Origin: Mesorhizobium sp. AR02
GTDB taxonomy: Bacteria; Pseudomonadota; Alphaproteobacteria; Rhizobiales; Rhizobiaceae
Length of the DNA stretch: 64,000 bases
NCBI RefSeq assembly: GCF_024746835.1
Contig: NZ_CP080530.1
Location: 924,423 to 988,422, forward strand
Direction of reading: 5' to 3'
The first letter of the stretch is position 1, and every line of letters starts with the position of its first letter. Under the pieces are notes generated by a model. The model was not told the DNA's origin, ran no database searches, and worked only from the letters and a program-made list of their open reading frames with translations. Below are positions 1-64,000 of this stretch, in pieces. Both the position numbers and the translations under genes were made by a program.

Positions 1-20
1 GGTTTACTTTGGTCAGTCAT
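1..20 (-). CDS. start of a gene running off the left edge
   Basis: Only the first codons are inside the window: on the minus strand an ATG at 18-20 reads M-T-D-Q-S-K and leaves the window. It is preceded by a good ribosome binding site (GGGAGG at about 26-31) and lies about 175 bases downstream of a NifA/sigma-54-type promoter on the same strand (194-210, activator site 299-314). Too little protein is visible to name it. By analogy with the sister promoter in front of ectA it could be another NifA-controlled symbiotic gene; that is inference. Confidence 0.4.
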
Positions 21-193
21 CGTTGCCTCCCTATTTGGGTATTGGCTTGGCAGGTCGGCGGGTATGCCTGCAAATGGGGTCGTGGTCGAACCAGGGAGCT
101 TGCCGAATTGGCGCACCCAAGTCCTGAGCCACAGCTGCGAAGAACAACTTGGACGAACACCGGTGCCGCCCGGCGTCGCGTTTCACGAAGAGG

Positions 194-210
194 CTCAAAA
201 GTCATGCCAA
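194..210 (-). promoter_or_regulatory. sigma-54-like -24/-12 promoter, NifA-type cassette copy 1
   Basis: On the minus strand the site reads TTGGCATGACTTTTGAG, matching the sigma-54 pattern TGGCAYG-N4-TTG, but with GA where GC is usual at -12. It has the same sequence as the site at 5944-5960 and lies about 104 bases from the TGT-N10-ACA site at 299-314. It points leftward to the gene starting at 20. Confidence 0.6.
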
Positions 211-298
211 TTGCGCCGAAGGAGCCTTAGAAATATTTTACTGAGTTTTGTTCAATGATTTGACCCGGAGTGCAGGAGGCAACCAGGGCGAAACAATG

Positions 299-314
299 TG
301 TCGCGGATCCAACA
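299..314 (-). promoter_or_regulatory. NifA-type upstream activator site, cassette copy 1
   Basis: The sequence tgtcgcggatccaaca is TGT-N10-ACA, the binding pattern of NifA. Spacing of roughly 100 bases to the -24/-12 site is normal for NifA activation through DNA looping. The block 162-430 is an inverted copy of 5733-6012. Confidence 0.6.
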
Positions 315-477
315 AACACGACAGTAGGTGTCGGTTGCCCGGCGTTTTCTCAGGAATTGGCGAAGGGGTTTAACAACGCGCGACTGGGAGCGGATCACAT
401 TGCGATCGGCGCTGACGACGGAGCATGCTACAGGCCGGAAATTGAACTGATATAAGTGCGTCAAATGGATACTTAGC

Positions 478-969
478 ATGGCGTTCCTAAGACTCGATCC
501 GATCGATCTCAAAATCCTCGACGCCATCCAGCGCGACGGGCGCATCACCAAGCTGGCGCTGGCCGACAAGGTCGGCCTGTCGCCGACCCCGTGCTGGATG
601 CGGCTGCGCAAGCTGGAAAAGGCCGGCATCGTTTCGGGCTATCACGCCAGCGTCGCCATGCGTTTGATCGCGCCGGTCGCCACCGTGCTGATGGAGGTGA
701 CGCTGGCGAACCACCGCCAGGCCGATTTCGACCGCTTTGAACGCGTCATCCGCGCCGTCCCCGAGATCGTCGCCTGCTGGTCGGTGGGTGGCGGCGTCGA
801 CTATGTTCTGAAGGTAATGGCGCGCGACATCGACGCCTATCAGCGGCTGGTCGACGCCTTGCTCGAGCGTGAGATCGGCATCGACCGTTACTTCACCTAC
901 ATCGTCACCAAGACGGTGAAGGAAGAGACCGTCTTGCCGGTGGCTAACCTGCTGCCGGCGCGATCGTAA
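478..969 (+). CDS. asnC: Lrp/AsnC-family transcriptional regulator (DoeX/AsnC-like)
   Basis: A 163-residue Lrp/AsnC (feast/famine) regulator. An N-terminal winged helix-turn-helix (residues about 5-60, with the family signature LDPIDLKILDAIQRDGRITK followed by LADKVGLSPTPCWMRLRKLE) precedes an RAM/AsnC ligand-binding domain (about 65-150). The length is normal. It sits 136 bases before a semialdehyde dehydrogenase gene on the same strand. In ectoine catabolic clusters an asnC (doeX) and an ssd (doeC) gene are standard neighbours, and other parts of such a cluster occur elsewhere in the window, so control of ectoine or diaminobutyrate breakdown is the likely role. The family call is firm; the specific role is inferred from context. 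Confidence 0.85.
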   Translation: MAFLRLDPIDLKILDAIQRDGRITKLALADKVGLSPTPCWMRLRKLEKAGIVSGYHASVAMRLIAPVATVLMEVTLANHRQADFDRFERVIRAVPEIVACWSVGGGVDYVLKVMARDIDAYQRLVDALLEREIGIDRYFTYIVTKTVKEETVLPVANLLPARS

Positions 970-1105
970 CGGGGCACGCAGAGATATCCTCTTCCCGGGG
1001 TGCACAATAGAGAGACTCTCTCTAGGGGCAGGCATCCAAACAGCCTCTCTGTCTGCCCATGGCGAATAGTCTTCCCGTATCAGTCCGACCCGGGAGGCCT
1101 CGACC

Positions 1106-2600
1106 ATGTCCGCGCACTTTGCCCGCACGATCCGCCATGACGCGCTCGATCGCGTCGCCGACCGCCGGCTGCTGCGCGAACTCGCCTATGTCGACGGCCA
1201 CTGGACGGCGAGCGAGGCCGCCGAAAGCTTCGAAGTCACCGATCCGGCCAGCGGCGCCACCATTGCCTTCGTTGCCGCGCTTGATGCGCAGCAAACGACA
1301 GAAGCGATCGATGCCGCTTCGCGCGCCTTTCCCGCCTGGCGGGCTCTGCTACCGCAGGAGCGCGCAAGGATCCTGCGAAAATGGTTCGAGCTTATCATCG
1401 CCGCCAAGGACGACCTGGCGCTGCTAATGACGCTCGAACAGGGCAAGCCACTCAAGGAGTCACTGGGCGAGATCGACTATGCCGCCTCCTTCGTCGAATG
1501 GTATGCGGAAGAAGCCAAGCGGCTCAACGCCGAGAGTGTCACAAGCCATCTGCTCGGGGCCGAGATGATGGTGCGGCGCGAGCCGATCGGTGTCGTCGGC
1601 GTCGTCACGCCTTGGAACTTTCCGTCAGCGATGTTGACACGCAAGGCGGCGGCAGCACTCGCCGCAGGCTGCACCATCGTCGCGCATCCGTCCTCGGAAA
1701 CGCCACTGTCGGCACTGGCGCTGGCCGAACTTGGCGAACGTGCCGGTCTGCCGGCTGGTGTCTTCAACGTCATCACCGGCAAGGCTTCGACGATCGTTGG
1801 GCGCAATGTGCGAGGACGCCCGCGTTCGCGCCATGAGCTTCACCGGCTCGACCGAGGTCGGCCGGTTGATCGCGGCGCAAAGTGCGCCGACGATGAAGCG
1901 GCTGGTGATGGAACTCGGCGGCCACGCTCCGCTGATCGTCTTCGACGATGCCGATATCGACAGAGCTGTGAGCATCGCTATCGACGCCAAATTCGCCACG
2001 TCAGGCCAGGACTGCCTTGCCGCCAACCGCATCTACGTGCAGCGGCCGATCTATGACCGGTTCTGCGCCGCCTTCGCCCGCCGCGTCGAGACGCTGCGGA
2101 TCGGCAATGGGCTCGCCGACGAAACCGACATCGGACCGCTGATGCACGAGCGGGCCGTCAAAAAGGTCGAGGAGCAGGTTGCCGACGCGCTCGCCCGCGG
2201 CGCGCGCTGCCTTGTCGGCGGCAAGCTTCACGCGGCGGGATCGCTGTTTTACCAGTCGACGCTGCTTGTGGACGTGCCCGACGAGGCGCAGATCATGCGC
2301 GAGGAGACCTTCGGTCCCGTCGCCGCCGTGACGCCGTTTGACGACGAGGCAGAGGTTGTCGCTCGCGCCAATGCCACCGAATATGGCTTGGTCGCCTATG
2401 TCGTGACCGAGAACGGCGCGCGCCAGCAGCGCATGGGCCGCGCCCTCGACTACGGCATGGTCGCCATCAACCGCGTAAAGATCACCGGCGCGCCGATCCC
2501 GTTCGGTGGCGTCAAGCAGTCAGGCATCGGCCGCGAGGGGTCGCGCCACGGATTAGAGGCCTTCACCGATCTCAAATATCTCTGCCTTAATGTAGCCTAG
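1106..2600 (+). pseudogene. ssd: frameshifted NAD(P)-dependent semialdehyde dehydrogenase (Ssd/GabD/DoeC-like)
   Basis: Aldehyde dehydrogenase of the succinate/aspartate-semialdehyde type. The start is the ATG at 1106 behind GGGAGG. The first frame carries the N-terminal half, including the active-site lead-in VTPWNFP. The second frame resumes at MCEDARVRAMSFTGSTEVG and runs through MELGGHAPLIVF, the catalytic-cysteine motif SGQDCLAANR, and EETFGPV to the end at 2600. The frames join if one G is removed from the run at 1799-1801, so one base insertion separates two otherwise complete halves. In ectoine catabolism this enzyme (Ssd or DoeC) would oxidise the semialdehyde made from diaminobutyrate. 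It may be a real pseudogene or a base-calling error. Confidence 0.8.
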
Positions 2601-3189
2601 GTGTTCGGTCCGGCATGTGATGGATTGGGTTTAGCCTGAAACCTTTGCGGCTGCTCAGTCCAGATTTTGCAGATGTGCTCGAAGGGGGTTAGGCCACTGA
2701 ATGTGCAGAAGTCTGTCTACCTCATGGCGAGAAAAGCCAAGCCCCCGACCAAGCGAGGTAAGCGGCGCTCGAGGGTCTCTTGCGCCAATGATGTTTGAAT
2801 CGGGACTGTCATTGTTGAGGGTAGCCGCGTCCACAACGCCATAGCCCCCATGGACGAATAGGCCTAGCCAAAAAAACATTGAAACACACGATTTGCAAGC
2901 CATTGAGGGGTACTCTGTACGCCCTGTGAATCTACTTCCCGGTTCCGTCCGCATCCGCCGGGTCGTGACGACGCGGCTCGATCGTCTGATAAATGCGGCG
3001 GGGCGGGACACCGAGCCCGGCAACCTTTCCTGCCTCACCTGCCGGTGTCCCGTACTCGTAAGGCTGGAATGGCGAGCCACCGGTAAGGTATACGGGCGCC
3101 CGTGGATCGCCGCTTCCCTCCGCTTCATCACTTTGTGATATGTTTCGGGCGTCGGCGTCATCTACCGTTTGATGGATGATCCGTTGCAA
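2601..3189. other. gene-poor stretch, no convincing gene
   Basis: Overlapping leftward frames run through this stretch and join the IS110 remnant at 3190-3522, but the protein text has no recognisable domain. It probably consists of decayed mobile DNA. Confidence 0.4.
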
Positions 3190-3522
3190 CTTTCGGCCTA
3201 ACACTCCGACTGAACACATATCCCACAGGGCATAGGCTCCTTTGTCGCGGCCTCGAAGGTGACGAGCATTCACAACCAGTTGGCGCCCGAGCTCGGCGGC
3301 GCGGATGCGAATGCTGCGCCAGGCCTCCAACATCGGTAGGACGATAGGAGCAAGCTCGTTCTGGTCGGGAAGAAGGCTCCGGACATTCTTTTCGAATGTA
3401 GTTCCCTTACCTGCGGGAACAAGCAAGCCGAACGTTTTCATGATCCCTCGGCTCTGGTTGGAATGCTCGACGGTGGTCCGGACCAGCCGGGTGCGTGCTG
3501 CCACGAGCGTGCGGGTCATCAT
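3190..3522 (-). pseudogene. IS110-family transposase remnant
   Basis: The minus-strand frame from 3522 reads MMTRTLVAARTRLVRTTVEH, then SNQSRGIMKTFGLLVPAGKG and ends of helices around LPMLEAWRSIRIRAAELGRQ. This is the middle of an IS110/IS1111-type transposase, between the DEDD domain and the C-terminal transposase_20 domain. The catalytic N-terminus and the C-terminal serine region are missing, and the frame continues into unrelated text. No element ends were found. Confidence 0.65.
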
Positions 3523-3653
3523 GCGTTTGGCTCACACCTCTCGGTGGGAGGGGCTTTGCCGTCATTCAACAATGTCGTCGGCTTTCTCGCCGGTGGCGAT
3601 GCGCATGACGCGGACGGCGTTGACGATTACGTCGGCAGGGGCGCTTCTGGCTT

Positions 3654-3842
3654 TCAGGTCCGGTTGGCATTTGTGCTGCCTTTGTTTGGCGGACATGCCG
3701 GCAAATCATCGATTTCAGGCTGATAGCCCTTTGCCTCGTATTCGCTGGCAGGGATCTCCAACTCCTTGCCGTCGCCATAACGAATCCAAACGCTATCCTG
3801 CGTAGCCCATCCGTCTTTGATCTTGCAAACTCCAGCTACCAT
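3654..3842 (-). CDS. small hypothetical protein (62 residues)
   Basis: A 62-residue reading frame starting MVAGVCKIKDGWATQDSVWI, with a possible Shine-Dalgarno (AGGAGC) about 7 bases before the ATG at 3842. Composition is protein-like (aromatic, charged, an alternating strand pattern, then an acidic and proline-rich tail) and unlike the arginine/serine-rich shadow frames nearby. I do not recognise a family. It stands alone among IS remnants. Confidence 0.45.
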   Translation of the reverse strand: MVAGVCKIKDGWATQDSVWIRYGDGKELEIPASEYEAKGYQPEIDDLPACPPNKGSTNANRT

Positions 3843-4392
3843 GCGAAAGCTCCTGGCTTTCCGCTAAGCATAGCCGCTCTCGCATACGGCTTCAAACGCG
3901 ACTGATGAGTTTATAGATTCAAACTAAGACAACTAGCTCTTAATCGCTGCGCAGTATCTTTGCTTCAGGCGCGGCTGCAACGAAAGCTCTTCGAGTAACT
4001 GGCGGGTGAGCCTTGCCACGCAACACCTGAAGACAGGCGTCCATCGCTACCTCCCGTTTCACGGTCTGACGATCAAGATCAACAGCAGGATAGCGGCCGC
4101 GTCATTGACATCGAACACGATACGCTCTGAGCTGTGCCGGCCACCCGAAAAACGACCGGCCTCTCAAATCTGCTCAAGCCGGTCATCTCTGCGCCACCAA
4201 GCCGATCATAGGCCAGTTCGCTGCGGGGCCGAGCCGGTTGCGCTGCGAACTGTAAAATGTCGACACAATGCCCTCTGGATGCCCAGCGCCGGCCTGTCGA
4301 TACGGGCGATATGGCACCAAGGACAGTCCCATTCCTTCCAGTCGTTGCAAGCGCTGACCCTCATAGTCGAGATCGAAACAGCTGATCGAGCG
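3843..4392. other. gene-poor stretch, nothing recognised
   Basis: The longest forward frame here (from 4006) has the serine/arginine/alanine-rich composition of a chance frame. No motif, repeat or promoter is convincing. Confidence 0.4.
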
Positions 4393-4795
4393 ATGATGGT
4401 AGCCAGTTCCTGGGATGCACCACCCGCTACGGCGATTATTTCGGCGAGCCCGGCGGGGAGATGCGCCGCTACCCCCCAGAGCTCTTCGCGCCGCCCAACG
4501 GTAATTTTCTGCTTTTGATGCAGCCTAGCTCAGACCGCCGAGAGGCTGGCGAAGTTTCCTCGCCCTCATCGCGGTGGTCAACTGCCGCATATTCTTCATC
4601 ACTATGTCGGCGCGCCAAGCCAGACGCCACGGCCGACATCGTTCTCACCTTCGCCGAAATCACTGCGTTCGACCGGATCGACGCGCCCCGAACGCGACCG
4701 CGCCTGCAACGGTCCACTCTTGCCGCTTACCTGCTGCAAATTGCCATGCTTATCGGCACCTCGCCCTCAGCGGGTTCTAAAGCCGCGGGCTAGCT
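4393..4795 (+). pseudogene. possible decayed coding sequence, maybe transposase tail
   Basis: From about 4396 a forward frame reads a protein-like stretch (RYGDYFGEPGGEMRRYPPEL and then FLLLMQ). After a frame change a second stretch reads FAEITAFDRIDAPRTRPRLQ, then STLAAYLLQIA near 4740. The second part resembles the C-terminal end of some IS4-type transposases, but the match is from memory and weak. The frame changes and in-frame stops indicate decay. Identity uncertain. Confidence 0.25.
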
Positions 4796-4881
4796 AAGCT
4801 AGAACGTCTCGAATGACATCGCGAAGGTATCATAACCGACAGCCTCGGATGACGTCGAAAACCAACAACTGCTATCGGGTT

Positions 4882-4897
4882 TGTCAAGTTCGCGACA
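4882..4897 (+). promoter_or_regulatory. NifA-type upstream activator site, cassette copy 2
   Basis: tgtcaagttcgcgaca fits TGT-N10-ACA exactly and lies about 105 bases before the -24/-12 site at 4987-5003. Confidence 0.65.
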
Positions 4898-4986
4898 CGA
4901 CCCGCCTTAGAACGGATGTCCTGCTGTACGCAATTTAACCATTGAAAGCTTTGCGGATAATTTGTGCTGACGCTCTATGGGGGCAG

Positions 4987-5003
4987 TTGGCACGATTGTT
5001 GAA
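4987..5003 (+). promoter_or_regulatory. sigma-54-like -24/-12 promoter, NifA-type cassette copy 2
   Basis: ttggcacgattgttgaa matches TGGCACG-N4-TTG, with GA instead of GC at the -12 element. It points to the 98-residue gene at 5165. The block 4860-5040 is repeated in inverted orientation at 14890-15095. Confidence 0.65.
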
Positions 5004-5164
5004 GCTCCAAGTCAAGACCTAGACTAAGACTAGCCATGGGAAATCGCACGTGAGGGCCAGAAGTTCGTGCCACGGGACATGAAGGCATAACGGTGCGCTC
5101 GCGGCGCTAGAGGTATTTGAAATGGGCATCGGACAGCGGAAGCCCCATTGGACGAGAAGTTGAC

Positions 5165-5461
5165 ATGAAGACGATGCAGGAAAAGGACATCCCGGCGTTC
5201 GTGCAATCAGTTGTCGATATTGGCTGCGGCATACACGCGATTGGCCACTGGGGATACGTCTTTGGTGATGGCGAGTTAACGCCGGCGCAACAGAGGGCCA
5301 TCGTGCCACAACTGCGCTGGATTGCCGAAACCTACGGCGAACGCGATCATCTCATGGATGAGATAATCGCACATCTGCGGTCGATCGGACGCTATGTCGA
5401 GATTGAGCCGCAGACAGGTGTCCCTGATGGCGGAAACCGGATCCGCCTAAGTCGCCATTGA
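5165..5461 (+). CDS. small unknown protein behind a NifA-type promoter
   Basis: A 98-residue protein starting MKTMQEKDIPAFVQSVVDIG and ending ...RIRLSRH. Longer starts (TTG at 5117) are possible, but the ATG at 5165 gives the compact protein. It looks folded and soluble, with alternating charged and hydrophobic helices, an IHAIGHWGYVFGDGELTP turn and no signal peptide or membrane segment. I do not recognise a named family. The only context is the sigma-54/NifA-type promoter about 160 bases upstream, which suggests expression in nitrogen-fixing bacteroids. Isolated from other intact genes. Confidence 0.6.
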   Translation: MKTMQEKDIPAFVQSVVDIGCGIHAIGHWGYVFGDGELTPAQQRAIVPQLRWIAETYGERDHLMDEIIAHLRSIGRYVEIEPQTGVPDGGNRIRLSRH

Positions 5462-5732
5462 AAATGGCGGACTCGGAACTTGGCATTTTTTCCCGTTTTT
5501 CCTATCAAGTTGATCGTAGCGGAACCAAGCGAAAGGCGCAGATCAAGTAAGAGCATGGGTGCCCATTTCACTGGATCACACGCAGAAGCCTGGTCACTCG
5601 ATTCTTGATGCGAGGCTTCGTAAGCGGGACATTGAGCGCTTCATGGGCAGCGCGAAAGATTGTTCCGCAGCCCTTTCATTTTGAGAAGCGCACGGAGGGA
5701 TCGGATCGCCAAAGGCTTGTTGTCGGAGCGGG
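5462..5732. other. intergenic DNA before promoter cassette copy 3
   Basis: No gene recognised. The repeated cassette shared with 162-430 begins near 5733. Confidence 0.4.
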
Positions 5733-5841
5733 GGCCTGCTCCGTCGTCAGCGCCGATCGCAAGATGATCCGCTACCAGTCCCGTTGTTAAACCCCGTCGC
5801 CATTCCTGAGAAAACGCCGGGACGACATCTACTGTCGTGTT

Positions 5842-5857
5842 TGTCGAATCCGCGACA
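5842..5857 (+). promoter_or_regulatory. NifA-type upstream activator site, cassette copy 3
   Basis: tgtcgaatccgcgaca fits TGT-N10-ACA. It is the inverted counterpart of 299-314 and lies 102 bases before the -24/-12 site at 5944-5960. Confidence 0.65.
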
Positions 5858-5943
5858 CATTGTTTTCGGCCGTGCCTGCTGCACTCCGGGTCAAGTCATT
5901 GAACAAAACTCAGCAAAATATTTCTAAAGCTCCCTCGGCGCAG

Positions 5944-5960
5944 TTGGCATGACTTTTGAG
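5944..5960 (+). promoter_or_regulatory. sigma-54-like -24/-12 promoter in front of ectA, cassette copy 3
   Basis: ttggcatgacttttgag fits TGGCAYG-N4-TTG, with GA rather than GC at -12. The ectA start codon follows 58 bases downstream, a normal leader length. Confidence 0.65.
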
Positions 5961-6017
5961 AACTCCTCTTCGTGAAACGCGACTCGAAGCGACACTGGTG
6001 TTCGCCCGGAGGTTTCG

Positions 6018-6567
6018 ATGGTCAGTGATAGCCAGTGCTTCTCGTTGCCACGCAACGTCCCGTTGCCGCGAGTGACATTCCGAAGACCGACCGAGATTGA
6101 TGCAGCTGTTGTATGGGACCTCATTGCGAGGTGCCCGCCACTGGACCGCAACTCGCTGTACTGCGAGCTCCTGCTCTGCACTGATTTCGCCGACACCTGC
6201 GTGCTCGCTGAGCCTGCCGGGGCGGTGGTTGGGTGGATGTCGGCTTATCGGCGGCCGAGCGAGCCCTCGACGCTCTTCATTTTGGCAGATTGCCGTGCAT
6301 CCTGAGAAACGCAACACAGGGGTGGGCAAGGGCCTGATCATCTCAGCCCTGAACAGGCCATCTTGCGAGAGCGTGACGCAAATCAAAGCCACGGTGACGC
6401 TCAGCAACCGGGCGTCCAAGTTGCTCTTCCCAGATGTGGCTCGGGACCTACGCGCGCCAATGCGGCAAGCTCTCCGGTTCGATCGCCAAGCCCATTTTAA
6501 GGGACAGCATGAGAGCGAGCACACGTTCGACATTGCGATACGAGAAGCTCGCGACAATTCGCCCTGA
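6018..6567 (+). pseudogene. ectA: frameshifted L-2,4-diaminobutyrate N-acetyltransferase (ectoine biosynthesis)
   Basis: EctA is the GNAT enzyme that acetylates L-2,4-diaminobutyrate to N-gamma-acetyl-diaminobutyrate, the step before ectoine synthase. The start is the ATG at 6018 behind CGGAGG. The first frame contains the EctA hallmark region (TFRRPTEIDAAVVWDL, then LDRNSLYCELLLCTDFADTC, VVGWMSAYRRPSEPSTLF). The second frame resumes at WQIAVHPEKRNTGVGKGL (acetyl-CoA loop) and continues through LFPDVARDL to GQHESEHTFDIAIRE. Removing one T from the run at 6280-6283 restores TLFIWQIAVHPE, so a single-base insertion breaks a full-length gene of about 182 codons. No ectB or ectC follows. The gene is directly behind a NifA/sigma-54-type promoter. 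A real pseudogene or a read error cannot be distinguished here. Confidence 0.85.
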
Positions 6568-6607
6568 TTTTCAGTGCATTTTCAATCTAACGGTAGAGTA
6601 CCCTGCA

Positions 6608-7318
6608 ATGCATGACCACGCGACCACCCTTGAGGTATCGACATATATCTGCTCGCTTGACCAAAAGGCCCGTAAAGCGGGCGTTCAATTCAGGATGGGG
6701 GAAGATTTTGAGGAGTACCTTTCAATTACCAGTAAGATTTCCGGGAAATATCCTACCTTTCCGAACTTCCGCCCGGATTGTTCACAGCTTGAGCCCGGCC
6801 AGGCGTTTTGGGTCGTTGGAGAAGATAAATTCGGTAAAGTAGCGCATGTCCAGGCGCTTCGTGTGGATGATCTGGCGCCTACCACCTTGGCTGACCATCT
6901 TGAGTCATTGAAAGCCTGCTATGTGGATCCTGCAAGGCATGCCGGCCCGGGTTCGTCGTGTGTTTGTGTCGCGCCGACTGCTCGGATTATAAGCGGGATC
7001 GTTGCGTATCACGGCGATTTATGGCTCCGAAGTGACCTTAGAGGACGGGGCTTAGCACCCACGCTTGCAGGTGTCGCTTTTGGGCTGGCATGGGCGAAAT
7101 GGTCCCCCGATTTCATCTATGCTCTTGTGCCTACTTGGCTCATCCAAAAGGGAGTCGCCGATCAATACGGCTATCTTCACAAAGAAGCACATGGATCCGT
7201 CCTGAGTTTACCTGATCGAGACATCGAAGATGATGACTGGCTCATTTGGCTAACTCAACGCGAGTTATCCCAGCTAATCAAATGTTCGGCGAATGAAACG
7301 ATCGAGCGGCTTTCTTGA
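6608..7318 (+). CDS. unknown GNAT-like protein
   Basis: A 236-residue protein starting MHDHATTLEVSTYICSLDQK, using the ATG at 6608 just past the end of ectA. Around residues 140-165 the text WLRSDLRGRGLAPTLAGVAF has the R-G-x-G-x-A pattern of the acetyl-CoA pyrophosphate loop followed by a helix, so an acetyltransferase fold is plausible. The N-terminal half is unfamiliar. Codon use appears less GC-rich than in the neighbours, which suggests separate origin. It is 41 bases after ectA on the same strand and could be co-transcribed from the NifA-type promoter. No signal peptide. Function unknown; acyl transfer to a small metabolite is a guess. Confidence 0.6.
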   Translation: MHDHATTLEVSTYICSLDQKARKAGVQFRMGEDFEEYLSITSKISGKYPTFPNFRPDCSQLEPGQAFWVVGEDKFGKVAHVQALRVDDLAPTTLADHLESLKACYVDPARHAGPGSSCVCVAPTARIISGIVAYHGDLWLRSDLRGRGLAPTLAGVAFGLAWAKWSPDFIYALVPTWLIQKGVADQYGYLHKEAHGSVLSLPDRDIEDDDWLIWLTQRELSQLIKCSANETIERLS

Positions 7319-7415
7319 GCGCAATTTTACTGTCGGATTTAGTCTTTCTCAGAGCTTTCTGATTGGGATCTTGAAGTCAAGCCGCTCCTGTTCTTCCGGA
7401 TCGTATCGTCCGCGG

Positions 7416-7697
7416 TCAGGCGCTTCTCTTCGCGATCGGCGCTGGGCCGCCGCATAATGAGGGCAAGGGGCAAGGCGTCTCACTCTGTTTCACGACCTTT
7501 GAAGGCTTTCGGCCCCAAGGCGGAACTCGGTCGTACGGGCGGAAACAGCCCAGGTGGGAGCATGCGCCACGGCAGACCTCCTCGCAGAAGATACAGCATC
7601 GCATCGAGCAGCGTGCGCCATCCCCACTTGTGGGGACGGCGAGGGCCATGGCCTCCGGCATCACCGGCTCCAGCACCAGCCATTCCGCATCCATCAA
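7416..7697 (-). pseudogene. IS5-family transposase N-terminal remnant
   Basis: Minus-strand frames show the N-terminal pattern of IS5-family transposases: DAEWLVLEPVMPE in one frame, then WRTLLDAMLYLLRGGLPWRM and LPPGLFPP in the next. Only about 90 residues remain and at least one frame change is present; the catalytic domain is missing. Confidence 0.6.
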
Positions 7698-7875
7698 ATC
7701 AGATGGCAGGCGCAGCCCACTTCGTGCATGCTCCGCCCGGGTGGTATCGGTCCAAATGTGGCTCTCCGTCGTTGTCTCGCAACTCCGACTGAATCACATC
7801 TGGCTGATATCGCCAACCTTTTTGCCACCTCCGAATTCCGGGTCAGACACTCATATCGCGGCTGTTCGAGCGCTT

Positions 7876-8012
7876 ATCCAGACTGTATGGGACATGTCAT
7901 CGCCGCCTCATCCAGTCTTCCTCACACCGAGGCGATACTTCAGCGTGCCGTCGACTTGATCGGTTGGCCGATCACACCATTTCCGACCATTGACGCAGTG
8001 GCCTTGATCTGA
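7876..8012 (+). pseudogene. 3' end of a lost ATP-grasp ligase gene
   Basis: The last residues (GHVIAASSSLPHTEAILQRA followed by VDLIGWPITPF) align with the C-terminus of the intact ATP-grasp protein at 34856-36073 (GYVIAAHPNLAQTQAILQRA, VDLIDWSITPF). Here the frame runs on to PTIDAVALI and a stop at 8010-8012, probably the original C-terminus. Everything upstream is gone. This fragment is followed by a scrap of ehuC on the other strand. Confidence 0.6.
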
Positions 8013-8145
8013 ACTAAATCAAAATAATAGCTAGAGCCGGTATCTGTAACGTCCGATACAAATCGTAATTGTGCACTTGGTGCAGAAGGATGCCAGGAGC
8101 TCTTCGGAATTGATGGTAGTCTGTATTTCATGCTCGAGCCGCGGT

Positions 8146-8375
8146 CTACGGAAGTCGCTCGCTTTGTTTTGGACGGTTGGGCGCCAAGATAGCCCTTTCC
8201 TCGCACACGGGCAGCACGAGATAGGCGGCAAACAGATGAACGAAGGATGGAGTCGCAAGGACGAACTCACGTATATGCGCGAGACAGCATGAATACACAG
8301 GCGTGGGGACAGAAGAGCCAATCCAGCCACGGACGCTGTTTTTTGCAATGTGAGGACACAACTTAAGACGGTCAT
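8146..8375 (-). pseudogene. decayed fragment of an EhuC-like ABC permease
   Basis: Minus-strand frames contain pieces that match the permease encoded at 23948-24616: SVAGLALLSPRLCIHAVSRI in one frame corresponds to the region ending AVTRIYVEIFRG, and FVHLFAAYLVLPV in another corresponds to FVQLFAAYFVLPF. Several frame changes separate the pieces. It shows that a second, now lost, copy of the ehu transporter once lay here. Confidence 0.5.
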
Positions 8376-8553
8376 TTCGGTTCCCGCAGCATCAATAAGG
8401 TTGACCTTGCCATATCCACGATGAGATTTAAGTTCTGTATATCGTCACCACATATTTTCCCGACTTTTCGGCTTGAAGAGCATTGCTCAGAATCGCACAA
8501 TTTGAACCAGGTGCCAGTACTTCGCATTAGTAGTAGGAGTGTGCAATTGCTTG

Positions 8554-9519
8554 TCAGCTAAAGCGACTAGTTTTGTCTATCACATTCTCCAGCGGCTTTC
8601 CTGTCACCCAGCGCTCAAGATTTTCGATGAACTTTGCTACGACATGGCCTCGCCAGCCATGGAGGTCCGCCGACATATGAGGTGACACAAACACCTGAGG
8701 CATACTCCAGAACGGATGATCCTTGGGTAGCGGCTCCACGGCAAAAACATCAAGCAAAGCGGTCCCTATCCGACCATCTTTGAGTGCTTCGAGCAATGCG
8801 TCCTCGTCCACCAAGCCGCCACGGCCGATGTTAATAAAAGATGAGCCAGGCTTCATTTGTGAGAAACGCGTCTTGTTCATAACTCCCGCAGTCTCAGAAG
8901 TTAACGGCAGAGATAGAATGACGGCGTCTGCTGCAGGAAGGAGATATTCAAGTTCATCCATTGAGTGCCTGCGACCAAAGAGAGGGTCATTCATGGTTTG
9001 GTGACGCCCAACCGCGATTACATTCACGCCTACTGCGCTTAGTAGGTTAAAAATCTCCCGGCCAATCGCGCCCGGCCCGATCAAGAGGACAGTTTGCCCT
9101 CTAAGCGCAAAGGTCTCTCTCTTTTTCCATTCCTTGGTATGCTGGAACTTTATGGTGTTTCGAAAATCCTTAGCCACCATCAGCAGTAATCCAAGAACAT
9201 ATTCTGCTATCGGATATTCAAAAACCCCGCGCGTGTTGGTTACCACGATCTCCGAAGACGCTAGGTCACTCGACAGGGCGGCATCAACCCCCACGCCAGC
9301 GATATGGATCCATTTGAGTTTTGGGGGTAAGGGATTGTTGCGAATTACTGGGTTAAAAATGTCCCAGAGTAAGAACCCGTCAGCATCCTGTAATTCCCGT
9401 ATCGCTTCGTCCGTGCTTTGAGTGAGGACTATATCTGCTAAGTTGTCAGCCTCGCTTAAGAAAGTAGAACTCTGGTCAAATGCCACCGGTAGTAGGGCGA
9501 CGATTTTTCGTCGGGGCAT
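8554..9519 (-). CDS. D-isomer-specific 2-hydroxyacid dehydrogenase
   Basis: A 321-residue NAD-dependent dehydrogenase. The start at 9519 (MPRRKIVALLPVAFDQSS) has GAGAGG seven bases upstream; a longer frame to 9687 would begin without such a site and overlap the small ORF at 9597-9770. The nucleotide-binding loop is LLIGPGAIGREI. The catalytic Arg (GRGGLVDEDALLEAL), Glu (LLDVFAVEPL) and His (VFVSPHMSAD) of the family are all present. Substrate unknown. It is the last gene of a leftward group after a flavin monooxygenase and a 57-residue ORF, which suggests reduction or oxidation of a 2-oxo/2-hydroxy acid released by the monooxygenase. Confidence 0.85.
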   Translation of the reverse strand: MPRRKIVALLPVAFDQSSTFLSEADNLADIVLTQSTDEAIRELQDADGFLLWDIFNPVIRNNPLPPKLKWIHIAGVGVDAALSSDLASSEIVVTNTRGVFEYPIAEYVLGLLLMVAKDFRNTIKFQHTKEWKKRETFALRGQTVLLIGPGAIGREIFNLLSAVGVNVIAVGRHQTMNDPLFGRRHSMDELEYLLPAADAVILSLPLTSETAGVMNKTRFSQMKPGSSFINIGRGGLVDEDALLEALKDGRIGTALLDVFAVEPLPKDHPFWSMPQVFVSPHMSADLHGWRGHVVAKFIENLERWVTGKPLENVIDKTSRFS

Positions 9520-9596
9520 TTGAATCCTCTCGAAAGTTGACAAGAAACTAGCTGATACCTCGAAACTAGCCAAGGCCGCGTTGGGGTAGTCGGTAT

Positions 9597-9770
9597 TCAT
9601 CGCATATGACGCGCATAGGCTTCGCCGAACACGCCCTCGGTCGAGCGAAACGATATACGCATGCCGTTGTTTTTGATCCCCAGACACCGAAAACCATCCG
9701 CACTAATCTTGAATTCGGGGTCGCGGGCTGCAACAAGCGGTTCGGCGATGGGAAGGGTATTCAAATTCAT
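9597..9770 (-). CDS. small ORF between monooxygenase and dehydrogenase
   Basis: A 57-residue frame from the ATG at 9770 (MNLNTLPIAEPLVAARDPEF then KISADGFRCLGIKNNGMRIS) with GGTGGAG immediately before the start. It begins 40 bases after the monooxygenase stop codon and ends about 78 bases before the dehydrogenase start, on the same strand. Composition is protein-like. No family recognised. It may be a real small operon protein or the truncated start of a larger one. Confidence 0.4.
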   Translation of the reverse strand: MNLNTLPIAEPLVAARDPEFKISADGFRCLGIKNNGMRISFRSTEGVFGEAYARHMR

Positions 9771-9809
9771 CTCCACCCCCGCTTTGAGGTGAAAGAATTA
9801 CCGCACTGA

Positions 9810-11102
9810 TTATGCCTTGATCGTTTCCCTCAGAGTCGAGCCCGGATACTCCTTGCGGAATAGACCGCGCTTCTGGAGGATCGGGACGACCGATCGTGTG
9901 AAGGCCTCGAAGGAGCCGGGCATCTCGGTGGGCGTCACGATGAAGCCATCGCAGCCCTTATTTTCGAAGAAATCCTGAAGCTGGTCGGCCACGGTCTCGG
10001 GCGTGCCCACGACTTGAGGGCAGAGTTCGCTTATGGCAAAATGCTTTGCCGCTTCGCCGAGCGTGAGATTGTTGGCCTTGGTGCCTTGAAGGATGATATC
10101 GAAGGAGCCGCGAGAGCCGGTTTCTGCCGGGATGTCGATGATCGGCTTGTCTATCGGATACTGCGACAGATCGATCCCGGTATGGGCCGACATGAAGGGG
10201 ATGCCGAGGCGAGGGTCGACCAGGCCATTGATGTAAGCCTGCTTTTCGAGGGCAAGCGATTCTGTTTCGCCAACGATTGGGTCCACCGAGACGAGGATGG
10301 CGCAGTCGTCCGGATTCCGCCCCGCCTTGCCGACGCGATCCTTCATCTCGGCATAAAATTCTTGCATGTCCAGCAACGAATGCTGAAGCGTAAAGACAAG
10401 CTCGGCGTGGCTGGCGGCAAAATCGCGGCCGCGCGGTGAGGATCCGGCCTGCATGATGACCGGATGCCGCTGAGGGCTCGGCGGGACGGTGAATACGCCT
10501 CTTGCCCCCACGTATTTCCCGACGATCTCGGTGCGACGCATCTTCGCCTCATCGATGAAGTCGCCGCTTTCCTTGTCAAGGACGAGCGCGCCGTCAGCCC
10601 ACCCCGTCCACAAGTCGAGGCACACTTTCAGGACCTCCTCGGCACGGTCGTAACGTTCACTGCGCGGCAGGATCGCCTCGTCGCCAAAAATCTGCGCCTC
10701 CAGGTCGCCTGCAGAAGTCACAATGTTCCAAGCGATGCGACCGCCGCTCAGCACATCAAGCGAGGAAAGCACTCTGGCTATCGCATAGGGTTCTTGGAAA
10801 GTCGTCGATAATGTCACACCGAGTCCGATGCGCGACGTCGCCCGCGCCATCATCGCCACTAGCGGGACGGGATCAAGCAGCGACATCTGCCCGCCTCGCG
10901 CCATAGTGATTTCGTTATAGAAAGAGAGAACATCGGCGAAGAATAATCCGTCAAATCTCCCGGCCTCTAGCGTCCGCGCCAGCGTTTCCCAGAACGCGGG
11001 GTCGAGAAACCTGTTCTCTGTTTGCGGATGGCGCCACATGGCATGATGATGGCAAGTTGGCCCCGCCATGAGAAACGCTACAAACTTCATCTGACGCGAC
11101 AT
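9810..11102 (-). CDS. NtaA/SnaA/DszA-type flavin-dependent monooxygenase (LLM class)
   Basis: A 430-residue luciferase-like monooxygenase of the nitrilotriacetate/dibenzothiophene-sulfone type. These enzymes use FMNH2 from a separate reductase to oxidise C-N or C-S bonds. The start at 11102 (MSRQMKFVAFLMAGPTCHHH) has GAAGGAG upstream; the 24-residue longer frame does not. Family features are the early MAGPTCHHHAMWRHP region, RATSRIGLGVTLSTTFQEPY, the GRIAWNIVTSAGDLEAQIFG segment and PVIMQAGSSPRGRDFAA. Length is normal. No reductase gene is adjacent. First gene of a leftward group with the small ORF and the dehydrogenase. Substrate unknown. Confidence 0.88.
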   Translation of the reverse strand: MSRQMKFVAFLMAGPTCHHHAMWRHPQTENRFLDPAFWETLARTLEAGRFDGLFFADVLSFYNEITMARGGQMSLLDPVPLVAMMARATSRIGLGVTLSTTFQEPYAIARVLSSLDVLSGGRIAWNIVTSAGDLEAQIFGDEAILPRSERYDRAEEVLKVCLDLWTGWADGALVLDKESGDFIDEAKMRRTEIVGKYVGARGVFTVPPSPQRHPVIMQAGSSPRGRDFAASHAELVFTLQHSLLDMQEFYAEMKDRVGKAGRNPDDCAILVSVDPIVGETESLALEKQAYINGLVDPRLGIPFMSAHTGIDLSQYPIDKPIIDIPAETGSRGSFDIILQGTKANNLTLGEAAKHFAISELCPQVVGTPETVADQLQDFFENKGCDGFIVTPTEMPGSFEAFTRSVVPILQKRGLFRKEYPGSTLRETIKA

Positions 11103-11675
11103 TCTGGGCTCCTTCAATTTGGCGTTTGATGTATATGCTGTTCTCAATGCAAAGGACGTGCCGACTGAGAACACGCCCAGTTAGGTCACTGAGTTACAAT
11201 CGTTTTCCTCAAGCCATCCAAACGATTGTGGAGCTAATGTTAGATTCAGGACCTGATGATCTTGTTCATAGTCAGACATCGCGACGAACCTATGAAAGCG
11301 GGCTGTCGCGCAAGGTCGGTCAGATGCACACCTGTTCGCGAGTGGCTAAAATGGTCAGCTTCAATTTCCGTATCGGGATCGAATGCCGGAAACATCGTCG
11401 TCTCTGATCGAATGCTGAGAGCCCACGGGCGTCGGACGTCGTTCCGGTTCGGCGCTCAATGACAATGCTCGCCGACTAGCTCACCAGTCCGTGTCTTGCC
11501 CAGCAAAACGCGGAAAAGCAGTTGGGCACCTCGATTTACCGCCGTTTCTGAGGCAAGAGGCGCAAGAATGGGCGTGGGTCACTGAACTCGGCATGCTCGG
11601 CGCAGGTTTTCCGCTTTACTGGGTTGATGGGTGGTTGATTTCTGCTTTGTGGCGGCTTTTTCTGCCGCCACACCG
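11103..11675. other. intergenic DNA, no gene recognised
   Basis: This region lies upstream of the monooxygenase operon and contains short frames without recognisable domains. It must hold the promoter of that operon, but I could not assign a -35/-10 or -24/-12 pair. Confidence 0.4.
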
Positions 11676-12728
11676 TCATGCGGACGCGCTTCTCCCCTCG
11701 TGCCAGACGTAGCGCTTTAGATTGTAGGCGAGATTTGTCATGCCAATTTTGGTCGTGGCGCGGGCGATGCCGATGGTGCGGATGAAGAGCTTCATTTGTG
11801 CCTTCTGCCGTGCGAAGACGTGCTCGACGAAGGCGCGGATTTTTGAGCCCCGGCCGTTGGCTCGAGACGTCGTCTCGCTCATCGGCCGACTTTTCGGCTT
11901 CTTCTGGTGGATGTCGGCGATATAGCCGTTCCGATCGAGCCACTCCTCGTTCTTCTTCGAGCGATAGGCGGTGTCGGCCCACACGGTCGAGCCGGTGTTC
12001 CCGCGGTTGAGCACATTGCGAAGCTGCGCCCCGTCATAGGCTGACGCACTCGTGACATTCCAGCCGCGGATGAAGCCGTGCCGGCGATCGATGGCGGCAT
12101 GGTTTTTGTAACCGAAGGCTGGAATGGCGATATCGCGCTGCTGCGCCTTTCCGTCCTCGGCCACTTAGCTTTCGAGAATTTGACCGTCCAGCGCGCGTCG
12201 CGATCCTTCTGCCGCAGTTTCGCGGGCTCATCCTTCCAAGCCTCCGGAACCTTGCCCGCCTTTATGCCGGCCTTCTTGGCATCGGTATTTCGCTGTTTGG
12301 GCGCAGCCCCCCATCGCAAGATAGCCGGCCTTGGCGAGATGCTTGTCGAAACGGGCGAACAGGTTCTCCACCGCGCGGCCCTTCGTGAGATGCTCGCGGA
12401 ACAGCCAGATCGTTTTTGCATCCGGTACCCGGTCGCCGAGCCCCAGCCTGAGGAACCGCATGAAGGAAAGTCGACCCTGGATCTGGAATTCGGCCTGGTC
12501 GTCGGACAGGCTGTAAAGCGCCTGCAGCACCATGATCCTGAACATCATCACCGGGTCGTAGGGAGGGCAACCGCCCTTCGCGCCATCCGAGCGCTTCAGC
12601 GCCTTGGCCAGTGGTTTGCGGAAGACCTCCCACGGCAGCACCGCGTTCAGCTTTTCCAGCGGATCGCCCGCCTCGCTCAGCCGGACATAGCGCTCCTCAA
12701 TATCCTAGAATCCCGCCTGTCCCCGCAT
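11676..12728 (-). pseudogene. IS5-family transposase, multiply broken
   Basis: Start ATG at 12728 behind GGAGG (MRGQAGF), with an immediate in-frame TAG at 12705-12707. Then MLPWEVFRKPLAKALKRSDG and the N-terminal DUF772-like region PPYDPVMMFRIMVLQALYSL. Near 12310 several codons are lost and the frame changes to APKQRNTDAKKAGIKAGKVP. It changes again near 12165 to DGKAQQRDIAIPAFGYKNHA, with the catalytic-domain segment ADTAYRSKKNEEWL and the end FAYNLKR-like NLAYNLKRYVWHEG. At least two frameshifts, a deletion and a stop make it inactive. Confidence 0.8.
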
Positions 12729-13033
12729 CGATCGCCTCCACGCAAATCACCAACGCAGTGAATCAGAAAACGATCGAGTTGGGGAGGTTCTTCGAGGTGT
12801 CCAGTTATCTCGACGCTTATCGAATCTGTTGGACCGGGCCGCAGCCGGTCGGCTGGCGCGACTCCCCCGCGAGGACCCGCGGCAAGAAGGGTAGCGGACT
12901 GGTCGTTTGGTGGGAATGGTCGGAAGACAGAGAGAGGCTCTGACCGCTCAAATCTGTCTCACTTCATAAGTCTCGCTTCCTGCCGACAGGTCAATATTGC
13001 CAAGGCGCAGCTTCGTGCCGTTGGGTGTGCCCG
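12729..13033. other. spacer between IS5 remnant and eutD copy 1
   Basis: I see no gene in these 305 bases. One end of the IS5 remnant must lie here, but no clear inverted repeat was found. Confidence 0.35.
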
Positions 13034-14215
13034 TCATTCGATCACGATCAGTTGGCGCGGACAGCTTGCCAGGCATTCCGCGTGTTTGTCGGTGATCAGA
13101 ATGCTTTCGGTGATCTCTATCCCCCAGTCACCAAACCAAAGGCCAGACATGAAGTGGAAAGTCATTCCAGGGCGCAGTTGGGTACGGTCACCAACCCGGA
13201 AGCTTGCCGAATGTTCGCCCCAGTCCGGAGGGTAGGCAAGACCAATCGAGTAGCCCGTACGGCTCGGCTTTATGAATCCATAGCGTTCGACAACGCGGTA
13301 ATAGGCCTTCGCAACATCTTCGCAGGTATTGCCCGGTTCGGCCTTCTCGAGGCCGGCCGCCATCCCCTCAACAACGGCCTTTTCCGCGTCGACGAACTTC
13401 TGGTCCGGCTTTCCAAGGTAAAACGTTCTTGAGAGAGGGCAATGGTAGCGCTTGTGGACACCTGCCAGTTCGAAGAAAATGCTTTCACCGGAGCGAATAG
13501 CGCGGTCGGACCAGGTCAGATGCGGTGCGGAGGCGTCGATGCCGGCGCCGATCATCGGAACTGCCGCTGGGTAGTCGCCCCAGAAGCCATCAACGCCACG
13601 AGTGGCGGTGTGGTAGATCTCAGCAACCACCTCAGACTGCCTGACGCCAGGCCGGAGCACTTCGGCCACGCGTTGGTGCATCGCCGTTACGATCTTGCCC
13701 GCTGTCTGCATGTACTCGATCTCCCGCGCCGACTTGACGATCCGCTGCCATTTGACCAGACGGGTAGTGTCCTTGAATGCGGCGTTCGGAAGCACCGAAG
13801 AAAGGGCTTCGAAGGCTGCATGGGTGAAATAGTAATTGTCCTTCTCAATCCCAATGACACCAGTGGACCAACCCTGATCCTTGATTAATGAGCCAAGTGC
13901 GGTCATTGGGTGATATTGAGAAGATTGAACGTAGTGATCAGCATACGACCTTATTCGGCTCTCATCCATGTAAATGGTACGACGGGCGCCGTTGGCATCC
14001 ATCTCCCGCCCGAACCAGACGGGATCTTCGTCCTGACGGACGAGCACACACTGGTGCACATAGAACGACCAGCCGTCGTAACCCGTTAGCCACGCCATAT
14101 TTGCGGGATCTGTGACGATAAGAAGATCAACGCCCTCGTGCTCCATTGCCGTTCGGGTCGCCTCAAGTCGGTAGTTATACTCGGAGACCTCAAAACGTAG
14201 TGGGGCGACAGTCAT
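13034..14215 (-). CDS. eutD: ectoine hydrolase (EutD/DoeA), copy 1
   Basis: A 393-residue member of the M24/creatinase-like fold. EutD/DoeA opens the ectoine ring to N-acetyl-diaminobutyrate in the cytoplasm. The DoeA hallmark LLIVTDPANMAWLTGYDGWS followed by FYVHQCVLV is present, as are GVDGFWGDYPAAVPMIGAGI, the active-site stretch SIFFELAGVHKRYHCPLSRT, and LRPGMTFHFMSGLWFGDWGI near the end. The start at 14215 has AAAGGAA upstream. It is very similar throughout to copy 2 at 25309-26493. Here it is alone, with IS66 debris upstream and IS5 debris downstream, and no deacylase beside it. Likely intact but displaced from its operon. Confidence 0.9.
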   Translation of the reverse strand: MTVAPLRFEVSEYNYRLEATRTAMEHEGVDLLIVTDPANMAWLTGYDGWSFYVHQCVLVRQDEDPVWFGREMDANGARRTIYMDESRIRSYADHYVQSSQYHPMTALGSLIKDQGWSTGVIGIEKDNYYFTHAAFEALSSVLPNAAFKDTTRLVKWQRIVKSAREIEYMQTAGKIVTAMHQRVAEVLRPGVRQSEVVAEIYHTATRGVDGFWGDYPAAVPMIGAGIDASAPHLTWSDRAIRSGESIFFELAGVHKRYHCPLSRTFYLGKPDQKFVDAEKAVVEGMAAGLEKAEPGNTCEDVAKAYYRVVERYGFIKPSRTGYSIGLAYPPDWGEHSASFRVGDRTQLRPGMTFHFMSGLWFGDWGIEITESILITDKHAECLASCPRQLIVIE

Positions 14216-14224
14216 GTTTTTTCC

Positions 14225-14640
14225 TTTGAATACGCTCGGTCAGACAGATGCAGCTAGCCCCTGCATGGACGAGCGGCCACTGTCCTTGTGGCCGCTCCAG
14301 ACGCCGGTTTCGATGCCTTCGCCGCCCGCTGGCGCGCGCCGCTCCTTCCTCCATCATCAGCGGCACGAACGCCATGCTTTCCGGCACGCCAGTTGGCTCT
14401 GACGAAGGCGCCGGCGCCAATCACAACTGCCAGCGCGTCGGGCCGGGCTTGCGGGCGATCGCCGCCACCGGTCCCCGGAATCAGGCTGTCGGCCGCCATC
14501 CAGGCTTTCTCGGCCACTGAGCGAGTCCGACGCCCCGTCGGGCCTTGCAGAACCTCCAGCCGGCCACCGTAGCCACTGGTCGAGACGTCCAAATGGGCGT
14601 CCATTTTGCCGTCTGCTCCCACGCGGATTCTCCGTGTCTC
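14225..14640 (-). pseudogene. IS66-family TnpA (OrfA) remnant
   Basis: Minus-strand frames carry pieces of the small IS66 accessory protein: RRTRSVAEKAWMAADSLIPG (helix-turn-helix region), DWRRRLRQSQLACRKAW in a second frame, and MAFVPLMMEEGAARASG with its usual tail in a third. The pieces are in the right order but in three frames, so the gene is dead. It lies just upstream of eutD copy 1 and may have separated it from its promoter. Confidence 0.55.
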
Positions 14641-14945
14641 CGCCGCAGGTTTGCATTCACCTCGTGCGCCGCACGAGGGGAGCGGCGTAGCGCTCTGATG
14701 TCCTTTTGCAAGGCGCGATCTGCGATCCCCGTCTAATCCGCATTTTCGCGGCGACTTCGCGGTTTCTCTACGGCAACCTCGATATGTCTACCAAGGATGG
14801 TAATTCGTTACTGGCATCTCTTTAATACACGCCCCCGTTCTGAGTGAGCCTGCAAAACACGCGTCTGGACATTTACACTTCGTTGTCCCGTGGCACGAGC
14901 CCCTGGCCCGGATTGCTAGTCTTACTCTAGGTCGTGACTTGGACC
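14641..14945. other. intergenic DNA downstream of promoter cassette copy 4
   Basis: Cassette copy 4 points leftward into this stretch, but no open gene follows. The sequence keeps similarity to 5004-5085 up to about 14895 and then diverges. Confidence 0.4.
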
Positions 14946-14962
14946 TTCAACAATCGTGCCAA
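14946..14962 (-). promoter_or_regulatory. sigma-54-like -24/-12 promoter, orphan cassette copy 4
   Basis: The minus strand reads TTGGCACGATTGTTGAA, identical to 4987-5003. The gene it once drove has been replaced by IS66 debris. Confidence 0.55.
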
Positions 14963-15049
14963 CTGCGCCGAGAGAACGTCAGAACAAATTCTCTGCAAAT
15001 CATTCAATGGTTTAAATTGCGTACAGCAGGATTCGTTCTAACACGATCA

Positions 15050-15065
15050 TGTCGTGATCTTGATA
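15050..15065 (-). promoter_or_regulatory. degenerate NifA-type activator site, cassette copy 4
   Basis: tgtcgtgatcttgata aligns with the TGT-N10-ACA site of cassette copy 2, but the last triplet is ATA instead of ACA. Spacing to the -24/-12 site is conserved (about 103 bases), consistent with a decayed duplicate. Confidence 0.45.
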
Positions 15066-15095
15066 AACCCGACAGCAGTTGTCGGTTTTCAGACG

Positions 15096-15449
15096 TCATC
15101 CGGGGATGTCGGTCATGGCTCCTTCGCGATGTCATCCCAGGCGACCTCGCCCACGTGCTGTTGGCGCGGGCCCGCTACTTGCTCGTGGTCGAATATCTCA
15201 GCCATTCGGCTTCGCCCACACAGATCCCGGCGGGCGGATTTCCTGCACCTCCTGCACCTCCTTGCGCCCAATGTGCGAATGATGCGCGGAGTTGGCAGGC
15301 GGAGACGTGCTGTCAGGGTCCCGGACGCCGACCGGGCCATTACCAAGGCAGAATCTCTGAATCTCTCGCTGTTGTCGCCTTTGTAAATTGGCTTCGCAAC
15401 TAGCTGACGCACGCCGGCCAGAATCCATCAGAAATCGGCTTGGCATAGT
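15096..15449. other. intergenic DNA upstream of the cassette, no gene recognised
   Basis: Both strands carry only short, compositionally chance-like frames. Confidence 0.35.
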
Positions 15450-16829
15450 TCAGAGCAGAACTGGTTCAGGTTCGCTGTGCAGCAAATTATGAATGACGTT
15501 CAATCCGCGGTGCAGCTCCTCTTCCGTGGTCGACCCGACTGAAACGCGGACAGCTGGATGATTTTCCGAAATCGCAAATGCTGAGCCGCGCGCCAAGACT
15601 ACGCCCTGCATGCGAGCGTGTGAGACAAACTCATCTTCGGGAAACCGCTCACCAAGGGGAAGCCATATGTGGAGACTTGCACGGTTAGAACTGTATCGAA
15701 CACCTTTGAGAACAGATGCAACCAGCTCGTGCCGCTCAAGAAGCGTTGCGCGTTGCCATTCCACGAATTGTTGGCAGGTTCCATCCTCAACCCACCTTGC
15801 TGCGATTTCAGCGATCAACGGTGTGGCGCTCCAACTCGTGACGATTTGACGATTTTCGACTGCAGGGAGGAGACGTTCTGGCGCCACGAGATAACCCGTG
15901 CGTAGCCCGGACATGATGGGTTTCGTGAAGCTTGTGATATAAATGGTCCGTTCGGGCGCTAGAGCCTGAAAAGTTGGCGGCCTGTTGTCTACGAGCGGCC
16001 CCAGGGCGTCGTCCTCAATGATCTGCAAGTCGTATTTTCGAGCGATCTCCACAATCGCATTGCGCCGCCGCTCGCCCATAATGAATGCGGTTGGACCAAG
16101 GGCATTGGGCATCATGAAGAGCGCGCGAATGACGTGTTGCTGGCAGACGCTTTCGAGCGCATCGGGGATCAATCCCTCCTCGTCAATGGGCACACCCTGA
16201 ACCTTTAGACCAAGATATGAAGCCAATGGCAGCATCACATGGAGCCCTGTCGCTTCGGTAGCGATCGTCATGCCAGGCTGACAGGTCGACATAAAAGCGA
16301 CCGTCAAGGCGGGCGTTCCGCCATTCGTCAAATGTACTGTCCTCTCATCTGTATCGACACCGCAATACTTGAGCCATTCAGTTGCAATCGAGCGATGACG
16401 CGCGAAAAGAGTTCCTGGGCGAGAGCCGAACACGGTGCTCGGCGGCAAGTCGACAGCTAACGCCCCAAGTGTCTCCCGCATACGTTCGAGATGCAGAATG
16501 TCAGAGACGGGCTTCAGGATCGACAGGTCAATCAATCCGGAAGTGCGCAGGGGTGCGTATGGCGTGACAGCTTCAGAATTGACGCTAGGACTTTTGATAA
16601 ACGTTCCGCGTCCAATTTCCCCAGCGACGAGACCGCGACGAGCGAGTTCTTCATACGCTCGAGACACGGTGGGTAGCGAGACCCCGAGCTTAAAGGCAAG
16701 CTGCCTTTGCGGCGGAAGCTGCTCGCCTGGCTTCAAAGCCCCAGAAGAGACGGCTCCCGCGATCTGATCGGCAATCGACAGAAAATACGGCTGCGTAAGA
16801 CGTTCGTTGAGTGGTGTCCATATTGTCAT
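15450..16829 (-). CDS. enuR: MocR/GabR-type regulator of ectoine catabolism (EnuR)
   Basis: A 459-residue fusion of a GntR winged helix (residues about 5-75, IADQIAGAVSSGALKPGEQL then VSLPTVSRAYEELARRGLVA) to a fold-type I aminotransferase domain. The PLP lysine lies in YITSFTKPIMSGLRTGYL. EnuR represses ectoine uptake and breakdown genes and is released by N-alpha-acetyl-diaminobutyrate bound to its PLP. The start at 16829 (MTIWTPLNERLTQ) matches the start of the damaged second copy at 21862. It is divergent from an ehuB start (17145), the usual enuR arrangement. MocR-type regulators are named after rhizopine catabolism. The protein family is certain; the EnuR assignment rests on the divergent ehu genes. 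Confidence 0.85.
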   Translation of the reverse strand: MTIWTPLNERLTQPYFLSIADQIAGAVSSGALKPGEQLPPQRQLAFKLGVSLPTVSRAYEELARRGLVAGEIGRGTFIKSPSVNSEAVTPYAPLRTSGLIDLSILKPVSDILHLERMRETLGALAVDLPPSTVFGSRPGTLFARHRSIATEWLKYCGVDTDERTVHLTNGGTPALTVAFMSTCQPGMTIATEATGLHVMLPLASYLGLKVQGVPIDEEGLIPDALESVCQQHVIRALFMMPNALGPTAFIMGERRRNAIVEIARKYDLQIIEDDALGPLVDNRPPTFQALAPERTIYITSFTKPIMSGLRTGYLVAPERLLPAVENRQIVTSWSATPLIAEIAARWVEDGTCQQFVEWQRATLLERHELVASVLKGVRYSSNRASLHIWLPLGERFPEDEFVSHARMQGVVLARGSAFAISENHPAVRVSVGSTTEEELHRGLNVIHNLLHSEPEPVLL

Positions 16830-16938
16830 GCCCTGGGGTCCTATCGTCGACTCCCTCTGAGGAGCAAAAATCGTACCATTTCGAATAGCGCAACCAGAGG
16901 AAGCAGAGAATAGGAACTTAATGTCATTGTACAATTTA

Positions 16939-16948
16939 GTCAATTGAC
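16939..16948. promoter_or_regulatory. palindrome in the enuR-ehuB control region, copy 1
   Basis: GTCAATTGAC, a perfect 10-base palindrome preceded by CATTGTACAATTTA, is kept in both copies of the enuR/ehuB intergenic region (second copy 21984-21993), where other positions vary. It is a candidate regulator-binding or promoter element. Confidence 0.4.
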
Positions 16949-17144
16949 TTCACATTGACCGATTGTCATGTTTGCACCGGCAGCGGCGAAAACAGCAGTC
17001 TGCCCTAGGTCAAGACGAAGCTCTCGTCATGTACCCGCGGATCGCTCCTAGGTATGTGGCAAGAGCAGCGAGCATCGGAGCAGGATATTCCGATCGATGT
17101 CCCGCAGGCGGCGATCTAGAAGAGCCATCAGAAAGGGAACAGCA

Positions 17145-17258
17145 ATGGCATCAAACATCAAACGCCAGTCTCCTATTGATCCTCGCGGCCTCGCAATTGT
17201 GCTGACCGCAATCTTGGCAATCACAGCGGGGACTGCTGCGATCGCTGATGTCAGCTGA
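17145..17258 (+). pseudogene. truncated EhuB, signal peptide only
   Basis: Reads MASNIKRQSPIDPRGLAIVL and then TAILAITAGTAAIADVS before a stop, which is the signal peptide of the ectoine-binding protein EhuB as in the full gene at 22166. The rest is replaced by the end of an IS6-family element. The leader keeps the GAAAGGGA ribosome binding site. Confidence 0.75.
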
Positions 17259-17990
17259 GCACGGCCACGGCTTTCCATTGCGCCATGGCCTGCAGGCGGT
17301 GAATATGTGTAGCGAGAGCGGAGCGTTTTGAGCGGGGCGGCACGAAGAGATTGCGCAGAGCCGAGAAGATCGAAACGAAGCGTTGTAGTGCTCCTGGTGA
17401 TCGAAAGCCTTGCATCATCCGCTCCCGTTTTCGCAGCGGCACATGGGCATTCTCCGCCCGGTTGTTCAATCCCTTGTGCGACCAATGCTCGACGTCCGGC
17501 ATCACCTGTTGCCGGCAGGCTCCATGCGAGCGCAGCTTGTTGGTGATCATGCGCTTCGGCGCGACGCCTTGCTTCTTCAGCCGCCGCGTCAGCAAGCGCT
17601 TGGCCGCCTTGGTGTTGCGGCGGTTCTGGACGACCTCGTCGAGCACATAGCCATCCTGGTCGACGGCGCGCCACAACCAGTGTTTCCTGCCGGCGATGGT
17701 GATGACGACCTCGCCCAGGTGCCAGACATCGTTTCGGCTGTGCTGCTTGTGGCGCAAGAGCGTAATGCGGACCGAACTTGATGCCCCACCGGCGGATTGT
17801 CTCATACGAAACCACGATCCCGCGCTCCAGCAGCATTTCCTCGACCAGACGCAGGCTCAAGGGGAACCTGTAGTAGAGCCAGACTGCAAGGGCGATGATC
17901 TGCGGCGGGCAACGATGGCGCTTGTAGCTGACGGTCGCGGTGCTCATGCCATCGGTCTATGCCGCAAATCCCTGAACGCGAGTTAAGTTG
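17243..17990 (-). mobile_element. IS6-family insertion sequence
   Basis: The element interrupts ehuB after its signal peptide. The left end is close to the ehuB frame end at about 17243-17258; the right end lies near ttaactcgcg at about 17975-17990, because the same end sequence recurs in inverted orientation at about 19420. Exact terminal repeats were not resolved. Inverted or partial copies also occur at 19420-19546 and 21046-21323. Confidence 0.65.
17251..17947 (-). pseudogene. IS6-family transposase with one frameshift
   Basis: Starts at 17947 with MSTATVSYKRHRCPPQIIAL and the DDE-domain lead WLYYRFPLSLRLVEEMLLER. After YETIRRWGIKFGPHYAL the frame shifts by one base near 17770. The second frame continues HKQHSRNDVWHLGEVVITIA, WLWRAVDQDGYVLDEVV, EHWSHKGLNNRAENAHVPLR to the end at 17251. 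All catalytic segments (D in DVWHLGE and DQDG, E in NRAENAH) are present, so loss of function comes only from the single-base change. Confidence 0.8.
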
Positions 17991-18040
17991 ATAGCGCCTC
18001 TGAGGTGCCGCTGTACTCGACATTTGGAGAAGGAGAAGTT

Positions 18041-19180
18041 TTGCATACGCCTCTCACTATCGATGACCTCAAAACTCGCGCCCAGAAGCGCGTGCCCAAG
18101 ATGTTTTTCCAGTACGCCGACTCTGGATCGTGGACAGAAAGCACCTATCGGGCGAACGAGGAGGACTTTGCCAAGATCAAGCTGCGCCAGCGCGTCATGG
18201 TCAACATGAAGGACCGATCATTGGCATGTGAGATGGCGGGCCAAGCTGTTTCGATGCCGGTCGCTCTCGCGCCGGCCGGTATGGCGGGCATGCAACACGC
18301 TGACGGCGAGATGCTGGCTGCCCAGGCCGCCGAGGAATTCGGCGTCCCGTTCACCCTTTCGACCCTCAGCATCTGCTCGATTGAAGATGTTGCATCGGTA
18401 ACGCGCAAGCCGTTCTGGTTTCAGCTCTACATCAATCGCGACCGCGACTTTGCTCTTAATCTCATCGACCGCGCCAAAGCAGCTGGCTGCTCGGCTTTGG
18501 TGCTGACGCTGGACTTGCAGATCATGGGGCAGCGCCACAAAGATATCCGCAACGGCCTGTCGGCCCCTCCCCGCTTCACACTGGATCACATCCTCCAGAT
18601 GGCGCGCTGCCCGATTTGGTGTTTGAAGATGCTCGGTACGCAACGCAGGACATTCAGGAACATTGTCGGCCACGCTGGCGGTGTCAACGATCTGGAGGCC
18701 CTTGCCGCCTGGACCAGCGACACTCTCGATCCGAGCCTGTCTTGGGAGGATATCGAATGGGTAAAGAAGCGCTGGGGCGGCACACTCATTCTCAAGGGCA
18801 TCCTGGATGAGGAAGATGCGCGTATGGCGGTTCGCACCGGTGCGGATGCCATCGTCGTCTCCAATCACGGGGGGCGGCAGTTGGACGGGGCACCATCATC
18901 GATAAGCATGCTGCCCCGGATCGTCGAGGCGGTCGCCGACAAGATTGAGGTGCATATCGACGGCGGGATCCGATCCGGACAAGACGTCTTGAAGGCGCTA
19001 TGCCTCGGCGCGAAAGGCACCTTTATTGGGAGGCCGTTTCTATACGGCCTCGGTGCGGCCGGCAAGCAAGGCGTCACGCAGGCGCTTGAGATCATCAGAC
19101 GCGAACTCGACACGACGATGGCGCTCTGTGGAGAACGTGATCCGCGAAACCTATCGTTGAAGAACCTCGTTGATCTCTGA
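18041..19180 (+). CDS. lldD: FMN-dependent L-lactate / alpha-hydroxyacid dehydrogenase (LldD-like)
   Basis: A 379-residue member of the FMN alpha-hydroxyacid oxidase/dehydrogenase family, which oxidises L-lactate or related 2-hydroxy acids at the inner face of the membrane. TTG at 18041 is preferred because GGAGAAGGAG ends four bases before it; the ATG frame from 18005 has no such site. Family features are SMPVALAPAGMAGM, FTLSTLSICSIEDVA, FWFQLYINRDR, LILKGILDEEDA with the FMN-binding lysine, and the active-site ADAIVVSNHGGRQLDGAPSS. The loop after LQIMGQRHKDIRNGLS is normal. It is bracketed by IS6-family ends in opposite orientation (17990 and 19420), so the gene may have moved with them. 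Confidence 0.88.
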   Translation: MHTPLTIDDLKTRAQKRVPKMFFQYADSGSWTESTYRANEEDFAKIKLRQRVMVNMKDRSLACEMAGQAVSMPVALAPAGMAGMQHADGEMLAAQAAEEFGVPFTLSTLSICSIEDVASVTRKPFWFQLYINRDRDFALNLIDRAKAAGCSALVLTLDLQIMGQRHKDIRNGLSAPPRFTLDHILQMARCPIWCLKMLGTQRRTFRNIVGHAGGVNDLEALAAWTSDTLDPSLSWEDIEWVKKRWGGTLILKGILDEEDARMAVRTGADAIVVSNHGGRQLDGAPSSISMLPRIVEAVADKIEVHIDGGIRSGQDVLKALCLGAKGTFIGRPFLYGLGAAGKQGVTQALEIIRRELDTTMALCGERDPRNLSLKNLVDL

Positions 19181-19419
19181 GGATGAATCGCCGCGTCAGT
19201 CTTGATCGCGGTAGGGGACGCCGGTTCCCCCGCACCCCAGCTCAGATCCCTACGTGGGTCCTTCTACATGCGGCTCCTGCCTTGGGTTACGACGCGTACC
19301 TTGGATTGGGGATGGTGATGACAGGCGCGAACTGCCACTGGACGATTGGCAGTTGGGCGATAGCGTTCCTCGAAGATTTCCAGCAGATCGAGACGCTGCT
19401 GGTCGGTCGGCGTTACTAA

Positions 19420-19546
19420 CTTAACTCGCGTTCAGGGATTTGCGGCATAGCCCGATGGCATGAACACCGCGACCGTCAGCTACAAGCGCCATCGTTGCCC
19501 GCCGCAGATCATCGCCCATGCAGTCTGGCTCGATACTGTCGCGTGA
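19420..19546 (+). pseudogene. IS6-family end and transposase start fragment
   Basis: From the ATG at 19460 reads MNTATVSYKRHRCPPQIIAH and stops after 28 residues. The 40 bases before it repeat, in inverted orientation, the right end of the IS6 element at 17950-17990. Only about 127 bases remain. Confidence 0.65.
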
Positions 19547-19567
19547 TATTCTTTGAACGACATGCGT

Positions 19568-20668
19568 TCAGGCGAGATCAAGTTCACCGGCAAGCCCGTA
19601 ATTACACGCAAGCGTGCGCAGTTTCTCCCAGGTCGCGTTGTCGACTTCAATGCCGTTTGCTCGCTCCTGTTCGCGCAAATATCCGATCTCGCCGGGGTAG
19701 AACACGCCGGGTGAGCCTTCCGACGGCGCCGCCGATTTCAGGTGCCGCGCGAAGTCGGCAACCTCTTTCTTGAAGTTATCAAGCGGACGGAAGGCTGCCA
19801 CATTGAAGACAGCCATAAAGCAGCCGAAATTCTCCCGGCCGCTCGGCTGGGCCCCGAAACCAGGATCTGGCAGCAGTCCGCATAACAGTTCCACGATTGC
19901 GGCGAGGCCGCTGCCCTTGTAACCCTCGGTGCCGCCGAGCGGCAGTAGCACGCCGCCTTTGCGGTAATCGCGAGGATCGGTCGTGGGGCGTCCCTCTGAA
20001 TCGATCAACCAGCCCTTGGGAATCTCTTCACCGCGCGCGATCGCCAGCTCGAGCTTGCCGGCGGCGACCGCCGAGGTCGCCATGTCGAGCAGAAACGGGG
20101 CCTTGAGATCGGAGGGTACCGCAATCGAGATCGGGTTGGTTCCAAGCCGCGCCTCGCGTCCGCCGAAAGGCGCGACATATTTGCGTAAGTTGCCGGAATC
20201 AGCGACCGTAAGCCCAATCATGCCAGCTCTTGCCGCCATCAAGGAATAGGCGGCGAGCCGTCCCACATGGCTTTGCCTGAACACTGTGCAGGCCGCGACA
20301 TTGGCGGTCTTTGCTTTTTCGATCGCGAGCGTCATCGCCTTGGCGTTGACATGAAAACCAAAACCCCAGTTGCCATCGATAAGAGCTGTGGTGGGGGATT
20401 CTCGCACTATCCTCCACTCTGCGCCCGGCACGATATCCCCCGCCTTCACGCTGTCGATATAGCTCGGAATGGCGATGACTCCATGGGAATCATGACCAGC
20501 CAAGTTGGCATTGACGCAACCGGTGGCGACTGCTTGCGCCTCGTCGTCTGAAGCCCCGGCGGCTTTCAGCAGCGCCGCACAAATGCGGGTGAGACGATCC
20601 GGCTTCACGACCGAAACGCGTATATTTTCGTCCGGCTTGCCCAGTCGTGGGTCCTCAATCGAACTCAT
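19568..20668 (-). CDS. Ldh-family (malate/ureidoglycolate/delta-1-piperideine type) NAD(P)-dependent oxidoreductase
   Basis: A 366-residue member of the MDH2/YlbC/AllD family, unrelated to classical lactate dehydrogenases. Typical features are the catalytic region CVNANLAGHDSHGVIAIPSY, the cofactor segment RLGTNPISIAVPS, and LPLGGTEGYKGSGLAAIVEL. Members reduce or oxidise 2-oxo acids, ureidoglycolate or cyclic imino acids. The start at 20668 has GAGGAAA upstream. It is convergent with lldD across an IS6 end. The substrate cannot be decided from sequence; a 2-oxo acid from amino acid breakdown would fit the surroundings. Confidence 0.85.
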   Translation of the reverse strand: MSSIEDPRLGKPDENIRVSVVKPDRLTRICAALLKAAGASDDEAQAVATGCVNANLAGHDSHGVIAIPSYIDSVKAGDIVPGAEWRIVRESPTTALIDGNWGFGFHVNAKAMTLAIEKAKTANVAACTVFRQSHVGRLAAYSLMAARAGMIGLTVADSGNLRKYVAPFGGREARLGTNPISIAVPSDLKAPFLLDMATSAVAAGKLELAIARGEEIPKGWLIDSEGRPTTDPRDYRKGGVLLPLGGTEGYKGSGLAAIVELLCGLLPDPGFGAQPSGRENFGCFMAVFNVAAFRPLDNFKKEVADFARHLKSAAPSEGSPGVFYPGEIGYLREQERANGIEVDNATWEKLRTLACNYGLAGELDLA

Positions 20669-21045
20669 GAAGGTTTCCTCTATTTAGGCCATCTCCGACC
20701 ACCGGGCCGGCGTGACACGCACCGCAAATCGCATGCCACAGCATGAGTCAGCTCGTGAACGAGGAAGAATCAAAGAATCTTACAAAGGTCCGCAGATGTC
20801 CAACGCCCCAACCCCAACCGCAACCATCTGCACAGATGTGAGGGGCCCGATCTAGTAAAACTCTAGGATACCTTTTTTGTCGGTGTTTTTTCAGTCGTCG
20901 GACACGTGCCGCTCGCGCAAGGTCCAGGCGCACTTTGCTCGACGGCGGAAAAGCGTGCCTAGAGTGGCCGGCTGCTTTTGTCGAGTTTCCGACGACGGCG
21001 TCTTTAACCGCACAAGCATTGGATGAGAAAGCCAGTCCGCCGCGC
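20669..21045. other. intergenic DNA, no gene recognised
   Basis: Short frames only. The stretch ends where IS6-family sequence begins near 21046. Confidence 0.35.
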
Positions 21046-21323
21046 CGAAGCGCATGATCACCGACAAGCTGCGCTCGCATGGAGCATGCCAGGCGACAGG
21101 TGATGCCAGACGTCGAGCATCGGTCGCACAAGGGATTGAACAACCGGGCGGAGAATGCACATGTGCCGCTGCGAAAACGGGAGCACTGCAACGCTTCGTT
21201 TCGATCTTCTCGGCTCTGCGCAATCTCTTCGTCGCGCCCCGCTCAAAACGCTGCGCTCTCGCTAAACATATTCACCGCCTGCAGGCCATGGCGCACTGGA
21301 AAGCCGTGGTCCTGGCCAGCTGA
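21046..21323 (+). pseudogene. IS6-family transposase C-terminal remnant
   Basis: Reads MITDKLRSHGAC in one frame, then EHRSHKGLNNRAENAHVPLR in another, then LQRFVSIFSALRNLFVAPRS and HIHRLQAMAHWKAV. The order matches the second half of the transposase at 17251-17947, but on the other strand and in several frames. Its end (about 21320-21340) abuts DNA next to the enuR fragment. Confidence 0.65.
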
Positions 21324-21384
21324 CATCAGCGGCCGCAGGTCTCAACGAGTTTATATGCAGACAACGTGACATCGCACGCCCTGT

Positions 21385-21862
21385 TCTCTCATCTGTATCA
21401 ACACCGCAATACTTCAACCATTCTGTTGCAACCGAGCGATGACGCGCAAAAAGAGTCCCAGGGCGAGAGCCGAACACGGTGCTCGGCGGCAAGTCGACAG
21501 CTAACGCCCCAAGTGTCTCCCGCATACGTTCGAGGTGCAGAATGTCAGAGACGGGCTTCAGGATCGACGGGTCAATCAATCCGGAAGTGCGCAGGGGTGC
21601 GTATGGCGTGACAGCTTCAGAATTGACGCTAGGACTTTTGATAAACGTTCCGCGTCCAATTTCCCCAGCGACGAGCGAGTTCTTCATACGCTCGAGACAC
21701 GGTGGGTAGCGAGACCCCGAGCTTAAAGGCAAGCTGCCTTTGCGGCGGAAGCTGCTCGCCTGGCTTCAAAGCCCCAGAAGAGACGGCTCCCGCTATCTGA
21801 TCGGCAATCGACAGAAAATATGGCTGCGAAAGACGTTCGTTGGTTGGTGTCCACATTGTCAT
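21385..21862 (-). pseudogene. truncated second copy of enuR
   Basis: Starts at 21862 (MTMWTPTNERLSQPYFLSIA) and follows enuR closely through the winged helix. An 11-base deletion near 21672, between two gcgacgag repeats still present in copy 1, destroys the frame after AYEELARR. Similarity ends near 21385, about a third of the way into the gene. It keeps the divergent position relative to the intact ehuB. Confidence 0.75.
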
Positions 21863-21983
21863 GGAGGGAGTCCTATCGTCGACTGCCGCCCTGAGGACAG
21901 GCGAAAGTCAGAAACTCATATGATTTTGAATAGCGCAACGCGAGGAAGCAGAGAACAGCAACCTAATGTCATTGGACAATTTA

Positions 21984-21993
21984 GTCAATTGAC
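21984..21993. promoter_or_regulatory. palindrome in the enuR-ehuB control region, copy 2
   Basis: GTCAATTGAC preceded by CATTGGACAATTTA, the counterpart of 16939-16948, about 170 bases before the ehuB start. Candidate operator for EnuR or part of the ehu promoter. Confidence 0.4.
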
Positions 21994-22165
21994 AACGCTC
22001 GGACCGATTGTCATGTTTGCACCGGTAGCGGCAAAAACAGCAGTTTGCCCCTAGGTCTAGACGAACCTCTCGTCATGTAGCCGCGGGGGATCGGAGAGCA
22101 GGATATTTCCGATCGATGTCCTGCTGGCGCGACGATCTAGAAGAGCCATCAGAAAGGGAACAACA

Positions 22166-23029
22166 ATGGCATCAAACATCAAACGGCAGTCTTCTTTTTC
22201 TCCTCGCGGCCTAGCAACTGTACTGACCGCAATCTTGGCAATCACAACGGTGAGCGCTGCGATCGCGGACGATCTCGACGTCAACCAAGAGATTTCGATC
22301 GCCATCGGTGGTGAGCCGCCCTATACGGAGTTGAAGCCCGACGGTACATTGAGTGGCGCTGGCCCTGACATCGATCGCGGCGCATTGGCGCTCTCCGGGT
22401 TCAAGAACTTCAAAGGCGAGCTGATACAGTACGGGGCCATGATACCGGCCCTGCAGGCAAAACGCGTAAGAATTCTCTCAGCCGGCTCTCTCAACATTCG
22501 CCCCGAACGTTGCACCGTCGTTGATTTCGCTGAACCGGCCATCTGCACTGCGCAAGCTTTCCTGATCCGCTCCGACATGAGTGGCAAGTTCAAAAGCTAC
22601 AAGGAATTTGCCGACCTAGGCCTCAAGCTGGCGGTGGGCGCCGGCACTTTGCAGGCCCGAGATGCGCTCTCAGCCGGAGTGAAGCAAGAGAACCTGGTTC
22701 CCTATCCTGACAACACCAGTGCGGTGAAGATGCTGCAAGACAAGCGCGTCGATGCCATCGCCCTAAATGATGCGGGTGTCATAGACATGAAGAGTCGGTC
22801 GGGTGATGATACTTTGCAGACCATCATACCGATCGCCAACACTCCTATTGATTGTGCAGCCGCAGCCTTCAATAAAGAGGATAAGGCACTACGCGACGCC
22901 TACAATGTAGGCCTGAAAAAGCTAAAGGACAGTGGCGAGTTCGAGAAGATCATGGCGAAATATGGTCTTCAAACGAACTACAAGATTTTGGCTAATGCCA
23001 AGTCAGCAGCTGAGATGTGCAATCCGTAA
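22166..23029 (+). CDS. ehuB: ectoine/hydroxyectoine-type ABC transporter binding protein EhuB
   Basis: A 287-residue family 3 periplasmic binding protein with a signal peptide (LATVLTAILAITTVSAAIA, cleavage about residue 34). It delivers ligand to the EhuACD importer. Compared with Sinorhizobium EhuB, the ligand residues Glu and an aromatic are kept in GGEPPYTEL, Tyr in QYGAMIPALQ, and Arg in RPERC. The aromatic expected just before that Arg (Phe in EhuB) appears to be Asn (SLNIRPERC), so affinity or substrate may differ, for example acetyl-diaminobutyrate. First gene of the ehuBACD-eutD operon, divergent from the truncated enuR. Family is certain, exact ligand inferred. Confidence 0.85.
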   Translation: MASNIKRQSSFSPRGLATVLTAILAITTVSAAIADDLDVNQEISIAIGGEPPYTELKPDGTLSGAGPDIDRGALALSGFKNFKGELIQYGAMIPALQAKRVRILSAGSLNIRPERCTVVDFAEPAICTAQAFLIRSDMSGKFKSYKEFADLGLKLAVGAGTLQARDALSAGVKQENLVPYPDNTSAVKMLQDKRVDAIALNDAGVIDMKSRSGDDTLQTIIPIANTPIDCAAAAFNKEDKALRDAYNVGLKKLKDSGEFEKIMAKYGLQTNYKILANAKSAAEMCNP

Positions 23030-23047
23030 TTCACTCCAGGTGATAAC

Positions 23048-23071
23048 GCCCAGCAGCGAGTGCTGCTGGGC
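23048..23071 (+). terminator. intercistronic hairpin between ehuB and ehuA
   Basis: A perfect 10-base-pair stem, GCCCAGCAGC and GCTGCTGGGC, with a four-base loop starts 18 bases after the ehuB stop codon. There is no U-tract. Such hairpins after a binding-protein gene usually stabilise its mRNA or partly terminate, so that more binding protein than ATPase is made. Confidence 0.6.
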
Positions 23072-23098
23072 TGGCATCGCACGAAAGGAGACAGCGCA

Positions 23099-23914
23099 AT
23101 GGGATTGCATGTCGCACCCAAGGCTCCAGATTGCCCGCCCATCATTGAATTCCGGGACGTTGAGAAAAGCTATGGTTCCCTCAAGGTGCTGGAACAGCTC
23201 TCGTTCTCGGTGAAAGCTGGTGAGCATCTTGCGCTGATTGGTCCATCAGGCTCGGGAAAAACGACGATCCTTAGAATTTTGATGACGGTCGAGTCGGTTA
23301 CAGCTGGAGATGTGATCGTCAATGGCGTTTGCCTAAACCACGAGCAAAGAGGCGATAAACAAGTACCGTCGTCGGAGGCGCATCTACGCAGAATGCGTGG
23401 CGCCTTCGGAATGGTCTTCCAACATTTCAACCTCTTTCCGCATAAAACCGCTCTTCAGAACGTTGCCCTCGCCCCGGTGCTGACTGGAAGTCTGTCGAAA
23501 GCGGCAGCCAAAGAACGTGCGCTGCAAATGCTGGAAAACGTTGGGCTCGCCGACAAAGCACATGAGTATCCGTCAAGATTATCTGGCGGCCAAAAACAAC
23601 GCGTCGCGATTGCCCGTGCTCTCGCTTTGCAGCCCAAAATACTACTCCTTGACGAGATCACCTCCGCTCTTGATCCGGAGCTGGTGGAAGAGGTCCTAAA
23701 CGTCATCACAAATCTCCGCAACGAGACCGACATGACGATGCTCCTGGTTACCCACGAGATGGGTTTCGCCAAGGATTTTGCCGACCGAGTGTTGTTCTTC
23801 GAGCGCGGCAAGATCGTTGAAGAAGGCCCGCCGTCGGAAATCTTTCAGTCGCCTCACCACGAGCGCACGAAAAGCTTCCTTCGCAAGATAATCGCCGCAG
23901 GCCATCGCGTTTGA
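23099..23914 (+). CDS. ehuA: ectoine-type ABC transporter ATP-binding protein EhuA
   Basis: A 271-residue polar amino acid type ATPase. ATG at 23099 has AAAGGAGA upstream. Walker A is GPSGSGKTTILR, the Q-loop is FGMVFQHFNLFPH, the signature LSGGQKQRVAIARAL, Walker B KILLLDEITSALDPELV, and the switch histidine VTHEMG. It energises the EhuCD permease. Followed 33 bases later by ehuC. Confidence 0.9.
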   Translation: MGLHVAPKAPDCPPIIEFRDVEKSYGSLKVLEQLSFSVKAGEHLALIGPSGSGKTTILRILMTVESVTAGDVIVNGVCLNHEQRGDKQVPSSEAHLRRMRGAFGMVFQHFNLFPHKTALQNVALAPVLTGSLSKAAAKERALQMLENVGLADKAHEYPSRLSGGQKQRVAIARALALQPKILLLDEITSALDPELVEEVLNVITNLRNETDMTMLLVTHEMGFAKDFADRVLFFERGKIVEEGPPSEIFQSPHHERTKSFLRKIIAAGHRV

Positions 23915-23947
23915 GTCGGTCAGTCAAGGCAGGGCAAGGTCATCCCA

Positions 23948-24616
23948 GTGAATAGTTTTGAGTCTGCAATCGGATACAGTTGGTTCATACTCACGGGGGC
24001 TGTCGCTACCGTAGAACTCACGCTTTTGAGCTGCCTGCTCGCGTTGATACTGGCTATGCTGGCCGGCATTGCTCTCACTGCAGACCAGATTTCCGTGCGT
24101 GCCGTAACGCGAATCTATGTGGAGATCTTCCGCGGCACCTCAGTGTTCGTCCAACTGTTCGCGGCTTATTTCGTTCTGCCATTTGTTGGCGTTTCTCTAT
24201 CTCCACTGCAGTCGGGCGTCCTGGCGCTGGGCTTGAACGGTGGCGCTTATGGCGCTGAAGTCGTTCGCGCGGCGCTCAACGCCGTCGGTCGCGATCAGCG
24301 GGAAGCAACTATCGCATTAAATCTGACGCGGTGGCAGGCCCTCTGGTGGGTGATCCTTCCACAGGCGGTCGTGTTCATGCTGCCAAGCTTTGGAAATCTT
24401 GCGATCGAGCTCATGAAAGGCACTGCGGTGGCATCGCTCATAACGGTCTCGGAGCTAACGTTTCAGGCGCAGGTGGTACGAGGCCAAACAGGCGACACCG
24501 CTATGCCCTTTCTGCTCATCTTGGTCATTTATCTTCTAATTGCGTCTGCATTGATAAGTTTCGTGCGGTGGCTTGAAAGACGCTTTGGGCGTGGCATCGT
24601 AAGCGCAAATACCTGA
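23948..24616 (+). CDS. ehuC: ectoine-type ABC transporter permease EhuC
   Basis: A 222-residue HisM/GlnP-type inner-membrane permease with about five membrane segments (first LTLLSCLLALILAMLAGIAL). The EAA loop that contacts the ATPase is present (AALNAVGRDQREATIALNLT then LPQAVVFMLPS). The start is GTG at 23948, preceded by AAGG. A decayed piece of a second copy is at 8146-8375. It is nine bases before ehuD. Confidence 0.88.
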   Translation: MNSFESAIGYSWFILTGAVATVELTLLSCLLALILAMLAGIALTADQISVRAVTRIYVEIFRGTSVFVQLFAAYFVLPFVGVSLSPLQSGVLALGLNGGAYGAEVVRAALNAVGRDQREATIALNLTRWQALWWVILPQAVVFMLPSFGNLAIELMKGTAVASLITVSELTFQAQVVRGQTGDTAMPFLLILVIYLLIASALISFVRWLERRFGRGIVSANT

Positions 24617-24625
24617 GGTTAATCA

Positions 24626-25285
24626 ATGAACTGGAGTTGGGCATTCGTCGCTGAGATAACGCCCGATTTGCTTAAAGGGCTCGTCGTTACAGTGAAGATA
24701 ACGTTGATCTCGTCGGTTGTGGCTTTGAGCATCGGACTATTCTTCGCAATTGCCAAGATGTCTTCAATCGAGTCGGTTCGCCGTTCTGCGGTCCTTGTAA
24801 CAGAGACGATTAGAAGAACGCCGTTGCTGGTGCAGCTGTACTTTCTCTTCTACGTCCTGCCAGACATTGGAATTGTTTTGTCTCCCATGGTCGCCGGGAC
24901 AATCGGTCTCGGTCTCCACTACGGCACTTACGTGTCAGAGGTCTATCGCGCCGGGATCATCAATGTTCCGGCCGGGCAATGGGAGGCTGCGAGGGCCTGC
25001 AACCTGACCACAAGGCAGACCTGGACGGAAATCGTGCTGCCGCAAGCTATTCCCCCAATGATCCCACCTTTGGGCAATTATGTGATCGCGATGTTCAAGG
25101 AGACGCCAATACTATCGGCAATTACCGTCCTTGACCTTATGGGCGAAGCGCTAGCCAAAGCCAACTTCAGCTACCGCTATCTCGAACCAATCACTCTCGT
25201 CGCCGTGGGCTTCCTGTTCGTCAGCCTTTGCTCTGCGGCCCTTATTCGGCTTTTGGAAAACTATCTGAAACTTCGGGCTGCCTGA
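24626..25285 (+). CDS. ehuD: ectoine-type ABC transporter permease EhuD
   Basis: A 219-residue permease of the same family, with ITLISSVVALSIGLFFAIAK as an early membrane segment and the EAA loop GIINVPAGQWEAARACNLTT. It pairs with EhuC. The stop codon overlaps a small hairpin (25276-25291, six-base stem GGCTGC/GCAGCC). eutD copy 2 follows after 23 bases. Confidence 0.88.
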   Translation: MNWSWAFVAEITPDLLKGLVVTVKITLISSVVALSIGLFFAIAKMSSIESVRRSAVLVTETIRRTPLLVQLYFLFYVLPDIGIVLSPMVAGTIGLGLHYGTYVSEVYRAGIINVPAGQWEAARACNLTTRQTWTEIVLPQAIPPMIPPLGNYVIAMFKETPILSAITVLDLMGEALAKANFSYRYLEPITLVAVGFLFVSLCSAALIRLLENYLKLRAA

Positions 25286-25308
25286 GCAGCCGAATTGAGG
25301 AATCAACC

Positions 25309-26493
25309 ATGACTGCACCGAAACTACGCTTTGAGATTTCCGAGTACAAAGCTCGGCTCGAGGGCACCCGCAAAGCAATGGAGCGGGAAGGCATCGATCT
25401 TCTAATCGTCACGGACCCCGCAAACATGGCCTGGCTTACCGGTTATGACGGCTGGTCCTTCTACGTTCACCAGTGCGTCCTCATTCATGGGGACGAAGAC
25501 CCGGTCTGGTTCGGTCGCGAAATGGACGGCAACGGTGCTCGCCGAACCATTTACATGGATGAGAGCCGTATCAAGTCGTACGCGGATCACTACGTCCAAT
25601 CCTCCCAATATCATCCGATGACTGCCCTTGGCCAATTGGTTACAGACCTCGGCTGGTCCACGGGTTCGATCGGGATCGAAAAGGATAATTACTACTTTAC
25701 GCACGCAGCTTTTGAAGCGCTGTCCTCCACGCTGCCGAACGCAAGCTTCAAAGACACGACAAGGCTTGTGAAATGGCAGCGGATCATCAAGTCTCCCCGC
25801 GAAATCGAGTACATGCGCGGAGCAGGCAAAATCGCGACGGCCATGCATCAGCGCGTCGCCGAAGTGTTGAAACCCGGCGTCAAGCAATCGGACATTGTGG
25901 CGGAAATTTACCGCACCGCCACTCGTGGCGTTGATGGCTTCTGGGGCGACTACCCAGCGGCCGTTCCCATGATCGGGGCGGGCATCGACGCCTCGGCGCC
26001 TCATTTGACTTGGTCAGATCGTGAGCTTCGCTCTGGGGAAAGCATCTTTTTTGAACTCGCCGGCGTCCACAAACGCTATCACTGTCCTCTCTCCAGGACA
26101 TTCTATCTAGGTAAGCCGGAACAAAAGTTCGTCGATGCAGAAAAGGCCGTGCTCGAGGGAATGGCGGCTGGCTTGGAGAAAGCGGTGCCGGGGAATTCTT
26201 GCGAAGACGTCGCGCAAGCCTACTACACCGCCATTGAGCGTCACGGGCTGAAAAAGCCAAGCCGTTGCGGCTACTCGATCGGTCTCGCTTATCCGCCGGA
26301 TTGGGGTGAGCACTCCGCAAGCTTCCGCACAGGGGACCGCACTGAATTGCGGCCAGGGATGACGTTCCACTTTATGTCAGGCCTGTGGTTTGGCGACTGG
26401 GGCATCGAAATCACTGAAAGCATCCTTATCACCGACAAGCAGGCCGAGTGCCTGGCACAGTCGCCACGCCAGTTGATAGTGATCGATCAATGA
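25309..26493 (+). CDS. eutD: ectoine hydrolase (EutD/DoeA), copy 2
   Basis: A 394-residue protein. Start ATG at 25309 (MTAPKLRFEISEYKARLEGT) behind TGAGGAA. It carries the same EutD/DoeA landmarks as copy 1: LTGYDGWSFYVHQCVLIHGD, GVDGFWGDYPAAVPMIGAGI, SIFFELAGVHKRYHCPLSRT and FMSGLWFGDWGI. It opens ectoine to N-acetyl-diaminobutyrate and sits, as expected, directly after the ectoine importer. Its stop overlaps the next start (ATGA), so it is translationally coupled to the M20 deacylase. Confidence 0.92.
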   Translation: MTAPKLRFEISEYKARLEGTRKAMEREGIDLLIVTDPANMAWLTGYDGWSFYVHQCVLIHGDEDPVWFGREMDGNGARRTIYMDESRIKSYADHYVQSSQYHPMTALGQLVTDLGWSTGSIGIEKDNYYFTHAAFEALSSTLPNASFKDTTRLVKWQRIIKSPREIEYMRGAGKIATAMHQRVAEVLKPGVKQSDIVAEIYRTATRGVDGFWGDYPAAVPMIGAGIDASAPHLTWSDRELRSGESIFFELAGVHKRYHCPLSRTFYLGKPEQKFVDAEKAVLEGMAAGLEKAVPGNSCEDVAQAYYTAIERHGLKKPSRCGYSIGLAYPPDWGEHSASFRTGDRTELRPGMTFHFMSGLWFGDWGIEITESILITDKQAECLAQSPRQLIVIDQ

Positions 26494-27722
26494 ATGCATC
26501 GGACACAGACCTCAAACGGGCCAGTCACGCATTCCATTTGCCGGCGGGATGCGAGGAGCAAATCCTCGCTCTCCGGCACTACATGCACGCAAACCCGGAG
26601 CTATCAAATGAGGAGCACAACACTCGGGCAAAAATAGCGGAGTTTTTGGGCGGTGCGGGGCTGCAAACACCCCAGGTCTTTCACCACACAGGCTTGTTCG
26701 TTGACATTGTCGGCGAGGGAAATGGAATTCCCATAAATGTCGTGGTTCGTGGCGACATCGACGCGCTGCCCATCCAAGAGGCCCGACCGGATATCCCATA
26801 TAGATCCCGTGTCCCTGGAAAGATGCATGCTTGCGGCCACGATGCGCATGCATCGGCAGCATTGGGCGTTGTATTGGCGGCGCTCGCCTATCGTCAGCAC
26901 TACGCGGGAAAGGTGCGCGTTGTGTTTCAACCGGCTGAGGAAGCAGAACCCCTCGGCGGCCGATCTGTCGCTGAACAAGGTCTGCTCGACGGTTTTGACT
27001 GCGCAATTGGGATGCATGTGAACCCCGAAATACCCTCCGGGACGTTTTCCGTCCTGACGGGCCCGGTAACAAAGTCTTCCGACGAATTCCAGATCATCTT
27101 CAAAGGCAAGAAGAGCCACGCGGCGTGGCCAGAGCTGGGTGTTGATGCGATCGCGATCGCGTCCACATTCGTCATTGAGATGCAGAAACTCATATCGCGT
27201 GAGAGCCACAGCGACGAAGCTCCTGTCATTTCAATAGGCCGTTTCCATGGTGGTGAAGCAACCAACATCATCTGCGATCGCGTCGTTCTCGACGGTACGC
27301 TGCGCACACGTTCGCCAGACGCCCGTCAGAGGCTTCGACGCCGTTTGGAGGAACTGGCTCGTCAGATTGCCGCGATGCATCGCGGCGAGGCAGAGTTCAA
27401 GCTGGTTCCGGGAGAACCTGCCGTCGTAAACGATCCAGGTATCAGTCAAACGGCCCGGGAAGCCATTGGCGAAATCTATGGAAGTGAGTCACTCGTTCCG
27501 GCGAGACCTCTCGCAGGGGCAGACGACTTCGGATTCTATGCCGAAAAACTCCCATCGGTGTATTTCTGGTTTGGCTGTTACAATGAAGCGCTCGGAAACA
27601 TAACCCATGTTCACACGGCAGAATTCGGTGTCTCCGATGATGACGTGTTGCGCGCGGCGCGCGCTGCTTGGGCAATCGTCAGAAATCTTCAAGTTTCAGC
27701 AAACGCGGGCATATCGTCATGA
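26490..27722 (+). CDS. M20-family deacylase, likely N-acetyl-diaminobutyrate deacetylase (DoeB2-type)
   Basis: A 410-residue M20 amidohydrolase of the hippurate hydrolase/aminoacylase type. Metal-binding and catalytic motifs are RGDIDALPI, KMHACGHDAHASA, and FQPAEEAEPLGGRSVAEQG; the dimerisation insert follows near KKSHAAWPELGVDAI. It is coupled by ATGA overlaps to eutD before it and eutA after it. The usual partner of EutD is EutE/DoeB, an M14-like zinc deacetylase, which is missing here. An M20 enzyme in the same slot most likely removes the acetyl group from N-acetyl-diaminobutyrate. Enzyme class is certain, substrate inferred. Confidence 0.85.
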   Translation: MNASDTDLKRASHAFHLPAGCEEQILALRHYMHANPELSNEEHNTRAKIAEFLGGAGLQTPQVFHHTGLFVDIVGEGNGIPINVVVRGDIDALPIQEARPDIPYRSRVPGKMHACGHDAHASAALGVVLAALAYRQHYAGKVRVVFQPAEEAEPLGGRSVAEQGLLDGFDCAIGMHVNPEIPSGTFSVLTGPVTKSSDEFQIIFKGKKSHAAWPELGVDAIAIASTFVIEMQKLISRESHSDEAPVISIGRFHGGEATNIICDRVVLDGTLRTRSPDARQRLRRRLEELARQIAAMHRGEAEFKLVPGEPAVVNDPGISQTAREAIGEIYGSESLVPARPLAGADDFGFYAEKLPSVYFWFGCYNEALGNITHVHTAEFGVSDDDVLRAARAAWAIVRNLQVSANAGISS

Positions 27723-28477
27723 TCACGTCGCCAATCAAACACCTTGAAGCAGCTATGGACGCAGGGATGGCGAACCAGGTTGTAATCGGCTTGATTGCTC
27801 TTTCGACAGATGTCGTGACTGAGTACGAGCTGCGGAGAATGCTTCCGAAGGACGGCGTTAGTATTTCAGCAACCCGAATTGAGACGAAAAACCCGATTAC
27901 GATCGAAAATCTGCGTGGCCATGCGCATGAAATTGCCAAAGCCGCCGAGCTGTTCGTGCCCCGGGAGTCCGTGGATGTCTTTGCCTACGGCTGCACGTCT
28001 GGATCTGCGCTGATTTTGCAAACGACCCTTGAAGCAGAACTGCACCGAACTGCACCAGGCGCGAAGTTAACATCGCCTATGACAGGAGCCTACAAGGCTT
28101 TTCGTCAGCTCGGGATTCGGCGGGTCGATCTTTTGACACCCTATCCAGACGACGTTACGGCGGCGATGACCGAGTGCTTGAAGGACGAAGGTGTTTCAGT
28201 CGTGTCTTGTGGTTCATTCCACATCGAAAACGACTATGAAATCATCAATATCAAGCCGGCGAGCATCATAGCAGCGGCCGAGGCACTAAATTCGGCTGAG
28301 TCCGAAGCTTTGTTCATACCATGCACTGGTTTGAGGACTTCGACAATCATCCAGGCCCTCGAAGCGCGAATTGGCAAGCCTGTGATCACCGCTCACCAAG
28401 CAATGCTCTGGGATGCACTTAGACTTTCCGGCTATACACAGCCACTGTCGGGATTCGGAAAGCTACTCACTGTCTGA
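27719..28477 (+). CDS. eutA: EutA, arylmalonate decarboxylase / Asp-Glu racemase superfamily
   Basis: A 252-residue protein starting MITSPIKHLEAAMDAGMANQ. It has the two-cysteine active site of maleate isomerase/racemase relatives: FAYGCTSGSALI near residue 90 and ALFIPCTGLRTST near residue 200. EutA is a standard member of rhizobial ehu-eut operons, proposed to act on hydroxyectoine-derived intermediates together with EutB and EutC. Those two partners are missing here, so its present role is unclear. ATGA overlap with the M20 gene. Confidence 0.82.
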   Translation: MITSPIKHLEAAMDAGMANQVVIGLIALSTDVVTEYELRRMLPKDGVSISATRIETKNPITIENLRGHAHEIAKAAELFVPRESVDVFAYGCTSGSALILQTTLEAELHRTAPGAKLTSPMTGAYKAFRQLGIRRVDLLTPYPDDVTAAMTECLKDEGVSVVSCGSFHIENDYEIINIKPASIIAAAEALNSAESEALFIPCTGLRTSTIIQALEARIGKPVITAHQAMLWDALRLSGYTQPLSGFGKLLTV

Positions 28478-28527
28478 CGCGACCCATCTTCGCACCGACC
28501 AATTATCCGAATTCAGGAGGACCAGGA

Positions 28528-29556
28528 ATGAAAGTTCTATGCTTATGGTATGCCACGGACACTGAGATCAACCTAATCAAAGGAGTGCTGCCGCCCGGAA
28601 CCGAAGTGGTGGCACCGAGAGGCGAATATCTCTCGCGTTTCGACTGCGACTACTCAGACGTGACGAATCTGGCGCCCGACGCCGATGCGATCATTGCTTT
28701 TAGCGTCCCGGAGGGACTTCTTCAGATCGCGGAAAAGCTCAAGGTGTTCTCCTGGCTGCATTCCGGCGTGGACGACCTTGGACTGATGGGCGCGCTAGAT
28801 CTTTTCAAACAGCGTGGCGTCAAGCTCGCAAACATTCGCGGCGCGAATGCGGTCGCGGTCGCGGAGCAAGCAATGATGTTCGTGCTAGCTCTTGCAAAAA
28901 AGACTCTCCTTAAGCACCGGGCGACAGAAGAAGGCAGGCTGCTATTCCCTCTCTATGATGACGAATACAGGTCGGGGATGCTACACGGTCGCACAATCGG
29001 CGTGATTGGAGTTGGAAATATCGGCGGGCGTATCGCCAAACACGCCAAGGGGTTCGACATGCAAGCCCTCGGCGTCCGTCGCACCAATGGCGGCCCCCCG
29101 GTCGAGTTTTTCGATGCAGTGCACGGGGTCGACGAGTTGCACGATGTTCTGCCGAAGTGCGACTACGTCGTCCTAGCGACGCCTGATACAAAAGAGACGC
29201 ATCAGTTTTTCGGCGCCGCGGAGCTCGCCGCCATGAAACCATCGGCGTTTCTCATTAATATCTCGCGTGGCATGTTGATCCAGGAGAAGCCGCTATACGA
29301 AGCGCTCACTTCAGGCACCCTTCATGGTTTCGCAACCGACGTATGGTGGCAGTACAATTACGGCCAAACATTTCCGATTGGCTGGGGATCGCGCCTTGGA
29401 ATCCACAAGTTGCCCAATGTGGTCACGTCGAACGACCAAGCCGCAAATGCCGATGACGTGCTCGAGAGGAATATCCGCTGGGGCTCGCAGAACCTGGCTG
29501 AATTTGTATCGGGTACACCGATGAAGCGAGAAGTGAGGCTCGATCTGGGATACTAA
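28528..29556 (+). CDS. 2-hydroxyacid dehydrogenase-like protein, atypical active site
   Basis: A 342-residue D-2-hydroxyacid dehydrogenase family protein with start ATG at 28528 behind AGGAGGACCAGGA. The NAD loop is TIGVIGVGNIGGRIAKHA. The catalytic Arg is kept (NISRGMLIQEK), but the family histidine, normally in a P-H-I-A-like motif, is replaced: the corresponding stretch reads NVVTSNDQAANADD. The segment WWQYNYGQTFPIGWGSRLGI is also an unusual insertion. It may bind NAD without being a classical dehydrogenase, or use another base. Probably the last gene of the ehu-eut operon, 50 bases after eutA. Confidence 0.8.
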   Translation: MKVLCLWYATDTEINLIKGVLPPGTEVVAPRGEYLSRFDCDYSDVTNLAPDADAIIAFSVPEGLLQIAEKLKVFSWLHSGVDDLGLMGALDLFKQRGVKLANIRGANAVAVAEQAMMFVLALAKKTLLKHRATEEGRLLFPLYDDEYRSGMLHGRTIGVIGVGNIGGRIAKHAKGFDMQALGVRRTNGGPPVEFFDAVHGVDELHDVLPKCDYVVLATPDTKETHQFFGAAELAAMKPSAFLINISRGMLIQEKPLYEALTSGTLHGFATDVWWQYNYGQTFPIGWGSRLGIHKLPNVVTSNDQAANADDVLERNIRWGSQNLAEFVSGTPMKREVRLDLGY

Positions 29557-29564
29557 GCCCGCAT

Positions 29565-29591
29565 GGATGTTCTTGCAAAGCAAGGACATCC
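29565..29591 (+). terminator. possible terminator hairpin after the ehu-eut operon
   Basis: A 12-base stem with one mismatch (GGATGTTCTTGC and GCAAGGACATCC, three-base loop) starts nine bases after the stop codon of the last gene. No U-tract follows, so intrinsic termination is uncertain. Confidence 0.4.
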
Positions 29592-30000
29592 AATCACCAC
29601 CCATGACTGTGAATTGGCTTTTTAATTGCGTGTGGTTGTCAATCCGAGTCTCGCTCTGTCATCGCCGGGGTCATGGTCCTTTCCTAGGTCGAATGCCTCA
29701 TGGTGATGTTCGGGCGGGCGCCTCAACGTGTGCAACGAAGTTCGAAGTCGACGTCAGCCGATTCAACGAGGTCACCGCAACCACCGTCCCGGCGGGGACA
29801 TCACGAGTTCCGGAAACGGACCCGCGATTGGGATCGAGCGCGGGTCTGTCATGCCATCCCCTTCGCTCATGACGGCGGAGCGGCGCGCATTGGTTAAATA
29901 CGAGAGTGACGCGGTCGCCGATCTCGCAGGCTCTGCGATCAGGTGTTCGGTTCGCTTAAATGATTGTATAAAATGCGTCATCGTCTTTAAACGGGCGCTA
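29592..30000. other. intergenic DNA before the LysR gene
   Basis: Short frames with no recognisable domain. The region should contain the LysR promoter, which I could not place. Confidence 0.35.
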
Positions 30001-30933
30001 ATGCAGACTCGGTTCCGTTTCATGAAACACTATCCGTCCATTCAAGCGCTTCGCGTTCTCACCAGTTTCGCTCGGACAGGATCAGTTGAAGAGACCGCGG
30101 ATGAGCTTTTTCTCACCCGAAGCGCGGTAACCTACCAACTCCGCTTGCTCGAGCGCAGCTTGAGTTTTTCACTTTTGCACCGGGCGGGTACCCGCATCGG
30201 GCTCTCGCCTGAGGGCTTAGCCTACGCTCATGATGTGCGGTTGGCGCTCAACACGATCTCCGGTTCAGCACAGCGGTACGCGAATAGGAGTGTAAGCGGT
30301 ACTCTCGTAATTTGTAGCACACCGGGCTTCGCGGGCGGTTGGCTTTGCAGCCGCATTGCCAAATTCAATGGAGCCTTCCCTGATGTGAAGATCGTCCTTC
30401 AAACCCAGACCCTTCTGGAAAATGTCGCGAATGAGGACATTGATGTGTTTATCACCTTCGGGAATGGTCATTGGCCAGAGATGAGTGTCTCTTACCTCGT
30501 CGGCATCCGTATATCTCCGGTATGCAGTCCGGTTTTCCTGCATCAACATGGGATGTTTAAGGACCCTAAAGATCTGAGCAACGTGCCTTTGCTTAACATC
30601 CTTGGCGACGAGACAGACTGGGAGATCTGGCTCACCGCGGCCGGTGTCGACCCTTTTCTGGCGCGTAGCGGCATCACCTTCCATGACGGAAACCTTTGTT
30701 ACAACGCTGCGGTCTACTCGCAAGGCGTGGCGCTGGGCGACGATTTCACCTGTCGAGCCGCTTTGGCAAGCGGCATGCTTGTCATGCCGTTTGATCTCTC
30801 GCTTAGAGGGAGACGCTCCTATTACCTTGTTTCGTCGCCGGCCAAGGCTGAAATGCCAACGGTGGCGGCCTTTAGCTCATGGATTAAGACCGAAATCATG
30901 GCCAACCATACCGAGGATGACGGCGAGGCCTGA
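30001..30933 (+). CDS. LysR-family transcriptional regulator (GcvA-like)
   Basis: A LysR regulator of 310 residues from ATG 30001, or 303 from ATG 30022 (MKHYPSIQALRVLTSFARTG). The helix-turn-helix is VEETADELFLTRSAVTYQLR, which resembles GcvA. The effector domain (about 95-295) has the usual binding-fold pattern, with SCYNAAV-like LCYNAAVYSQGVALGDD near the end. It precedes an amidase, an M24 protein and a class II aldolase on the same strand and probably regulates them. Inducer unknown. Confidence 0.82.
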   Translation: MQTRFRFMKHYPSIQALRVLTSFARTGSVEETADELFLTRSAVTYQLRLLERSLSFSLLHRAGTRIGLSPEGLAYAHDVRLALNTISGSAQRYANRSVSGTLVICSTPGFAGGWLCSRIAKFNGAFPDVKIVLQTQTLLENVANEDIDVFITFGNGHWPEMSVSYLVGIRISPVCSPVFLHQHGMFKDPKDLSNVPLLNILGDETDWEIWLTAAGVDPFLARSGITFHDGNLCYNAAVYSQGVALGDDFTCRAALASGMLVMPFDLSLRGRRSYYLVSSPAKAEMPTVAAFSSWIKTEIMANHTEDDGEA

Positions 30934-31093
30934 ATACGATATCGGCAAAAATATTTCGTCGATATCGCGAAAACTATAGATTTGACGAATGATCCCTGAC
31001 CTTCCTAGGATCAAAAAAAGCGGGGAAGCTCATTCGGTAGATAGTGGTCATTGACGCAGCCAGCCTCCGCTGACCCAACATAAGATCGAAAAA

Positions 31094-32515
31094 ATGAATA
31101 GCATAAGCAAAGTTTCAGGGACCGTAGGGGCCCTGACGGCTCTCGATTGCATTGAACTCTACCGGGCCGGCACGATCTCACCGGTCGAGGTTGTTCGGGA
31201 CTGTCTTGAGCGCATCGACGCAATCAACGCCGAACTCAACGCTTTCTGTTACATTGATGCGGAGGCGGCTTTGATTGCGGCCCGTCAATCCGAGGCAAGG
31301 TGGAACAAGCGGCAACCGATCGGTGTGCTCGACGGAGTGCCTGTTACAATCAAAGACCTCACATTGACGCGCGGAATGCCGACGCGGCGTGGCTCCGCAG
31401 CAACTAGTGCTGCCGGGCCATGGAATGAAGATGCACCGCTCACCGCCCGCATGCGAGAAGCCGGGTCCATCATTCTCGGAAAAACTACGACACCGGAATA
31501 CGGCTGGAAGGGAGCAACCGATAGCCCCCTGACCGGCATCACCCGCAACCCCTGGAATCCGAAGCTGACACCAGGCGGCTCGTCTGGGGGCGCGGCGGTA
31601 GCCGCAGCGCTAAACCTCGGATTTCTTCACCAAGGTAGCGATGGCGGCGGTTCGATCCGTATTCCCGCAAGCTTTACCGGTACATTCGGCTTCAAGCCAA
31701 CTTTCGGATACGTGCCCCAGTGGCCGCTTAGTGCCATGGGAGCGCTGTCTCACATTGGACCAATGACACGTACGGTCGATGACGCGGTGCTGATGATGGA
31801 TGTTATCACCCGTCCCGACGCACGGGACGGCTACGGCGGCATGACTTATAAGGCCGACGTGTCAGGCGAAACCGAGTCCCTGGACGGGATCCGGGTCGGA
31901 TACAGTCGTACTCTTGGCTACGCCGATGTGGCGCCTGACATTCTGCGCGTCACCGACGCAGCTGTTGAACAGCTTCGTGGCCTGGGCGCAGAGGTTGTTG
32001 AGGTAGACCCTGGCTTTGCCAATCCTGTAAAGGTATTCGCAACGTTCTGGTTCGCCGGAGCAGCGCGTCTGATTGCTCGCATGAGCGAGGCACAGAAAGA
32101 GCTGCTGGATCCCGGTTTTCTTGAGTGTGCGATCCGGGGTGAGGAAATCTCTCTCGCAGAATTCAAGGATGCCGAACAGGCTCGATTCGATTTGTCGGCA
32201 AAAATGGCCGATTTCCATGCAAGCTTTGATCTGCTGGTCACTTCGACCGTAGCCGTTGCACCTTTCCCCGTTGGAAAGGATAAGCCCGATGGGTTCAGCG
32301 GCTGGGTCGATTGGACGCCCTTTACTTTCCCTTTCAACCTGACGCAGCAGCCTGCAGCATCCCTTCCATCGGGGTTGGACGACGCCGGGCTCCCCGTGGG
32401 CCTCCAGCTCGTCGGACCGCGCTACCACGACGCCAAGGTACTCGGCGCCGCCCGAGTGATTGAAAGGCGTTTGGGACGCCTGACGCCGCCAGTTCTGCAA
32501 ATGGACAGCCGATAG
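31094..32515 (+). CDS. amidase (amidase signature family)
   Basis: A 473-residue Ser-Ser-Lys amidase. The catalytic lysine is in DGVPVTIKDLTLTRG, the cis-serine in TPGGSSGGAAVAAALN, and the nucleophile serine in GSDGGGSIRIPASFTG. Family length is normal. It hydrolyses amides, but the substrate cannot be read from sequence. It is the first structural gene after the LysR regulator, followed 80 bases later by an M24 protein. An N-acyl or amide intermediate of the compounds taken up by the nearby transporters is a plausible substrate. Confidence 0.88.
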   Translation: MNSISKVSGTVGALTALDCIELYRAGTISPVEVVRDCLERIDAINAELNAFCYIDAEAALIAARQSEARWNKRQPIGVLDGVPVTIKDLTLTRGMPTRRGSAATSAAGPWNEDAPLTARMREAGSIILGKTTTPEYGWKGATDSPLTGITRNPWNPKLTPGGSSGGAAVAAALNLGFLHQGSDGGGSIRIPASFTGTFGFKPTFGYVPQWPLSAMGALSHIGPMTRTVDDAVLMMDVITRPDARDGYGGMTYKADVSGETESLDGIRVGYSRTLGYADVAPDILRVTDAAVEQLRGLGAEVVEVDPGFANPVKVFATFWFAGAARLIARMSEAQKELLDPGFLECAIRGEEISLAEFKDAEQARFDLSAKMADFHASFDLLVTSTVAVAPFPVGKDKPDGFSGWVDWTPFTFPFNLTQQPAASLPSGLDDAGLPVGLQLVGPRYHDAKVLGAARVIERRLGRLTPPVLQMDSR

Positions 32516-32595
32516 ACCGCCCGCAAGTTTCTACGCGCCAAAGCGTCATCTCACCATTCTCGAGAGACGCTCACACCAACCAGGATTGAGGACCG

Positions 32596-33783
32596 ATGTC
32601 CGCGCAAACGAATGACATGAAACAACATCCCAATGGCAAGGTACTAACGTTTGCACTGCCGGAATTTGAAGACCGGGTCAGCCGTCTTAATGCCATGCTG
32701 CAGAAAGAGAAGATCGATATCTATCTCGGTCATGCGCCCGAAAGCCTCAATTATTTCACCGGCTTCGATCCTCTCGGAATCTATTTGTATGAGTGCGTGT
32801 TTTTCCAGACAGGAGCGAAGGAACCTTCGCTCCTCACTCATAAAGCTGAGAAAGAGCTCACCGTTTTCCAGTGCTGGATCTCGGAAATCATCATCTGGAC
32901 GCACGGCCACAATCCCGTTCAGATGACAATCGACAAATTGCGCGCCCTCGGTGCAACAGCTGGCAAGAGGGTGGGCCTCGAGATGGCCAATTGGTATCTT
33001 CGCGCCGATCTCTACAAAGCCCTGACAGTGGCATTTCCAGAAGTTGAATTTGTCGACGTGACGCAGAAGATCATGCGGCTGCGCACCATTAAATCGCCGA
33101 CCGAAATTGAATATATGCGGAAAGCGGCCGGGTTCTCCGACCTCGCTCTGGAGGCGATGGCCGAGATCCTCCGCCCAGGCATTAGCGAGCTGGATGTGCT
33201 GGCGGCGGTACAGTCGAAATTGGCGCTTGCGGGCTCCGAATATCCCACGCTGCCTTTCATTATCGCTTCCGGGTGGCGTTCAGGCACATTCCACGCCGTC
33301 CCATCGTCGAAAATCATCGAGGCGGGTGATCCGATCCTTTTTGAGTTCACGGGATCCTGGAAACGCTACAATTCCAACCTCTGCCGCACCGTGGTGGCGG
33401 GCAAGGCATCCGACCGGCTGCTCGACCTCTGGAAAATCAACTACGAATCGTTCTGGCGGCCTTTCGAGCTGATCCGGCCCGGCGCATCGGCTTCGGACAT
33501 CGACCGCCTCAGCCGGGATATCAGGGGCGATTATGCCGACTTCATCGTGGCTCGCGCGGGCTTTGGGATGGGCCTGTCTTACCCTCCGACCTTTGCGCAA
33601 TTTCCGGACATTCTGGTGGGTGACGAAACGGTCCTCGAGCCTGGGATGATCTTCTCCCTCGAGCCGTCGATATCGCAGTTCGAAGGCGTTACAATTTCAT
33701 ACGGATACAACATCCTCGTGACGGAAAATGGCGCGGAGATTCTGCAGAACACTCCCAAGGAACTTTTCGAGATTGCAGCTTAG
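32596..33783 (+). CDS. M24-family peptidase/creatinase-like hydrolase (third paralogue)
   Basis: A 395-residue protein starting MSAQTNDMKQHPNGKVLTFA, with GGATTGAGGA before the ATG. It has the two-domain creatinase/prolidase layout: N-terminal PESLNYFTGFDPLGIYLYEC, then a pita-bread domain with EIEYMRKAAGFSDLALEAMA, FIIASGWRSGTFHAVPSSKI, LFEFTGSWKRYNSNLCRTVV and LEPGMIFSLEPSIS. The usual five metal ligands are not all obvious, as in EutD-like and creatinase-like members. It is more distant from the two EutD copies than they are from each other. Probably opens a cyclic or N-substituted amide in the pathway of its neighbours. Confidence 0.8.
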   Translation: MSAQTNDMKQHPNGKVLTFALPEFEDRVSRLNAMLQKEKIDIYLGHAPESLNYFTGFDPLGIYLYECVFFQTGAKEPSLLTHKAEKELTVFQCWISEIIIWTHGHNPVQMTIDKLRALGATAGKRVGLEMANWYLRADLYKALTVAFPEVEFVDVTQKIMRLRTIKSPTEIEYMRKAAGFSDLALEAMAEILRPGISELDVLAAVQSKLALAGSEYPTLPFIIASGWRSGTFHAVPSSKIIEAGDPILFEFTGSWKRYNSNLCRTVVAGKASDRLLDLWKINYESFWRPFELIRPGASASDIDRLSRDIRGDYADFIVARAGFGMGLSYPPTFAQFPDILVGDETVLEPGMIFSLEPSISQFEGVTISYGYNILVTENGAEILQNTPKELFEIAA

Positions 33784-33822
33784 CACCGCACCATGGCCAT
33801 TGTTACCACTTGAGAGGATCCG

Positions 33823-34590
33823 ATGAACGCACATGAGACTGTAGATTCCCACAATTCGCAATCGAATGCTCAGACCGAAGCCCGGCGTGATCTTGCGGCC
33901 GCGCATCGCCTGGCCGTGAAGGACAACTTCATTGAGGGCATCGACAATCATTTCACGCTGACCGTGCCAGGAGCACCGGACCGCTTTTATCTGAACGCGT
34001 TCGGATATCACTGGTCCGAAGTTAACGCGTCCAACTTGATCGAGGTGTCCCTTGACGGCGCTGTTGTCGCCGGCGAGGGCATCGCGAACCTCACTGCGGT
34101 CTGCATACACGCCCCGATCCATCGGCGCGGCGTCAAGTGCGTCCTGCATACACACATGACCTACACGACGGCCCTGAGCCAGTTGGAAGACATGCGCATT
34201 GAGCCCTCAAGCCAGAACGGCGTGGTTCTGCAGGACATGATTGCTTACGACCGCGACTACAACGGCTTTGCCGAAACGCAGGACGAAGGCGAGCGCATGG
34301 CGGACGTCCTGGGCGACAAGAAGATCCTCATGCTTGCCAATCATGGGGCCGTTGCGACCGGAGACAGCGTCGCAAAGGCTTACCACCGCCTTTACTTCTT
34401 AGAGAGAGCCGCTATGACGCAGATGATAGCGATGGCGGCCGGCAAGCAGCGCATGATTTCGGAAGCAGTCCAAGATCGCATCCGAAGCTCACTCGGCGCT
34501 CCCGGCACGGACTACGGCGCCGAGATCCGCATGTATTTCGATGCCATGAAACGCGTTTTGAGAGCAGATGGCTCGAATTTTGCAGAATAA
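33823..34590 (+). CDS. class II aldolase/adducin family protein
   Basis: A 255-residue zinc-dependent aldolase/adducin-head protein. The metal site is visible in KCVLHTHMTYTTALSQLEDM (His-x-His) and the later LMLANHGAVATGDSVAKAYH. ATG at 33823 has GAGAGGATCC upstream. Members cleave or epimerise phosphorylated or free sugars and hydroxy acids; the N-terminal text DNFIEGIDNHFTLTVPGAPD is shared with the non-sugar, 3-hydroxyacid branch as far as I can tell. Last intact gene of the LysR-amidase-M24 group. Confidence 0.82.
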   Translation: MNAHETVDSHNSQSNAQTEARRDLAAAHRLAVKDNFIEGIDNHFTLTVPGAPDRFYLNAFGYHWSEVNASNLIEVSLDGAVVAGEGIANLTAVCIHAPIHRRGVKCVLHTHMTYTTALSQLEDMRIEPSSQNGVVLQDMIAYDRDYNGFAETQDEGERMADVLGDKKILMLANHGAVATGDSVAKAYHRLYFLERAAMTQMIAMAAGKQRMISEAVQDRIRSSLGAPGTDYGAEIRMYFDAMKRVLRADGSNFAE

Positions 34591-34647
34591 CTTAAGCTAA
34601 TTGCCGAAAATGCGTGGAAAGCTCCAAACCAAAAAAGGGGGATACGC

Positions 34648-34842
34648 ATGAAAATGGGATAAGATATACATCTTTAGCACTTACCGCTCTCATGGCTTTT
34701 ACAGGCGTTGCGAACCCCAACTGTCTTCACGATATCAAACAGGCTGGTGTGATCAAGGCAGGTAGCGCTACCCTCGGCACCAAGCCGTTCCTTTTAAGAA
34801 ATGAGGATGGTTCACTCGCAGGCTTCGAGTGGGAGTCCCAGA
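34648..34842 (+). pseudogene. truncated and frameshifted amino acid ABC binding protein
   Basis: A good ribosome binding site (GGGGG) and ATG at 34648 start a frame that stops after four codons. In the next frame a signal peptide (TSLALTALMAFTGVANP) leads into IKQAGVIKAGSATLGTKPFL and then GSLAGFEWE, the N-terminus of a family 3 binding protein. It breaks off at about 34842, where sequence shared with the ATP-grasp 3' end begins. It was probably the fourth transporter gene after the aldolase. Confidence 0.65.
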
Positions 34843-34855
34843 TGGTCCCTATTCG

Positions 34856-36073
34856 TCAAGGGTCCGGAAATGGCGTGATCGACCAATCGATCAAGTCGAC
34901 GGCACGCTGAAGTATGGCCTGGGTTTGCGCAAGGTTGGGATGTGCGGCGATGACATATCCAATTAGGTCCCCGTAGTCGCCATTCCTGACGATAGGGGTC
35001 TTGGGTTCAATAAAGAATTTGACCTCAGTGATACCTGGTACAGTTGCTGCCTGATTGACGCCGCCGATCCAATCGAGGGTGCCATCGCTATCAGGCACTA
35101 GAATCCGAGCGGCCGCAGTTTGCGAATGCCTTCTGCGCAAATCCCATTCGTCGCCGACGACAAGCTTGATGTGCTCGGTGATGATGTCCACACCATAAGC
35201 CAGCTGAATCAGTTGAGGTCCGGGCGCGCCACCAAGGCGAGGATTGACTTCAATGACTACCGGGCCACGCTTCGTCCATCGGAATTCAATGCACGTTGGC
35301 CCCCAGCCAAGGCCGAGAACTTGCAAACAGCTCAGCGAAACATCAGCGATACGCTCGCGCTCCTCATTGGTCAGCAGGGCCGGAAGCGTCATCTCACGAA
35401 AGACGAAATGCGGCGGAGCCCCGAAATCGCCGGCGGAGATTGCGATGACCTCATCTCCCATTGTGTCGGCGCAATAGTAGGGACCTTGGGCAAATTCTTC
35501 GACCAGTATCCTCGGTGAAGACCGCCATGTGTAGTTCCCGCCCAACAGATAGGTCGTATGTTCGGCCAACTCATCGGCGTTGCGGCACAATCGGACACCT
35601 CTGCTGCCGACACCTACCGCTGGCTTGACAACCACCGGCAGGCCAATCTCCGCAGCATAGCTTTCTACGTCCGTCGCATTCGCGGCCACGCGATAAACAG
35701 GTACCGGAACGCCTGCTCCCGCGAGGAGCTGACGTTGAGCGAACTTGTCGCAGCATTGTTCAACCGATACGGGGTTCGGTCCCGGGAGACCGAAACGGCG
35801 GCAGAGCTTGCCTACTGTCGCATAAACCGCTTCCCTAGCGCTGGTAATGCCAGCAATGTCGTAGGTCGCACGGAGCCGGGAACATTCCCGGATCAGCGCA
35901 TCGAGATTGTCTGTATCGACACGAATGGCCTCAACGCTTTCCGCCGCAAGATAGTCGTACTGAGTTGGATCAGTCGACAGGGTAATTGGATGAAGACCAA
36001 GACGCTGGGCCGCTTGGACGTACGACAGACCATTGCTTGCGCTTTCAATCAGGATGAGCACTCTTTTTGCCAT
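34856..36073 (-). CDS. ATP-grasp ligase
   Basis: A 405-residue ATP-grasp protein. Start at 36073 (MAKRVLILIESASNGLSYVQ) is preferred over the 16-residue longer frame. The N-terminal pre-ATP-grasp Rossmann half includes GITSAREAVYATVGKLCRRF. The ATP-grasp core contains GLPVVVKPAVGVGSRGVRLC (P-loop-like lysine), ILVEEFAQGPYYCADTM, and the metal-binding CIEFRWTKRGPVVIEVNPRL. Such enzymes couple a carboxylate to an amine using ATP, often making dipeptides or acyl-amino acids. The last residues (FPDP) come from the junction with the binding-protein fragment; the original end is seen at 8012. A dead copy at 56690-57232 lies beside a MATE exporter. Substrates unknown. Confidence 0.82.
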   Translation of the reverse strand: MAKRVLILIESASNGLSYVQAAQRLGLHPITLSTDPTQYDYLAAESVEAIRVDTDNLDALIRECSRLRATYDIAGITSAREAVYATVGKLCRRFGLPGPNPVSVEQCCDKFAQRQLLAGAGVPVPVYRVAANATDVESYAAEIGLPVVVKPAVGVGSRGVRLCRNADELAEHTTYLLGGNYTWRSSPRILVEEFAQGPYYCADTMGDEVIAISAGDFGAPPHFVFREMTLPALLTNEERERIADVSLSCLQVLGLGWGPTCIEFRWTKRGPVVIEVNPRLGGAPGPQLIQLAYGVDIITEHIKLVVGDEWDLRRRHSQTAAARILVPDSDGTLDWIGGVNQAATVPGITEVKFFIEPKTPIVRNGDYGDLIGYVIAAHPNLAQTQAILQRAVDLIDWSITPFPDP

Positions 36074-36206
36074 TTGCCTGTTACCTCTATGTTGCGTGGT
36101 GTGAAGTGGTCTGGGCAACAATCGGCATCAGCTTTCCTATCCGTGCCAGGCCTCAGACCTTGCGGCGAAGGTACCATCGTCAGCGATCTGCTCCCGCAAA
36201 GATTCT

Positions 36207-36221
36207 GTAACTTAGTGTTAC
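36207..36221. promoter_or_regulatory. inverted repeat upstream of the ATP-grasp gene
   Basis: GTAAC-N5-GTTAC, a perfect 5+5 inverted repeat 134-148 bases before the ATG of the ATP-grasp gene, between it and the group II intron remnant. It could be an operator. It is short enough to be chance. Confidence 0.25.
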
Positions 36222-36246
36222 GGTTTTGTTGCAACTGCGGACTGAT

Positions 36247-36820
36247 CGGGATAGGGGCGCGACGTCCCCCTCCCACACCACCGGCCATACGGGTCCGTAC
36301 CACGGCGGTTCGATCGGATTAGGCTTGGGCAAAGACATGGAGCCGGGGGAGACCGAGAGACTCGAAGACATGCGCCAGAATCCCGTCGGTGAACCGGCGG
36401 CAATCGCAGCTCCGAACTTTGGTACGCCATGACGGCGCAGTTCCTTGAAGCGGTTGTGCCCATTCCCCATTGCCGCCAGAGATACATGCGTAGTCTTCGG
36501 CGGAGCCACGCTTCCAAGTTCGTAAGCACCCGTGGGGGGTCTGGCAGAAGCCGAAGTAATCGCGCCATCCGATAAGGTATGGCTTCAGCTCCTTGATCAA
36601 CTGCGGCAGACTGATCCCCGTGTCCGGCGTGTCATGTCCCGGATCAGCGTCTCGAATTTGCCGAGGGTCTTCGGCACAATGCGCCGCTCGCTCCCGTCAT
36701 TTGAGATGCTGAACCCAGGATTTGTGGTAATCTACGCCGGGTCGTATGATACGTCGCACTTTCCCCGCCATGACGATCGTCGAACCCGAAATACGGTACG
36801 CTGCACGGCAGGAGGTGCGA
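36247..36820 (-). mobile_element. group II intron remnant with maturase C-terminus
   Basis: Minus-strand frames read the C-terminal part of a bacterial group II intron reverse transcriptase/maturase: ISLPQLIKELKPYLIGW, RDYFGFCQTP, LTNLEAWLRRRLRMYLWRQW, HNRFKELRRHGVPKF, and SPTGFWRM. It is followed by the intron 3' region, where CCGCCGTGGTACGGACCCGT and a GGTGGTGTGGGAGGGG stretch resemble domain V/VI. The coding pieces lie in at least three frames, and the RT domain and intron 5' end are missing. Confidence 0.75.
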
Positions 36821-36860
36821 GTGTCCGTCAAGTACCCAACTTTCTAGTGAGTGCAGCCTC

Positions 36861-36868
36861 TCTCATGC
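36861..36868. repeat. left target-site duplication of the IS66 element
   Basis: tctcatgc precedes the left end; cctcatgc follows the right end at 42635-42642. Seven of eight bases match, and 8 bases is the normal IS66 duplication length. Confidence 0.7.
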
Positions 36869-36925
36869 GTAAGCGATGCGCCAAGGCACCTTGCAATAGG
36901 CCGATGAACATGGAGTTTTCGAGCC

Positions 36926-37363
36926 ATGACATTGGAACATGCAAGCGGCGATACGGTCGCCGAGTTAAGCGCCGCCGCGGCGTCCGAAGATCTTACAACG
37001 GTGCCCGGGCGCGTGCGGCAACGAAGGCTGTGGAGTTGCACGGAGAAGCGCGGGTTGGTCGATCTGGCGAGCGCGGCGGGGTCGTCGGTGACCGAGGTCG
37101 CGGAGGCATTCGGCGTAGCTCCGTCACAGCTTTATGCCTGGCGCAAACAGATGGCCGGCGGCGAGCTCGATGCCGATCGGGCGATGGCAACTTTCGCGCG
37201 GATCGAAGTGAACGATCTGCCCGGTGTCGAACGCCCCGTCGCCGATTGCCCGGACCAGGCCGGCAGAATCGTCGTGGCCTTTCCGAACGGCGCGCGATTG
37301 CGGATCGACGGGACCGTCGATCCGACGGCGCTGCGTATCGTACTGGCGGAGTTGACCAGGTGA
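36926..37363 (+). CDS. tnpA: IS66 TnpA
   Basis: A 145-residue IS66 accessory protein with the helix-turn-helix RGLVDLASAAGSSVTEVAEA then FGVAPSQLYAWRKQM, and the C-terminal AGRIVVAFPNGARLRIDGTV segment. Needed with TnpB for IS66 transposition. It overlaps tnpB by four bases (GTGA). Confidence 0.85.
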   Translation: MTLEHASGDTVAELSAAAASEDLTTVPGRVRQRRLWSCTEKRGLVDLASAAGSSVTEVAEAFGVAPSQLYAWRKQMAGGELDADRAMATFARIEVNDLPGVERPVADCPDQAGRIVVAFPNGARLRIDGTVDPTALRIVLAELTR

Positions 37364-37710
37364 TCACGGTGGTGCCGACCGACCGGATTTACTTGTGCTG
37401 CGGTGAGACCGACATGCGCCGCGGGATCAACAGCCTGGCGCGGATGGTGCAGCAGGTGCTCGCGCTCGACCCGCATTCCGGCGCGATCTTCTGCTTCCGT
37501 GGACGCAAGGGTCATATCATCAAGATTTTGGCGCATGACGACCAGGGGTTCTGCCTTTTTACAAAACGGCTTTCCGATGGTTGTTTCGCCTGGCCGACCA
37601 CCAAGGATCAGGTGACCGTGTCGCTCACTAAGGCACAGCTTTCGCTACTTTTGGACGGGATCGATTGGCGCCGGCCGAACAAGATTTATCGACCACGTCT
37701 GGCCGGCTAA
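37360..37710 (+). CDS. tnpB: IS66 TnpB
   Basis: A 116-residue IS66 Orf2 protein with GTG start at 37360, coupled to tnpA. The hallmark text RIYLCCGETDMRRGINSLAR and HIIKILAHDDQGFCLFTKRL is intact. Confidence 0.9.
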   Translation: MITVVPTDRIYLCCGETDMRRGINSLARMVQQVLALDPHSGAIFCFRGRKGHIIKILAHDDQGFCLFTKRLSDGCFAWPTTKDQVTVSLTKAQLSLLLDGIDWRRPNKIYRPRLAG

Positions 37711-37781
37711 ATTCGGCCGTTCTCATTGATTTTGTGTCGATTTTGCTTCCGTAGACGAGGTCTTTCGGGTATGTAATTTGG

Positions 37782-39129
37782 GTGTCGGAACAAGCTCCCT
37801 CCATCGCTGATTTCCTCGCCCGGATCGCCACTCTGGAGGCGGCGGTTTGTGCCCGTGACATCGCCATTGCCGAACGGGATGAGCAGCTGCGAAGAGAGCG
37901 CGCCGAGGCCGCGCTTCGCATCCAGCGCCTGCAGCTGCAGATCGATCGCTTCAACCGCAAGGCCTTCGGCCGCTCCTCCGAGAAGCTCGGCCAGATGCAG
38001 CTCGAACTCGAAGATCTCGAGATCGATTTCGCCGCCAGCGTGCCCGATCTCGATCTGCCTATCGTCGCTGACACCGACAAGGTGCGGGTGTTGCCGGTGC
38101 GCAAGCTCAACCCCAACCTGCCGCGCAAGCGGGTCGTTCGCGAGCCCTCTTGCGCATGTTGCACGGGCTGCGGCGGCGATCTTCGCGCCATGGGCGAAGA
38201 TGGCGACGAGATGCTCGATCTGGTGGCTCAGGCCTGGCAGGTGATCGAGACCATTAGACCCAAGTACAGCTGCCGGACCTGCGATAAAATCATCCAGGCG
38301 CCGGCGCCAGCCAAGGCCATAGCACGCGGCAAGCTCAGCTATGCCGCGCTCGCCCATATCATGATGGCGAAGTGGGGTTATCATCTGCCCTTCTACCGTC
38401 TGGCCCAGATGATGGCCGCCAAGGGCGTCGATATCGAGCGTTCCACGCTTGCGCGCAGCGCCGGCTACGCCGCCGCCTTGCTCGATCCGATCTACAACCG
38501 CATCCGCGAGATCGGCCGTACCCGCACCAAGATCCACACCGACGACACGCGGCTTCCGATCCTGGCGCCCGGCAACGGCAAGACCCACAAGGGCGCGCTC
38601 TGGGTTTACGTCGCCGACGACCGCAATTCGGGTTCGCAGGAGCCGCCGATCGCCTGGTATCGCGCCACCATGGGCCGCGCCGGCGAGAGCGTGATGACCG
38701 AGCTCGCCGGATTTACCGGCACGCTCCAGGCCGACGGTTTCAGCGGCTATAACCAGCTCTACAAGGGCGGCGCCATTCGAGAAGCAGCCTGCCTAGCCCA
38801 TCTGCGTCGCAAGATATTCGACGTTCACGACAGCCAGCCGACCGAGCTCAGCACGACGGCGATGGCCGGTATCCAGGCGATCTACCGGATCGAGGAAGAG
38901 ATACGGGGGCTCCCGCCCGCCGAGCGATTGGCCGCACGACGAAGTCGGACCCGACCACTGGTCCGCGCGCTGCGACGACAGCTCATGCGCCAGGGCAAGG
39001 GTTTGTCGCGCCATGCCGATATCGCCAAGGCCTTCGCCTATGGCACCAACCGATGGCGCGCGTTCAATCGCTTCCTCTACGATGGCCAGCTCGAGCCCGA
39101 CAACCTGATCGCGGAGCGGGCCATTCGTG
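37782..39129 (+). pseudogene. tnpC: IS66 TnpC transposase, 5' part, interrupted
   Basis: GTG start at 37782. The leucine-zipper N-terminus (RIQRLQLQIDRFNRKAFGRS), the Cys-rich zinc motif (CACCTGCGGDLRAMGEDGDE, CRTCDKIIQAP) and the DDE domain (TKIHTDDTRLPILAPG, TLQADGFSGYN, ACLAHLRRKIFDVH) are intact up to DNLIAERAIR at 39128. The frame then enters the inserted recombinase element. The missing C-terminus is found at 41718-41954. Confidence 0.85.
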
Positions 39130-39163
39130 GATTTACAACGACCGATTCATACTGCACCTCTCC

Positions 39164-41233
39164 TCAAACGTCCGGAAACAGGGACTTTTGGTTTTCCATT
39201 TTGATGCGACACGGGCCCCTGTGACGCGGAAACTGGGTTACTTGATCCTTTTCCAGGTCCGTGGCTCGTATTTGGTGCGGCGCATCCGGAACAACCTGCT
39301 CGGTAGGGAGCACGCCCTCCTTGATCAGTCGACGGACACGATGGGCTGTAACTCCAAGCTTTTTGGCAGCTTCGGTCAGCGTGAGCCATTCGCCATTCTT
39401 TTCGGCGGATCGGTAGCCGTGGATTTTATGGACCGTGCGCAGTGCCCCGACACGGCGCGCCGTCCAGGTTTTGCCTTGTCCGGTCTGCATTCCCATCCGG
39501 TTGAGAGTGGCGGCAATGTTTGCGTCGGACCAGCGGGTAGCCATAGACCGCATGACGGCAAGGGCGGCCTCCGGAGTACTCTGGCCATGTTCGCCAGCTT
39601 TGGGTTTGCGAATACGCAGCTGGGAGTGCTGGCCACCCCTCCAGTGGATCGTCAAAATAACTTCACGTTGCTCTTCATCGACGTCAGCGATGATATCCGA
39701 CACGAGGGTGCGGAGGAGCTGCTGACGGCAACGCATATCGACGTCAGGCGCGCGCCAGGCAGCCTCCAGGTCGGTGGCAATGCCAGCAAAATCGGGAACT
39801 GGGGTGACAAGATCGATTTGTCGCGCTTGGGCCAAACCCGCTTCACAGGCTTCCACGCGCCTGAGCGCTGCCTCCCAGCTCTTCTCAAGTTGGGCAGCGA
39901 TCAGCCGGTTGTCGGGGTCGCAAGCGGCATAGCGACGCTCAGCGAGAGATGCCTCGTATCGAGCTTGCTGCAAGTCCAGCTCCACCATACGGTGTCGTTC
40001 TTCCAGATTATCCCGATGCGCACGATCAGCTTCCATTGCGGCCTCGATCGCCATTGGCGTCACGGCTCTCAATATCTCTTTGCCGATGGCAGGGTCGATG
40101 CGAGATGCGCCAAAAGTCATGCATCGCGGCTTGGCCAGCATCTGGTTGATACGTTCGCAGCGGTAATAGGGATGACCCGGAGGCCGGCCCGAATAGACAA
40201 CGCCCAACCGCCTTCCACATCGGCCGCAGGTGAGCAGGCCCGCAAGCAGCGCACGGCCGCCACGACCCGACTTGATGCCGCCTTTCTGTCCAAAGGCATT
40301 GACGGCGATATGGCTCTGGTTCCGCTCAAACTCACTCCAATCGATATAACCTTCATGATGATCCTGGAGCAGCACTTCCCACGTTCCAAAGGGCTTGTTG
40401 TGGCCGTAGCTTTTGCGAGCCCTGCCATCGACAATCTCCGTTCGCTTCTCGCTTTTACCATAGACATAGACCCCGGCGTAGAATGGGTTCTTCAGGATCG
40501 AAATAACACTTCGATAGCGAACCGGCACCCAGTCGAAGGACACCGTTTTGCGCCCGTCAGAAGGGCGGGGAAAATGGAAATTATCAGCCGTCAGCGAAAT
40601 CAGCACCTGGCGGGCGCTGCCAAGCTCGCGGAAGCGCGAAAAGATGAGGCGGATCGCCTGCTGTACCCGAAGATCAGGATCAAGCCCCAGACCGTATTCA
40701 CGATGCCAGATATAGCCGATCGGAACACTGAGGCGCAGTTCCCCCCGCCGCGCTTTGGCGCGAGCCGCGTCAAGCATGCGCGTTCGCAATATGCCGAGCT
40801 CAAACTCGCTGATGCTGCCCTTCATACCCAACAACAATCGATCGTTAGGCCGACAAGGATCGTACACCCCGTCGAGATCTATGACGCGCGCTTCAACCAG
40901 GCCGCACAGTTCCAGGAGGTGGTGCCAATCCCGGCCGTTACGGGAAAGGCGCGATGCGTCGAGGCAGAGCACTGCGCCAACTTTGCCTGTGCACAGGCCG
41001 CTCACCAGTCGCTCGAAACCAGGGCGGTCGACAGCGCCGCTGGCGGTCCGACCAAGGTCATCGTCGATCACCTCGACATCATGGAATCCCCAGCGGCGCG
41101 CAACATCCACAAGTTCATATTGTCGCCGCTGGCTTTCCAGGTTGTTCTGGACCTGACCGGGGGTCGACTGTCGAACGTAGACCACAGCTTTGCGCTTCAG
41201 CACCGTCGCTGGAAGGAGATCATTGCCCGTCAT
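39164..41233 (-). CDS. large serine recombinase
   Basis: A 689-residue site-specific recombinase. The resolvase domain has the nucleophile serine in VVYVRQSTPGQVQNNLESQR and the conserved LCLDASRLSRNGRDW and MKGSISEFELGILRTRM. The Recombinase domain follows (about 170-290, with ILKNPFYAGVYVYG), then a zinc ribbon (LLTCGRCGRRLGV...YRC) and a coiled coil (about 410-460). A helix-turn-helix tail near 620-660 (LTLTEAAKKLGVTAHRVRRL) is an unusual addition. It probably moved the element that interrupts IS66. Starts in an ATGA overlap with the gene upstream. Confidence 0.9.
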   Translation of the reverse strand: MTGNDLLPATVLKRKAVVYVRQSTPGQVQNNLESQRRQYELVDVARRWGFHDVEVIDDDLGRTASGAVDRPGFERLVSGLCTGKVGAVLCLDASRLSRNGRDWHHLLELCGLVEARVIDLDGVYDPCRPNDRLLLGMKGSISEFELGILRTRMLDAARAKARRGELRLSVPIGYIWHREYGLGLDPDLRVQQAIRLIFSRFRELGSARQVLISLTADNFHFPRPSDGRKTVSFDWVPVRYRSVISILKNPFYAGVYVYGKSEKRTEIVDGRARKSYGHNKPFGTWEVLLQDHHEGYIDWSEFERNQSHIAVNAFGQKGGIKSGRGGRALLAGLLTCGRCGRRLGVVYSGRPPGHPYYRCERINQMLAKPRCMTFGASRIDPAIGKEILRAVTPMAIEAAMEADRAHRDNLEERHRMVELDLQQARYEASLAERRYAACDPDNRLIAAQLEKSWEAALRRVEACEAGLAQARQIDLVTPVPDFAGIATDLEAAWRAPDVDMRCRQQLLRTLVSDIIADVDEEQREVILTIHWRGGQHSQLRIRKPKAGEHGQSTPEAALAVMRSMATRWSDANIAATLNRMGMQTGQGKTWTARRVGALRTVHKIHGYRSAEKNGEWLTLTEAAKKLGVTAHRVRRLIKEGVLPTEQVVPDAPHQIRATDLEKDQVTQFPRHRGPCRIKMENQKSLFPDV

Positions 41234-41438
41234 CGCTCGTCTCCTTCGTCGCGACGCCGGCCGCGGCCATCAGGAGGGTCGCCAGCCAGGCGACAACAAC
41301 GCTTCGTTCCGGGTCGCTCAGGCCTCGCATCTGCGGCGTATCGAGCGGCATGCTCAGCTGCTGGGTCAGCACCGGTAATGTCGAGGGTGGTGGTGGTAAA
41401 GCCTTCATGGCGCGCCTCCTGGATGGCCGTGAGTCCAT
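41220..41438 (-). CDS. possible small ORF overlapping the recombinase start
   Basis: A 72-residue frame, possibly starting at the internal ATG (MKALPPPPSTLPVLTQQLSM), runs through the end of the companion ORF in another frame and ends 14 bases inside the recombinase gene. A hydrophobic helix (VVVAWLATLLMAAAGVA) and the overlapping stop/start arrangement suggest translation. Either this frame or the tail of the 41230-41691 frame is the genuine one. Confidence 0.4.
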   Translation of the reverse strand: MDSRPSRRRAMKALPPPPSTLPVLTQQLSMPLDTPQMRGLSDPERSVVVAWLATLLMAAAGVATKETSDDGQ

Positions 41439-41691
41439 CCGTCGAAGTCTGCCTGAAACCGCGCTCGGTAAGCAGTCTATGAAGCTCTACAAGTCCAATC
41501 ACCGCAACGCGCGGTTCGCCCATCTCCATGTTGGCGCAAAACGCCCGATCCAGCATCCACTCTGCGACCTGAATGATCTCACCCGGCCTAATCTCGACCC
41601 GAATGATCGAACCGTTAGCCCGATCCTCCCGACCTTCATGCCGGAATCGGCCGCCGTAATATGGATGCCAGCGATAATGAAACTCTACCAT
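41230..41691 (-). CDS. companion protein of the serine recombinase (DUF5372-like)
   Basis: Frame of 153 residues starting MVEFHYRWHPYYGGRFRHEG. The first 75 residues resemble the small H-P-x-x-G-x-F proteins (DUF5372-like) that precede such recombinases in rhizobia. The arginine-rich second half lies opposite a better-looking small frame (41220-41438) and may not be native. The stop overlaps the recombinase start by four bases. Function unknown; an accessory role in integration is a guess. Confidence 0.55.
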   Translation of the reverse strand: MVEFHYRWHPYYGGRFRHEGREDRANGSIIRVEIRPGEIIQVAEWMLDRAFCANMEMGEPRVAVIGLVELHRLLTERGFRQTSTDGLTAIQEARHEGFTTTTLDITGADPAAEHAARYAADARPERPGTKRCCRLAGDPPDGRGRRRDEGDER

Positions 41692-41717
41692 CTGCCCGAC
41701 ATGGGCAGAATGACCCT

Positions 41718-41954
41718 GCGATGGCGGTCGGCCGACGCAACTGGCTTTTCTCGGGCAGCTTCGCCGCGGCAGAGCGGTCAGCGGTCGTGCTCAGCATCAT
41801 TGAGACGTGCAAGCTCTGCGGCGTCGATGCCGAAGCCTACATGGCCGACGTCACCGAGCGCATCCAGAATGATTGGCCAGCCTCGCGCTGGGACGAACTG
41901 ATGCCGTGGAATTGGGTGCGCCGCGAAGAGATGCAGCTCTCCTTGGCGGCATGA
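41718..41954 (+). pseudogene. tnpC: IS66 TnpC transposase, 3' part
   Basis: The displaced C-terminus: MAVGRRNWLFSGSFAAAERS and then VVLSIIETCKLCGVDAEAYM, ending MQLSLAA. It completes the frame broken at 39128. Its stop overlaps the UPF0149 start (ATGA). Confidence 0.85.
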
Positions 41955-42553
41955 GCGCGCTCGATGACATGGCGCTGTCGGACGAGGCGCTCGAGGCCTG
42001 GATGGCCGTCAAGATCAACCGTCGCCCGCTGGTGCGGACCATGTCGGCGCTGGATGGCTTCGTAACGGCGGCGGTCACCGGGCCGCGGTTCCCGGACCCG
42101 CAATACTGGATGTGCCCGCTCATGGGGTTGCCGCGCGACGTCTTGGCCAAAGGATCTGCAACCGATCACGCCGTGTTTGCCAGCGTCGCCAGGATCCACA
42201 ACCGGATCAACGAGACGCTCTTCGACAGACCGCAGGATTATGCGCCCCGTTTCGCCACCAAGCCCAGCGGCGGCATCGACCCCCGGCCTTGGTGCCAGGG
42301 GTTCTACGCGGCCATGAACCGCAACATCAAACGCTGGAAACGACTACTCGACCTCGACAACCCCAACCACGGCCTGCTGCTGCCGATCCTGATCTACTGC
42401 GTCGACAAAAAGGGGCGGCCCGTCCTCGGCAAGCCCAGGCCAGGGCCTGAGACCGCGCATTTCATCGAGCATGAGGCCTACAAAGACATCGCCCTCGTCA
42501 TCCCCGCCCTGCGCGAACTCCACTACGTCACCCGTTATGACGATCCGCCGTGA
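41951..42553 (+). CDS. UPF0149/YecA-family protein carried inside IS66
   Basis: A 200-residue protein starting MSALDDMALSDEALEAWMAV, coupled to tnpC by an ATGA overlap and lying inside the IS66 terminal repeats. The YgfB/YecA-like core shows LDGFVTAAVTGPRFPDPQYW and a helical second half with NRNIKRWKRLLDLDNPN. The C-terminal SEC-C zinc motif is absent. Function unknown. Its position between transposase and right end makes it a passenger or a fourth transposition gene of this IS66 group. Confidence 0.75.
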   Translation: MSALDDMALSDEALEAWMAVKINRRPLVRTMSALDGFVTAAVTGPRFPDPQYWMCPLMGLPRDVLAKGSATDHAVFASVARIHNRINETLFDRPQDYAPRFATKPSGGIDPRPWCQGFYAAMNRNIKRWKRLLDLDNPNHGLLLPILIYCVDKKGRPVLGKPRPGPETAHFIEHEAYKDIALVIPALRELHYVTRYDDPP

Positions 42554-42634
42554 TCGGCGGCGACGCGGACCAACGGCTTCCTCTATCTACTATAGAGCAC
42601 TATTTCGGGAAAGGTGCCTTGGCGCATCGCTTAC

Positions 42635-42642
42635 CCTCATGC
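42635..42642. repeat. right target-site duplication of the IS66 element
   Basis: cctcatgc, matching tctcatgc at 36861-36868 at seven of eight bases. Confidence 0.7.
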
Positions 42643-42649
42643 CACCTCG

Positions 42650-43630
42650 CTATCTTGACGTCTTTCCGCGCGCCAAAGGATGAAAACAGGCTAGCCGTCG
42701 CCCCGGCTCATTCTCGCGAAGCGCGGGCTCGGATACACGACATGCGCTGGCGGCCCAACGGCAACGCGGCGCGAAGGCGCAGCCGGGAGGGCGATTAAGG
42801 GGGCTCGGGACCTCCCCGTCGAGCGGCGCCGGCTGGCGCCGCCGCCCGGGATCGATCACCGGCACCGCGTCGAGCAACGCCCGCGTGTAAGGGTGGCGCG
42901 GATCGGCGAAGACTTGATCCACGGGACCGCTCTCGACGATGCGACCGAGATACATCACGGCGACGCTGTGGGCGATGTAGTCGACAACGCCGAGATCGTG
43001 GGTGATGAACAGATAGCTGACGTTCGATGCGGCTTGGAGAACCTTCAGAAGCTTCAGAATCTGAGCCTGCACGGAGACATCAAGCGCGGCGGTGGGTTCG
43101 TCGAGTACAAGCAGCCGTGGCTTAAGCGCCAGTGCACGTGCGATGGCAACCCGCTGCATCTGCCCCCCGGAGAGCTGATGCGGATAACGACTGAGGTATT
43201 CAACGCCGAGCCCAACCTGGCTCAGCAATTCACGGACACGCTCGGTGACGGCTTCCCCATGTATTCCGAGAATAGCGGTCAGCGGCTCGCCGATAATGGT
43301 GCGCACCTTCATTCTCGGATCGAGGGAAGAACGCGGGTTCTGGAACACGACGCCGACGTCACGGCGCGGGGGCATCGTTGCCCCATAATGACCCGCGGTA
43401 ACCACATTGCCGCCAATTTCGATCCTGCCAGCATCGAACCTCACAAGTCCCAGGAGCGCGGAGGCGAGCGTGCTCTTGCCGCAGCCCGACTCACCTACTA
43501 CGGCGAGCGTCTCGCCTAGTGCGATCTGGAAGTTGATGCCATCCAAGGCCTTCAGAGCACCGTGCCGCGTGGGATAGACTTTACAGAGGCTCTCGACAGA
43601 TACCAGGGGAACAGCCGATCCGGTGTTCAT
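42650..43630 (-). CDS. dppF: peptide ABC transporter ATP-binding protein (DppF-like)
   Basis: A 326-residue ATPase. The start at 43630 (MNTGSAVPLVSVESLCKVYP) overlaps the dppD stop by four bases. Walker A GESGCGKSTLASALL, signature LSGGQMQRVAIARALA, Walker B LLVLDEPTAALDVSVQAQIL, and the C-terminal oligopeptide-transporter tail with its cysteines (PGCAFAPRCRWAASACR). Last gene of the leftward operon; IS66 is inserted eight bases beyond its stop. Confidence 0.88.
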   Translation of the reverse strand: MNTGSAVPLVSVESLCKVYPTRHGALKALDGINFQIALGETLAVVGESGCGKSTLASALLGLVRFDAGRIEIGGNVVTAGHYGATMPPRRDVGVVFQNPRSSLDPRMKVRTIIGEPLTAILGIHGEAVTERVRELLSQVGLGVEYLSRYPHQLSGGQMQRVAIARALALKPRLLVLDEPTAALDVSVQAQILKLLKVLQAASNVSYLFITHDLGVVDYIAHSVAVMYLGRIVESGPVDQVFADPRHPYTRALLDAVPVIDPGRRRQPAPLDGEVPSPLNRPPGCAFAPRCRWAASACRVSEPALRENEPGRRLACFHPLARGKTSR

Positions 43631-44616
43631 GATGCCTCCATGAACTGCTGATTGCGAACAGCATGATGGCACAGCGCTACATGGTTCTGCTCAAGGTTCT
43701 GGACAGGCGGCTTCGCCTCTGCGCAAATTTCGGTAGCCCGGTCGCATCGGTCGTGGAACGCGCAGCCCGACGGTATGACACCAGCGTCCGGCACACGGCC
43801 AGGTATTGACACGAGATCGCAGTTGCCGCGGCCAACTACAGGAACCGCACCCAGCAGCTTTGCCGTGTATGGGTGACAGGCCTGGTCTATTACCGCCTCG
43901 ACGCTCCCCGTCTCAACAATCTGGCCCGCATACATGACTGCCACTCGGTCGCAAAGTTGCGAGACGATGCCGAGATCATGCGTGATGAACATGACCGCAA
44001 GGGCCTTCTCATCCGCTAAGCGTCGCAGCAGCGACACGATCTGTGCTTGAATCGTCACGTCGAGCGCCGTCGTTGGCTCATCGGCAATTAAAAGGCGGGG
44101 CTGGCAGGCGAGCGCGAGACCAATCAAGGCACGCTGTATCTGCCCGCCAGAAAGTTGGTGCGGATATTTACCCAGCGCTAGCTCTGGGTCAGGAATGCGA
44201 ACGGCCTTGAGCTCGGTCAAGGCTATAGAATGCGCTTCGGTCCGGCTCACCGGCCTGTGGCAACAGATAATATCGATCATTTGTCGCCCTAGGGTGAAGA
44301 ATGGGTTCATGGAGCGCATTGGATTTTGGAAGATCATCGCAACGCGACCACCACGGATCGCAGTCAGTTCGAACTCCGGCCGCCCAACTATTTCCTGCCC
44401 TTCTATTTTTATGCTGCCAGTGACGCGACCGGGTGGTGGCACCATGCCAAGACAGGCGCTTGCGGTCATGGACTTGCCGCAGCCGGATTCGCCTACAAGG
44501 CCCAGCACCTCGCCCGCCGCAATTTCGAAGTCAATGCCGCGCAGAATCGAGGTAGAGCGTACCCGGCTTGGGAACGCCACCTCGAGCCGGCTCACTCGGA
44601 GAACCTGACCGCTCAT
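43627..44616 (-). CDS. dppD: peptide ABC transporter ATP-binding protein (DppD-like)
   Basis: A 329-residue ATPase with Walker A GESGCGKSMTASACLG, Walker B LLIADEPTTALDVTIQAQIV, and the signature LSGGQIQRALIGLALA. The C-terminal tail SGCAFHDRCDRATEICAEAK is typical of DppD/OppD. Start and stop overlap the neighbours by four bases, so the operon is translationally coupled. Confidence 0.88.
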   Translation of the reverse strand: MSGQVLRVSRLEVAFPSRVRSTSILRGIDFEIAAGEVLGLVGESGCGKSMTASACLGMVPPPGRVTGSIKIEGQEIVGRPEFELTAIRGGRVAMIFQNPMRSMNPFFTLGRQMIDIICCHRPVSRTEAHSIALTELKAVRIPDPELALGKYPHQLSGGQIQRALIGLALACQPRLLIADEPTTALDVTIQAQIVSLLRRLADEKALAVMFITHDLGIVSQLCDRVAVMYAGQIVETGSVEAVIDQACHPYTAKLLGAVPVVGRGNCDLVSIPGRVPDAGVIPSGCAFHDRCDRATEICAEAKPPVQNLEQNHVALCHHAVRNQQFMEAS

Positions 44617-45506
44617 TCACCTCGCCCCTGCTTCGAATCCAGAATATCACGCATGCCGTCGCCGACGACATTGACTGCAAGGACTGTCACAAAAATGGCT
44701 AATCCCGGCAACAGCGCCGTCCACCAATGGTCGAGGAAATCCGTCCGAGAATCGGCTGCCATTAGGCCCCATTCTATGGCCGGCGATCGCGCTCCAAGTC
44801 CGATGAAGCTCAGGGATGCGACGGCCAGTATTGCATAGCCGAAGTCCATCGATGCCTGAACGATGAGCGGTGTCAGCGAATTCGGGGCGACGTGGTTAAC
44901 GAGAATGCGCAGGTGCCCCACACCAATTGTCCGCGCAGCGCTTATATAGAGCTCTTTCCGCACCATCGTGGCTGCGGCCCGCATCATTCGTGCATACCAA
45001 GGGAACCAGGACACGGCGAGAGCGATCACCGCGTTCCGAAGACCTGGACCGAGTGCAGCAGTGATGGCGATCGGTAGAAGAAGCGGTGGAAAGGCCAAAA
45101 AGACATCTGAGAAGCGCATCAAAATAAGGTCGGTCCTGCCACCAAAATATCCGGCCACGAGTCCAATGGGACAGCCGATGAGCATGGCGACAAGGACAAC
45201 GCATAGGCCGACGAGCATCGATGTCCTCCCCCCATGAAGGACTCTGGCAAAGATGTCCCGTCCTAAACGGTCCGTGCCCATCAGATGCTCGGTGCTGGGC
45301 GGTAGCAGCCGCTCGGACATCACGATCTTCGTAGGGTCGTAAGAAGCAGCCCAAAAAGCCAGAATACAACTGGCAACCACAACGATAAGGATCGCCGCGC
45401 CAAGGACGAACAGCCGGTTCTGAGCAACAAATGCCCCTGCACGAACAAGGCGATCAGGCCGTTCGATTGTGTCACTTGCAAGCATAATCGTAATCCTCTC
45501 CGTCAC
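44613..45506 (-). CDS. dppC: peptide ABC transporter permease (DppC-like)
   Basis: A 297-residue inner-membrane permease. A cytoplasmic start and first membrane helix (LFVLGAAILIVVVASCILAF) precede the DppC hallmark HLMGTDRLGRDIFARVLHGG, followed by five more helices and the EAA loop (ISAARTIGVGHLRILVNHVA). The ATG at 45506 overlaps the dppB stop. Confidence 0.88.
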   Translation of the reverse strand: MTERITIMLASDTIERPDRLVRAGAFVAQNRLFVLGAAILIVVVASCILAFWAASYDPTKIVMSERLLPPSTEHLMGTDRLGRDIFARVLHGGRTSMLVGLCVVLVAMLIGCPIGLVAGYFGGRTDLILMRFSDVFLAFPPLLLPIAITAALGPGLRNAVIALAVSWFPWYARMMRAAATMVRKELYISAARTIGVGHLRILVNHVAPNSLTPLIVQASMDFGYAILAVASLSFIGLGARSPAIEWGLMAADSRTDFLDHWWTALLPGLAIFVTVLAVNVVGDGMRDILDSKQGRGE

Positions 45507-46519
45507 GAGGTTCTGAGCCGGGGATCAACGACCGCGTACAGAAGATCGACGATCAGATTGACTGAAAGGTAAATGCCGGCAAGAAAGATGGTAGCGCCAA
45601 GAGAGGCAGGATAGTCATTCTGCGAGATCGAGGAGACCAGAAAAGCACCCAGCCCTGGCCAATCGAAGATATATTCGACTACTGCTGTCCCGCCGAGAAG
45701 CTGTCCATAGGTCAATCCAACGATTGTTAGGATCGGTATGAGAATAGCCTTTAAGGCGTATCGATAGTAGATTACAGATTTCGGCAAACCATAAGCGAAG
45801 GCAGTGCGGATATATTCCTCCTTCAGGACGTCAACCATCATGTTGCGCGTGATGCGTGTCACTGTGGCGAGCAGCAGGAAGGTGAGGGTGAGGAGTGGCA
45901 ATACGATGTGCGAGGAAGCACTCAAGAAGCCCTCCCAATTGCCCGTCAGAATGCCATCGACAAGAAACATACCGGTTATAGGCCTGATGGGATTATCTAA
46001 AAGGATCAAAGGATCCACTCGACCCCGGAGCGGCAACCATCCAAGAATGCCGTGAAAGAGCAGTTGCAGTGACATCGCCAAGATGAAGGAGGGGAGAGCA
46101 ATGCCGGCAACCGAGACCATCCGAGTGAAATTGTCGAGCACAGAGTTCTGTCGAACGGCGGAAAGGATACCGAGCGGAACGCCAATGAGCAGAACGAGTA
46201 CAATCGCCCAGGTGGTAAGTTCAAATGTTGCGACTAGCCGCTCGCGCACTTCCAAAAGGACAGGTCTGTTGGTGAGGAGGCTTGTGCCGAAGTCTCCACG
46301 CAACAAATTGCGGATAAAGTCGAGATATTGAACGGCGAGCGGCCTGTCGAGCCCCAGTTCCGCCTCTGCCTTCGCGATCATCGCGGCTGAAGGCCTCCCC
46401 CCCAGCATCAGTTCTGCTGGTGAGCCGGGTAGCACCCGGCTCAGCACAAACATGATGGTTACGACTCCCAACATGACGCCAAAGATCATGAACAGCCGTT
46501 GAACCATTTGCATTCCCAT
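45503..46519 (-). CDS. dppB: peptide ABC transporter permease (DppB-like)
   Basis: A 338-residue permease from ATG 46519; a GTG at 46525 is also possible, but AAAGGAGG is better spaced for the ATG. The first membrane segment is LFMIFGVMLGVVTIMFVLSR, with family motifs RVLPGSPAEL, YLDFIRNLLRGDFGTSL and the EAA loop YIRTAFAYGLPKSVIYYRYA. Pairs with DppC. Confidence 0.88.
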   Translation of the reverse strand: MGMQMVQRLFMIFGVMLGVVTIMFVLSRVLPGSPAELMLGGRPSAAMIAKAEAELGLDRPLAVQYLDFIRNLLRGDFGTSLLTNRPVLLEVRERLVATFELTTWAIVLVLLIGVPLGILSAVRQNSVLDNFTRMVSVAGIALPSFILAMSLQLLFHGILGWLPLRGRVDPLILLDNPIRPITGMFLVDGILTGNWEGFLSASSHIVLPLLTLTFLLLATVTRITRNMMVDVLKEEYIRTAFAYGLPKSVIYYRYALKAILIPILTIVGLTYGQLLGGTAVVEYIFDWPGLGAFLVSSISQNDYPASLGATIFLAGIYLSVNLIVDLLYAVVDPRLRTS

Positions 46520-46540
46520 ATGCACGTTCCTCCTTTCCGC

Positions 46541-48106
46541 CTATGCCAGACCTCTGCGCAGATTATAGATGGAGATCCATTCATAGGCTGGGTTGTTGCT
46601 ATCCTCGACACCGTGGAGGTCCGACGAATGGGCTACAATCCGGTTTGGCTCGGCATAAAATATGGCGACTGCGTTCTGAATGATCCTATCCTGTGCCGAG
46701 ATATAGGCCTTTGCCGCAGCGTCTCTGTCGGCGCCTTCGAGCTTGAGGCCCTCGTCAACCAATCGGTCATATTCCGCATCGCCGTAGTAGGACAGGTTAA
46801 AAAGGGGCTTCTTCTCGGTGTGGAAAAGGGCCACCAACGAATCCGCGGGTGTCGGATATGAGGGCCACCATTCTATCGAGTTCATGTGACCGGAGGTTTC
46901 TAGGGACCGAGCCTTACTCGCGTAGGTGTTGAACTCTTGAAAAAGCTCAAGCTCCACCTCAAGTCCGACAGCCGCGGCGTTGGCCCGGAACAGTTCGATC
47001 GCGTCGTTCCGTTCCTTCTGGGCTGTGAACATCGCCTTGATCTTCCAATCCTTCCTCGGAACGCCCGACTCCTCGAGGAGCGCCAGCGCTTTTTGCGGAT
47101 CAAACGTGCTGACGTCATATGTCCCGTGACCCCACAACGTTGCTGGAATGGGTCCCACCGGCTTTTTGGCGGTGTCGTAGTAGATGTCCTTCAGCACCGT
47201 CTCGTAATCCCAAAGATGCAACAAGGCCTGCCGGAATTTCAGATTGTCGGTGGGATATTTTTTGACATTGAGGTAAAAGAGATCCGTGCGCCAAGCCGGA
47301 CCGTTCAACACGGAAATGTTAGGCAAGGCGTCGAGGCTCTTTATTTGCGAAGCCGACACAGGGGTAATGTCTGCGTCACCGGAGCGAACCATCTGGATGC
47401 GGGTCGCCTCATCGGCCACGTATGGATGAACGACGCGGCCGATCTGGCCGCTTTCCCAACCGCCCCAGTACTCGTTGAATCTGTCGAGGACGACCAGTTT
47501 TCCCTGCTGGAAGTCCTTTAGCAGGTAGGGGCCGGTGCCGACCGCATTTCCTTGGCGGAGCCATTCGTCCCCTTTATCGATCGCTGCCTGGCCGATCACG
47601 AAGCCGCCATATTGTCCGGCCGCCACGAGATCGAAGGCGATAGGATTCTTGAAATGGAATATGGCTGTATGTTCTTCCGGCGTCTCGACATTCTCCAAGC
47701 TGGCGTAAAGGTAGCTTCCACCCTTCCCCAGATCACGCTGAAATTCGAAGGATTTTTTGACCGCCACCGAATTCAGCAGAGAGCCGTCATGGAACTTCAC
47801 GCCTTCGCGCAATTTGATGGTCCAGGTCTTGCCGCCGTCCGAGCGCTCCCACGAGCTCGCGAGTTTCGGCAAGACCTTGCCATCCTTGTAGACCAAGAGG
47901 GTCTCGTAGACGTTGCCGAGCACGAAAATCTCGACCGAATCGGTCGAGGCAGGACTCATATGCTGATACGCATAGCTCGCAACCCAGGTGACTGTGTTCT
48001 TAGTCGCTTGCTGAGCCATGGCGGACAGGCCGGACCAGCTAGCTCCGGCAATCGCAACTGACGAACCCAACGCGCCTCGAAGAACAGTTCTACGGTTCAT
48101 GTTCAT
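46541..48106 (-). CDS. dppA: peptide ABC transporter binding protein (family 5, DppA-like)
   Basis: A 521-residue periplasmic binding protein with a twin-arginine-type signal (MNMNRRTVLRGALGSSVAIA, cleavage after SAMAQQ). The SBP_bac_5 fold is visible in KLASSWERSDGGKTWTIKLR, GVKFHDGSLL, and GTGPYLLKDFQQGKLVVLDR. It is the first gene of a five-gene leftward operon; the -46520 region supplies a strong ribosome site to the next gene. Ligand is probably a peptide or peptide-like compound; the exact one cannot be read. Confidence 0.88.
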   Translation of the reverse strand: MNMNRRTVLRGALGSSVAIAGASWSGLSAMAQQATKNTVTWVASYAYQHMSPASTDSVEIFVLGNVYETLLVYKDGKVLPKLASSWERSDGGKTWTIKLREGVKFHDGSLLNSVAVKKSFEFQRDLGKGGSYLYASLENVETPEEHTAIFHFKNPIAFDLVAAGQYGGFVIGQAAIDKGDEWLRQGNAVGTGPYLLKDFQQGKLVVLDRFNEYWGGWESGQIGRVVHPYVADEATRIQMVRSGDADITPVSASQIKSLDALPNISVLNGPAWRTDLFYLNVKKYPTDNLKFRQALLHLWDYETVLKDIYYDTAKKPVGPIPATLWGHGTYDVSTFDPQKALALLEESGVPRKDWKIKAMFTAQKERNDAIELFRANAAAVGLEVELELFQEFNTYASKARSLETSGHMNSIEWWPSYPTPADSLVALFHTEKKPLFNLSYYGDAEYDRLVDEGLKLEGADRDAAAKAYISAQDRIIQNAVAIFYAEPNRIVAHSSDLHGVEDSNNPAYEWISIYNLRRGLA

Positions 48107-48314
48107 AGCAAACCTCCCATTTTTAGTTATGTCTTACTTAGTAACTTCTATAGGTACTCTCGTGAGATAGGGGGTCGCCGATTGATCAATGGCGGGTTTT
48201 TGCGAGCTTGACGCGAGAGTAGATTCATTGATCACTAGCCGCAGTGACCGAATAAAGACCATGCTCTTGAATGCTGTGCACGGTCTCGAGGACCACACTG
48301 CTGAGGAGGATCGA

Positions 48315-49448
48315 TCATTGGGCAGCGACCTCGGCCATCATCTTCACCAGGGGGCCGGAGAAGCTAGTGTCCATAGCGGTCTTGTTCTCCAGCACGCTGA
48401 AATAGACGACGACGGTGCCGGTGTCCGGGTTGGCGAGCATGTACTGGCCGCCGAAGCCGCCGTGGCCGAGGAACGACCCGTCGGTCGCAATCTGGCGGCT
48501 GTAGCGCCTCCAGTCGTTCGGCTTCGAATAGCAAGGGCCGGGATTGCGGCGCGTCTCTTCGATGAAGGCGGCGTCGCCCACACGGCGGCCGTCGATCCCC
48601 TCGCCCTTGCGCGCGAACAGCAGCCCGTAGCGCGCGAGATCGCGGGCGGTAAGGCAAGCGCCACCTGAGAGCACCGGAACACCTTCGCGGTCGCAGGCGA
48701 TATGAAAGCATCCCTCGAAGCCGGCCGCCTCAGCGATCTCGATCAGCCAGTCGCGCAATAGCCGGCCGCTGGCGCGCTCGATGATCCAGCCAATGACTTC
48801 GCTGTTGGTCGACTTGTAGAGGATCTCGCCGGTGCGATTCGTCAGATCGTCTCCGGTGATGCCGCAGACAAAGGAGCGGACCGTCCCCTCCTTCTGACCC
48901 TCCGGCGGCAGGCGCCACCCCGTGGCGGCATCCAAGTCGTAGACCCCGGTGTAGGAGTCGCCGTAGTCCTCGGTGAAGTCGTTGGCGACGTTCATGTCGG
49001 CGACCGCCCTGACGGTCGCCTCGGCGTAGCCCGTTCCGATCTCCGGCAGATAGCTACCTACGCGCTCGTCGAGACTGACGAGGCCGTCGGCCACCGCACG
49101 GCCGAGCATCAGGTTGAGTGTCGTCTTGGTGATAGACATGATGGGATGCGGCCTGTCGGGACCGAAGTCTGGCGCATAAGCCTCGTAAAGGACGCGCTCG
49201 CCGCGCGCCACGACGAAGGCCGAAAAATGCGGCACGGCAAGATAGCGTGCGACTTCCGGCCGCTCACCGATGGTCCAGTCGACATCCTTCCTGAGCTGCA
49301 GGACGCCGGGGGCGCGCAGCGACATGGCGTAGCGCGCCGTGGTGTGAAGGTTATGGAAGCCACAGCGGCGGTAGTCAGGCAGGTTCCAGCGGGGCTTGTT
49401 ATCGAACAGGATGGCGAGGTCGGGATTAGCGATTGAGGAGAGCGTCAT
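48315..49448 (-). CDS. serine hydrolase (class C beta-lactamase / penicillin-binding-like)
   Basis: A 377-residue hydrolase. Start at 49448 (MTLSSIANPDLAILFDNKPR) is preferred; the 45-residue longer frame runs through unrelated DNA. The nucleophile motif S-x-x-K is in HPIMSITKTTLNLMLGRAV, the second motif Y-x-N-like is in YKSTNSEVIGWIIERASG, and the third in FLGHGGFGGQYMLANPDTG. No signal peptide, so a cytoplasmic esterase, D-aminopeptidase or amidase is more likely than antibiotic resistance. It precedes the peptide transporter operon on the same strand and may process what that operon imports. Confidence 0.82.
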   Translation of the reverse strand: MTLSSIANPDLAILFDNKPRWNLPDYRRCGFHNLHTTARYAMSLRAPGVLQLRKDVDWTIGERPEVARYLAVPHFSAFVVARGERVLYEAYAPDFGPDRPHPIMSITKTTLNLMLGRAVADGLVSLDERVGSYLPEIGTGYAEATVRAVADMNVANDFTEDYGDSYTGVYDLDAATGWRLPPEGQKEGTVRSFVCGITGDDLTNRTGEILYKSTNSEVIGWIIERASGRLLRDWLIEIAEAAGFEGCFHIACDREGVPVLSGGACLTARDLARYGLLFARKGEGIDGRRVGDAAFIEETRRNPGPCYSKPNDWRRYSRQIATDGSFLGHGGFGGQYMLANPDTGTVVVYFSVLENKTAMDTSFSGPLVKMMAEVAAQ

Positions 49449-49550
49449 GCGGCGGGCCTTTCCAAGTGATCCCGCCTCGCGAGCCGGGTGGCGGGAGGAC
49501 ATGCGCGAACGGAATGTATGTGCTGTGGACCGACTGCCAGTCACAGCTAA

Positions 49551-49692
49551 GAGACTGTTTCCAAATTCGCTCTGGCGAGTCATATGGTGGTGGTTTTGAG
49601 AACCGGAGCGGAGCGGACATCAGGTCCGTAAGCACCGGCAGCGCGGAAAACGCCATCAGATGGCCGCCAGAGTAGAATTTCCAAACAGTCTC
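49551..49692. mobile_element. 142-bp MITE with IS5/IS1031-like ends
   Basis: The ends GAGACTGTTT...AAATTC and GAATTTCCAAACAGTCTC form inverted repeats of about 27 bases with few mismatches (the similarity continues to CTCTGGCG / CGCCAGAG). The interior has no gene. It is flanked on both sides by TAA, the 3-bp TNA duplication typical of IS1031-type elements. The element lies about 100 bases upstream of the serine hydrolase start. Confidence 0.75.
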
Positions 49693-49985
49693 TAAGAACC
49701 TGCCGCCTCCGGTTAGCTCCGAGCGCTCGCATACGATCAGACCGTCAAGAGATGACGGCACGCATGTATTATTCAGCATCTTACAATGTCCGCTACCAGT
49801 TCTTGAGGCGCAGCACGCCACCTATGTGGCCTTCTCGACCTGTTATGCTAACATTGACGCCCCTGTGAAAGCTATTGATAGAGCGCGTGGGCTGTCAAAC
49901 GAAACGTTTTCGCTTGGTCGGCGAAGAAATTTCGTCGACGAAGCACTAGATAAGGATGCCTCAACGAACACCCCTTATGCGCGAG
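49693..49985. other. intergenic DNA, no gene recognised
   Basis: No convincing gene between the MITE and the IS1380 remnant. Confidence 0.35.
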
Positions 49986-50540
49986 CTTAACGCTGCCGCC
50001 TTTCACTCGAGGTCCTGCCGTCGGAGCGCAAGCATCGACACTCGGAGTTCCGGATGGCTGATGACCGCTTCAAGGAGTTACTGGACGCGGCTGCCAGCTC
50101 GAGCCGGGTCGAGGTCGGCGCCCAAGGCGCCGACACCCGCTTCATCGTCACCAACCTTGCCGGCGGCAAGGCCAAGGCGCTCTACGAGGACCTCTACTGC
50201 CGGCGCGGCGCCGCCGAAAACCACATCAAGTCGTGGAAGACGCATCTTGCCGCCGACCGCACCTCCTGCACCAGAGCGACGGCCAACCAGTTCCGGCTCT
50301 TCCTGCATGCCGGTGCTTACTGGCCTGATGTGGGGTCTGCGCGCCGTGATGCCGAAGCGCTCGAGCTTTGCCGTCGCCCAATTCGACACGCTGCGTTTGC
50401 GCCTCATCAAGATCGCCGCGCGGGTGGTCGAGATGAAGACGCAAATCCGCCTACACCTGCCGACATCCTCCCCCGACCAGCGCATCCTGCGCATCGTTCT
50501 CGACCGCATTCCGCGGCTCGCGACACAAAGACGGGGCGCA
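49986..50540 (+). pseudogene. IS1380-family transposase C-terminal remnant
   Basis: Reads TRFIVTNLAGGKAKALYEDL then YCRRGAAENHIKSWKTHLAA and ATANQFRLFLHAGAYW. After a frame change near 50320 it continues MWGLRAVMPKRSSFAVAQFD, TLRLRLIKIAARVVEMKTQI. This is the end of an IS1380 DDE transposase; the E of the triad is in GAAENHIK. The N-terminal two thirds are lost. Confidence 0.75.
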
Positions 50541-50639
50541 GACGCCCCGGAACGAACCCGCCGCAGACCGCAATCCGCAAACCCTCGCCTTCCATCCCGA
50601 CGATCAACCCCGGCGCCCGACGAAGCGTCTCAGAAAGCA

Positions 50640-51250
50640 CGCAACAGCGACCAGATTGCCGTTTCAGACCGCCGAAGGCCTACCGCAAGGCGGCTAGCGG
50701 GCTATCGGTGCACATTGCATTGGGAGTTGCTGCGCCAGTTCGCGGAGGACTTCCCATCAATTGAGGTCTGCCGAGAGCTTTATGTGCGTGATCGCAACCG
50801 TTGGACATGCGATGGCGGCACTGCCGCGATCGACCTCATGCTTGACCAGATATCCAGTGATTACAGTGGGCAGCTTGCTGCGGATATTGCTGAGCAGTCC
50901 CTGCACAGCCGCATCCGTCGACCAGCGAATTGCCATCCAATGGCGCTACGGTGTGAACGACGCTCGTCTCACGGCGGCGATCGCTTGCATGGAGCAGAAC
51001 CTCGAAGATCTCGTCCCCATCAAAGACATCGCCCAGTGTTACAACCTATCGCAGCGACAGCTTGAGCGTTTGTGGCACCGGCGCTTCAGCCCATCGGCTT
51101 CTCAAGGAGAGCACCGAGTCCATTGCCTCGATCGCGCTGCGCTGTGGCTTCGTCTCCGCCTCTCATCTTGGTAGCGCGTACCGCAACGCCTTCGGCCGTA
51201 GCCCCGGCGAGGAACGGCGAAATGTACGGCCAGGCACGGACTCGGATTAA
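50640..51250 (+). pseudogene. GlxA/AraC-type regulator remnant
   Basis: The end of a DJ-1/PfpI-like sensor domain (CTLHWELLRQFAEDFPSIEV, CRELYVRDRNRWTCDGGTAA, IDLMLDQISSDYSGQLAADI) leads, after frame changes near 50935, into an AraC DNA-binding domain (IACMEQNLEDLVPIKDIAQC, LSQRQLERLWHRRF, then IASIALRCGFVSASHLGSAY). GlxA-type AraC proteins often regulate arginine, carnitine or betaine use. Loss of the N-terminus and two frameshifts make it inactive. Confidence 0.75.
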
Positions 51251-51533
51251 AAACCCCATCGGTCGACATCGGTCCGATTTACAATAGGGCGACGTTGCAA
51301 ATCAATCAGCTCAGCAGATGCCGACGAAGCAAGAAGTTGCCCACCATCACGCCACTCTTGCGTCCACTCGGCGTTGGCCACGACCCGACGCGGGCTGCAT
51401 ATTTCGCAAAAGCCGGACAGGGACGGCGGACGCCGCCGCTCAATTCGGCGCTCGGTGACCGACCTTGCAGAGGCGTCACCGAAAGAACAGGGCGCGTCGA
51501 AATCGTTGGCCCGCATCAACCTGCGAACGCTGC

Positions 51534-51797
51534 TCACATTGATGCAGCTTGGCCTCCCGAGCGGAGTTGCGGGCCAGCGGCACGACGGGTACGGACGAAC
51601 CGATCGACCTCGCTCGCACCCAGTCCCTCCACGTCCATGCCTTCCAATGCGAGCCAGCGGCTCAATCGCGCCACCAGCCGCATCTGCTCGCGAGCGGAAA
51701 GCAGCGTATAGCCTTGTCGGGCGAGTTCGCCGGCAAACCCAGCCGCAAACGGGGCAAGCGGGCCCTGGACGCGAACGCGAAACGGATCGATTGACAT
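51534..51797 (-). pseudogene. tyrosine recombinase N-terminal remnant
   Basis: An 87-residue fragment from ATG 51797 (MSIDPFRVRVQGPLAPFAAG) with the SAM-like core-binding domain of phage-type integrases (ELARQGYTLLSAREQMRLVA, then LSRWLALEGMDVEGLGASEV). The catalytic domain is absent. It belongs to the type found in recombinase-in-trio elements. TCGGCATAAT repeats just upstream (51861-51944) may be its recombination sites. Confidence 0.6.
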
Positions 51798-51860
51798 GAA
51801 AGCATCCCCTTCTTTGGAAACAAGAAGAGGAGTTTGCACGATCCGTCAGACCGCCGGTGA

Positions 51861-51944
51861 TTATGCCGACCCCATCGCAGCGATCACCGCCTCCGAAGCC
51901 GACATCCACCCCCAAGGTCGGCATAATCCGGACATCGGCATAAT
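51861..51944. repeat. three copies of a TCGGCATAA repeat
   Basis: TTATGCCGA at 51861-51869 (inverted) and TCGGCATAAT at 51918-51927 and 51935-51944. A fourth and fifth copy form the palindrome TTATGCCGACGTCGGCATAA at 54573-54592, on the far side of IS91 copy A. These look like the end or core sites of the tyrosine-recombinase element whose remnant is at 51534-51797. Confidence 0.55.
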
Positions 51945-52119
51945 GGACGTTGGACTAACCCGCTCCGCGATCGCGGAGCGGCAAGGAAGGTGTGGGCCGC
52001 CGGCGTGGTGTTGATCGCGTCGTCTGTCGCGCTGGTCATGAGTCCACAAGAAGCTCTCGCTTTGTCAGCATGGAGTGGCTGCTTGCAGCCCATTCCATCA
52101 GACAAAGGAGGAGTTTGTC

Positions 52120-53001
52120 ATGACCCAACTTCGCCAGCGCATGAGCGAGGACATGCAGGTGCGCAACTTCGCGCTCAACACCCAGCTGTCGTATCTGCAA
52201 CAGGTGTCGCTGTTCGCTCGCCACTTCGGTAAGTCGCCGGACTTGCTCGGGCGCGAGGACATTCGGACCTATCAGGTCTATCTGGTCAACGAGAAGAAGC
52301 TGGCGCCCGGCTCGATCCACACCGCCATTGCGGCGCTGCGCTTTCTCTACACTGTGACGCTCGATCGGGACTGGGCGCCTGAAGAGGTCCTGCCGCTTCC
52401 CAAGAAGCCGCAGAAGCTGCCGATCGTCCTCAGTCCAGAGGAAGTTCAGCGGTTCCTCGGTTGCGTCCTCAGTGTAAGACATCACGCCATCCTGACCACG
52501 TGCTACGCGGCCGGCTTGCGCATCTCGGAAGCGGTGCAGCTGAAGCCCACGAACATCGACAGCCAGAGAATGGTCATCCGCATCGAGCAGGGCAAAGGTC
52601 AGAAGGACCGCTATGTGATGCTGTCGCCCAAGCTGCTGGAGATTCTGCGCGATTACTGGAAGATGCGGCGACCGAAGGAATGGCTCTTCCCCGGCGATCG
52701 TGCCGACCAGCCGATCACCAGGAGTGCGGTGGGACAAGCCTGCGCGAAAGCGCAGGACCTCTCCGGATTGTCCAAACCGGTCACGCCACACAGTTTGAGA
52801 CACGCCTTCGCCGTCCATCTGCTGGAGGCCGGTGCCGACGTGCGCACCATTCAACTGCTGCTCGGTCACCGCAGCCTCGCGACCACCGCCCATTACCTGC
52901 GGATCGCCACCAACAAAGTCTGCGCCACATCGAGCCCCTTCGAGCTCTTGCCGCGTCCGGCGCCCACCGTGCCGCCGCCCGCCAAGCCGCAATACTTCTG
53001 A
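52120..53001 (+). CDS. tyrosine recombinase of IS91-type element, copy A
   Basis: A 293-residue phage-type integrase starting MTQLRQRMSEDMQVRNFALN behind AAAGGAGG. The catalytic set is visible: Arg in ATCYAAGLRISEAVQL, then HSLRHAFAVHLLEAGADVRT and LLGHRSLATTAHYL (His-x-x-Arg, His, Tyr). It is followed nine bases later by the IS91 transposase; the pair is a known arrangement in IS91-type elements of Proteobacteria. Confidence 0.88.
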   Translation: MTQLRQRMSEDMQVRNFALNTQLSYLQQVSLFARHFGKSPDLLGREDIRTYQVYLVNEKKLAPGSIHTAIAALRFLYTVTLDRDWAPEEVLPLPKKPQKLPIVLSPEEVQRFLGCVLSVRHHAILTTCYAAGLRISEAVQLKPTNIDSQRMVIRIEQGKGQKDRYVMLSPKLLEILRDYWKMRRPKEWLFPGDRADQPITRSAVGQACAKAQDLSGLSKPVTPHSLRHAFAVHLLEAGADVRTIQLLLGHRSLATTAHYLRIATNKVCATSSPFELLPRPAPTVPPPAKPQYF

Positions 53002-53010
53002 GCGGCGGCA

Positions 53011-54210
53011 ATGGCTCGCTCGGGGCCGGAAGTGGCGGATATCTTCCGCTGCTACGGCGAAGCCTATCGCGCACAGCATGATGCGTCGCTGTCGACGGCC
53101 CAGCGCCGCGTCATGACGGCGATCGAATTGTGCCGGACCGCCGCACTCGGTGGGCACGTCGAAGCATGCGATCAATGCGGCCACCGGCGCATCGCGTTCA
53201 ACAGCTGCCGCGACAGGCATTGCCCTCGCTGCCAATCGCTGGCCCGCGCACAATGGCTGGAGGATCGTCGCGCCGAGCTTCTCGACACCCAATACTTTCA
53301 CGTCGTCTTCACGCTGCCGGAGCCCATTGCCGCCATTGCCTATCAGAACAAGGCACTCGTCTACGGCCTGCTCTTCCGCGCCACCGCCGAGACCCTGCGC
53401 ATCATCGCCGCCGATCCCAAGCACCTGGGCGCCGAGATCGGCTTCTTCGCCGTGTTGCACACCTGGGGCCAAAACCTGCTCCATCATCCGCATCTGCATT
53501 GCGTCGTCCCAGGCGGCGGCCTTTCTGCCGACGGCGATCGATGGGTCGCATGCAAGCCCGGCTTTTTCCTGCCGGTCCGCGTGCTCTCACGCCTGTTTCG
53601 ACGATTGTTTCTGGAGCACCTGGAGAAAGCCTTCGACGCCGGCCTGTTGAAGTTCTTCTCTGACTTGCAGGCGTTGAGCGAGCGCGATGCCTTCCGGGGC
53701 TATCTGGCGCCGCTACGAAAGGCCGAGTGGGTCATCTATGCCAAGCCGCCATTCGCCGGATCCGAACAGGTCCTCGACTACGTCGGCCGCTATACCCACC
53801 GCGTCGCCATTTCCAACAATCGCCTCGTCGCCATCGAGGACGGCAAAGTCGCCTTCCGCTGGAAGGACTATCGGCACGGCAGTCGGCAGAAGGTCATGAC
53901 CGTCGCGTCTGACGAGTTCATTCGCCGCTTCCTGCTACACGTCCTGCCCGAGGGCTTTCATCGCATCCGCTACTACGGCTTCCTCGGCAATCGCTATCGC
54001 GCGCAAAAGCTCGCCCGCTGTCGGGACCTGCTCGGCATGCCGGTTCCCGAGCCGTCGGACAGCCGATCCGCAAAGGACTATCGCGACCGCTACGAGGCCC
54101 TCACCGGGCATTCCCTCAGGCAATGCCCGGCGTGCCATCGCGGGCAGATGATCATCATCGAAACATTCGACGGCGTCACCGGACGCCCGCCATACCAGGA
54201 CACATCATGA
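53011..54210 (+). CDS. IS91-family HUH transposase, copy A
   Basis: A 399-residue Y1 rolling-circle transposase. An N-terminal zinc-binding domain (CDQCGHRRIAFNSCRDRHCP then RCQSLARAQWLEDR) precedes the HUH motif (HPHLHCVVPGGGLSADGDRW) and the nucleophile-tyrosine region (VLDYVGRYTHRVAISNNRLV). Length is normal for the family. Confidence 0.9.
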   Translation: MARSGPEVADIFRCYGEAYRAQHDASLSTAQRRVMTAIELCRTAALGGHVEACDQCGHRRIAFNSCRDRHCPRCQSLARAQWLEDRRAELLDTQYFHVVFTLPEPIAAIAYQNKALVYGLLFRATAETLRIIAADPKHLGAEIGFFAVLHTWGQNLLHHPHLHCVVPGGGLSADGDRWVACKPGFFLPVRVLSRLFRRLFLEHLEKAFDAGLLKFFSDLQALSERDAFRGYLAPLRKAEWVIYAKPPFAGSEQVLDYVGRYTHRVAISNNRLVAIEDGKVAFRWKDYRHGSRQKVMTVASDEFIRRFLLHVLPEGFHRIRYYGFLGNRYRAQKLARCRDLLGMPVPEPSDSRSAKDYRDRYEALTGHSLRQCPACHRGQMIIIETFDGVTGRPPYQDTS

Positions 54211-54572
54211 AGCAGGGGCGTCGCCTTCCTTGTCATCAGCATAGCGCCGGCCCGCTCGGAAGCCAAACTGAGCCGGTCCCGCAAAAGTGTGCGCCGTCAT
54301 CACCGGCAACCTCTCCCAGGCAGGGCGCGGCGCCGATCTCACATGCCGGAACCGATATCCGTGCCGCTTTCGGCGCATCCGACACCTGCAATCGCCCGCC
54401 CGCGTGGCACACACGGTCTCCTTTCATCGGTGGCGCTTCATTGAACGCCCATAGCGGACCACCGGTGCCGGCGGCTTAGTCCAACACGTTTTTAGCTAAC
54501 CGCCGCGATCCACCGCAGTGCGCTCCTGCCACCCGCCTTTCAGTCGCGACGCCAAGCTAAAAACGCTCTGCA

Positions 54573-54592
54573 TTATGCCGACGTCGGCATAA
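54573..54592. repeat. 20-bp perfect palindrome at the IS91 copy A edge
   Basis: TTATGCCGACGTCGGCATAA; each half is the repeat seen at 51861-51944. It directly abuts the right end of IS91 copy A. Confidence 0.6.
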
Positions 54593-54602
54593 GGTGCACT
54601 TC

Positions 54603-55034
54603 CTCAGGAACGCGCTCGATCACCTACCGAGGAAGCACGGCGACGACTGCCTGCAGGAGTTATCGCTGGCTCTACGACCGGCGCGATCTCGCCGAGGCGA
54701 AGGCTGATCTCGCCGCATGGCTTGCCAAATGGTCGGCCCGCTATCCGCGACTGACGACGTGGGTGGAAGAGACCATCGAGTGCACGCTGACCTTCTTCCG
54801 CCTGCTGCGCCAGCACCACAAGCATCTGAAATCCACCAACATGCTCGAACGGCTCAACGAGGAAATCCGCCGCCGCACCTATGTCGTACGCATCTTCCCG
54901 AACACCGAAAGCTGCTTGCGCCTCGTCAGAGCGTTGGCCGTCGAGACCAACGAAAACTGGATGGAGGCCAACCGCTAAATCAACATGGACGACCTGCGCG
55001 AGCACAAGAAGCTCGCTCTGCGCCAAGCCGCATG
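54603..55034 (+). pseudogene. IS256-family transposase C-terminal remnant
   Basis: Reads AEAKADLAAWLAKWSARYPR, HLKSTNMLERLNEEIRRRTY, VVRIFPNTESCLRLVRALAV and ETNENWMEANR, then a stop in place of the expected tyrosine codon, then INMDDLREHKKLALRQAA. This is the end of an IS256 (mutator) transposase with the catalytic Glu in MLERLNEE. The N-terminal part is missing. Confidence 0.8.
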
Positions 55035-55248
55035 ACCAGCTTCATGATCGCCCTTTTTTTGCAGAACTTGACGCACACAACCATTGCCGCGTGCGCAACC
55101 CGACAGGTAACTACCCCCTCCGTCCGTACGCATACTGGCCGAGCACTTCGCCGTATCGCAGCCGACCCGCCGCGCACTGACCCTTCCATGCGCCCAATGC
55201 AGCTCCCTTGCAACCAAGCTCCCGCATTGCCAAGTAGCCGATCGACAA

Positions 55249-56646
55249 TCATCCCGCGAACGCAGAGCGGACACGGCGCCGCATGACCGAAAGTAAGCTT
55301 ATTCCACGCACAAGCAGAAAGATGTGAAGGGCAGCCCAGAGTCCATGGTTGCCGAAGACCGGCCCGAGCGCGAACAAAGCGGCGATAAAGGCGGCGAAAG
55401 ATATGAGCATCATGTTGCGTATGTCGCGCGACCAAGTGGCGCCGATGAAGATGGCGTTCATCTGCATCGCCAGCGCGCCGCTCAAGCTCCCGAACGCCGC
55501 CCAAGGAAGATAGATAACCGCCTCCGCATACACATCCGGTGTCTTCGTTATGGCGCCCAGTAACTGTTCGCCGAACGTGAAGACTAAGACGCTGGGAAGG
55601 CCAGCAAGCGCGAATCCCCAGCCTGCGGTCAGCTTGACGGTGCGCAAGAACGCCCGCTGATCACGGGCTCCAAGGGCCCGACCGGCGAGTTGCTGGGCGG
55701 CCGCCGCGAACCCCTCGAGGAAATAACACGCGACCAAGAAAAAATGCATCAGCACCGCGTTGGCGGCCAAGGTCAATGTGCCAAATTGGGCGCCCTGCCG
55801 CGCGAACAGGACGTATGCTCCCGTCAGCACGAAGGAACGGATCATTATGTCGCCGTTGAGGTGAAGCATTTGCCTCATTGCCACCATGTTGAACGTGTGC
55901 TGGCGCGACACTTTTGGCATCGCGCGGAAGCGCCCCAAGAGGATGGTGATGCCGGCCATAGTGGCGGCGGCCTCTCCACACACAGTTCCCAAGGCGACGC
56001 CTGCAACGCCCCAGCCGAGGTAAAGACCCAGGAAGATGGATGACGCGGTACTCACCCCGTTGAGAAGAAGCTGCAGGATAAGTCCGAGGGCTGCATTGCC
56101 GCAGCCCAGAAAGTAGCCGAGAATCGCATAGTTGATAAGAGAGGCAGGCGCCGAGATTAGGCGGATGCGGATGTAGAGGTCCATCGCGGTGGTCACGGGC
56201 TGGTCCGCGTTCATGAACCATTCGCCGATCAGGGCAATCAGCGGGGCGAGCACGACCAATGCCAAGCCTGAGCTCCCGGCGATGACAAAGGCCCGCCATA
56301 GGACTGCCCTTGCTTCCAGAGCATCGCCCCTCCCGAAAGCTTGGGCGACGGATCCGGTCGTACCGGAGAGCAGGAAACTAAAACTCGTTAAGACGACATC
56401 GAAAACGACGCCCCCGGCCGCAAGACCTCCAATCAACCTGGCATCCCCGAATTGGCCGACCACGATCGTGTCGACGAAGCCGATCAGCGGGGTAGTGAGG
56501 CATGCGAGCGCCATGGGAATGGCGATCGCCAGGACCTGCCGGTTGGTGACCTGGAATGGCCTGGAGCCGAGGGGTGGCGCTTTCCGTTGCACGTCGACTC
56601 CTACTGGATCTGTTGCGACCTCTTGTTTGCCAGCGGGATGGCACAC
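55249..56646 (-). CDS. MATE-family efflux protein (DinF-like)
   Basis: A 465-residue multidrug and toxic compound extrusion transporter with twelve predicted membrane segments in two six-helix halves. The first half begins VLAIAIPMALACLTTPLIGF and VDTIVVGQFGD, the second after the central loop LHLNGDIMIRSFVLTGAYVL. It uses a proton or sodium gradient to export a small molecule from the cytoplasm. It begins about 45 bases after the end of the decayed ATP-grasp gene on the same strand, suggesting it once exported the product of that ligase. The start is uncertain by some residues. Confidence 0.85.
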   Translation of the reverse strand: MCHPAGKQEVATDPVGVDVQRKAPPLGSRPFQVTNRQVLAIAIPMALACLTTPLIGFVDTIVVGQFGDARLIGGLAAGGVVFDVVLTSFSFLLSGTTGSVAQAFGRGDALEARAVLWRAFVIAGSSGLALVVLAPLIALIGEWFMNADQPVTTAMDLYIRIRLISAPASLINYAILGYFLGCGNAALGLILQLLLNGVSTASSIFLGLYLGWGVAGVALGTVCGEAAATMAGITILLGRFRAMPKVSRQHTFNMVAMRQMLHLNGDIMIRSFVLTGAYVLFARQGAQFGTLTLAANAVLMHFFLVACYFLEGFAAAAQQLAGRALGARDQRAFLRTVKLTAGWGFALAGLPSVLVFTFGEQLLGAITKTPDVYAEAVIYLPWAAFGSLSGALAMQMNAIFIGATWSRDIRNMMLISFAAFIAALFALGPVFGNHGLWAALHIFLLVRGISLLSVMRRRVRSAFAG

Positions 56647-56689
56647 AGCCCCAGGACCAAATTCGGGCGCTGCGATGTCTAAGGGGCGC

Positions 56690-57232
56690 CAGTTTGACGG
56701 GTCTGTGACCCTCTTTTTGCGTCCCTGTTATCTGGCCTGCAATATCAGACTGCGCGGCCTCGACGAGATGGCCGAGCGAGGCATTTCGGTCGATCACACC
56801 ACCGGCAGATGCCCCATCGACGAAGTCTCTTGCAAGGCTCTTGGCCGGTAGATCTATCTGCATGCCACCACAGCGTTGGCGAAGCGGCCGAGTTCTGGCC
56901 TGCTGAGTGCCGCGATTTGGCGACGGCGGAGTACTTGTTTTGCCGGACGCGGAAGAGTCGTGGCCGGCCCGACCGCGTCGTAATAATCGATGGCAGTCCC
57001 AGCAATGTGATAGGTCGCCCGTGGCGGGGAACATTCGCGGGATTAGCGCATCGACATCGTCTTTATCGAAACGGATTGCCTCAATTCCCGCTGCCGCGAG
57101 GTAGTCGTACAGGGCCGGAACAGTTGACAGGGGGATTGGATAAAGACCAGAACGTTGGGCCGCTTTGACGGCCCGTAGAATGTTGATCTTACTTTGAATT
57201 GGAGCTATGTAGCCTTCTATAAATCTAGACAT
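56690..57232 (-). pseudogene. decayed ATP-grasp ligase gene upstream of MATE
   Basis: The N-terminus from 57232 (KINILRAVKAAQRSGLYPIP then LSTVPALYDYLAAAGIEAIR) matches the intact ATP-grasp protein at 34856-36073 (KRVLILIESASNGLSYVQAA, GLHPITLSTDPTQYDYLAAE). In another frame the text RATYHIAGTAIDYYDAVG follows. The ATP-grasp core is largely deleted and several frameshifts are present. It is the third trace of this gene in the window. Confidence 0.65.
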
Positions 57233-57879
57233 CCCTTGCTACTTTTCCACTAGCGCCGACGCTAATTGCTACCAGAGACCTGAGCGGTTATATTCACTTC
57301 TTAGTCGTGTCCGATCTCGGATTCTGCTGTGAACTTACCATCGCCAACGAGCTTTGTTCATTAAAATCCTGCAATGTTATTTTAAGTTTTTATTGCACAG
57401 GCTGAATTCTGCTCAGGACGATATGGTGAGGCGGCAATGTACGAGGATGAAGGAGCCAACGACCATGGTGTCTGCCCTGTCGTTCAGGGACGAGCCAACC
57501 AACAAGCAGCCTCTCTGCGACGCCCTGAGTAGCGGCCAGGGGGGTATACATGACCGGCGGCTTCTGAAGCATCAACGTTCGCAGATCGGGTAACTCAGCG
57601 AGCGACCTACGAATTTGTGAACGTAGGATCGCTCCCTCGATGGCGGGCCGACAGGCGACGCCGCAGGCGTGCAGACACAATTCTGAAAACACTCCCTTGG
57701 CTGGATGTATCTCTCGACGAGACAAAGCGTCTGCATTGTCGACGAAGAGGGAGCGCCATCGCGCACACGGTCGGGGTGAGTAATGGCGTTGTGCAGGGTT
57801 ATCTGCGGCTCGCCTGTCTTGCCGGGCTGAGCTTGCCGCTGCGTGAAGGGATGGATGGCGAAGGCCTTGAGCTGTCTCT
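57233..57879. other. AT-richer intergenic DNA, no gene recognised
   Basis: The part 57233-57430 is noticeably less GC-rich than the surroundings and should hold the old promoter of the ATP-grasp/MATE pair; I found no TGT-N10-ACA plus -24/-12 pair there. The remainder has only chance-like frames. Confidence 0.35.
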
Positions 57880-58487
57880 TCACGGCGGCCGAAGGCGGCG
57901 TCGCAAAGCCCCCGCCGGCCGGTGCCCGCTGCCGCGGCGCAACGCGAGTGCTGCGCCAGGACGCAGCACTGGGCAATTCGCACGGCGACCTCGACCTTTT
58001 TGCCTCTTCCTTCGGGCGTCGCGGCCTCGCCGCGAGTATCGTGGTGCCGTAATGGCTCGCCATCTCGGCGTAGGTCCGGTTGAGACCGGGATCGTAGCGA
58101 TCGGGTTGGTGACGTCTGCCCCGAGATTGTCGGGCACTAGGAACTTCGACACGCCGCTCAGAAACGTGAAGAGGTTCGTGTACACGCCGATCCAGTCGGG
58201 CAGGCTCTCGCTCGGGCACGCCTCGACGTAGGTGTAGTTCGAGGCGCCCATTCGCTGCGACGAACAGGTTCATGTGACGCTTCGCCATGGGGTCGAAGAT
58301 GTCGATGGTCGTCCTGGTGGGGGAGCCAATCCAGACGGCTTTGGCTATACCTGGTTTGCACGACCTTCGAGGATTGGAAAGGGCGCGCGACCGACGCGAT
58401 GCGCCAGACGACGCACCTGGGCGGCGAGAAGGTATTTGTCGATTCCACCGCGCTCGGCGTTCAATCCCGGTCGTGACGCGGCGCAAA
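57880..58487 (-). pseudogene. IS21-family IstA transposase remnant
   Basis: Minus-strand frames contain KRHMNLFVAA, then GASNYTYVEACPSESLPDWI, GVYTNLFTFLSGVSKFLVPD and NLGADVTNP, and in another frame GLNRTYAEMASHYGTTILAA. This is the DDE core of IS21 IstA, broken by several frameshifts; IstB is not seen. Confidence 0.75.
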
Positions 58488-58626
58488 TCAACCATCGGTA
58501 ATTTGCGATCGATGGTGCCTTAGCGCGTCCGAGCGGCGGAAGCCTGCGCGGTAAGACCCTGCCGGATCTTCGATCAGGGCGCTATGAAGCGCCCTAACTG
58601 CGTCGTCCAAGCGCAATTCATCCACT
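58488..58626 (-). pseudogene. ask_ect: C-terminal end of the broken ectoine-type aspartokinase
   Basis: Across IS91 copy B from the main part of the gene, the minus strand reads VDELRLDDAVRALHSALIED then a short tail to a stop at 58488. When the IS91 element is removed this joins the text VLGVHQLMRNVDIMF at 61251 in frame and completes the ACT domain of an aspartate kinase. Confidence 0.75.
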
Positions 58627-58989
58627 ATGCAGAGCGTTTTTAGCTTGGCGTCGCGACTGAAAGGCGGGTGGCAGGAGCGCACTGCGGTGGATCGCGGCGG
58701 TTAGCTAAAAACGTGTTGGACTAAGCCGCCGGCACCGGTGGTCCGCTATGGGCGTTCAATGAAGCGCCACCGATGAAAGGAGACCGTGTGTGCCACGCGG
58801 GCGGGCGATTGCAGGTGTCGGATGCGCCGAAAGCGGCACGGATATCGGTTCCGGCATGTGAGATCGGCGCCGCGCCCTGCCTGGGAGAGGTTGCCGGTGA
58901 TGACGGCGCACACTTTTGCGGGACCGGCTCAGTTTGGCTTCCGAGCGGGCCGGCGCTATGCTGATGACAAGGAAGGCGACGCCCCTGCT

Positions 58990-60189
58990 TCATGATGTGT
59001 CCTGGTATGGCGGGCGTCCGGTGACGCCGTCGAATGTTTCGATGATGATCATCTGCCCGCGATGGCACGCCGGGCATTGCCTGAGGGAATGCCCGGTGAG
59101 GGCCTCGTAGCGGTCGCGATAGTCCTTTGCGGATCGGCTGTCCGACGGCTCGGGAACCGGCATGCCGAGCAGGTCCCGACAGCGGGCGAGCTTTTGCGCG
59201 CGATAGCGATTGCCGAGGAAGCCGTAGTAGCGGATGCGATGAAAGCCCTCGGGCAGGACGTGTAGCAGGAAGCGGCGAATGAACTCGTCAGACGCGACGG
59301 TCATGACCTTCTGCCGACTGCCGTGCCGATAGTCCTTCCAGCGGAAGGCGACTTTGCCGTCCTCGATGGCGACGAGGCGATTGTTGGAAATGGCGACGCG
59401 GTGGGTATAGCGGCCGACGTAGTCGAGGACCTGTTCGGATCCGGCGAATGGCGGCTTGGCATAGATGACCCACTCGGCCTTTCGTAGCGGCGCCAGATAG
59501 CCCCGGAAGGCATCGCGCTCGCTCAACGCCTGCAAGTCAGAGAAGAACTTCAACAGGCCGGCGTCGAAGGCTTTCTCCAGGTGCTCCAGAAACAATCGTC
59601 GAAACAGGCGTGAGAGCACGCGGACCGGCAGGAAAAAGCCGGGCTTGCATGCGACCCATCGATCGCCGTCGGCAGAAAGGCCGCCGCCTGGGACGACGCA
59701 ATGCAGATGCGGATGATGGAGCAGGTTTTGGCCCCAGGTGTGCAACACGGCGAAGAAGCCGATCTCGGCGCCCAGGTGCTTGGGATCGGCGGCGATGATG
59801 CGCAGGGTCTCGGCGGTGGCGCGGAAGAGCAGGCCGTAGACGAGTGCCTTGTTCTGATAGGCAATGGCGGCAATGGGCTCCGGCAGCGTGAAGACGACGT
59901 GAAAGTATTGGGTGTCGAGAAGCTCGGCGCGACGATCCTCCAGCCATTGTGCGCGGGCCAGCGATTGGCAGCGAGGGCAATGCCTGTCGCGGCAGCTGTT
60001 GAACGCGATGCGCCGGTGGCCGCATTGATCGCATGCTTCGACGTGCCCACCGAGTGCGGCGGTCCGGCACAATTCGATCGCCGTCATGACGCGGCGCTGG
60101 GCCGTCGACAGCGACGCATCATGCTGTGCGCGATAGGCTTCGCCGTAGCAGCGGAAGATATCCGCCACTTCCGGCCCCGAGCGAGCCAT
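58990..60189 (-). CDS. IS91-family HUH transposase, copy B
   Basis: Protein identical in sequence to the one at 53011-54210 (399 residues, with the CDQCGHRRIAFNSCRDRHCP zinc region and the HPHLHC HUH motif). Confidence 0.9.
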   Translation of the reverse strand: MARSGPEVADIFRCYGEAYRAQHDASLSTAQRRVMTAIELCRTAALGGHVEACDQCGHRRIAFNSCRDRHCPRCQSLARAQWLEDRRAELLDTQYFHVVFTLPEPIAAIAYQNKALVYGLLFRATAETLRIIAADPKHLGAEIGFFAVLHTWGQNLLHHPHLHCVVPGGGLSADGDRWVACKPGFFLPVRVLSRLFRRLFLEHLEKAFDAGLLKFFSDLQALSERDAFRGYLAPLRKAEWVIYAKPPFAGSEQVLDYVGRYTHRVAISNNRLVAIEDGKVAFRWKDYRHGSRQKVMTVASDEFIRRFLLHVLPEGFHRIRYYGFLGNRYRAQKLARCRDLLGMPVPEPSDSRSAKDYRDRYEALTGHSLRQCPACHRGQMIIIETFDGVTGRPPYQDTS

Positions 60190-60198
60190 TGCCGCCGC

Positions 60199-61080
60199 TC
60201 AGAAGTATTGCGGCTTGGCGGGCGGCGGCACGGTGGGCGCCGGACGCGGCAAGAGCTCGAAGGGGCTCGATGTGGCGCAGACTTTGTTGGTGGCGATCCG
60301 CAGGTAATGGGCGGTGGTCGCGAGGCTGCGGTGACCGAGCAGCAGTTGAATGGTGCGCACGTCGGCACCGGCCTCCAGCAGATGGACGGCGAAGGCGTGT
60401 CTCAAACTGTGTGGCGTGACCGGTTTGGACAATCCGGAGAGGTCCTGCGCTTTCGCGCAGGCTTGTCCCACCGCACTCCTGGTGATCGGCTGGTCGGCAC
60501 GATCGCCGGGGAAGAGCCATTCCTTCGGTCGCCGCATCTTCCAGTAATCGCGCAGAATCTCCAGCAGCTTGGGCGACAGCATCACATAGCGGTCCTTCTG
60601 ACCTTTGCCCTGCTCGATGCGGATGACCATTCTCTGGCTGTCGATGTTCGTGGGCTTCAGCTGCACCGCTTCCGAGATGCGCAAGCCGGCCGCGTAGCAC
60701 GTGGTCAGGATGGCGTGATGTCTTACACTGAGGACGCAACCGAGGAACCGCTGAACTTCCTCTGGACTGAGGACGATCGGCAGCTTCTGCGGCTTCTTGG
60801 GAAGCGGCAGGACCTCTTCAGGCGCCCAGTCCCGATCGAGCGTCACAGTGTAGAGAAAGCGCAGCGCCGCAATGGCGGTGTGGATCGAGCCGGGCGCCAG
60901 CTTCTTCTCGTTGACCAGATAGACCTGATAGGTCCGAATGTCCTCGCGCCCGAGCAAGTCCGGCGACTTACCGAAGTGGCGAGCGAACAGCGACACCTGT
61001 TGCAGATACGACAGCTGGGTGTTGAGCGCGAAGTTGCGCACCTGCATGTCCTCGCTCATGCGCTGGCGAAGTTGGGTCAT
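60199..61080 (-). CDS. tyrosine recombinase of IS91-type element, copy B
   Basis: Protein identical to the one at 52120-53001 (293 residues). The start at 61080 has AAAGGAGG upstream. A longer frame extends into the aspartokinase gene because the element entered it on the same strand; that fusion frame is accidental. Confidence 0.88.
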   Translation of the reverse strand: MTQLRQRMSEDMQVRNFALNTQLSYLQQVSLFARHFGKSPDLLGREDIRTYQVYLVNEKKLAPGSIHTAIAALRFLYTVTLDRDWAPEEVLPLPKKPQKLPIVLSPEEVQRFLGCVLSVRHHAILTTCYAAGLRISEAVQLKPTNIDSQRMVIRIEQGKGQKDRYVMLSPKLLEILRDYWKMRRPKEWLFPGDRADQPITRSAVGQACAKAQDLSGLSKPVTPHSLRHAFAVHLLEAGADVRTIQLLLGHRSLATTAHYLRIATNKVCATSSPFELLPRPAPTVPPPAKPQYF

Positions 61081-61250
61081 GACAAACTCCTCCTTTGTCT
61101 GATGGAATGGGCTGCAAGCAGCCACTCCATGCTGACAAAGCGAGAGCTTCTTGTGGACTCATGACCAGCGCGACAGACGACGCGATCAACACCACGCCGG
61201 CGGCCCACACCTTCCTTGCCGCTCCGCGATCGCGGAGCGGGTTAGTCCAA

Positions 61251-62608
61251 TAAACATTATATCCACGTTGCGCATGAGCTGGTGCACTCCCAGGACCTCT
61301 ATGCAAGCATTCCGCTAACGCTTGCACAGCAATGGCCGTTAGGCTCTGGCGATTGAGTGCGCTTCCGATGGCCGAGACAATGCTCACCTTTCTCGAGGCA
61401 ATGTTAGCCGTTAGAAAGTTTTCCTCCAGCGCCTTGACAACGGGCGCGATTGCCTCGGGCGCCGCGGCGAGGTAATGCGTGATGGTATTTGCATTCGATG
61501 TCTTGGTAATGACGCGGACCGCATGGGCTTTCAACGTTTGGAGAATCTCCGCGTCATAGCCGATCACGCCCGCCATATCCTGGTCAAAGAACTCCAGGGC
61601 ATACACTCCCCTGAAGCCCACGACAATTTCTGCCCGAGGCGTGTCGGTGACGTAGTCGCGCGTGATGACGGTTCCATCGCATCCAGGATCGAATGTGTTC
61701 TTGATCCTAAGAGGAATATTTGAATGGCGCAGCTCCTTGGCCGCGGCCCAGTGAATCGCCTCCAGTTCCAGGTTGGCGAGTTGATCGGCGACATCATAGT
61801 TGGTGCGGCCGACAGCACGGACCCGCTCGATACCTACGATTTTGGGGTCGGCTGTCGAAAGATGGAACTCCTTGTGGATTATTGCCTCCTTGGCGCGTGT
61901 GAGCACGGCAATCCGGGCGAAGGTGGCCTCGGTGTAGCCGCGGCCATAGAGCCGCACCAGGCCACCCGGGCATCGACTGTAGCCCGTGACGATCGGCAGC
62001 TGCTTGCCGAGATCGATCGCGGATAGCGCTGCCCCGATTCGCGCGTCAAGACTCATTTCAGTTTCGTCGCGCCAGCCCGTCATGTCCACGAACATCGCCT
62101 CCACGCCGAGTGTCCTGAGGAGCAGAACCGTGTTGTGGGTACTGTGGGCTTCGCCCTGCGCGGCCAGAATCTCGCGCACGGCATTCAGGTGCTCTTCGAG
62201 CTTGAAGTGTCCATAGGAGCAAACTCGCTGAAGATCCAACAGACAGCCGCGCACTCCTTCAATTCGGTCGCTCACAAAATCGTCGGCGACGCGCCTTTCC
62301 GGCGAGCTGCCGAAGATCTCCGCATTGATCCTCGTCATCTCCCGATGGGTCTCGGCGACAGCTTCAACCCAAGCTGCTCTTGATCTGGCGCGCGCGAAGA
62401 GTGCATAGACGCCCGGCTTGCCGGTCTTCTTGTGCTCGAGAAGCCGGTCCGTCATCCCGTTGTAAGCGGATAAGACGAATATGCGGTTGTAGAGTGCGCT
62501 TCCCTTGCGCCTCCCAACCAGGACGTTCTCGAGTATGGCAGCGGGGTTGGAGATCGACGTGCCTCCAATCTTCTCGACGGTGTGGATGCCTGGCCGGCAG
62601 TTCGGCAA
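61251..62608 (-). pseudogene. ask_ect: ectoine-type aspartate kinase, interrupted by IS91
   Basis: Ask_Ect makes aspartyl phosphate for ectoine synthesis and lies after ectABC in many bacteria. The TTG at 62608 is the likely start because GGAGGTG is ideally placed; a TTG at 62623 is also open. Landmarks are HTVEKIGGTSISNPAAILEN, YNRIFVLSAYNGMTDRLLEH then KKTGKPGVYALFA, LLLRTLGVEAMFVDMTGWRD, IVTGYSRCPGGLVRLYGRGY and IAVLTRAKEAIIHKEFHLST, followed by ACT domains (VGFRGVYALEFFDQDMAGVI). One extra base near 61310 shifts the frame before IEVLGVHQLMRNVDIMF, and IS91 copy B then splits the gene. The last 46 codons are at 58488-58626. Confidence 0.85.
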
Positions 62609-62639
62609 GAGAATCACCTCCAAATCCTTTCGGTGGCGT

Positions 62640-62826
62640 GGCTTGGCCGGTTAACCCTCCGCAGCACCAGCGGCCATCCATGGGTTCCATTTCGCGGTAG
62701 CCGTTTTGCATGGGCGCTGACGTCCAACATTCTTCTCCTTTTCGCATTGCCCGCAGCGGCGTCCTACCATGCTAATTTCCGCCGGACAGTCAGCCACGTT
62801 TGCACGCGTCATCGTACTTTTCTAGC
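62640..62826. other. upstream region of the aspartokinase gene
   Basis: Minus-strand sequence before the ask_ect start. No ectC is visible directly upstream, although ectABC-ask is the usual order. A GAAAAGGAGAAG ribosome-site-like stretch near 62735 is followed by an ATG frame that does not give a recognisable protein. Confidence 0.35.
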
Positions 62827-64000
62827 AGGCTGTTGAAAAAGGGCTCGCGACAGTCTCAGGTTCGTGATTCACTCTGACCACGAAGAGGTGGGAGTGAATC
62901 GTGCGGGGCGGTGACGGACAGACGGGCGAACTGTTCAGCTATGTGGACCTCGAGGCTCGGGTGCGGCGCGATCATCCGTTGCGCCGTATTCGGGCGATTG
63001 TGAATGAGGCGCTTTCGGCGTTGGAGCGGGAGTTTGCGGCGCTGTACTCGCCGATTGGGCGGCCGTCGATCCCACCGGAGAAGCTGCTGCGTGCGATGCT
63101 GCTGCAGGCGTTCTACTCGATCCGCTCGGAGCGGCTGTTGATGGAGCGGCTGGAATACGACCTTCTGTTCCGCTGGTTCGTCGGGATTGGCGTCGACGAT
63201 GCGGCCTGGGATCATTCGGTGTTCTCCAAGAACCGTGACCGGCTGCTGGAGGGCGACATCGCTGCAAAGTTCCTGGCGGCGGTGCTGGCGCAACCCAAGG
63301 TGAAGAAGCTTCTGTCGACGGATCACTTCTCGGTCGACGGCACACTGATCGAGGCGTGGGCATCGATGAAGAGCGTCAAACCGAAGGACGGCCCAAGCGG
63401 TGGTCATGGCGAGCCGCCGGCTGAAGGGGGCGGGCGAAACGCGGAAGCGGACTTCCATGGCCACAAGCGATCCAACGACACACATGCCTCGACCACCGAT
63501 CCGGATGCCCGGCTCTATCGCAAAGGGCGGGGCAAGGAGGCGAAGCTCTGCTTCATGGGGCATGGGCTGATGGAGAACCGCCATGGCCTTCTGGTCGACG
63601 CCTGCCTGACGTTTGCCGACGGGCATGCTGAGCGGGTGGCCGCACTGCACATGATCGAACCGCGAGCGGAGCGGCCACAGGCGATCACACTCGGTGCCGA
63701 CAAGGCCTATGACGCGCAAGACTTCATCAATGAGCTGCGTTCGATGAAGGTGACGCCGCATGTGGCGCAGAACACCAGCGGCCGGAGTTCGGCGATCGAC
63801 GGGCGCACGACGCGGCATGGCGGCTATGCTGTCAGTCAGCGTATTCGCAAGCGCATTGAAGAGGCGTTCGGGTGGATCAAGACGGTCGCCGGACAGGCGA
63901 AGACGAAGTTGCGTGGCCGCGACCGCGTCGGATGGGCCTTCACCTTCAACGCCGCCGCCTACAATCTCGTGCGGTTGCCGAAGCTGCTGGCGGTGCCGAC
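62827..64000 (+). mobile_element. IS5-family element, left part, cut by the window edge
   Basis: The left end is likely at AGGCTGTTGAAAAAGGG (about 62827), a common terminal sequence of this IS5 group, about 75 bases before the transposase start. The right end is outside the window. Confidence 0.6.
62901..64000 (+). CDS. IS5-family transposase, partial at window end
   Basis: GTG start at 62901 behind GGTGGGAG. N-terminal DUF772 domain (GELFSYVDLEARVRRDHPLR, LLRAMLLQAFYSIRSERLLM), then the DDE domain (LLSTDHFSVDGTLIEAWASM, SNDTHASTTDPDARLYRKGR, ITLGADKAYDAQDFINELRS, ISRRIEEAFGW-like KRIEEAFGWIKTVAGQAKTK). The frame is open to base 64000 and has only about its last residues outside the window. 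It appears intact. Confidence 0.88.
   Translation, partial: MRGGDGQTGELFSYVDLEARVRRDHPLRRIRAIVNEALSALEREFAALYSPIGRPSIPPEKLLRAMLLQAFYSIRSERLLMERLEYDLLFRWFVGIGVDDAAWDHSVFSKNRDRLLEGDIAAKFLAAVLAQPKVKKLLSTDHFSVDGTLIEAWASMKSVKPKDGPSGGHGEPPAEGGGRNAEADFHGHKRSNDTHASTTDPDARLYRKGRGKEAKLCFMGHGLMENRHGLLVDACLTFADGHAERVAALHMIEPRAERPQAITLGADKAYDAQDFINELRSMKVTPHVAQNTSGRSSAIDGRTTRHGGYAVSQRIRKRIEEAFGWIKTVAGQAKTKLRGRDRVGWAFTFNAAAYNLVRLPKLLAVP

Follow-up and report, generated by a model that had tools for sequence, protein, structure and literature searches.

Rhizopines are described as inositol amines produced by only a handful of species in the genera Rhizobium and Sinorhizobium (PMC10107442). In the rhizopine mos/moc system (scyllo-inosamine and 3-O-methyl-scyllo-inosamine), synthesis is described as taking place in bacteroids under NifA, and producers as a rule also have catabolic genes, accompanied by a MocR-type regulator (PMC10107442); the present locus would be similar in these respects. 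Ectoine genes with NifA dependence have been reported in other rhizobia. In nifA nodules of B. diazoefficiens, ectC was reported at log2 -6.5 (PMC4926349). Similarly, in nifA nodules of P. phymatum, ectB was at -7.58 and diaminobutanoate was lower (PMC8305402), and in rpoN nodules an ion annotated as ectoine was lower (log2 -1.4; PMC5979394, Table 2). A NifA-switched ectoine system might explain this strongly nifA-dependent ectC and ectB in Bradyrhizobium and Paraburkholderia nodules. No ectA or ectC was found within the 35 kb read around the P. phymatum ectB, so this ectB may serve another product. The NifA-RpoN regulon of M. loti R7A is also alike, with -24/-12 promoters carrying A at -12 and an upstream activator sequence (UAS), and such promoters are reported to drive other genes as well (PMC3538637). 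The DABA transaminase gene msi260 of R7A is described there as nifA2-dependent in nodules, with no such promoter 5' of it and with a fully effective symbiosis in the mutant (PMC3538637).

The window, the whole stretch of DNA analysed, covers the final 64 kb of C1, a Mesorhizobium contig 988 kb long on which nitrogenase genes also lie. C2 is a further contig of the same strain, with a second ectoine cluster. The window contains an ectA pseudogene, a truncated ectoine-type aspartokinase, an EnuR-ehuBACD-eutD-M20-eutA operon and a second eutD. The original prediction, that eroded NifA-type ect genes lie in one region with an ectoine catabolic set, was confirmed. The synthesis genes, their predicted promoters and a neighbour are as follows.

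21..156, minus strand: ectA remnant with an internal deletion, running into an intact ectB left of the window
194..314, minus strand: nifH-type promoter of the eroded ect operon that leaves the window leftward; UAS 314-299 TGTTGGATCCGCGACA, -24/-12 box from 209 TGGCATGACTTTTGAG
4882..5003, plus strand: nifH-type promoter before a 97-aa ORF of unknown function; UAS 4882-4897, -24/-12 box at 4988
5842..5960, plus strand: nifH-type promoter of ectA; UAS 5842-5857, -24/-12 box at 5945, spacing 103 bp
6018..6534, plus strand: ectA pseudogene in two frames, 6018-6281 and about 6259-6534
6608..7318, plus strand: uncharacterised protein, also 3' of the ect genes in two relatives (IN012 and M. sangaii)
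60968..62623, minus strand: ectoine-type aspartokinase (PRK09181, 603 bits against a cut-off of 536), C-terminus missing

The first 88 residues of the window ectA are 95% identical to the intact EctA of Mesorhizobium AR07. Unlike in relatives, ectB and ectC are absent 3' of this ectA at 6018-6534; where the organism is named, homologues of the 6608..7318 protein come only from rhizobia. To the left of the window, the intact ectB (C1:923171-924400) is followed by a frameshifted ectC and ask. A second, intact ectA copy lies near the contig start (C1:493-1284), and an orphan ectC-like gene is on C2. No intact ectABC operon was found in this genome, as the window ectA is in two frames, the ectA and ectB copies stand apart, and ectC is frameshifted or orphan. 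The synthetic half had been called broken and production lost. The erosion is evident here; the loss is likely rather than proven, given the intact ectA, the intact ectB and the orphan ectC-like gene at separate places. The ectoine-type aspartokinase described as nearby is of the proposed type, but it lies 55 kb from ectA and is incomplete. Its match covers the profile only to position 426 of 476, reached at residue 438 (about 61310), and falls about 50 positions short; an integrase ORF begins at 61158, just beyond the end of the match.

The promoters were searched as TGT-N10-ACA upstream of GG-N10-G(C/A), a pattern defined after the sites were seen. Four such pairs occur in the window, compared with a mean of 0.05 and a maximum of 1 in 60 mononucleotide shuffles. 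The claim that ectA stands behind a NifA-type promoter was borne out by the site at 5842-5857, 103 bp before the box at 5945; the spacing at the strain's own nifH is 104 bp. Of the 12 regions upstream of ect that were examined, 9 have a nifH-type promoter; the UAS is strict in 8 and has one changed base in Sinorhizobium fredii GR64. The left-edge copy in the window (314/209) is a tenth, beyond these. The distance from UAS to -24/-12 box is 103-106 bp in the ect promoters and 104 and 106 bp in two nifH promoters. Before other ectB-like genes of the genus, the pair was found in 0 of 30 cases. The ect promoters have A at -12, except that of M. ventifaucium (C), and nifH promoters of M. loti and R. 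etli are known to have A there too (PMC3538637). Judged by promoter, synthesis would be under nodule-specific NifA control, as for a rhizopine.

The uptake and catabolic genes of the window are as follows.

478..969, plus strand: DoeX-like regulator of the AsnC/Lrp type; the C2 ectoine cluster has a copy with 87% identity
1106..2600, plus strand: ssd, encoding a DoeC-like aldehyde dehydrogenase; frameshifted, whereas the C2 copy (90-91% identity) is in frame
13034..14215, minus strand: second ectoine hydrolase EutD/DoeA, over the NCBIfam cut-off
15450..16943, minus strand: EnuR/EhuR, MocR-type regulator of ectoine use, above the EhuR cut-off
22166..25285, plus strand: ehuB, ehuA, ehuC and ehuD, ectoine ABC importer, all four above NCBIfam cut-offs
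25228..26493, plus strand: eutD/DoeA ectoine hydrolase (608 bits against a cut-off of 613; 493 bits to solved DoeA)
26448..27722, plus strand: M20 amidohydrolase, distant DoeB2 relative and candidate acetyl-DABA deacetylase (215 bits, cut-off 550)
27668..28477, plus strand: eutA-like gene (201 bits, cut-off 318)

The near-complete ehu/eut set that had been proposed is present as far as EnuR, ehuBACD, eutD, M20, eutA and asnC are concerned; ssd is frameshifted. The second eutD (13034-14215), above its profile cut-off, had been overlooked. EnuR, Ehu, EutD and the putative deacetylase form an ectoine uptake and catabolism set with predicted EnuR regulation. EnuR scores 592 bits to EhuR and 81 bits to rhizopine MocR, whose cut-off is 650. 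The inducer of EnuR had been placed in the class of compound that EctA makes. This was contradicted by the reported binding of alpha-ADABA, which comes from EutD, and not of gamma-ADABA, the EctA product (PMC8739950), so the exchanged currency should be ectoine.

A further EnuR/ehu-eut set is on C2, with an EhuB that shares 40% identity with that of the window. Of 146 genus genomes, 3 have the window-type EhuB, and each of the 3 also has ect genes of this type. Common-type EhuB (>400 bits) is present in 56 of 61 genus genomes, this strain included. This indicates that ectoine uptake is near genus-wide and that a benefit to kin is not exclusive; catabolism is not restricted to producers and a few others, as it would be for a rhizopine.

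Seven loci, from Mesorhizobium and Sinorhizobium fredii, have intact ectA, ectB and ectC, usually with ectA and ectB fused, and five of the seven have a nifH-type promoter. The EctA-EctB fusion frame is preserved in seven loci, M. kowhaii among them. Median pairwise dN/dS values of 0.11 (ectB), 0.18 (ectC) and 0.37 (ectA) indicate purifying selection on the intact genes, ectB and ectC in particular. EctA and EctB match solved structures, and AR07 EctC matches solved EctC at 170 bits. Only 6 of 146 genus genomes have an intact ectC of this type. All six have nifH, which occurs in 100 of the 146, and the chance probability of this overlap is about 0.10.

The intact NifA-driven ect operon linked to ehu-eut that had been sought in relatives was found in AR07, where an intact NifA-type ectAB-ectC and a window-type ehu-eut operon (93-98% identical to the window for most proteins) share one 360-kb plasmid, pMspAR07c, and in M. 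loti UFLA 01-765, with importer and hydrolase near. In M. ventifaucium STM4922 the linkage is partial: EnuR, importer and eutA are near, but no doeA or doeB was found before the contig end. In five of 10 assessable loci, importer genes are found no more than about 25 kb away; four of these (the window, IN012, AR07c and UFLA 01-765) also have the hydrolase, and the M. ventifaucium locus has importer and EnuR without it. Near ect, eutD with EnuR or M20 pieces was found in M. kowhaii and AR07d, EnuR only in G048, M20 only in YC-39 (10 kb flanks), and none of these in GR64. In G048 and G147, whose ect regions are identical, the operon is intact with no recognisable NifA-type promoter, and EhuB is absent from the 40 kb read. 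The linked intact loci make the proposed rhizopine-like producer/consumer logic plausible; among the points against it are the non-private catabolism and, in GR64, the absence of a catabolic gene from the 41 kb read.

We tentatively favour, at a little under even confidence, a nodule-specific ectoine economy of symbiotic replicons that works like a rhizopine system and is worn down in this strain. NifA and RpoN would drive the usually fused EctA-EctB and EctC from a nifH-type promoter, with the ectoine-type aspartokinase in some copies, and nitrogen-fixing bacteroids would convert aspartate semialdehyde into ectoine. With EnuR, the Ehu importer, EutD, the deacetylase and EutA on the same replicon, free-living kin would import ectoine for carbon and nitrogen. 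The window would be mainly a consuming version, with a complete catabolic operon and broken synthetic operons. Genes, promoters, intact relatives, partial linkage and selection are all present at the sequence level; the nodules of these strains may produce ectoine and release it, and kin may use it. The relative with the whole set suggests that nodule bacteria may feed free-living kin. No exporter was identified.

An unlikely alternative is bacteroid protection. Ectoine made under NifA would stay in the bacteroids and serve there as compatible solute or chemical chaperone, ehu-eut would salvage it afterwards, and kin feeding would not be selected. Ectoine is a classical compatible solute (PMC5924519), and heterologous ectoine genes, introduced together with glycine betaine genes on one construct, are reported to restore the symbiosis of trehalose-deficient B. 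diazoefficiens (PMC8092242). Ectoine uptake is near genus-wide in any case. The GR64 operon also fits, as it has no linked catabolism: ectABC lies about 2 kb from nifHDKENX, with nodulation genes also present, no catabolic gene was found in the 41 kb read, and the ect plasmid gave no EnuR match. However, the promoter is of the nitrogen-fixation type and not osmotic, EnuR/ehu-eut genes recur beside the synthesis genes though this strain already has the C2 set, and the loss of synthesis with catabolism kept would be unexpected.

The product may instead be a modified ectoine or open-chain acetyl-DABA, which we consider improbable. NifA-driven NtaA (in this lineage also the second eutD) would act on ectoine, and the divergent EhuB would import the product. 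The features concerned are as follows.

8554..9687, minus strand: D-2-hydroxyacid dehydrogenase, downstream of ntaA
9810..11102, minus strand: NtaA/DmoA-family FMN monooxygenase, recurrent neighbour of ectAB-ectC
11148..11278, minus strand: NifA-type promoter of ntaA, kept in relatives; UAS 11278-11263, -24/-12 box from 11163
14946..15065, minus strand: nifH-type promoter 5' of the second eutD; one UAS half-site altered here, intact in strain N.Ca.IN.012

The ntaA promoter is kept in five of six loci examined (ntaA is broken in the sixth) and also in G112, and five of the seven genus genomes with ntaA have ect genes of this type. The second eutD has a nifH-type promoter in two strains. The window EhuB, at 40% identity to that of C2, also differs at one position that we take to be part of the ectoine aromatic cage. 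Against this, G112 has ntaA with no ect genes within the 40 kb read, and UAS and box were not both found at the G014 ntaA. The promoter of the second eutD is about 730 bp off, across a leader with no conserved ORF, and its UAS is altered in the window.

Decaying cargo is hardly probable either. In this reading, a duplicated nifH promoter would have been captured by an ect operon, which then travelled with symbiotic replicons and insertion sequences and is now functionless, its ehu-eut linkage reflecting a gathering place for catabolic genes. This would fit the common broken copies (three sets here; IN012, AR07d, LCM4579 and YC-39; a split ectB in AR07c (L082); an ectC truncation in M. kowhaii), the plentiful insertion sequences, and the nifH fragments and nifH-type promoters in front of unrelated genes that are reported for M. 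loti (PMC3538637, Table 1), but not the seven intact loci, the purifying selection on ectB and ectC, the promoter spacing conserved in two genera or the fusion frame kept in seven loci.

The nodule ectoine economy allows a broader reading, which is possible though doubtful: ectoine, or in this lineage its hydrolysis product alpha-acetyl-DABA, would be a second, chemically unrelated rhizopine class. On symbiotic replicons of Mesorhizobium and Sinorhizobium, a captured nifH promoter would drive its synthesis by a fused EctAB plus EctC; kin would eat it via EnuR-ehu-eut on that replicon, and strains like this one, which keep the eating half and have let the making half decay, would exploit it. 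If so, nutritional mediation would gain a second chemistry. The compounds are on sale, the enzymes are known, and producer and non-producer strains are sequenced, so kin feeding and exploitation by non-producers could be tested with ordinary mutants and co-inoculation.

Compared with the M. loti R7A regulon, one difference is the ect operon, which is not among the entries of Table 1 in PMC3538637. Osmoregulated ectABC(-ask) operons share the three enzymes and, in some copies, the ectoine-type aspartokinase. Here, a nifH-type NifA promoter replaces the osmotic control described for them (PMC5924519), EctA and EctB are fused in most intact copies, and the GR64 copy lies with nodulation and nitrogenase genes. 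In the EnuR-ehuABCD-eut/doe clusters of S. meliloti, R. pomeroyi and C2, the regulator, importer, hydrolase and EutA are recognisable, and the asnC-ssd pair of the window is nearly a copy of that on C2. However, the window differs in its gene order (ehuBACD-eutD-M20-eutA), in its distant EhuB and EutA, in an M20 deacylase that replaces DoeB, in an additional eutD, and in its physical linkage to synthesis genes driven by NifA. Unlike in rhizopine mos/moc, the product here would be ectoine from aspartate rather than an inositol amine, the regulator of MocR type is EnuR, catabolism occurs widely across the genus and hence is not private, and exudation is putative. The locus is not assigned to the rhizopine class, as its enzymes are ectoine enzymes and its EnuR reaches only 81 bits to MocR; it would only work like one.

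A conserved ectAB-ectC operon, mostly fused and driven by a nifH-type promoter (a NifA upstream site with an RpoN -24/-12 box), is a real feature of symbiotic replicons and often lies near ectoine-use genes. In Mesorhizobium sp. AR02 this operon is ruined and the ectoine-use operon is standing, as the original prediction had stated. The genome comprises 8.9 Mb in 4 contigs, and the window lies at bases 924423-988422 of contig C1 (988,422 bp). Four nitrogenase-component genes (PF00148) were found at C1:107-113 kb and nifH at C1:113337-114161. The window therefore shares its contig with the nitrogenase genes.

The window ectA, split between two frames (6018-6281 and about 6259-6534), is a pseudogene that shares 92-93% DNA identity with the loci of M. 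kowhaii and Mesorhizobium AR07. Neither ectB nor ectC was present between it and the ORF at 6608. An ectA remnant (window 21-156) runs into an intact ectB, then a frameshifted ectC and ask, left of the window. A full-length ectA at C1:493-1284 is followed by just 45 residues of ectB. The strain thus carries three ruined sets, not a single one. An ectC-like gene of the type common in the genus is carried on C2, the 7.5-Mb contig. Judged from these genes, the scattered ectA and ectB copies and the orphan ectC-like gene might still allow some ectoine production. Loss of synthesis is not in itself proof of cheating.

The region upstream of the window ectA carries TGTCGAATCCGCGACA at 5842, then TGGCATGACTTTTGAG 103 bp further on. 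The nifH-type arrangement was found in 9 of the 12 ect upstream regions examined, with a spacing of 103-106 bp: the window, M. kowhaii, M. waimense, plasmid pMspAR07c of AR07, M. ventifaucium, UFLA 01-765, strain N.Ca.IN.012, LCM4579 and GR64 (whose upstream site differs by one base). It was absent upstream of the ect genes of plasmid pMspAR07d, those of genome G048 (which here also stands for G147) and the strain's own second ectA. The count covers loci with an available ectA start, which excludes YC-39 and sangaii. For comparison, the spacing is 104 bp at the strain's own nifH and 106 bp at the GR64 nifH. The -12 position is A in these ect promoters and C in M. ventifaucium. An A at -12 would look like a defect, yet PMC3538637 gives A at this position for nifH of both M. 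loti and R. etli, and several M. loti promoters of such kind precede other genes.

Four site-and-box pairs were found in the window, at 4882/4988, 5842/5945, 11278/11163 and 314/209 (minus strand), against a mean of 0.05 pairs across 60 mononucleotide shuffles; the pattern was defined once the sites had been seen. In window 4882-5461, a nifH-type promoter stands in front of a 97-aa ORF that is conserved (92%) in N.Ca.IN.012. EctB matches occur in 82 of the 146 genomes of the same-genus set; as ectoine operons they were rejected, the 30 control loci being 45-56% identical to the symbiotic type and none having such a promoter within 1 kb.

Intact ectA, ectB and ectC were found together in seven loci: pMspAR07c, M. 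waimense, S. fredii GR64, M. loti UFLA 01-765, M. ventifaucium, G048 and G147. The last two have identical ect regions and were merged in the linkage, promoter and dN/dS counts; genome G056, with one ectA and ectC pieces lying apart, was excluded from every count. In six of the seven, all except M. ventifaucium, ectA and ectB form a single open frame. M. kowhaii has the ectA-ectB fusion with an adjoining truncated ectC. The fused frames span about 630-655 codons (loci L123:19407-21308, L077, L124, L081, L074 and L035/L036), and their sequence points to a natural bifunctional enzyme. A search with the EctA part among proteins of 348-1108 aa returned eight fused proteins, seven 74-89% identical and one 48%. 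The six with an assigned organism, the 48% protein not among them, all belong to Mesorhizobium or S. fredii. For EctC, 120 of 204 relatives were listed; among these, every one with an organism given and an identity of at least 78% was from Mesorhizobium or Sinorhizobium, and the remainder were at most 72% identical.

EctA, EctB and EctC all match solved enzymes. Median pairwise dN/dS values (NG86) were 0.11 for ectB (78 pairs), 0.18 for ectC (15) and 0.37 for ectA (21), the last value being raised by codons of the open frame that lie upstream or in the linker. An intact ectC of the symbiotic type was found in 6 of the 146 genomes, all 6 with nifH; nifH itself is present in 100 of the 146, and such an overlap would arise by chance with a probability of about 0.10. 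A second full-length ectC lies near the ect genes of M. kowhaii (L039/L040, 17209-17583) and pMspAR07d (L126:23048-23422), merely 51-52% identical to the symbiotic type.

The catabolic half was scored as follows.

Ectoine-use proteins of the window (window coordinates; scores in bits)
15450-16943, EnuR, 592 (NCBIfam cut-off 480)
EhuB, 214 (NCBIfam cut-off 191)
EhuA, 392 (NCBIfam cut-off 345)
EhuC, 251 (NCBIfam cut-off 197)
EhuD, 284 (NCBIfam cut-off 205)
25228-26493, EutD, 608 (just under the cut-off of 613)
13034-14215, second EutD, 618
M20 protein, distant relative of DoeB2, 215 (cut-off 550)
EutA, 201 (cut-off 318)

Nearly the whole length of the window EutD aligned with solved DoeA (493 bits). 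C2 carries a second ectoine cluster, whose asnC and ssd are 87-91% identical to the window pair; the window copy of ssd is frameshifted and the C2 copy is in frame.

The making and eating genes were then compared for linkage. The window gene order recurs in N.Ca.IN.012, where, the broken ect genes aside, the proteins are about 90-98% identical. In that strain it runs small ORF, internally deleted ectA, ectB, ectC in pieces, acetyltransferase-like ORF, hydroxyacid dehydrogenase, ntaA, the second eutD, enuR, ehuBACD, eutD, M20 and eutA. The catabolic operons of the window and N.Ca.IN.012 are a type of their own. On the 360-kb pMspAR07c, EnuR, a hydroxyacid dehydrogenase, ehuABCD, eutA, doeA and doeB follow ectAB-ectC within 17 kb and resemble the C2 genes. 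The window-type operon (enuR, ehuBACD, eutD, M20, eutA) with asnC-ssd is also on this plasmid, about 200 kb off, its proteins 93-98% identical except for eutD, which best matches the second eutD at 85%.

An importer and a hydrolase lie within about 25 kb of ect in 4 of the 10 loci that have sufficient sequence: the window, N.Ca.IN.012, pMspAR07c and UFLA 01-765 (ehuA, C, D, eutA, doeA, doeB and ehuB at 8-17 kb from ectABC). M. ventifaucium (1/10) has an importer without a hydrolase, with EnuR, ehuABCD and eutA near ect and neither doeA nor doeB up to the contig end. In two further loci, M. kowhaii and pMspAR07d, eutD occurs with EnuR or M20. G048 has EnuR on either side of ect, YC-39 has an M20 gene within 10 kb, and GR64 has no catabolic gene near ect. 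The count excludes waimense, LCM4579 and sangaii (contigs of 4.3, 9.7 and 14.9 kb). Two catabolic operons that differ in gene order are thus linked to the same synthetic operon. The ten loci share some ancestry and are therefore not ten independent cases.

Several neighbouring genes were also recorded. The protein at 6608-7318, uncharacterised and without a Pfam match, follows the ect genes in two relatives. It has 72 homologues, and all with an organism given are rhizobia (Mesorhizobium, Sinorhizobium, Ensifer, Rhizobium, Bradyrhizobium and Microvirga). Most six-frame ORFs in the intervals 2.6-4.8 kb and 7.4-8.5 kb were uninformative, five lacking a Pfam match. A DoeA-like peptidase (32596-33783) adjoins an ATP-grasp ligase (34856-36121), and a seemingly similar pair lies in genome G160 (C1:1336095-1338614). 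An IS91-type transposase region occurs as two inverted copies (52036-54210 and 58990-61164) that enclose a MATE transporter (55249-56646) and, by eye, an apparent ATP-grasp gene fragment (56728-57232). In PMC8305402, the P. phymatum ATP-grasp-type gene Bphy_7633 and MATE gene Bphy_7634 depend strongly on nifA; by analogy, the window peptidase and ATP-grasp pair may represent another NifA-linked product. In G160 (C1:1322350-1331000), two DABA (diaminobutyrate)-transaminase-like genes, both among the EctB matches of the genus, lie in a different cluster near ORFs that look siderophore-synthetase-like from their starts alone; msi260, the nifA2-dependent gene of M. loti R7A, could lie in such a context.

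Nodule data from other rhizobia bear on NifA control. In Table 3 of PMC4926349, ectC (blr2106) of B. diazoefficiens is down by log2 6.5 in nifA-mutant nodules; no value is given there for nifH. For nodules of a P. phymatum nifA mutant, PMC8305402 reports a log2 7.58 decrease of ectB together with less diaminobutanoate. Neither ectA nor ectC was found in 35 kb around this ectB. The adjoining acetyltransferase was rejected on comparison both as an EctA and as a homologue of the 6608-7318 protein. Table 2 of PMC5979394 shows a drop in rpoN nodules for an ion annotated as ectoine. Bacteroid protection by ectoine is a serious rival explanation for such an operon (PMC8092242).

The possibility that NtaA is an ectoine-modifying enzyme was considered. 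This NtaA/DmoA-family monooxygenase (window 9810-11278, minus strand) has a conserved NifA-type promoter and occurs in 7 of the 146 genomes. Five of the six loci inspected have the promoter; in the sixth (M. kowhaii) ntaA is broken and gave no start in the scan. It also precedes ntaA of genome G112 (C2:198199-199488), where no ect genes were present in the 40 kb read around it; genome G014 showed the box and not the upstream site. Altered ligand specificity of the window EhuB, judged by its cage residues, was considered as a possibility; solved ectoine-binding EhuB matches this protein at 175 bits.

The original prediction was a rhizopine-like exchange of ectoine or acetyl-DABA, with NifA-driven making and EnuR-controlled eating. 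The proposal that acetyl-DABA from EctA signals via EnuR did not hold: according to PMC8739950, EnuR is not bound by gamma-ADABA, which is what EctA makes. The acetyl-DABA link therefore fails unless EutD acts first. Among the open-licence papers listed in literature searches, none linked ectoine to rhizopines or NifA to ect, and none connected these nodule data with rhizopines. That the system works like a rhizopine system is plausible, with the balance tipping slightly against it. It does not belong to the known rhizopine family, from which its chemistry and its lack of exclusivity set it apart: a rhizopine is meant as a private food, whereas common-type ectoine uptake is present in 56 of 61 genus genomes.
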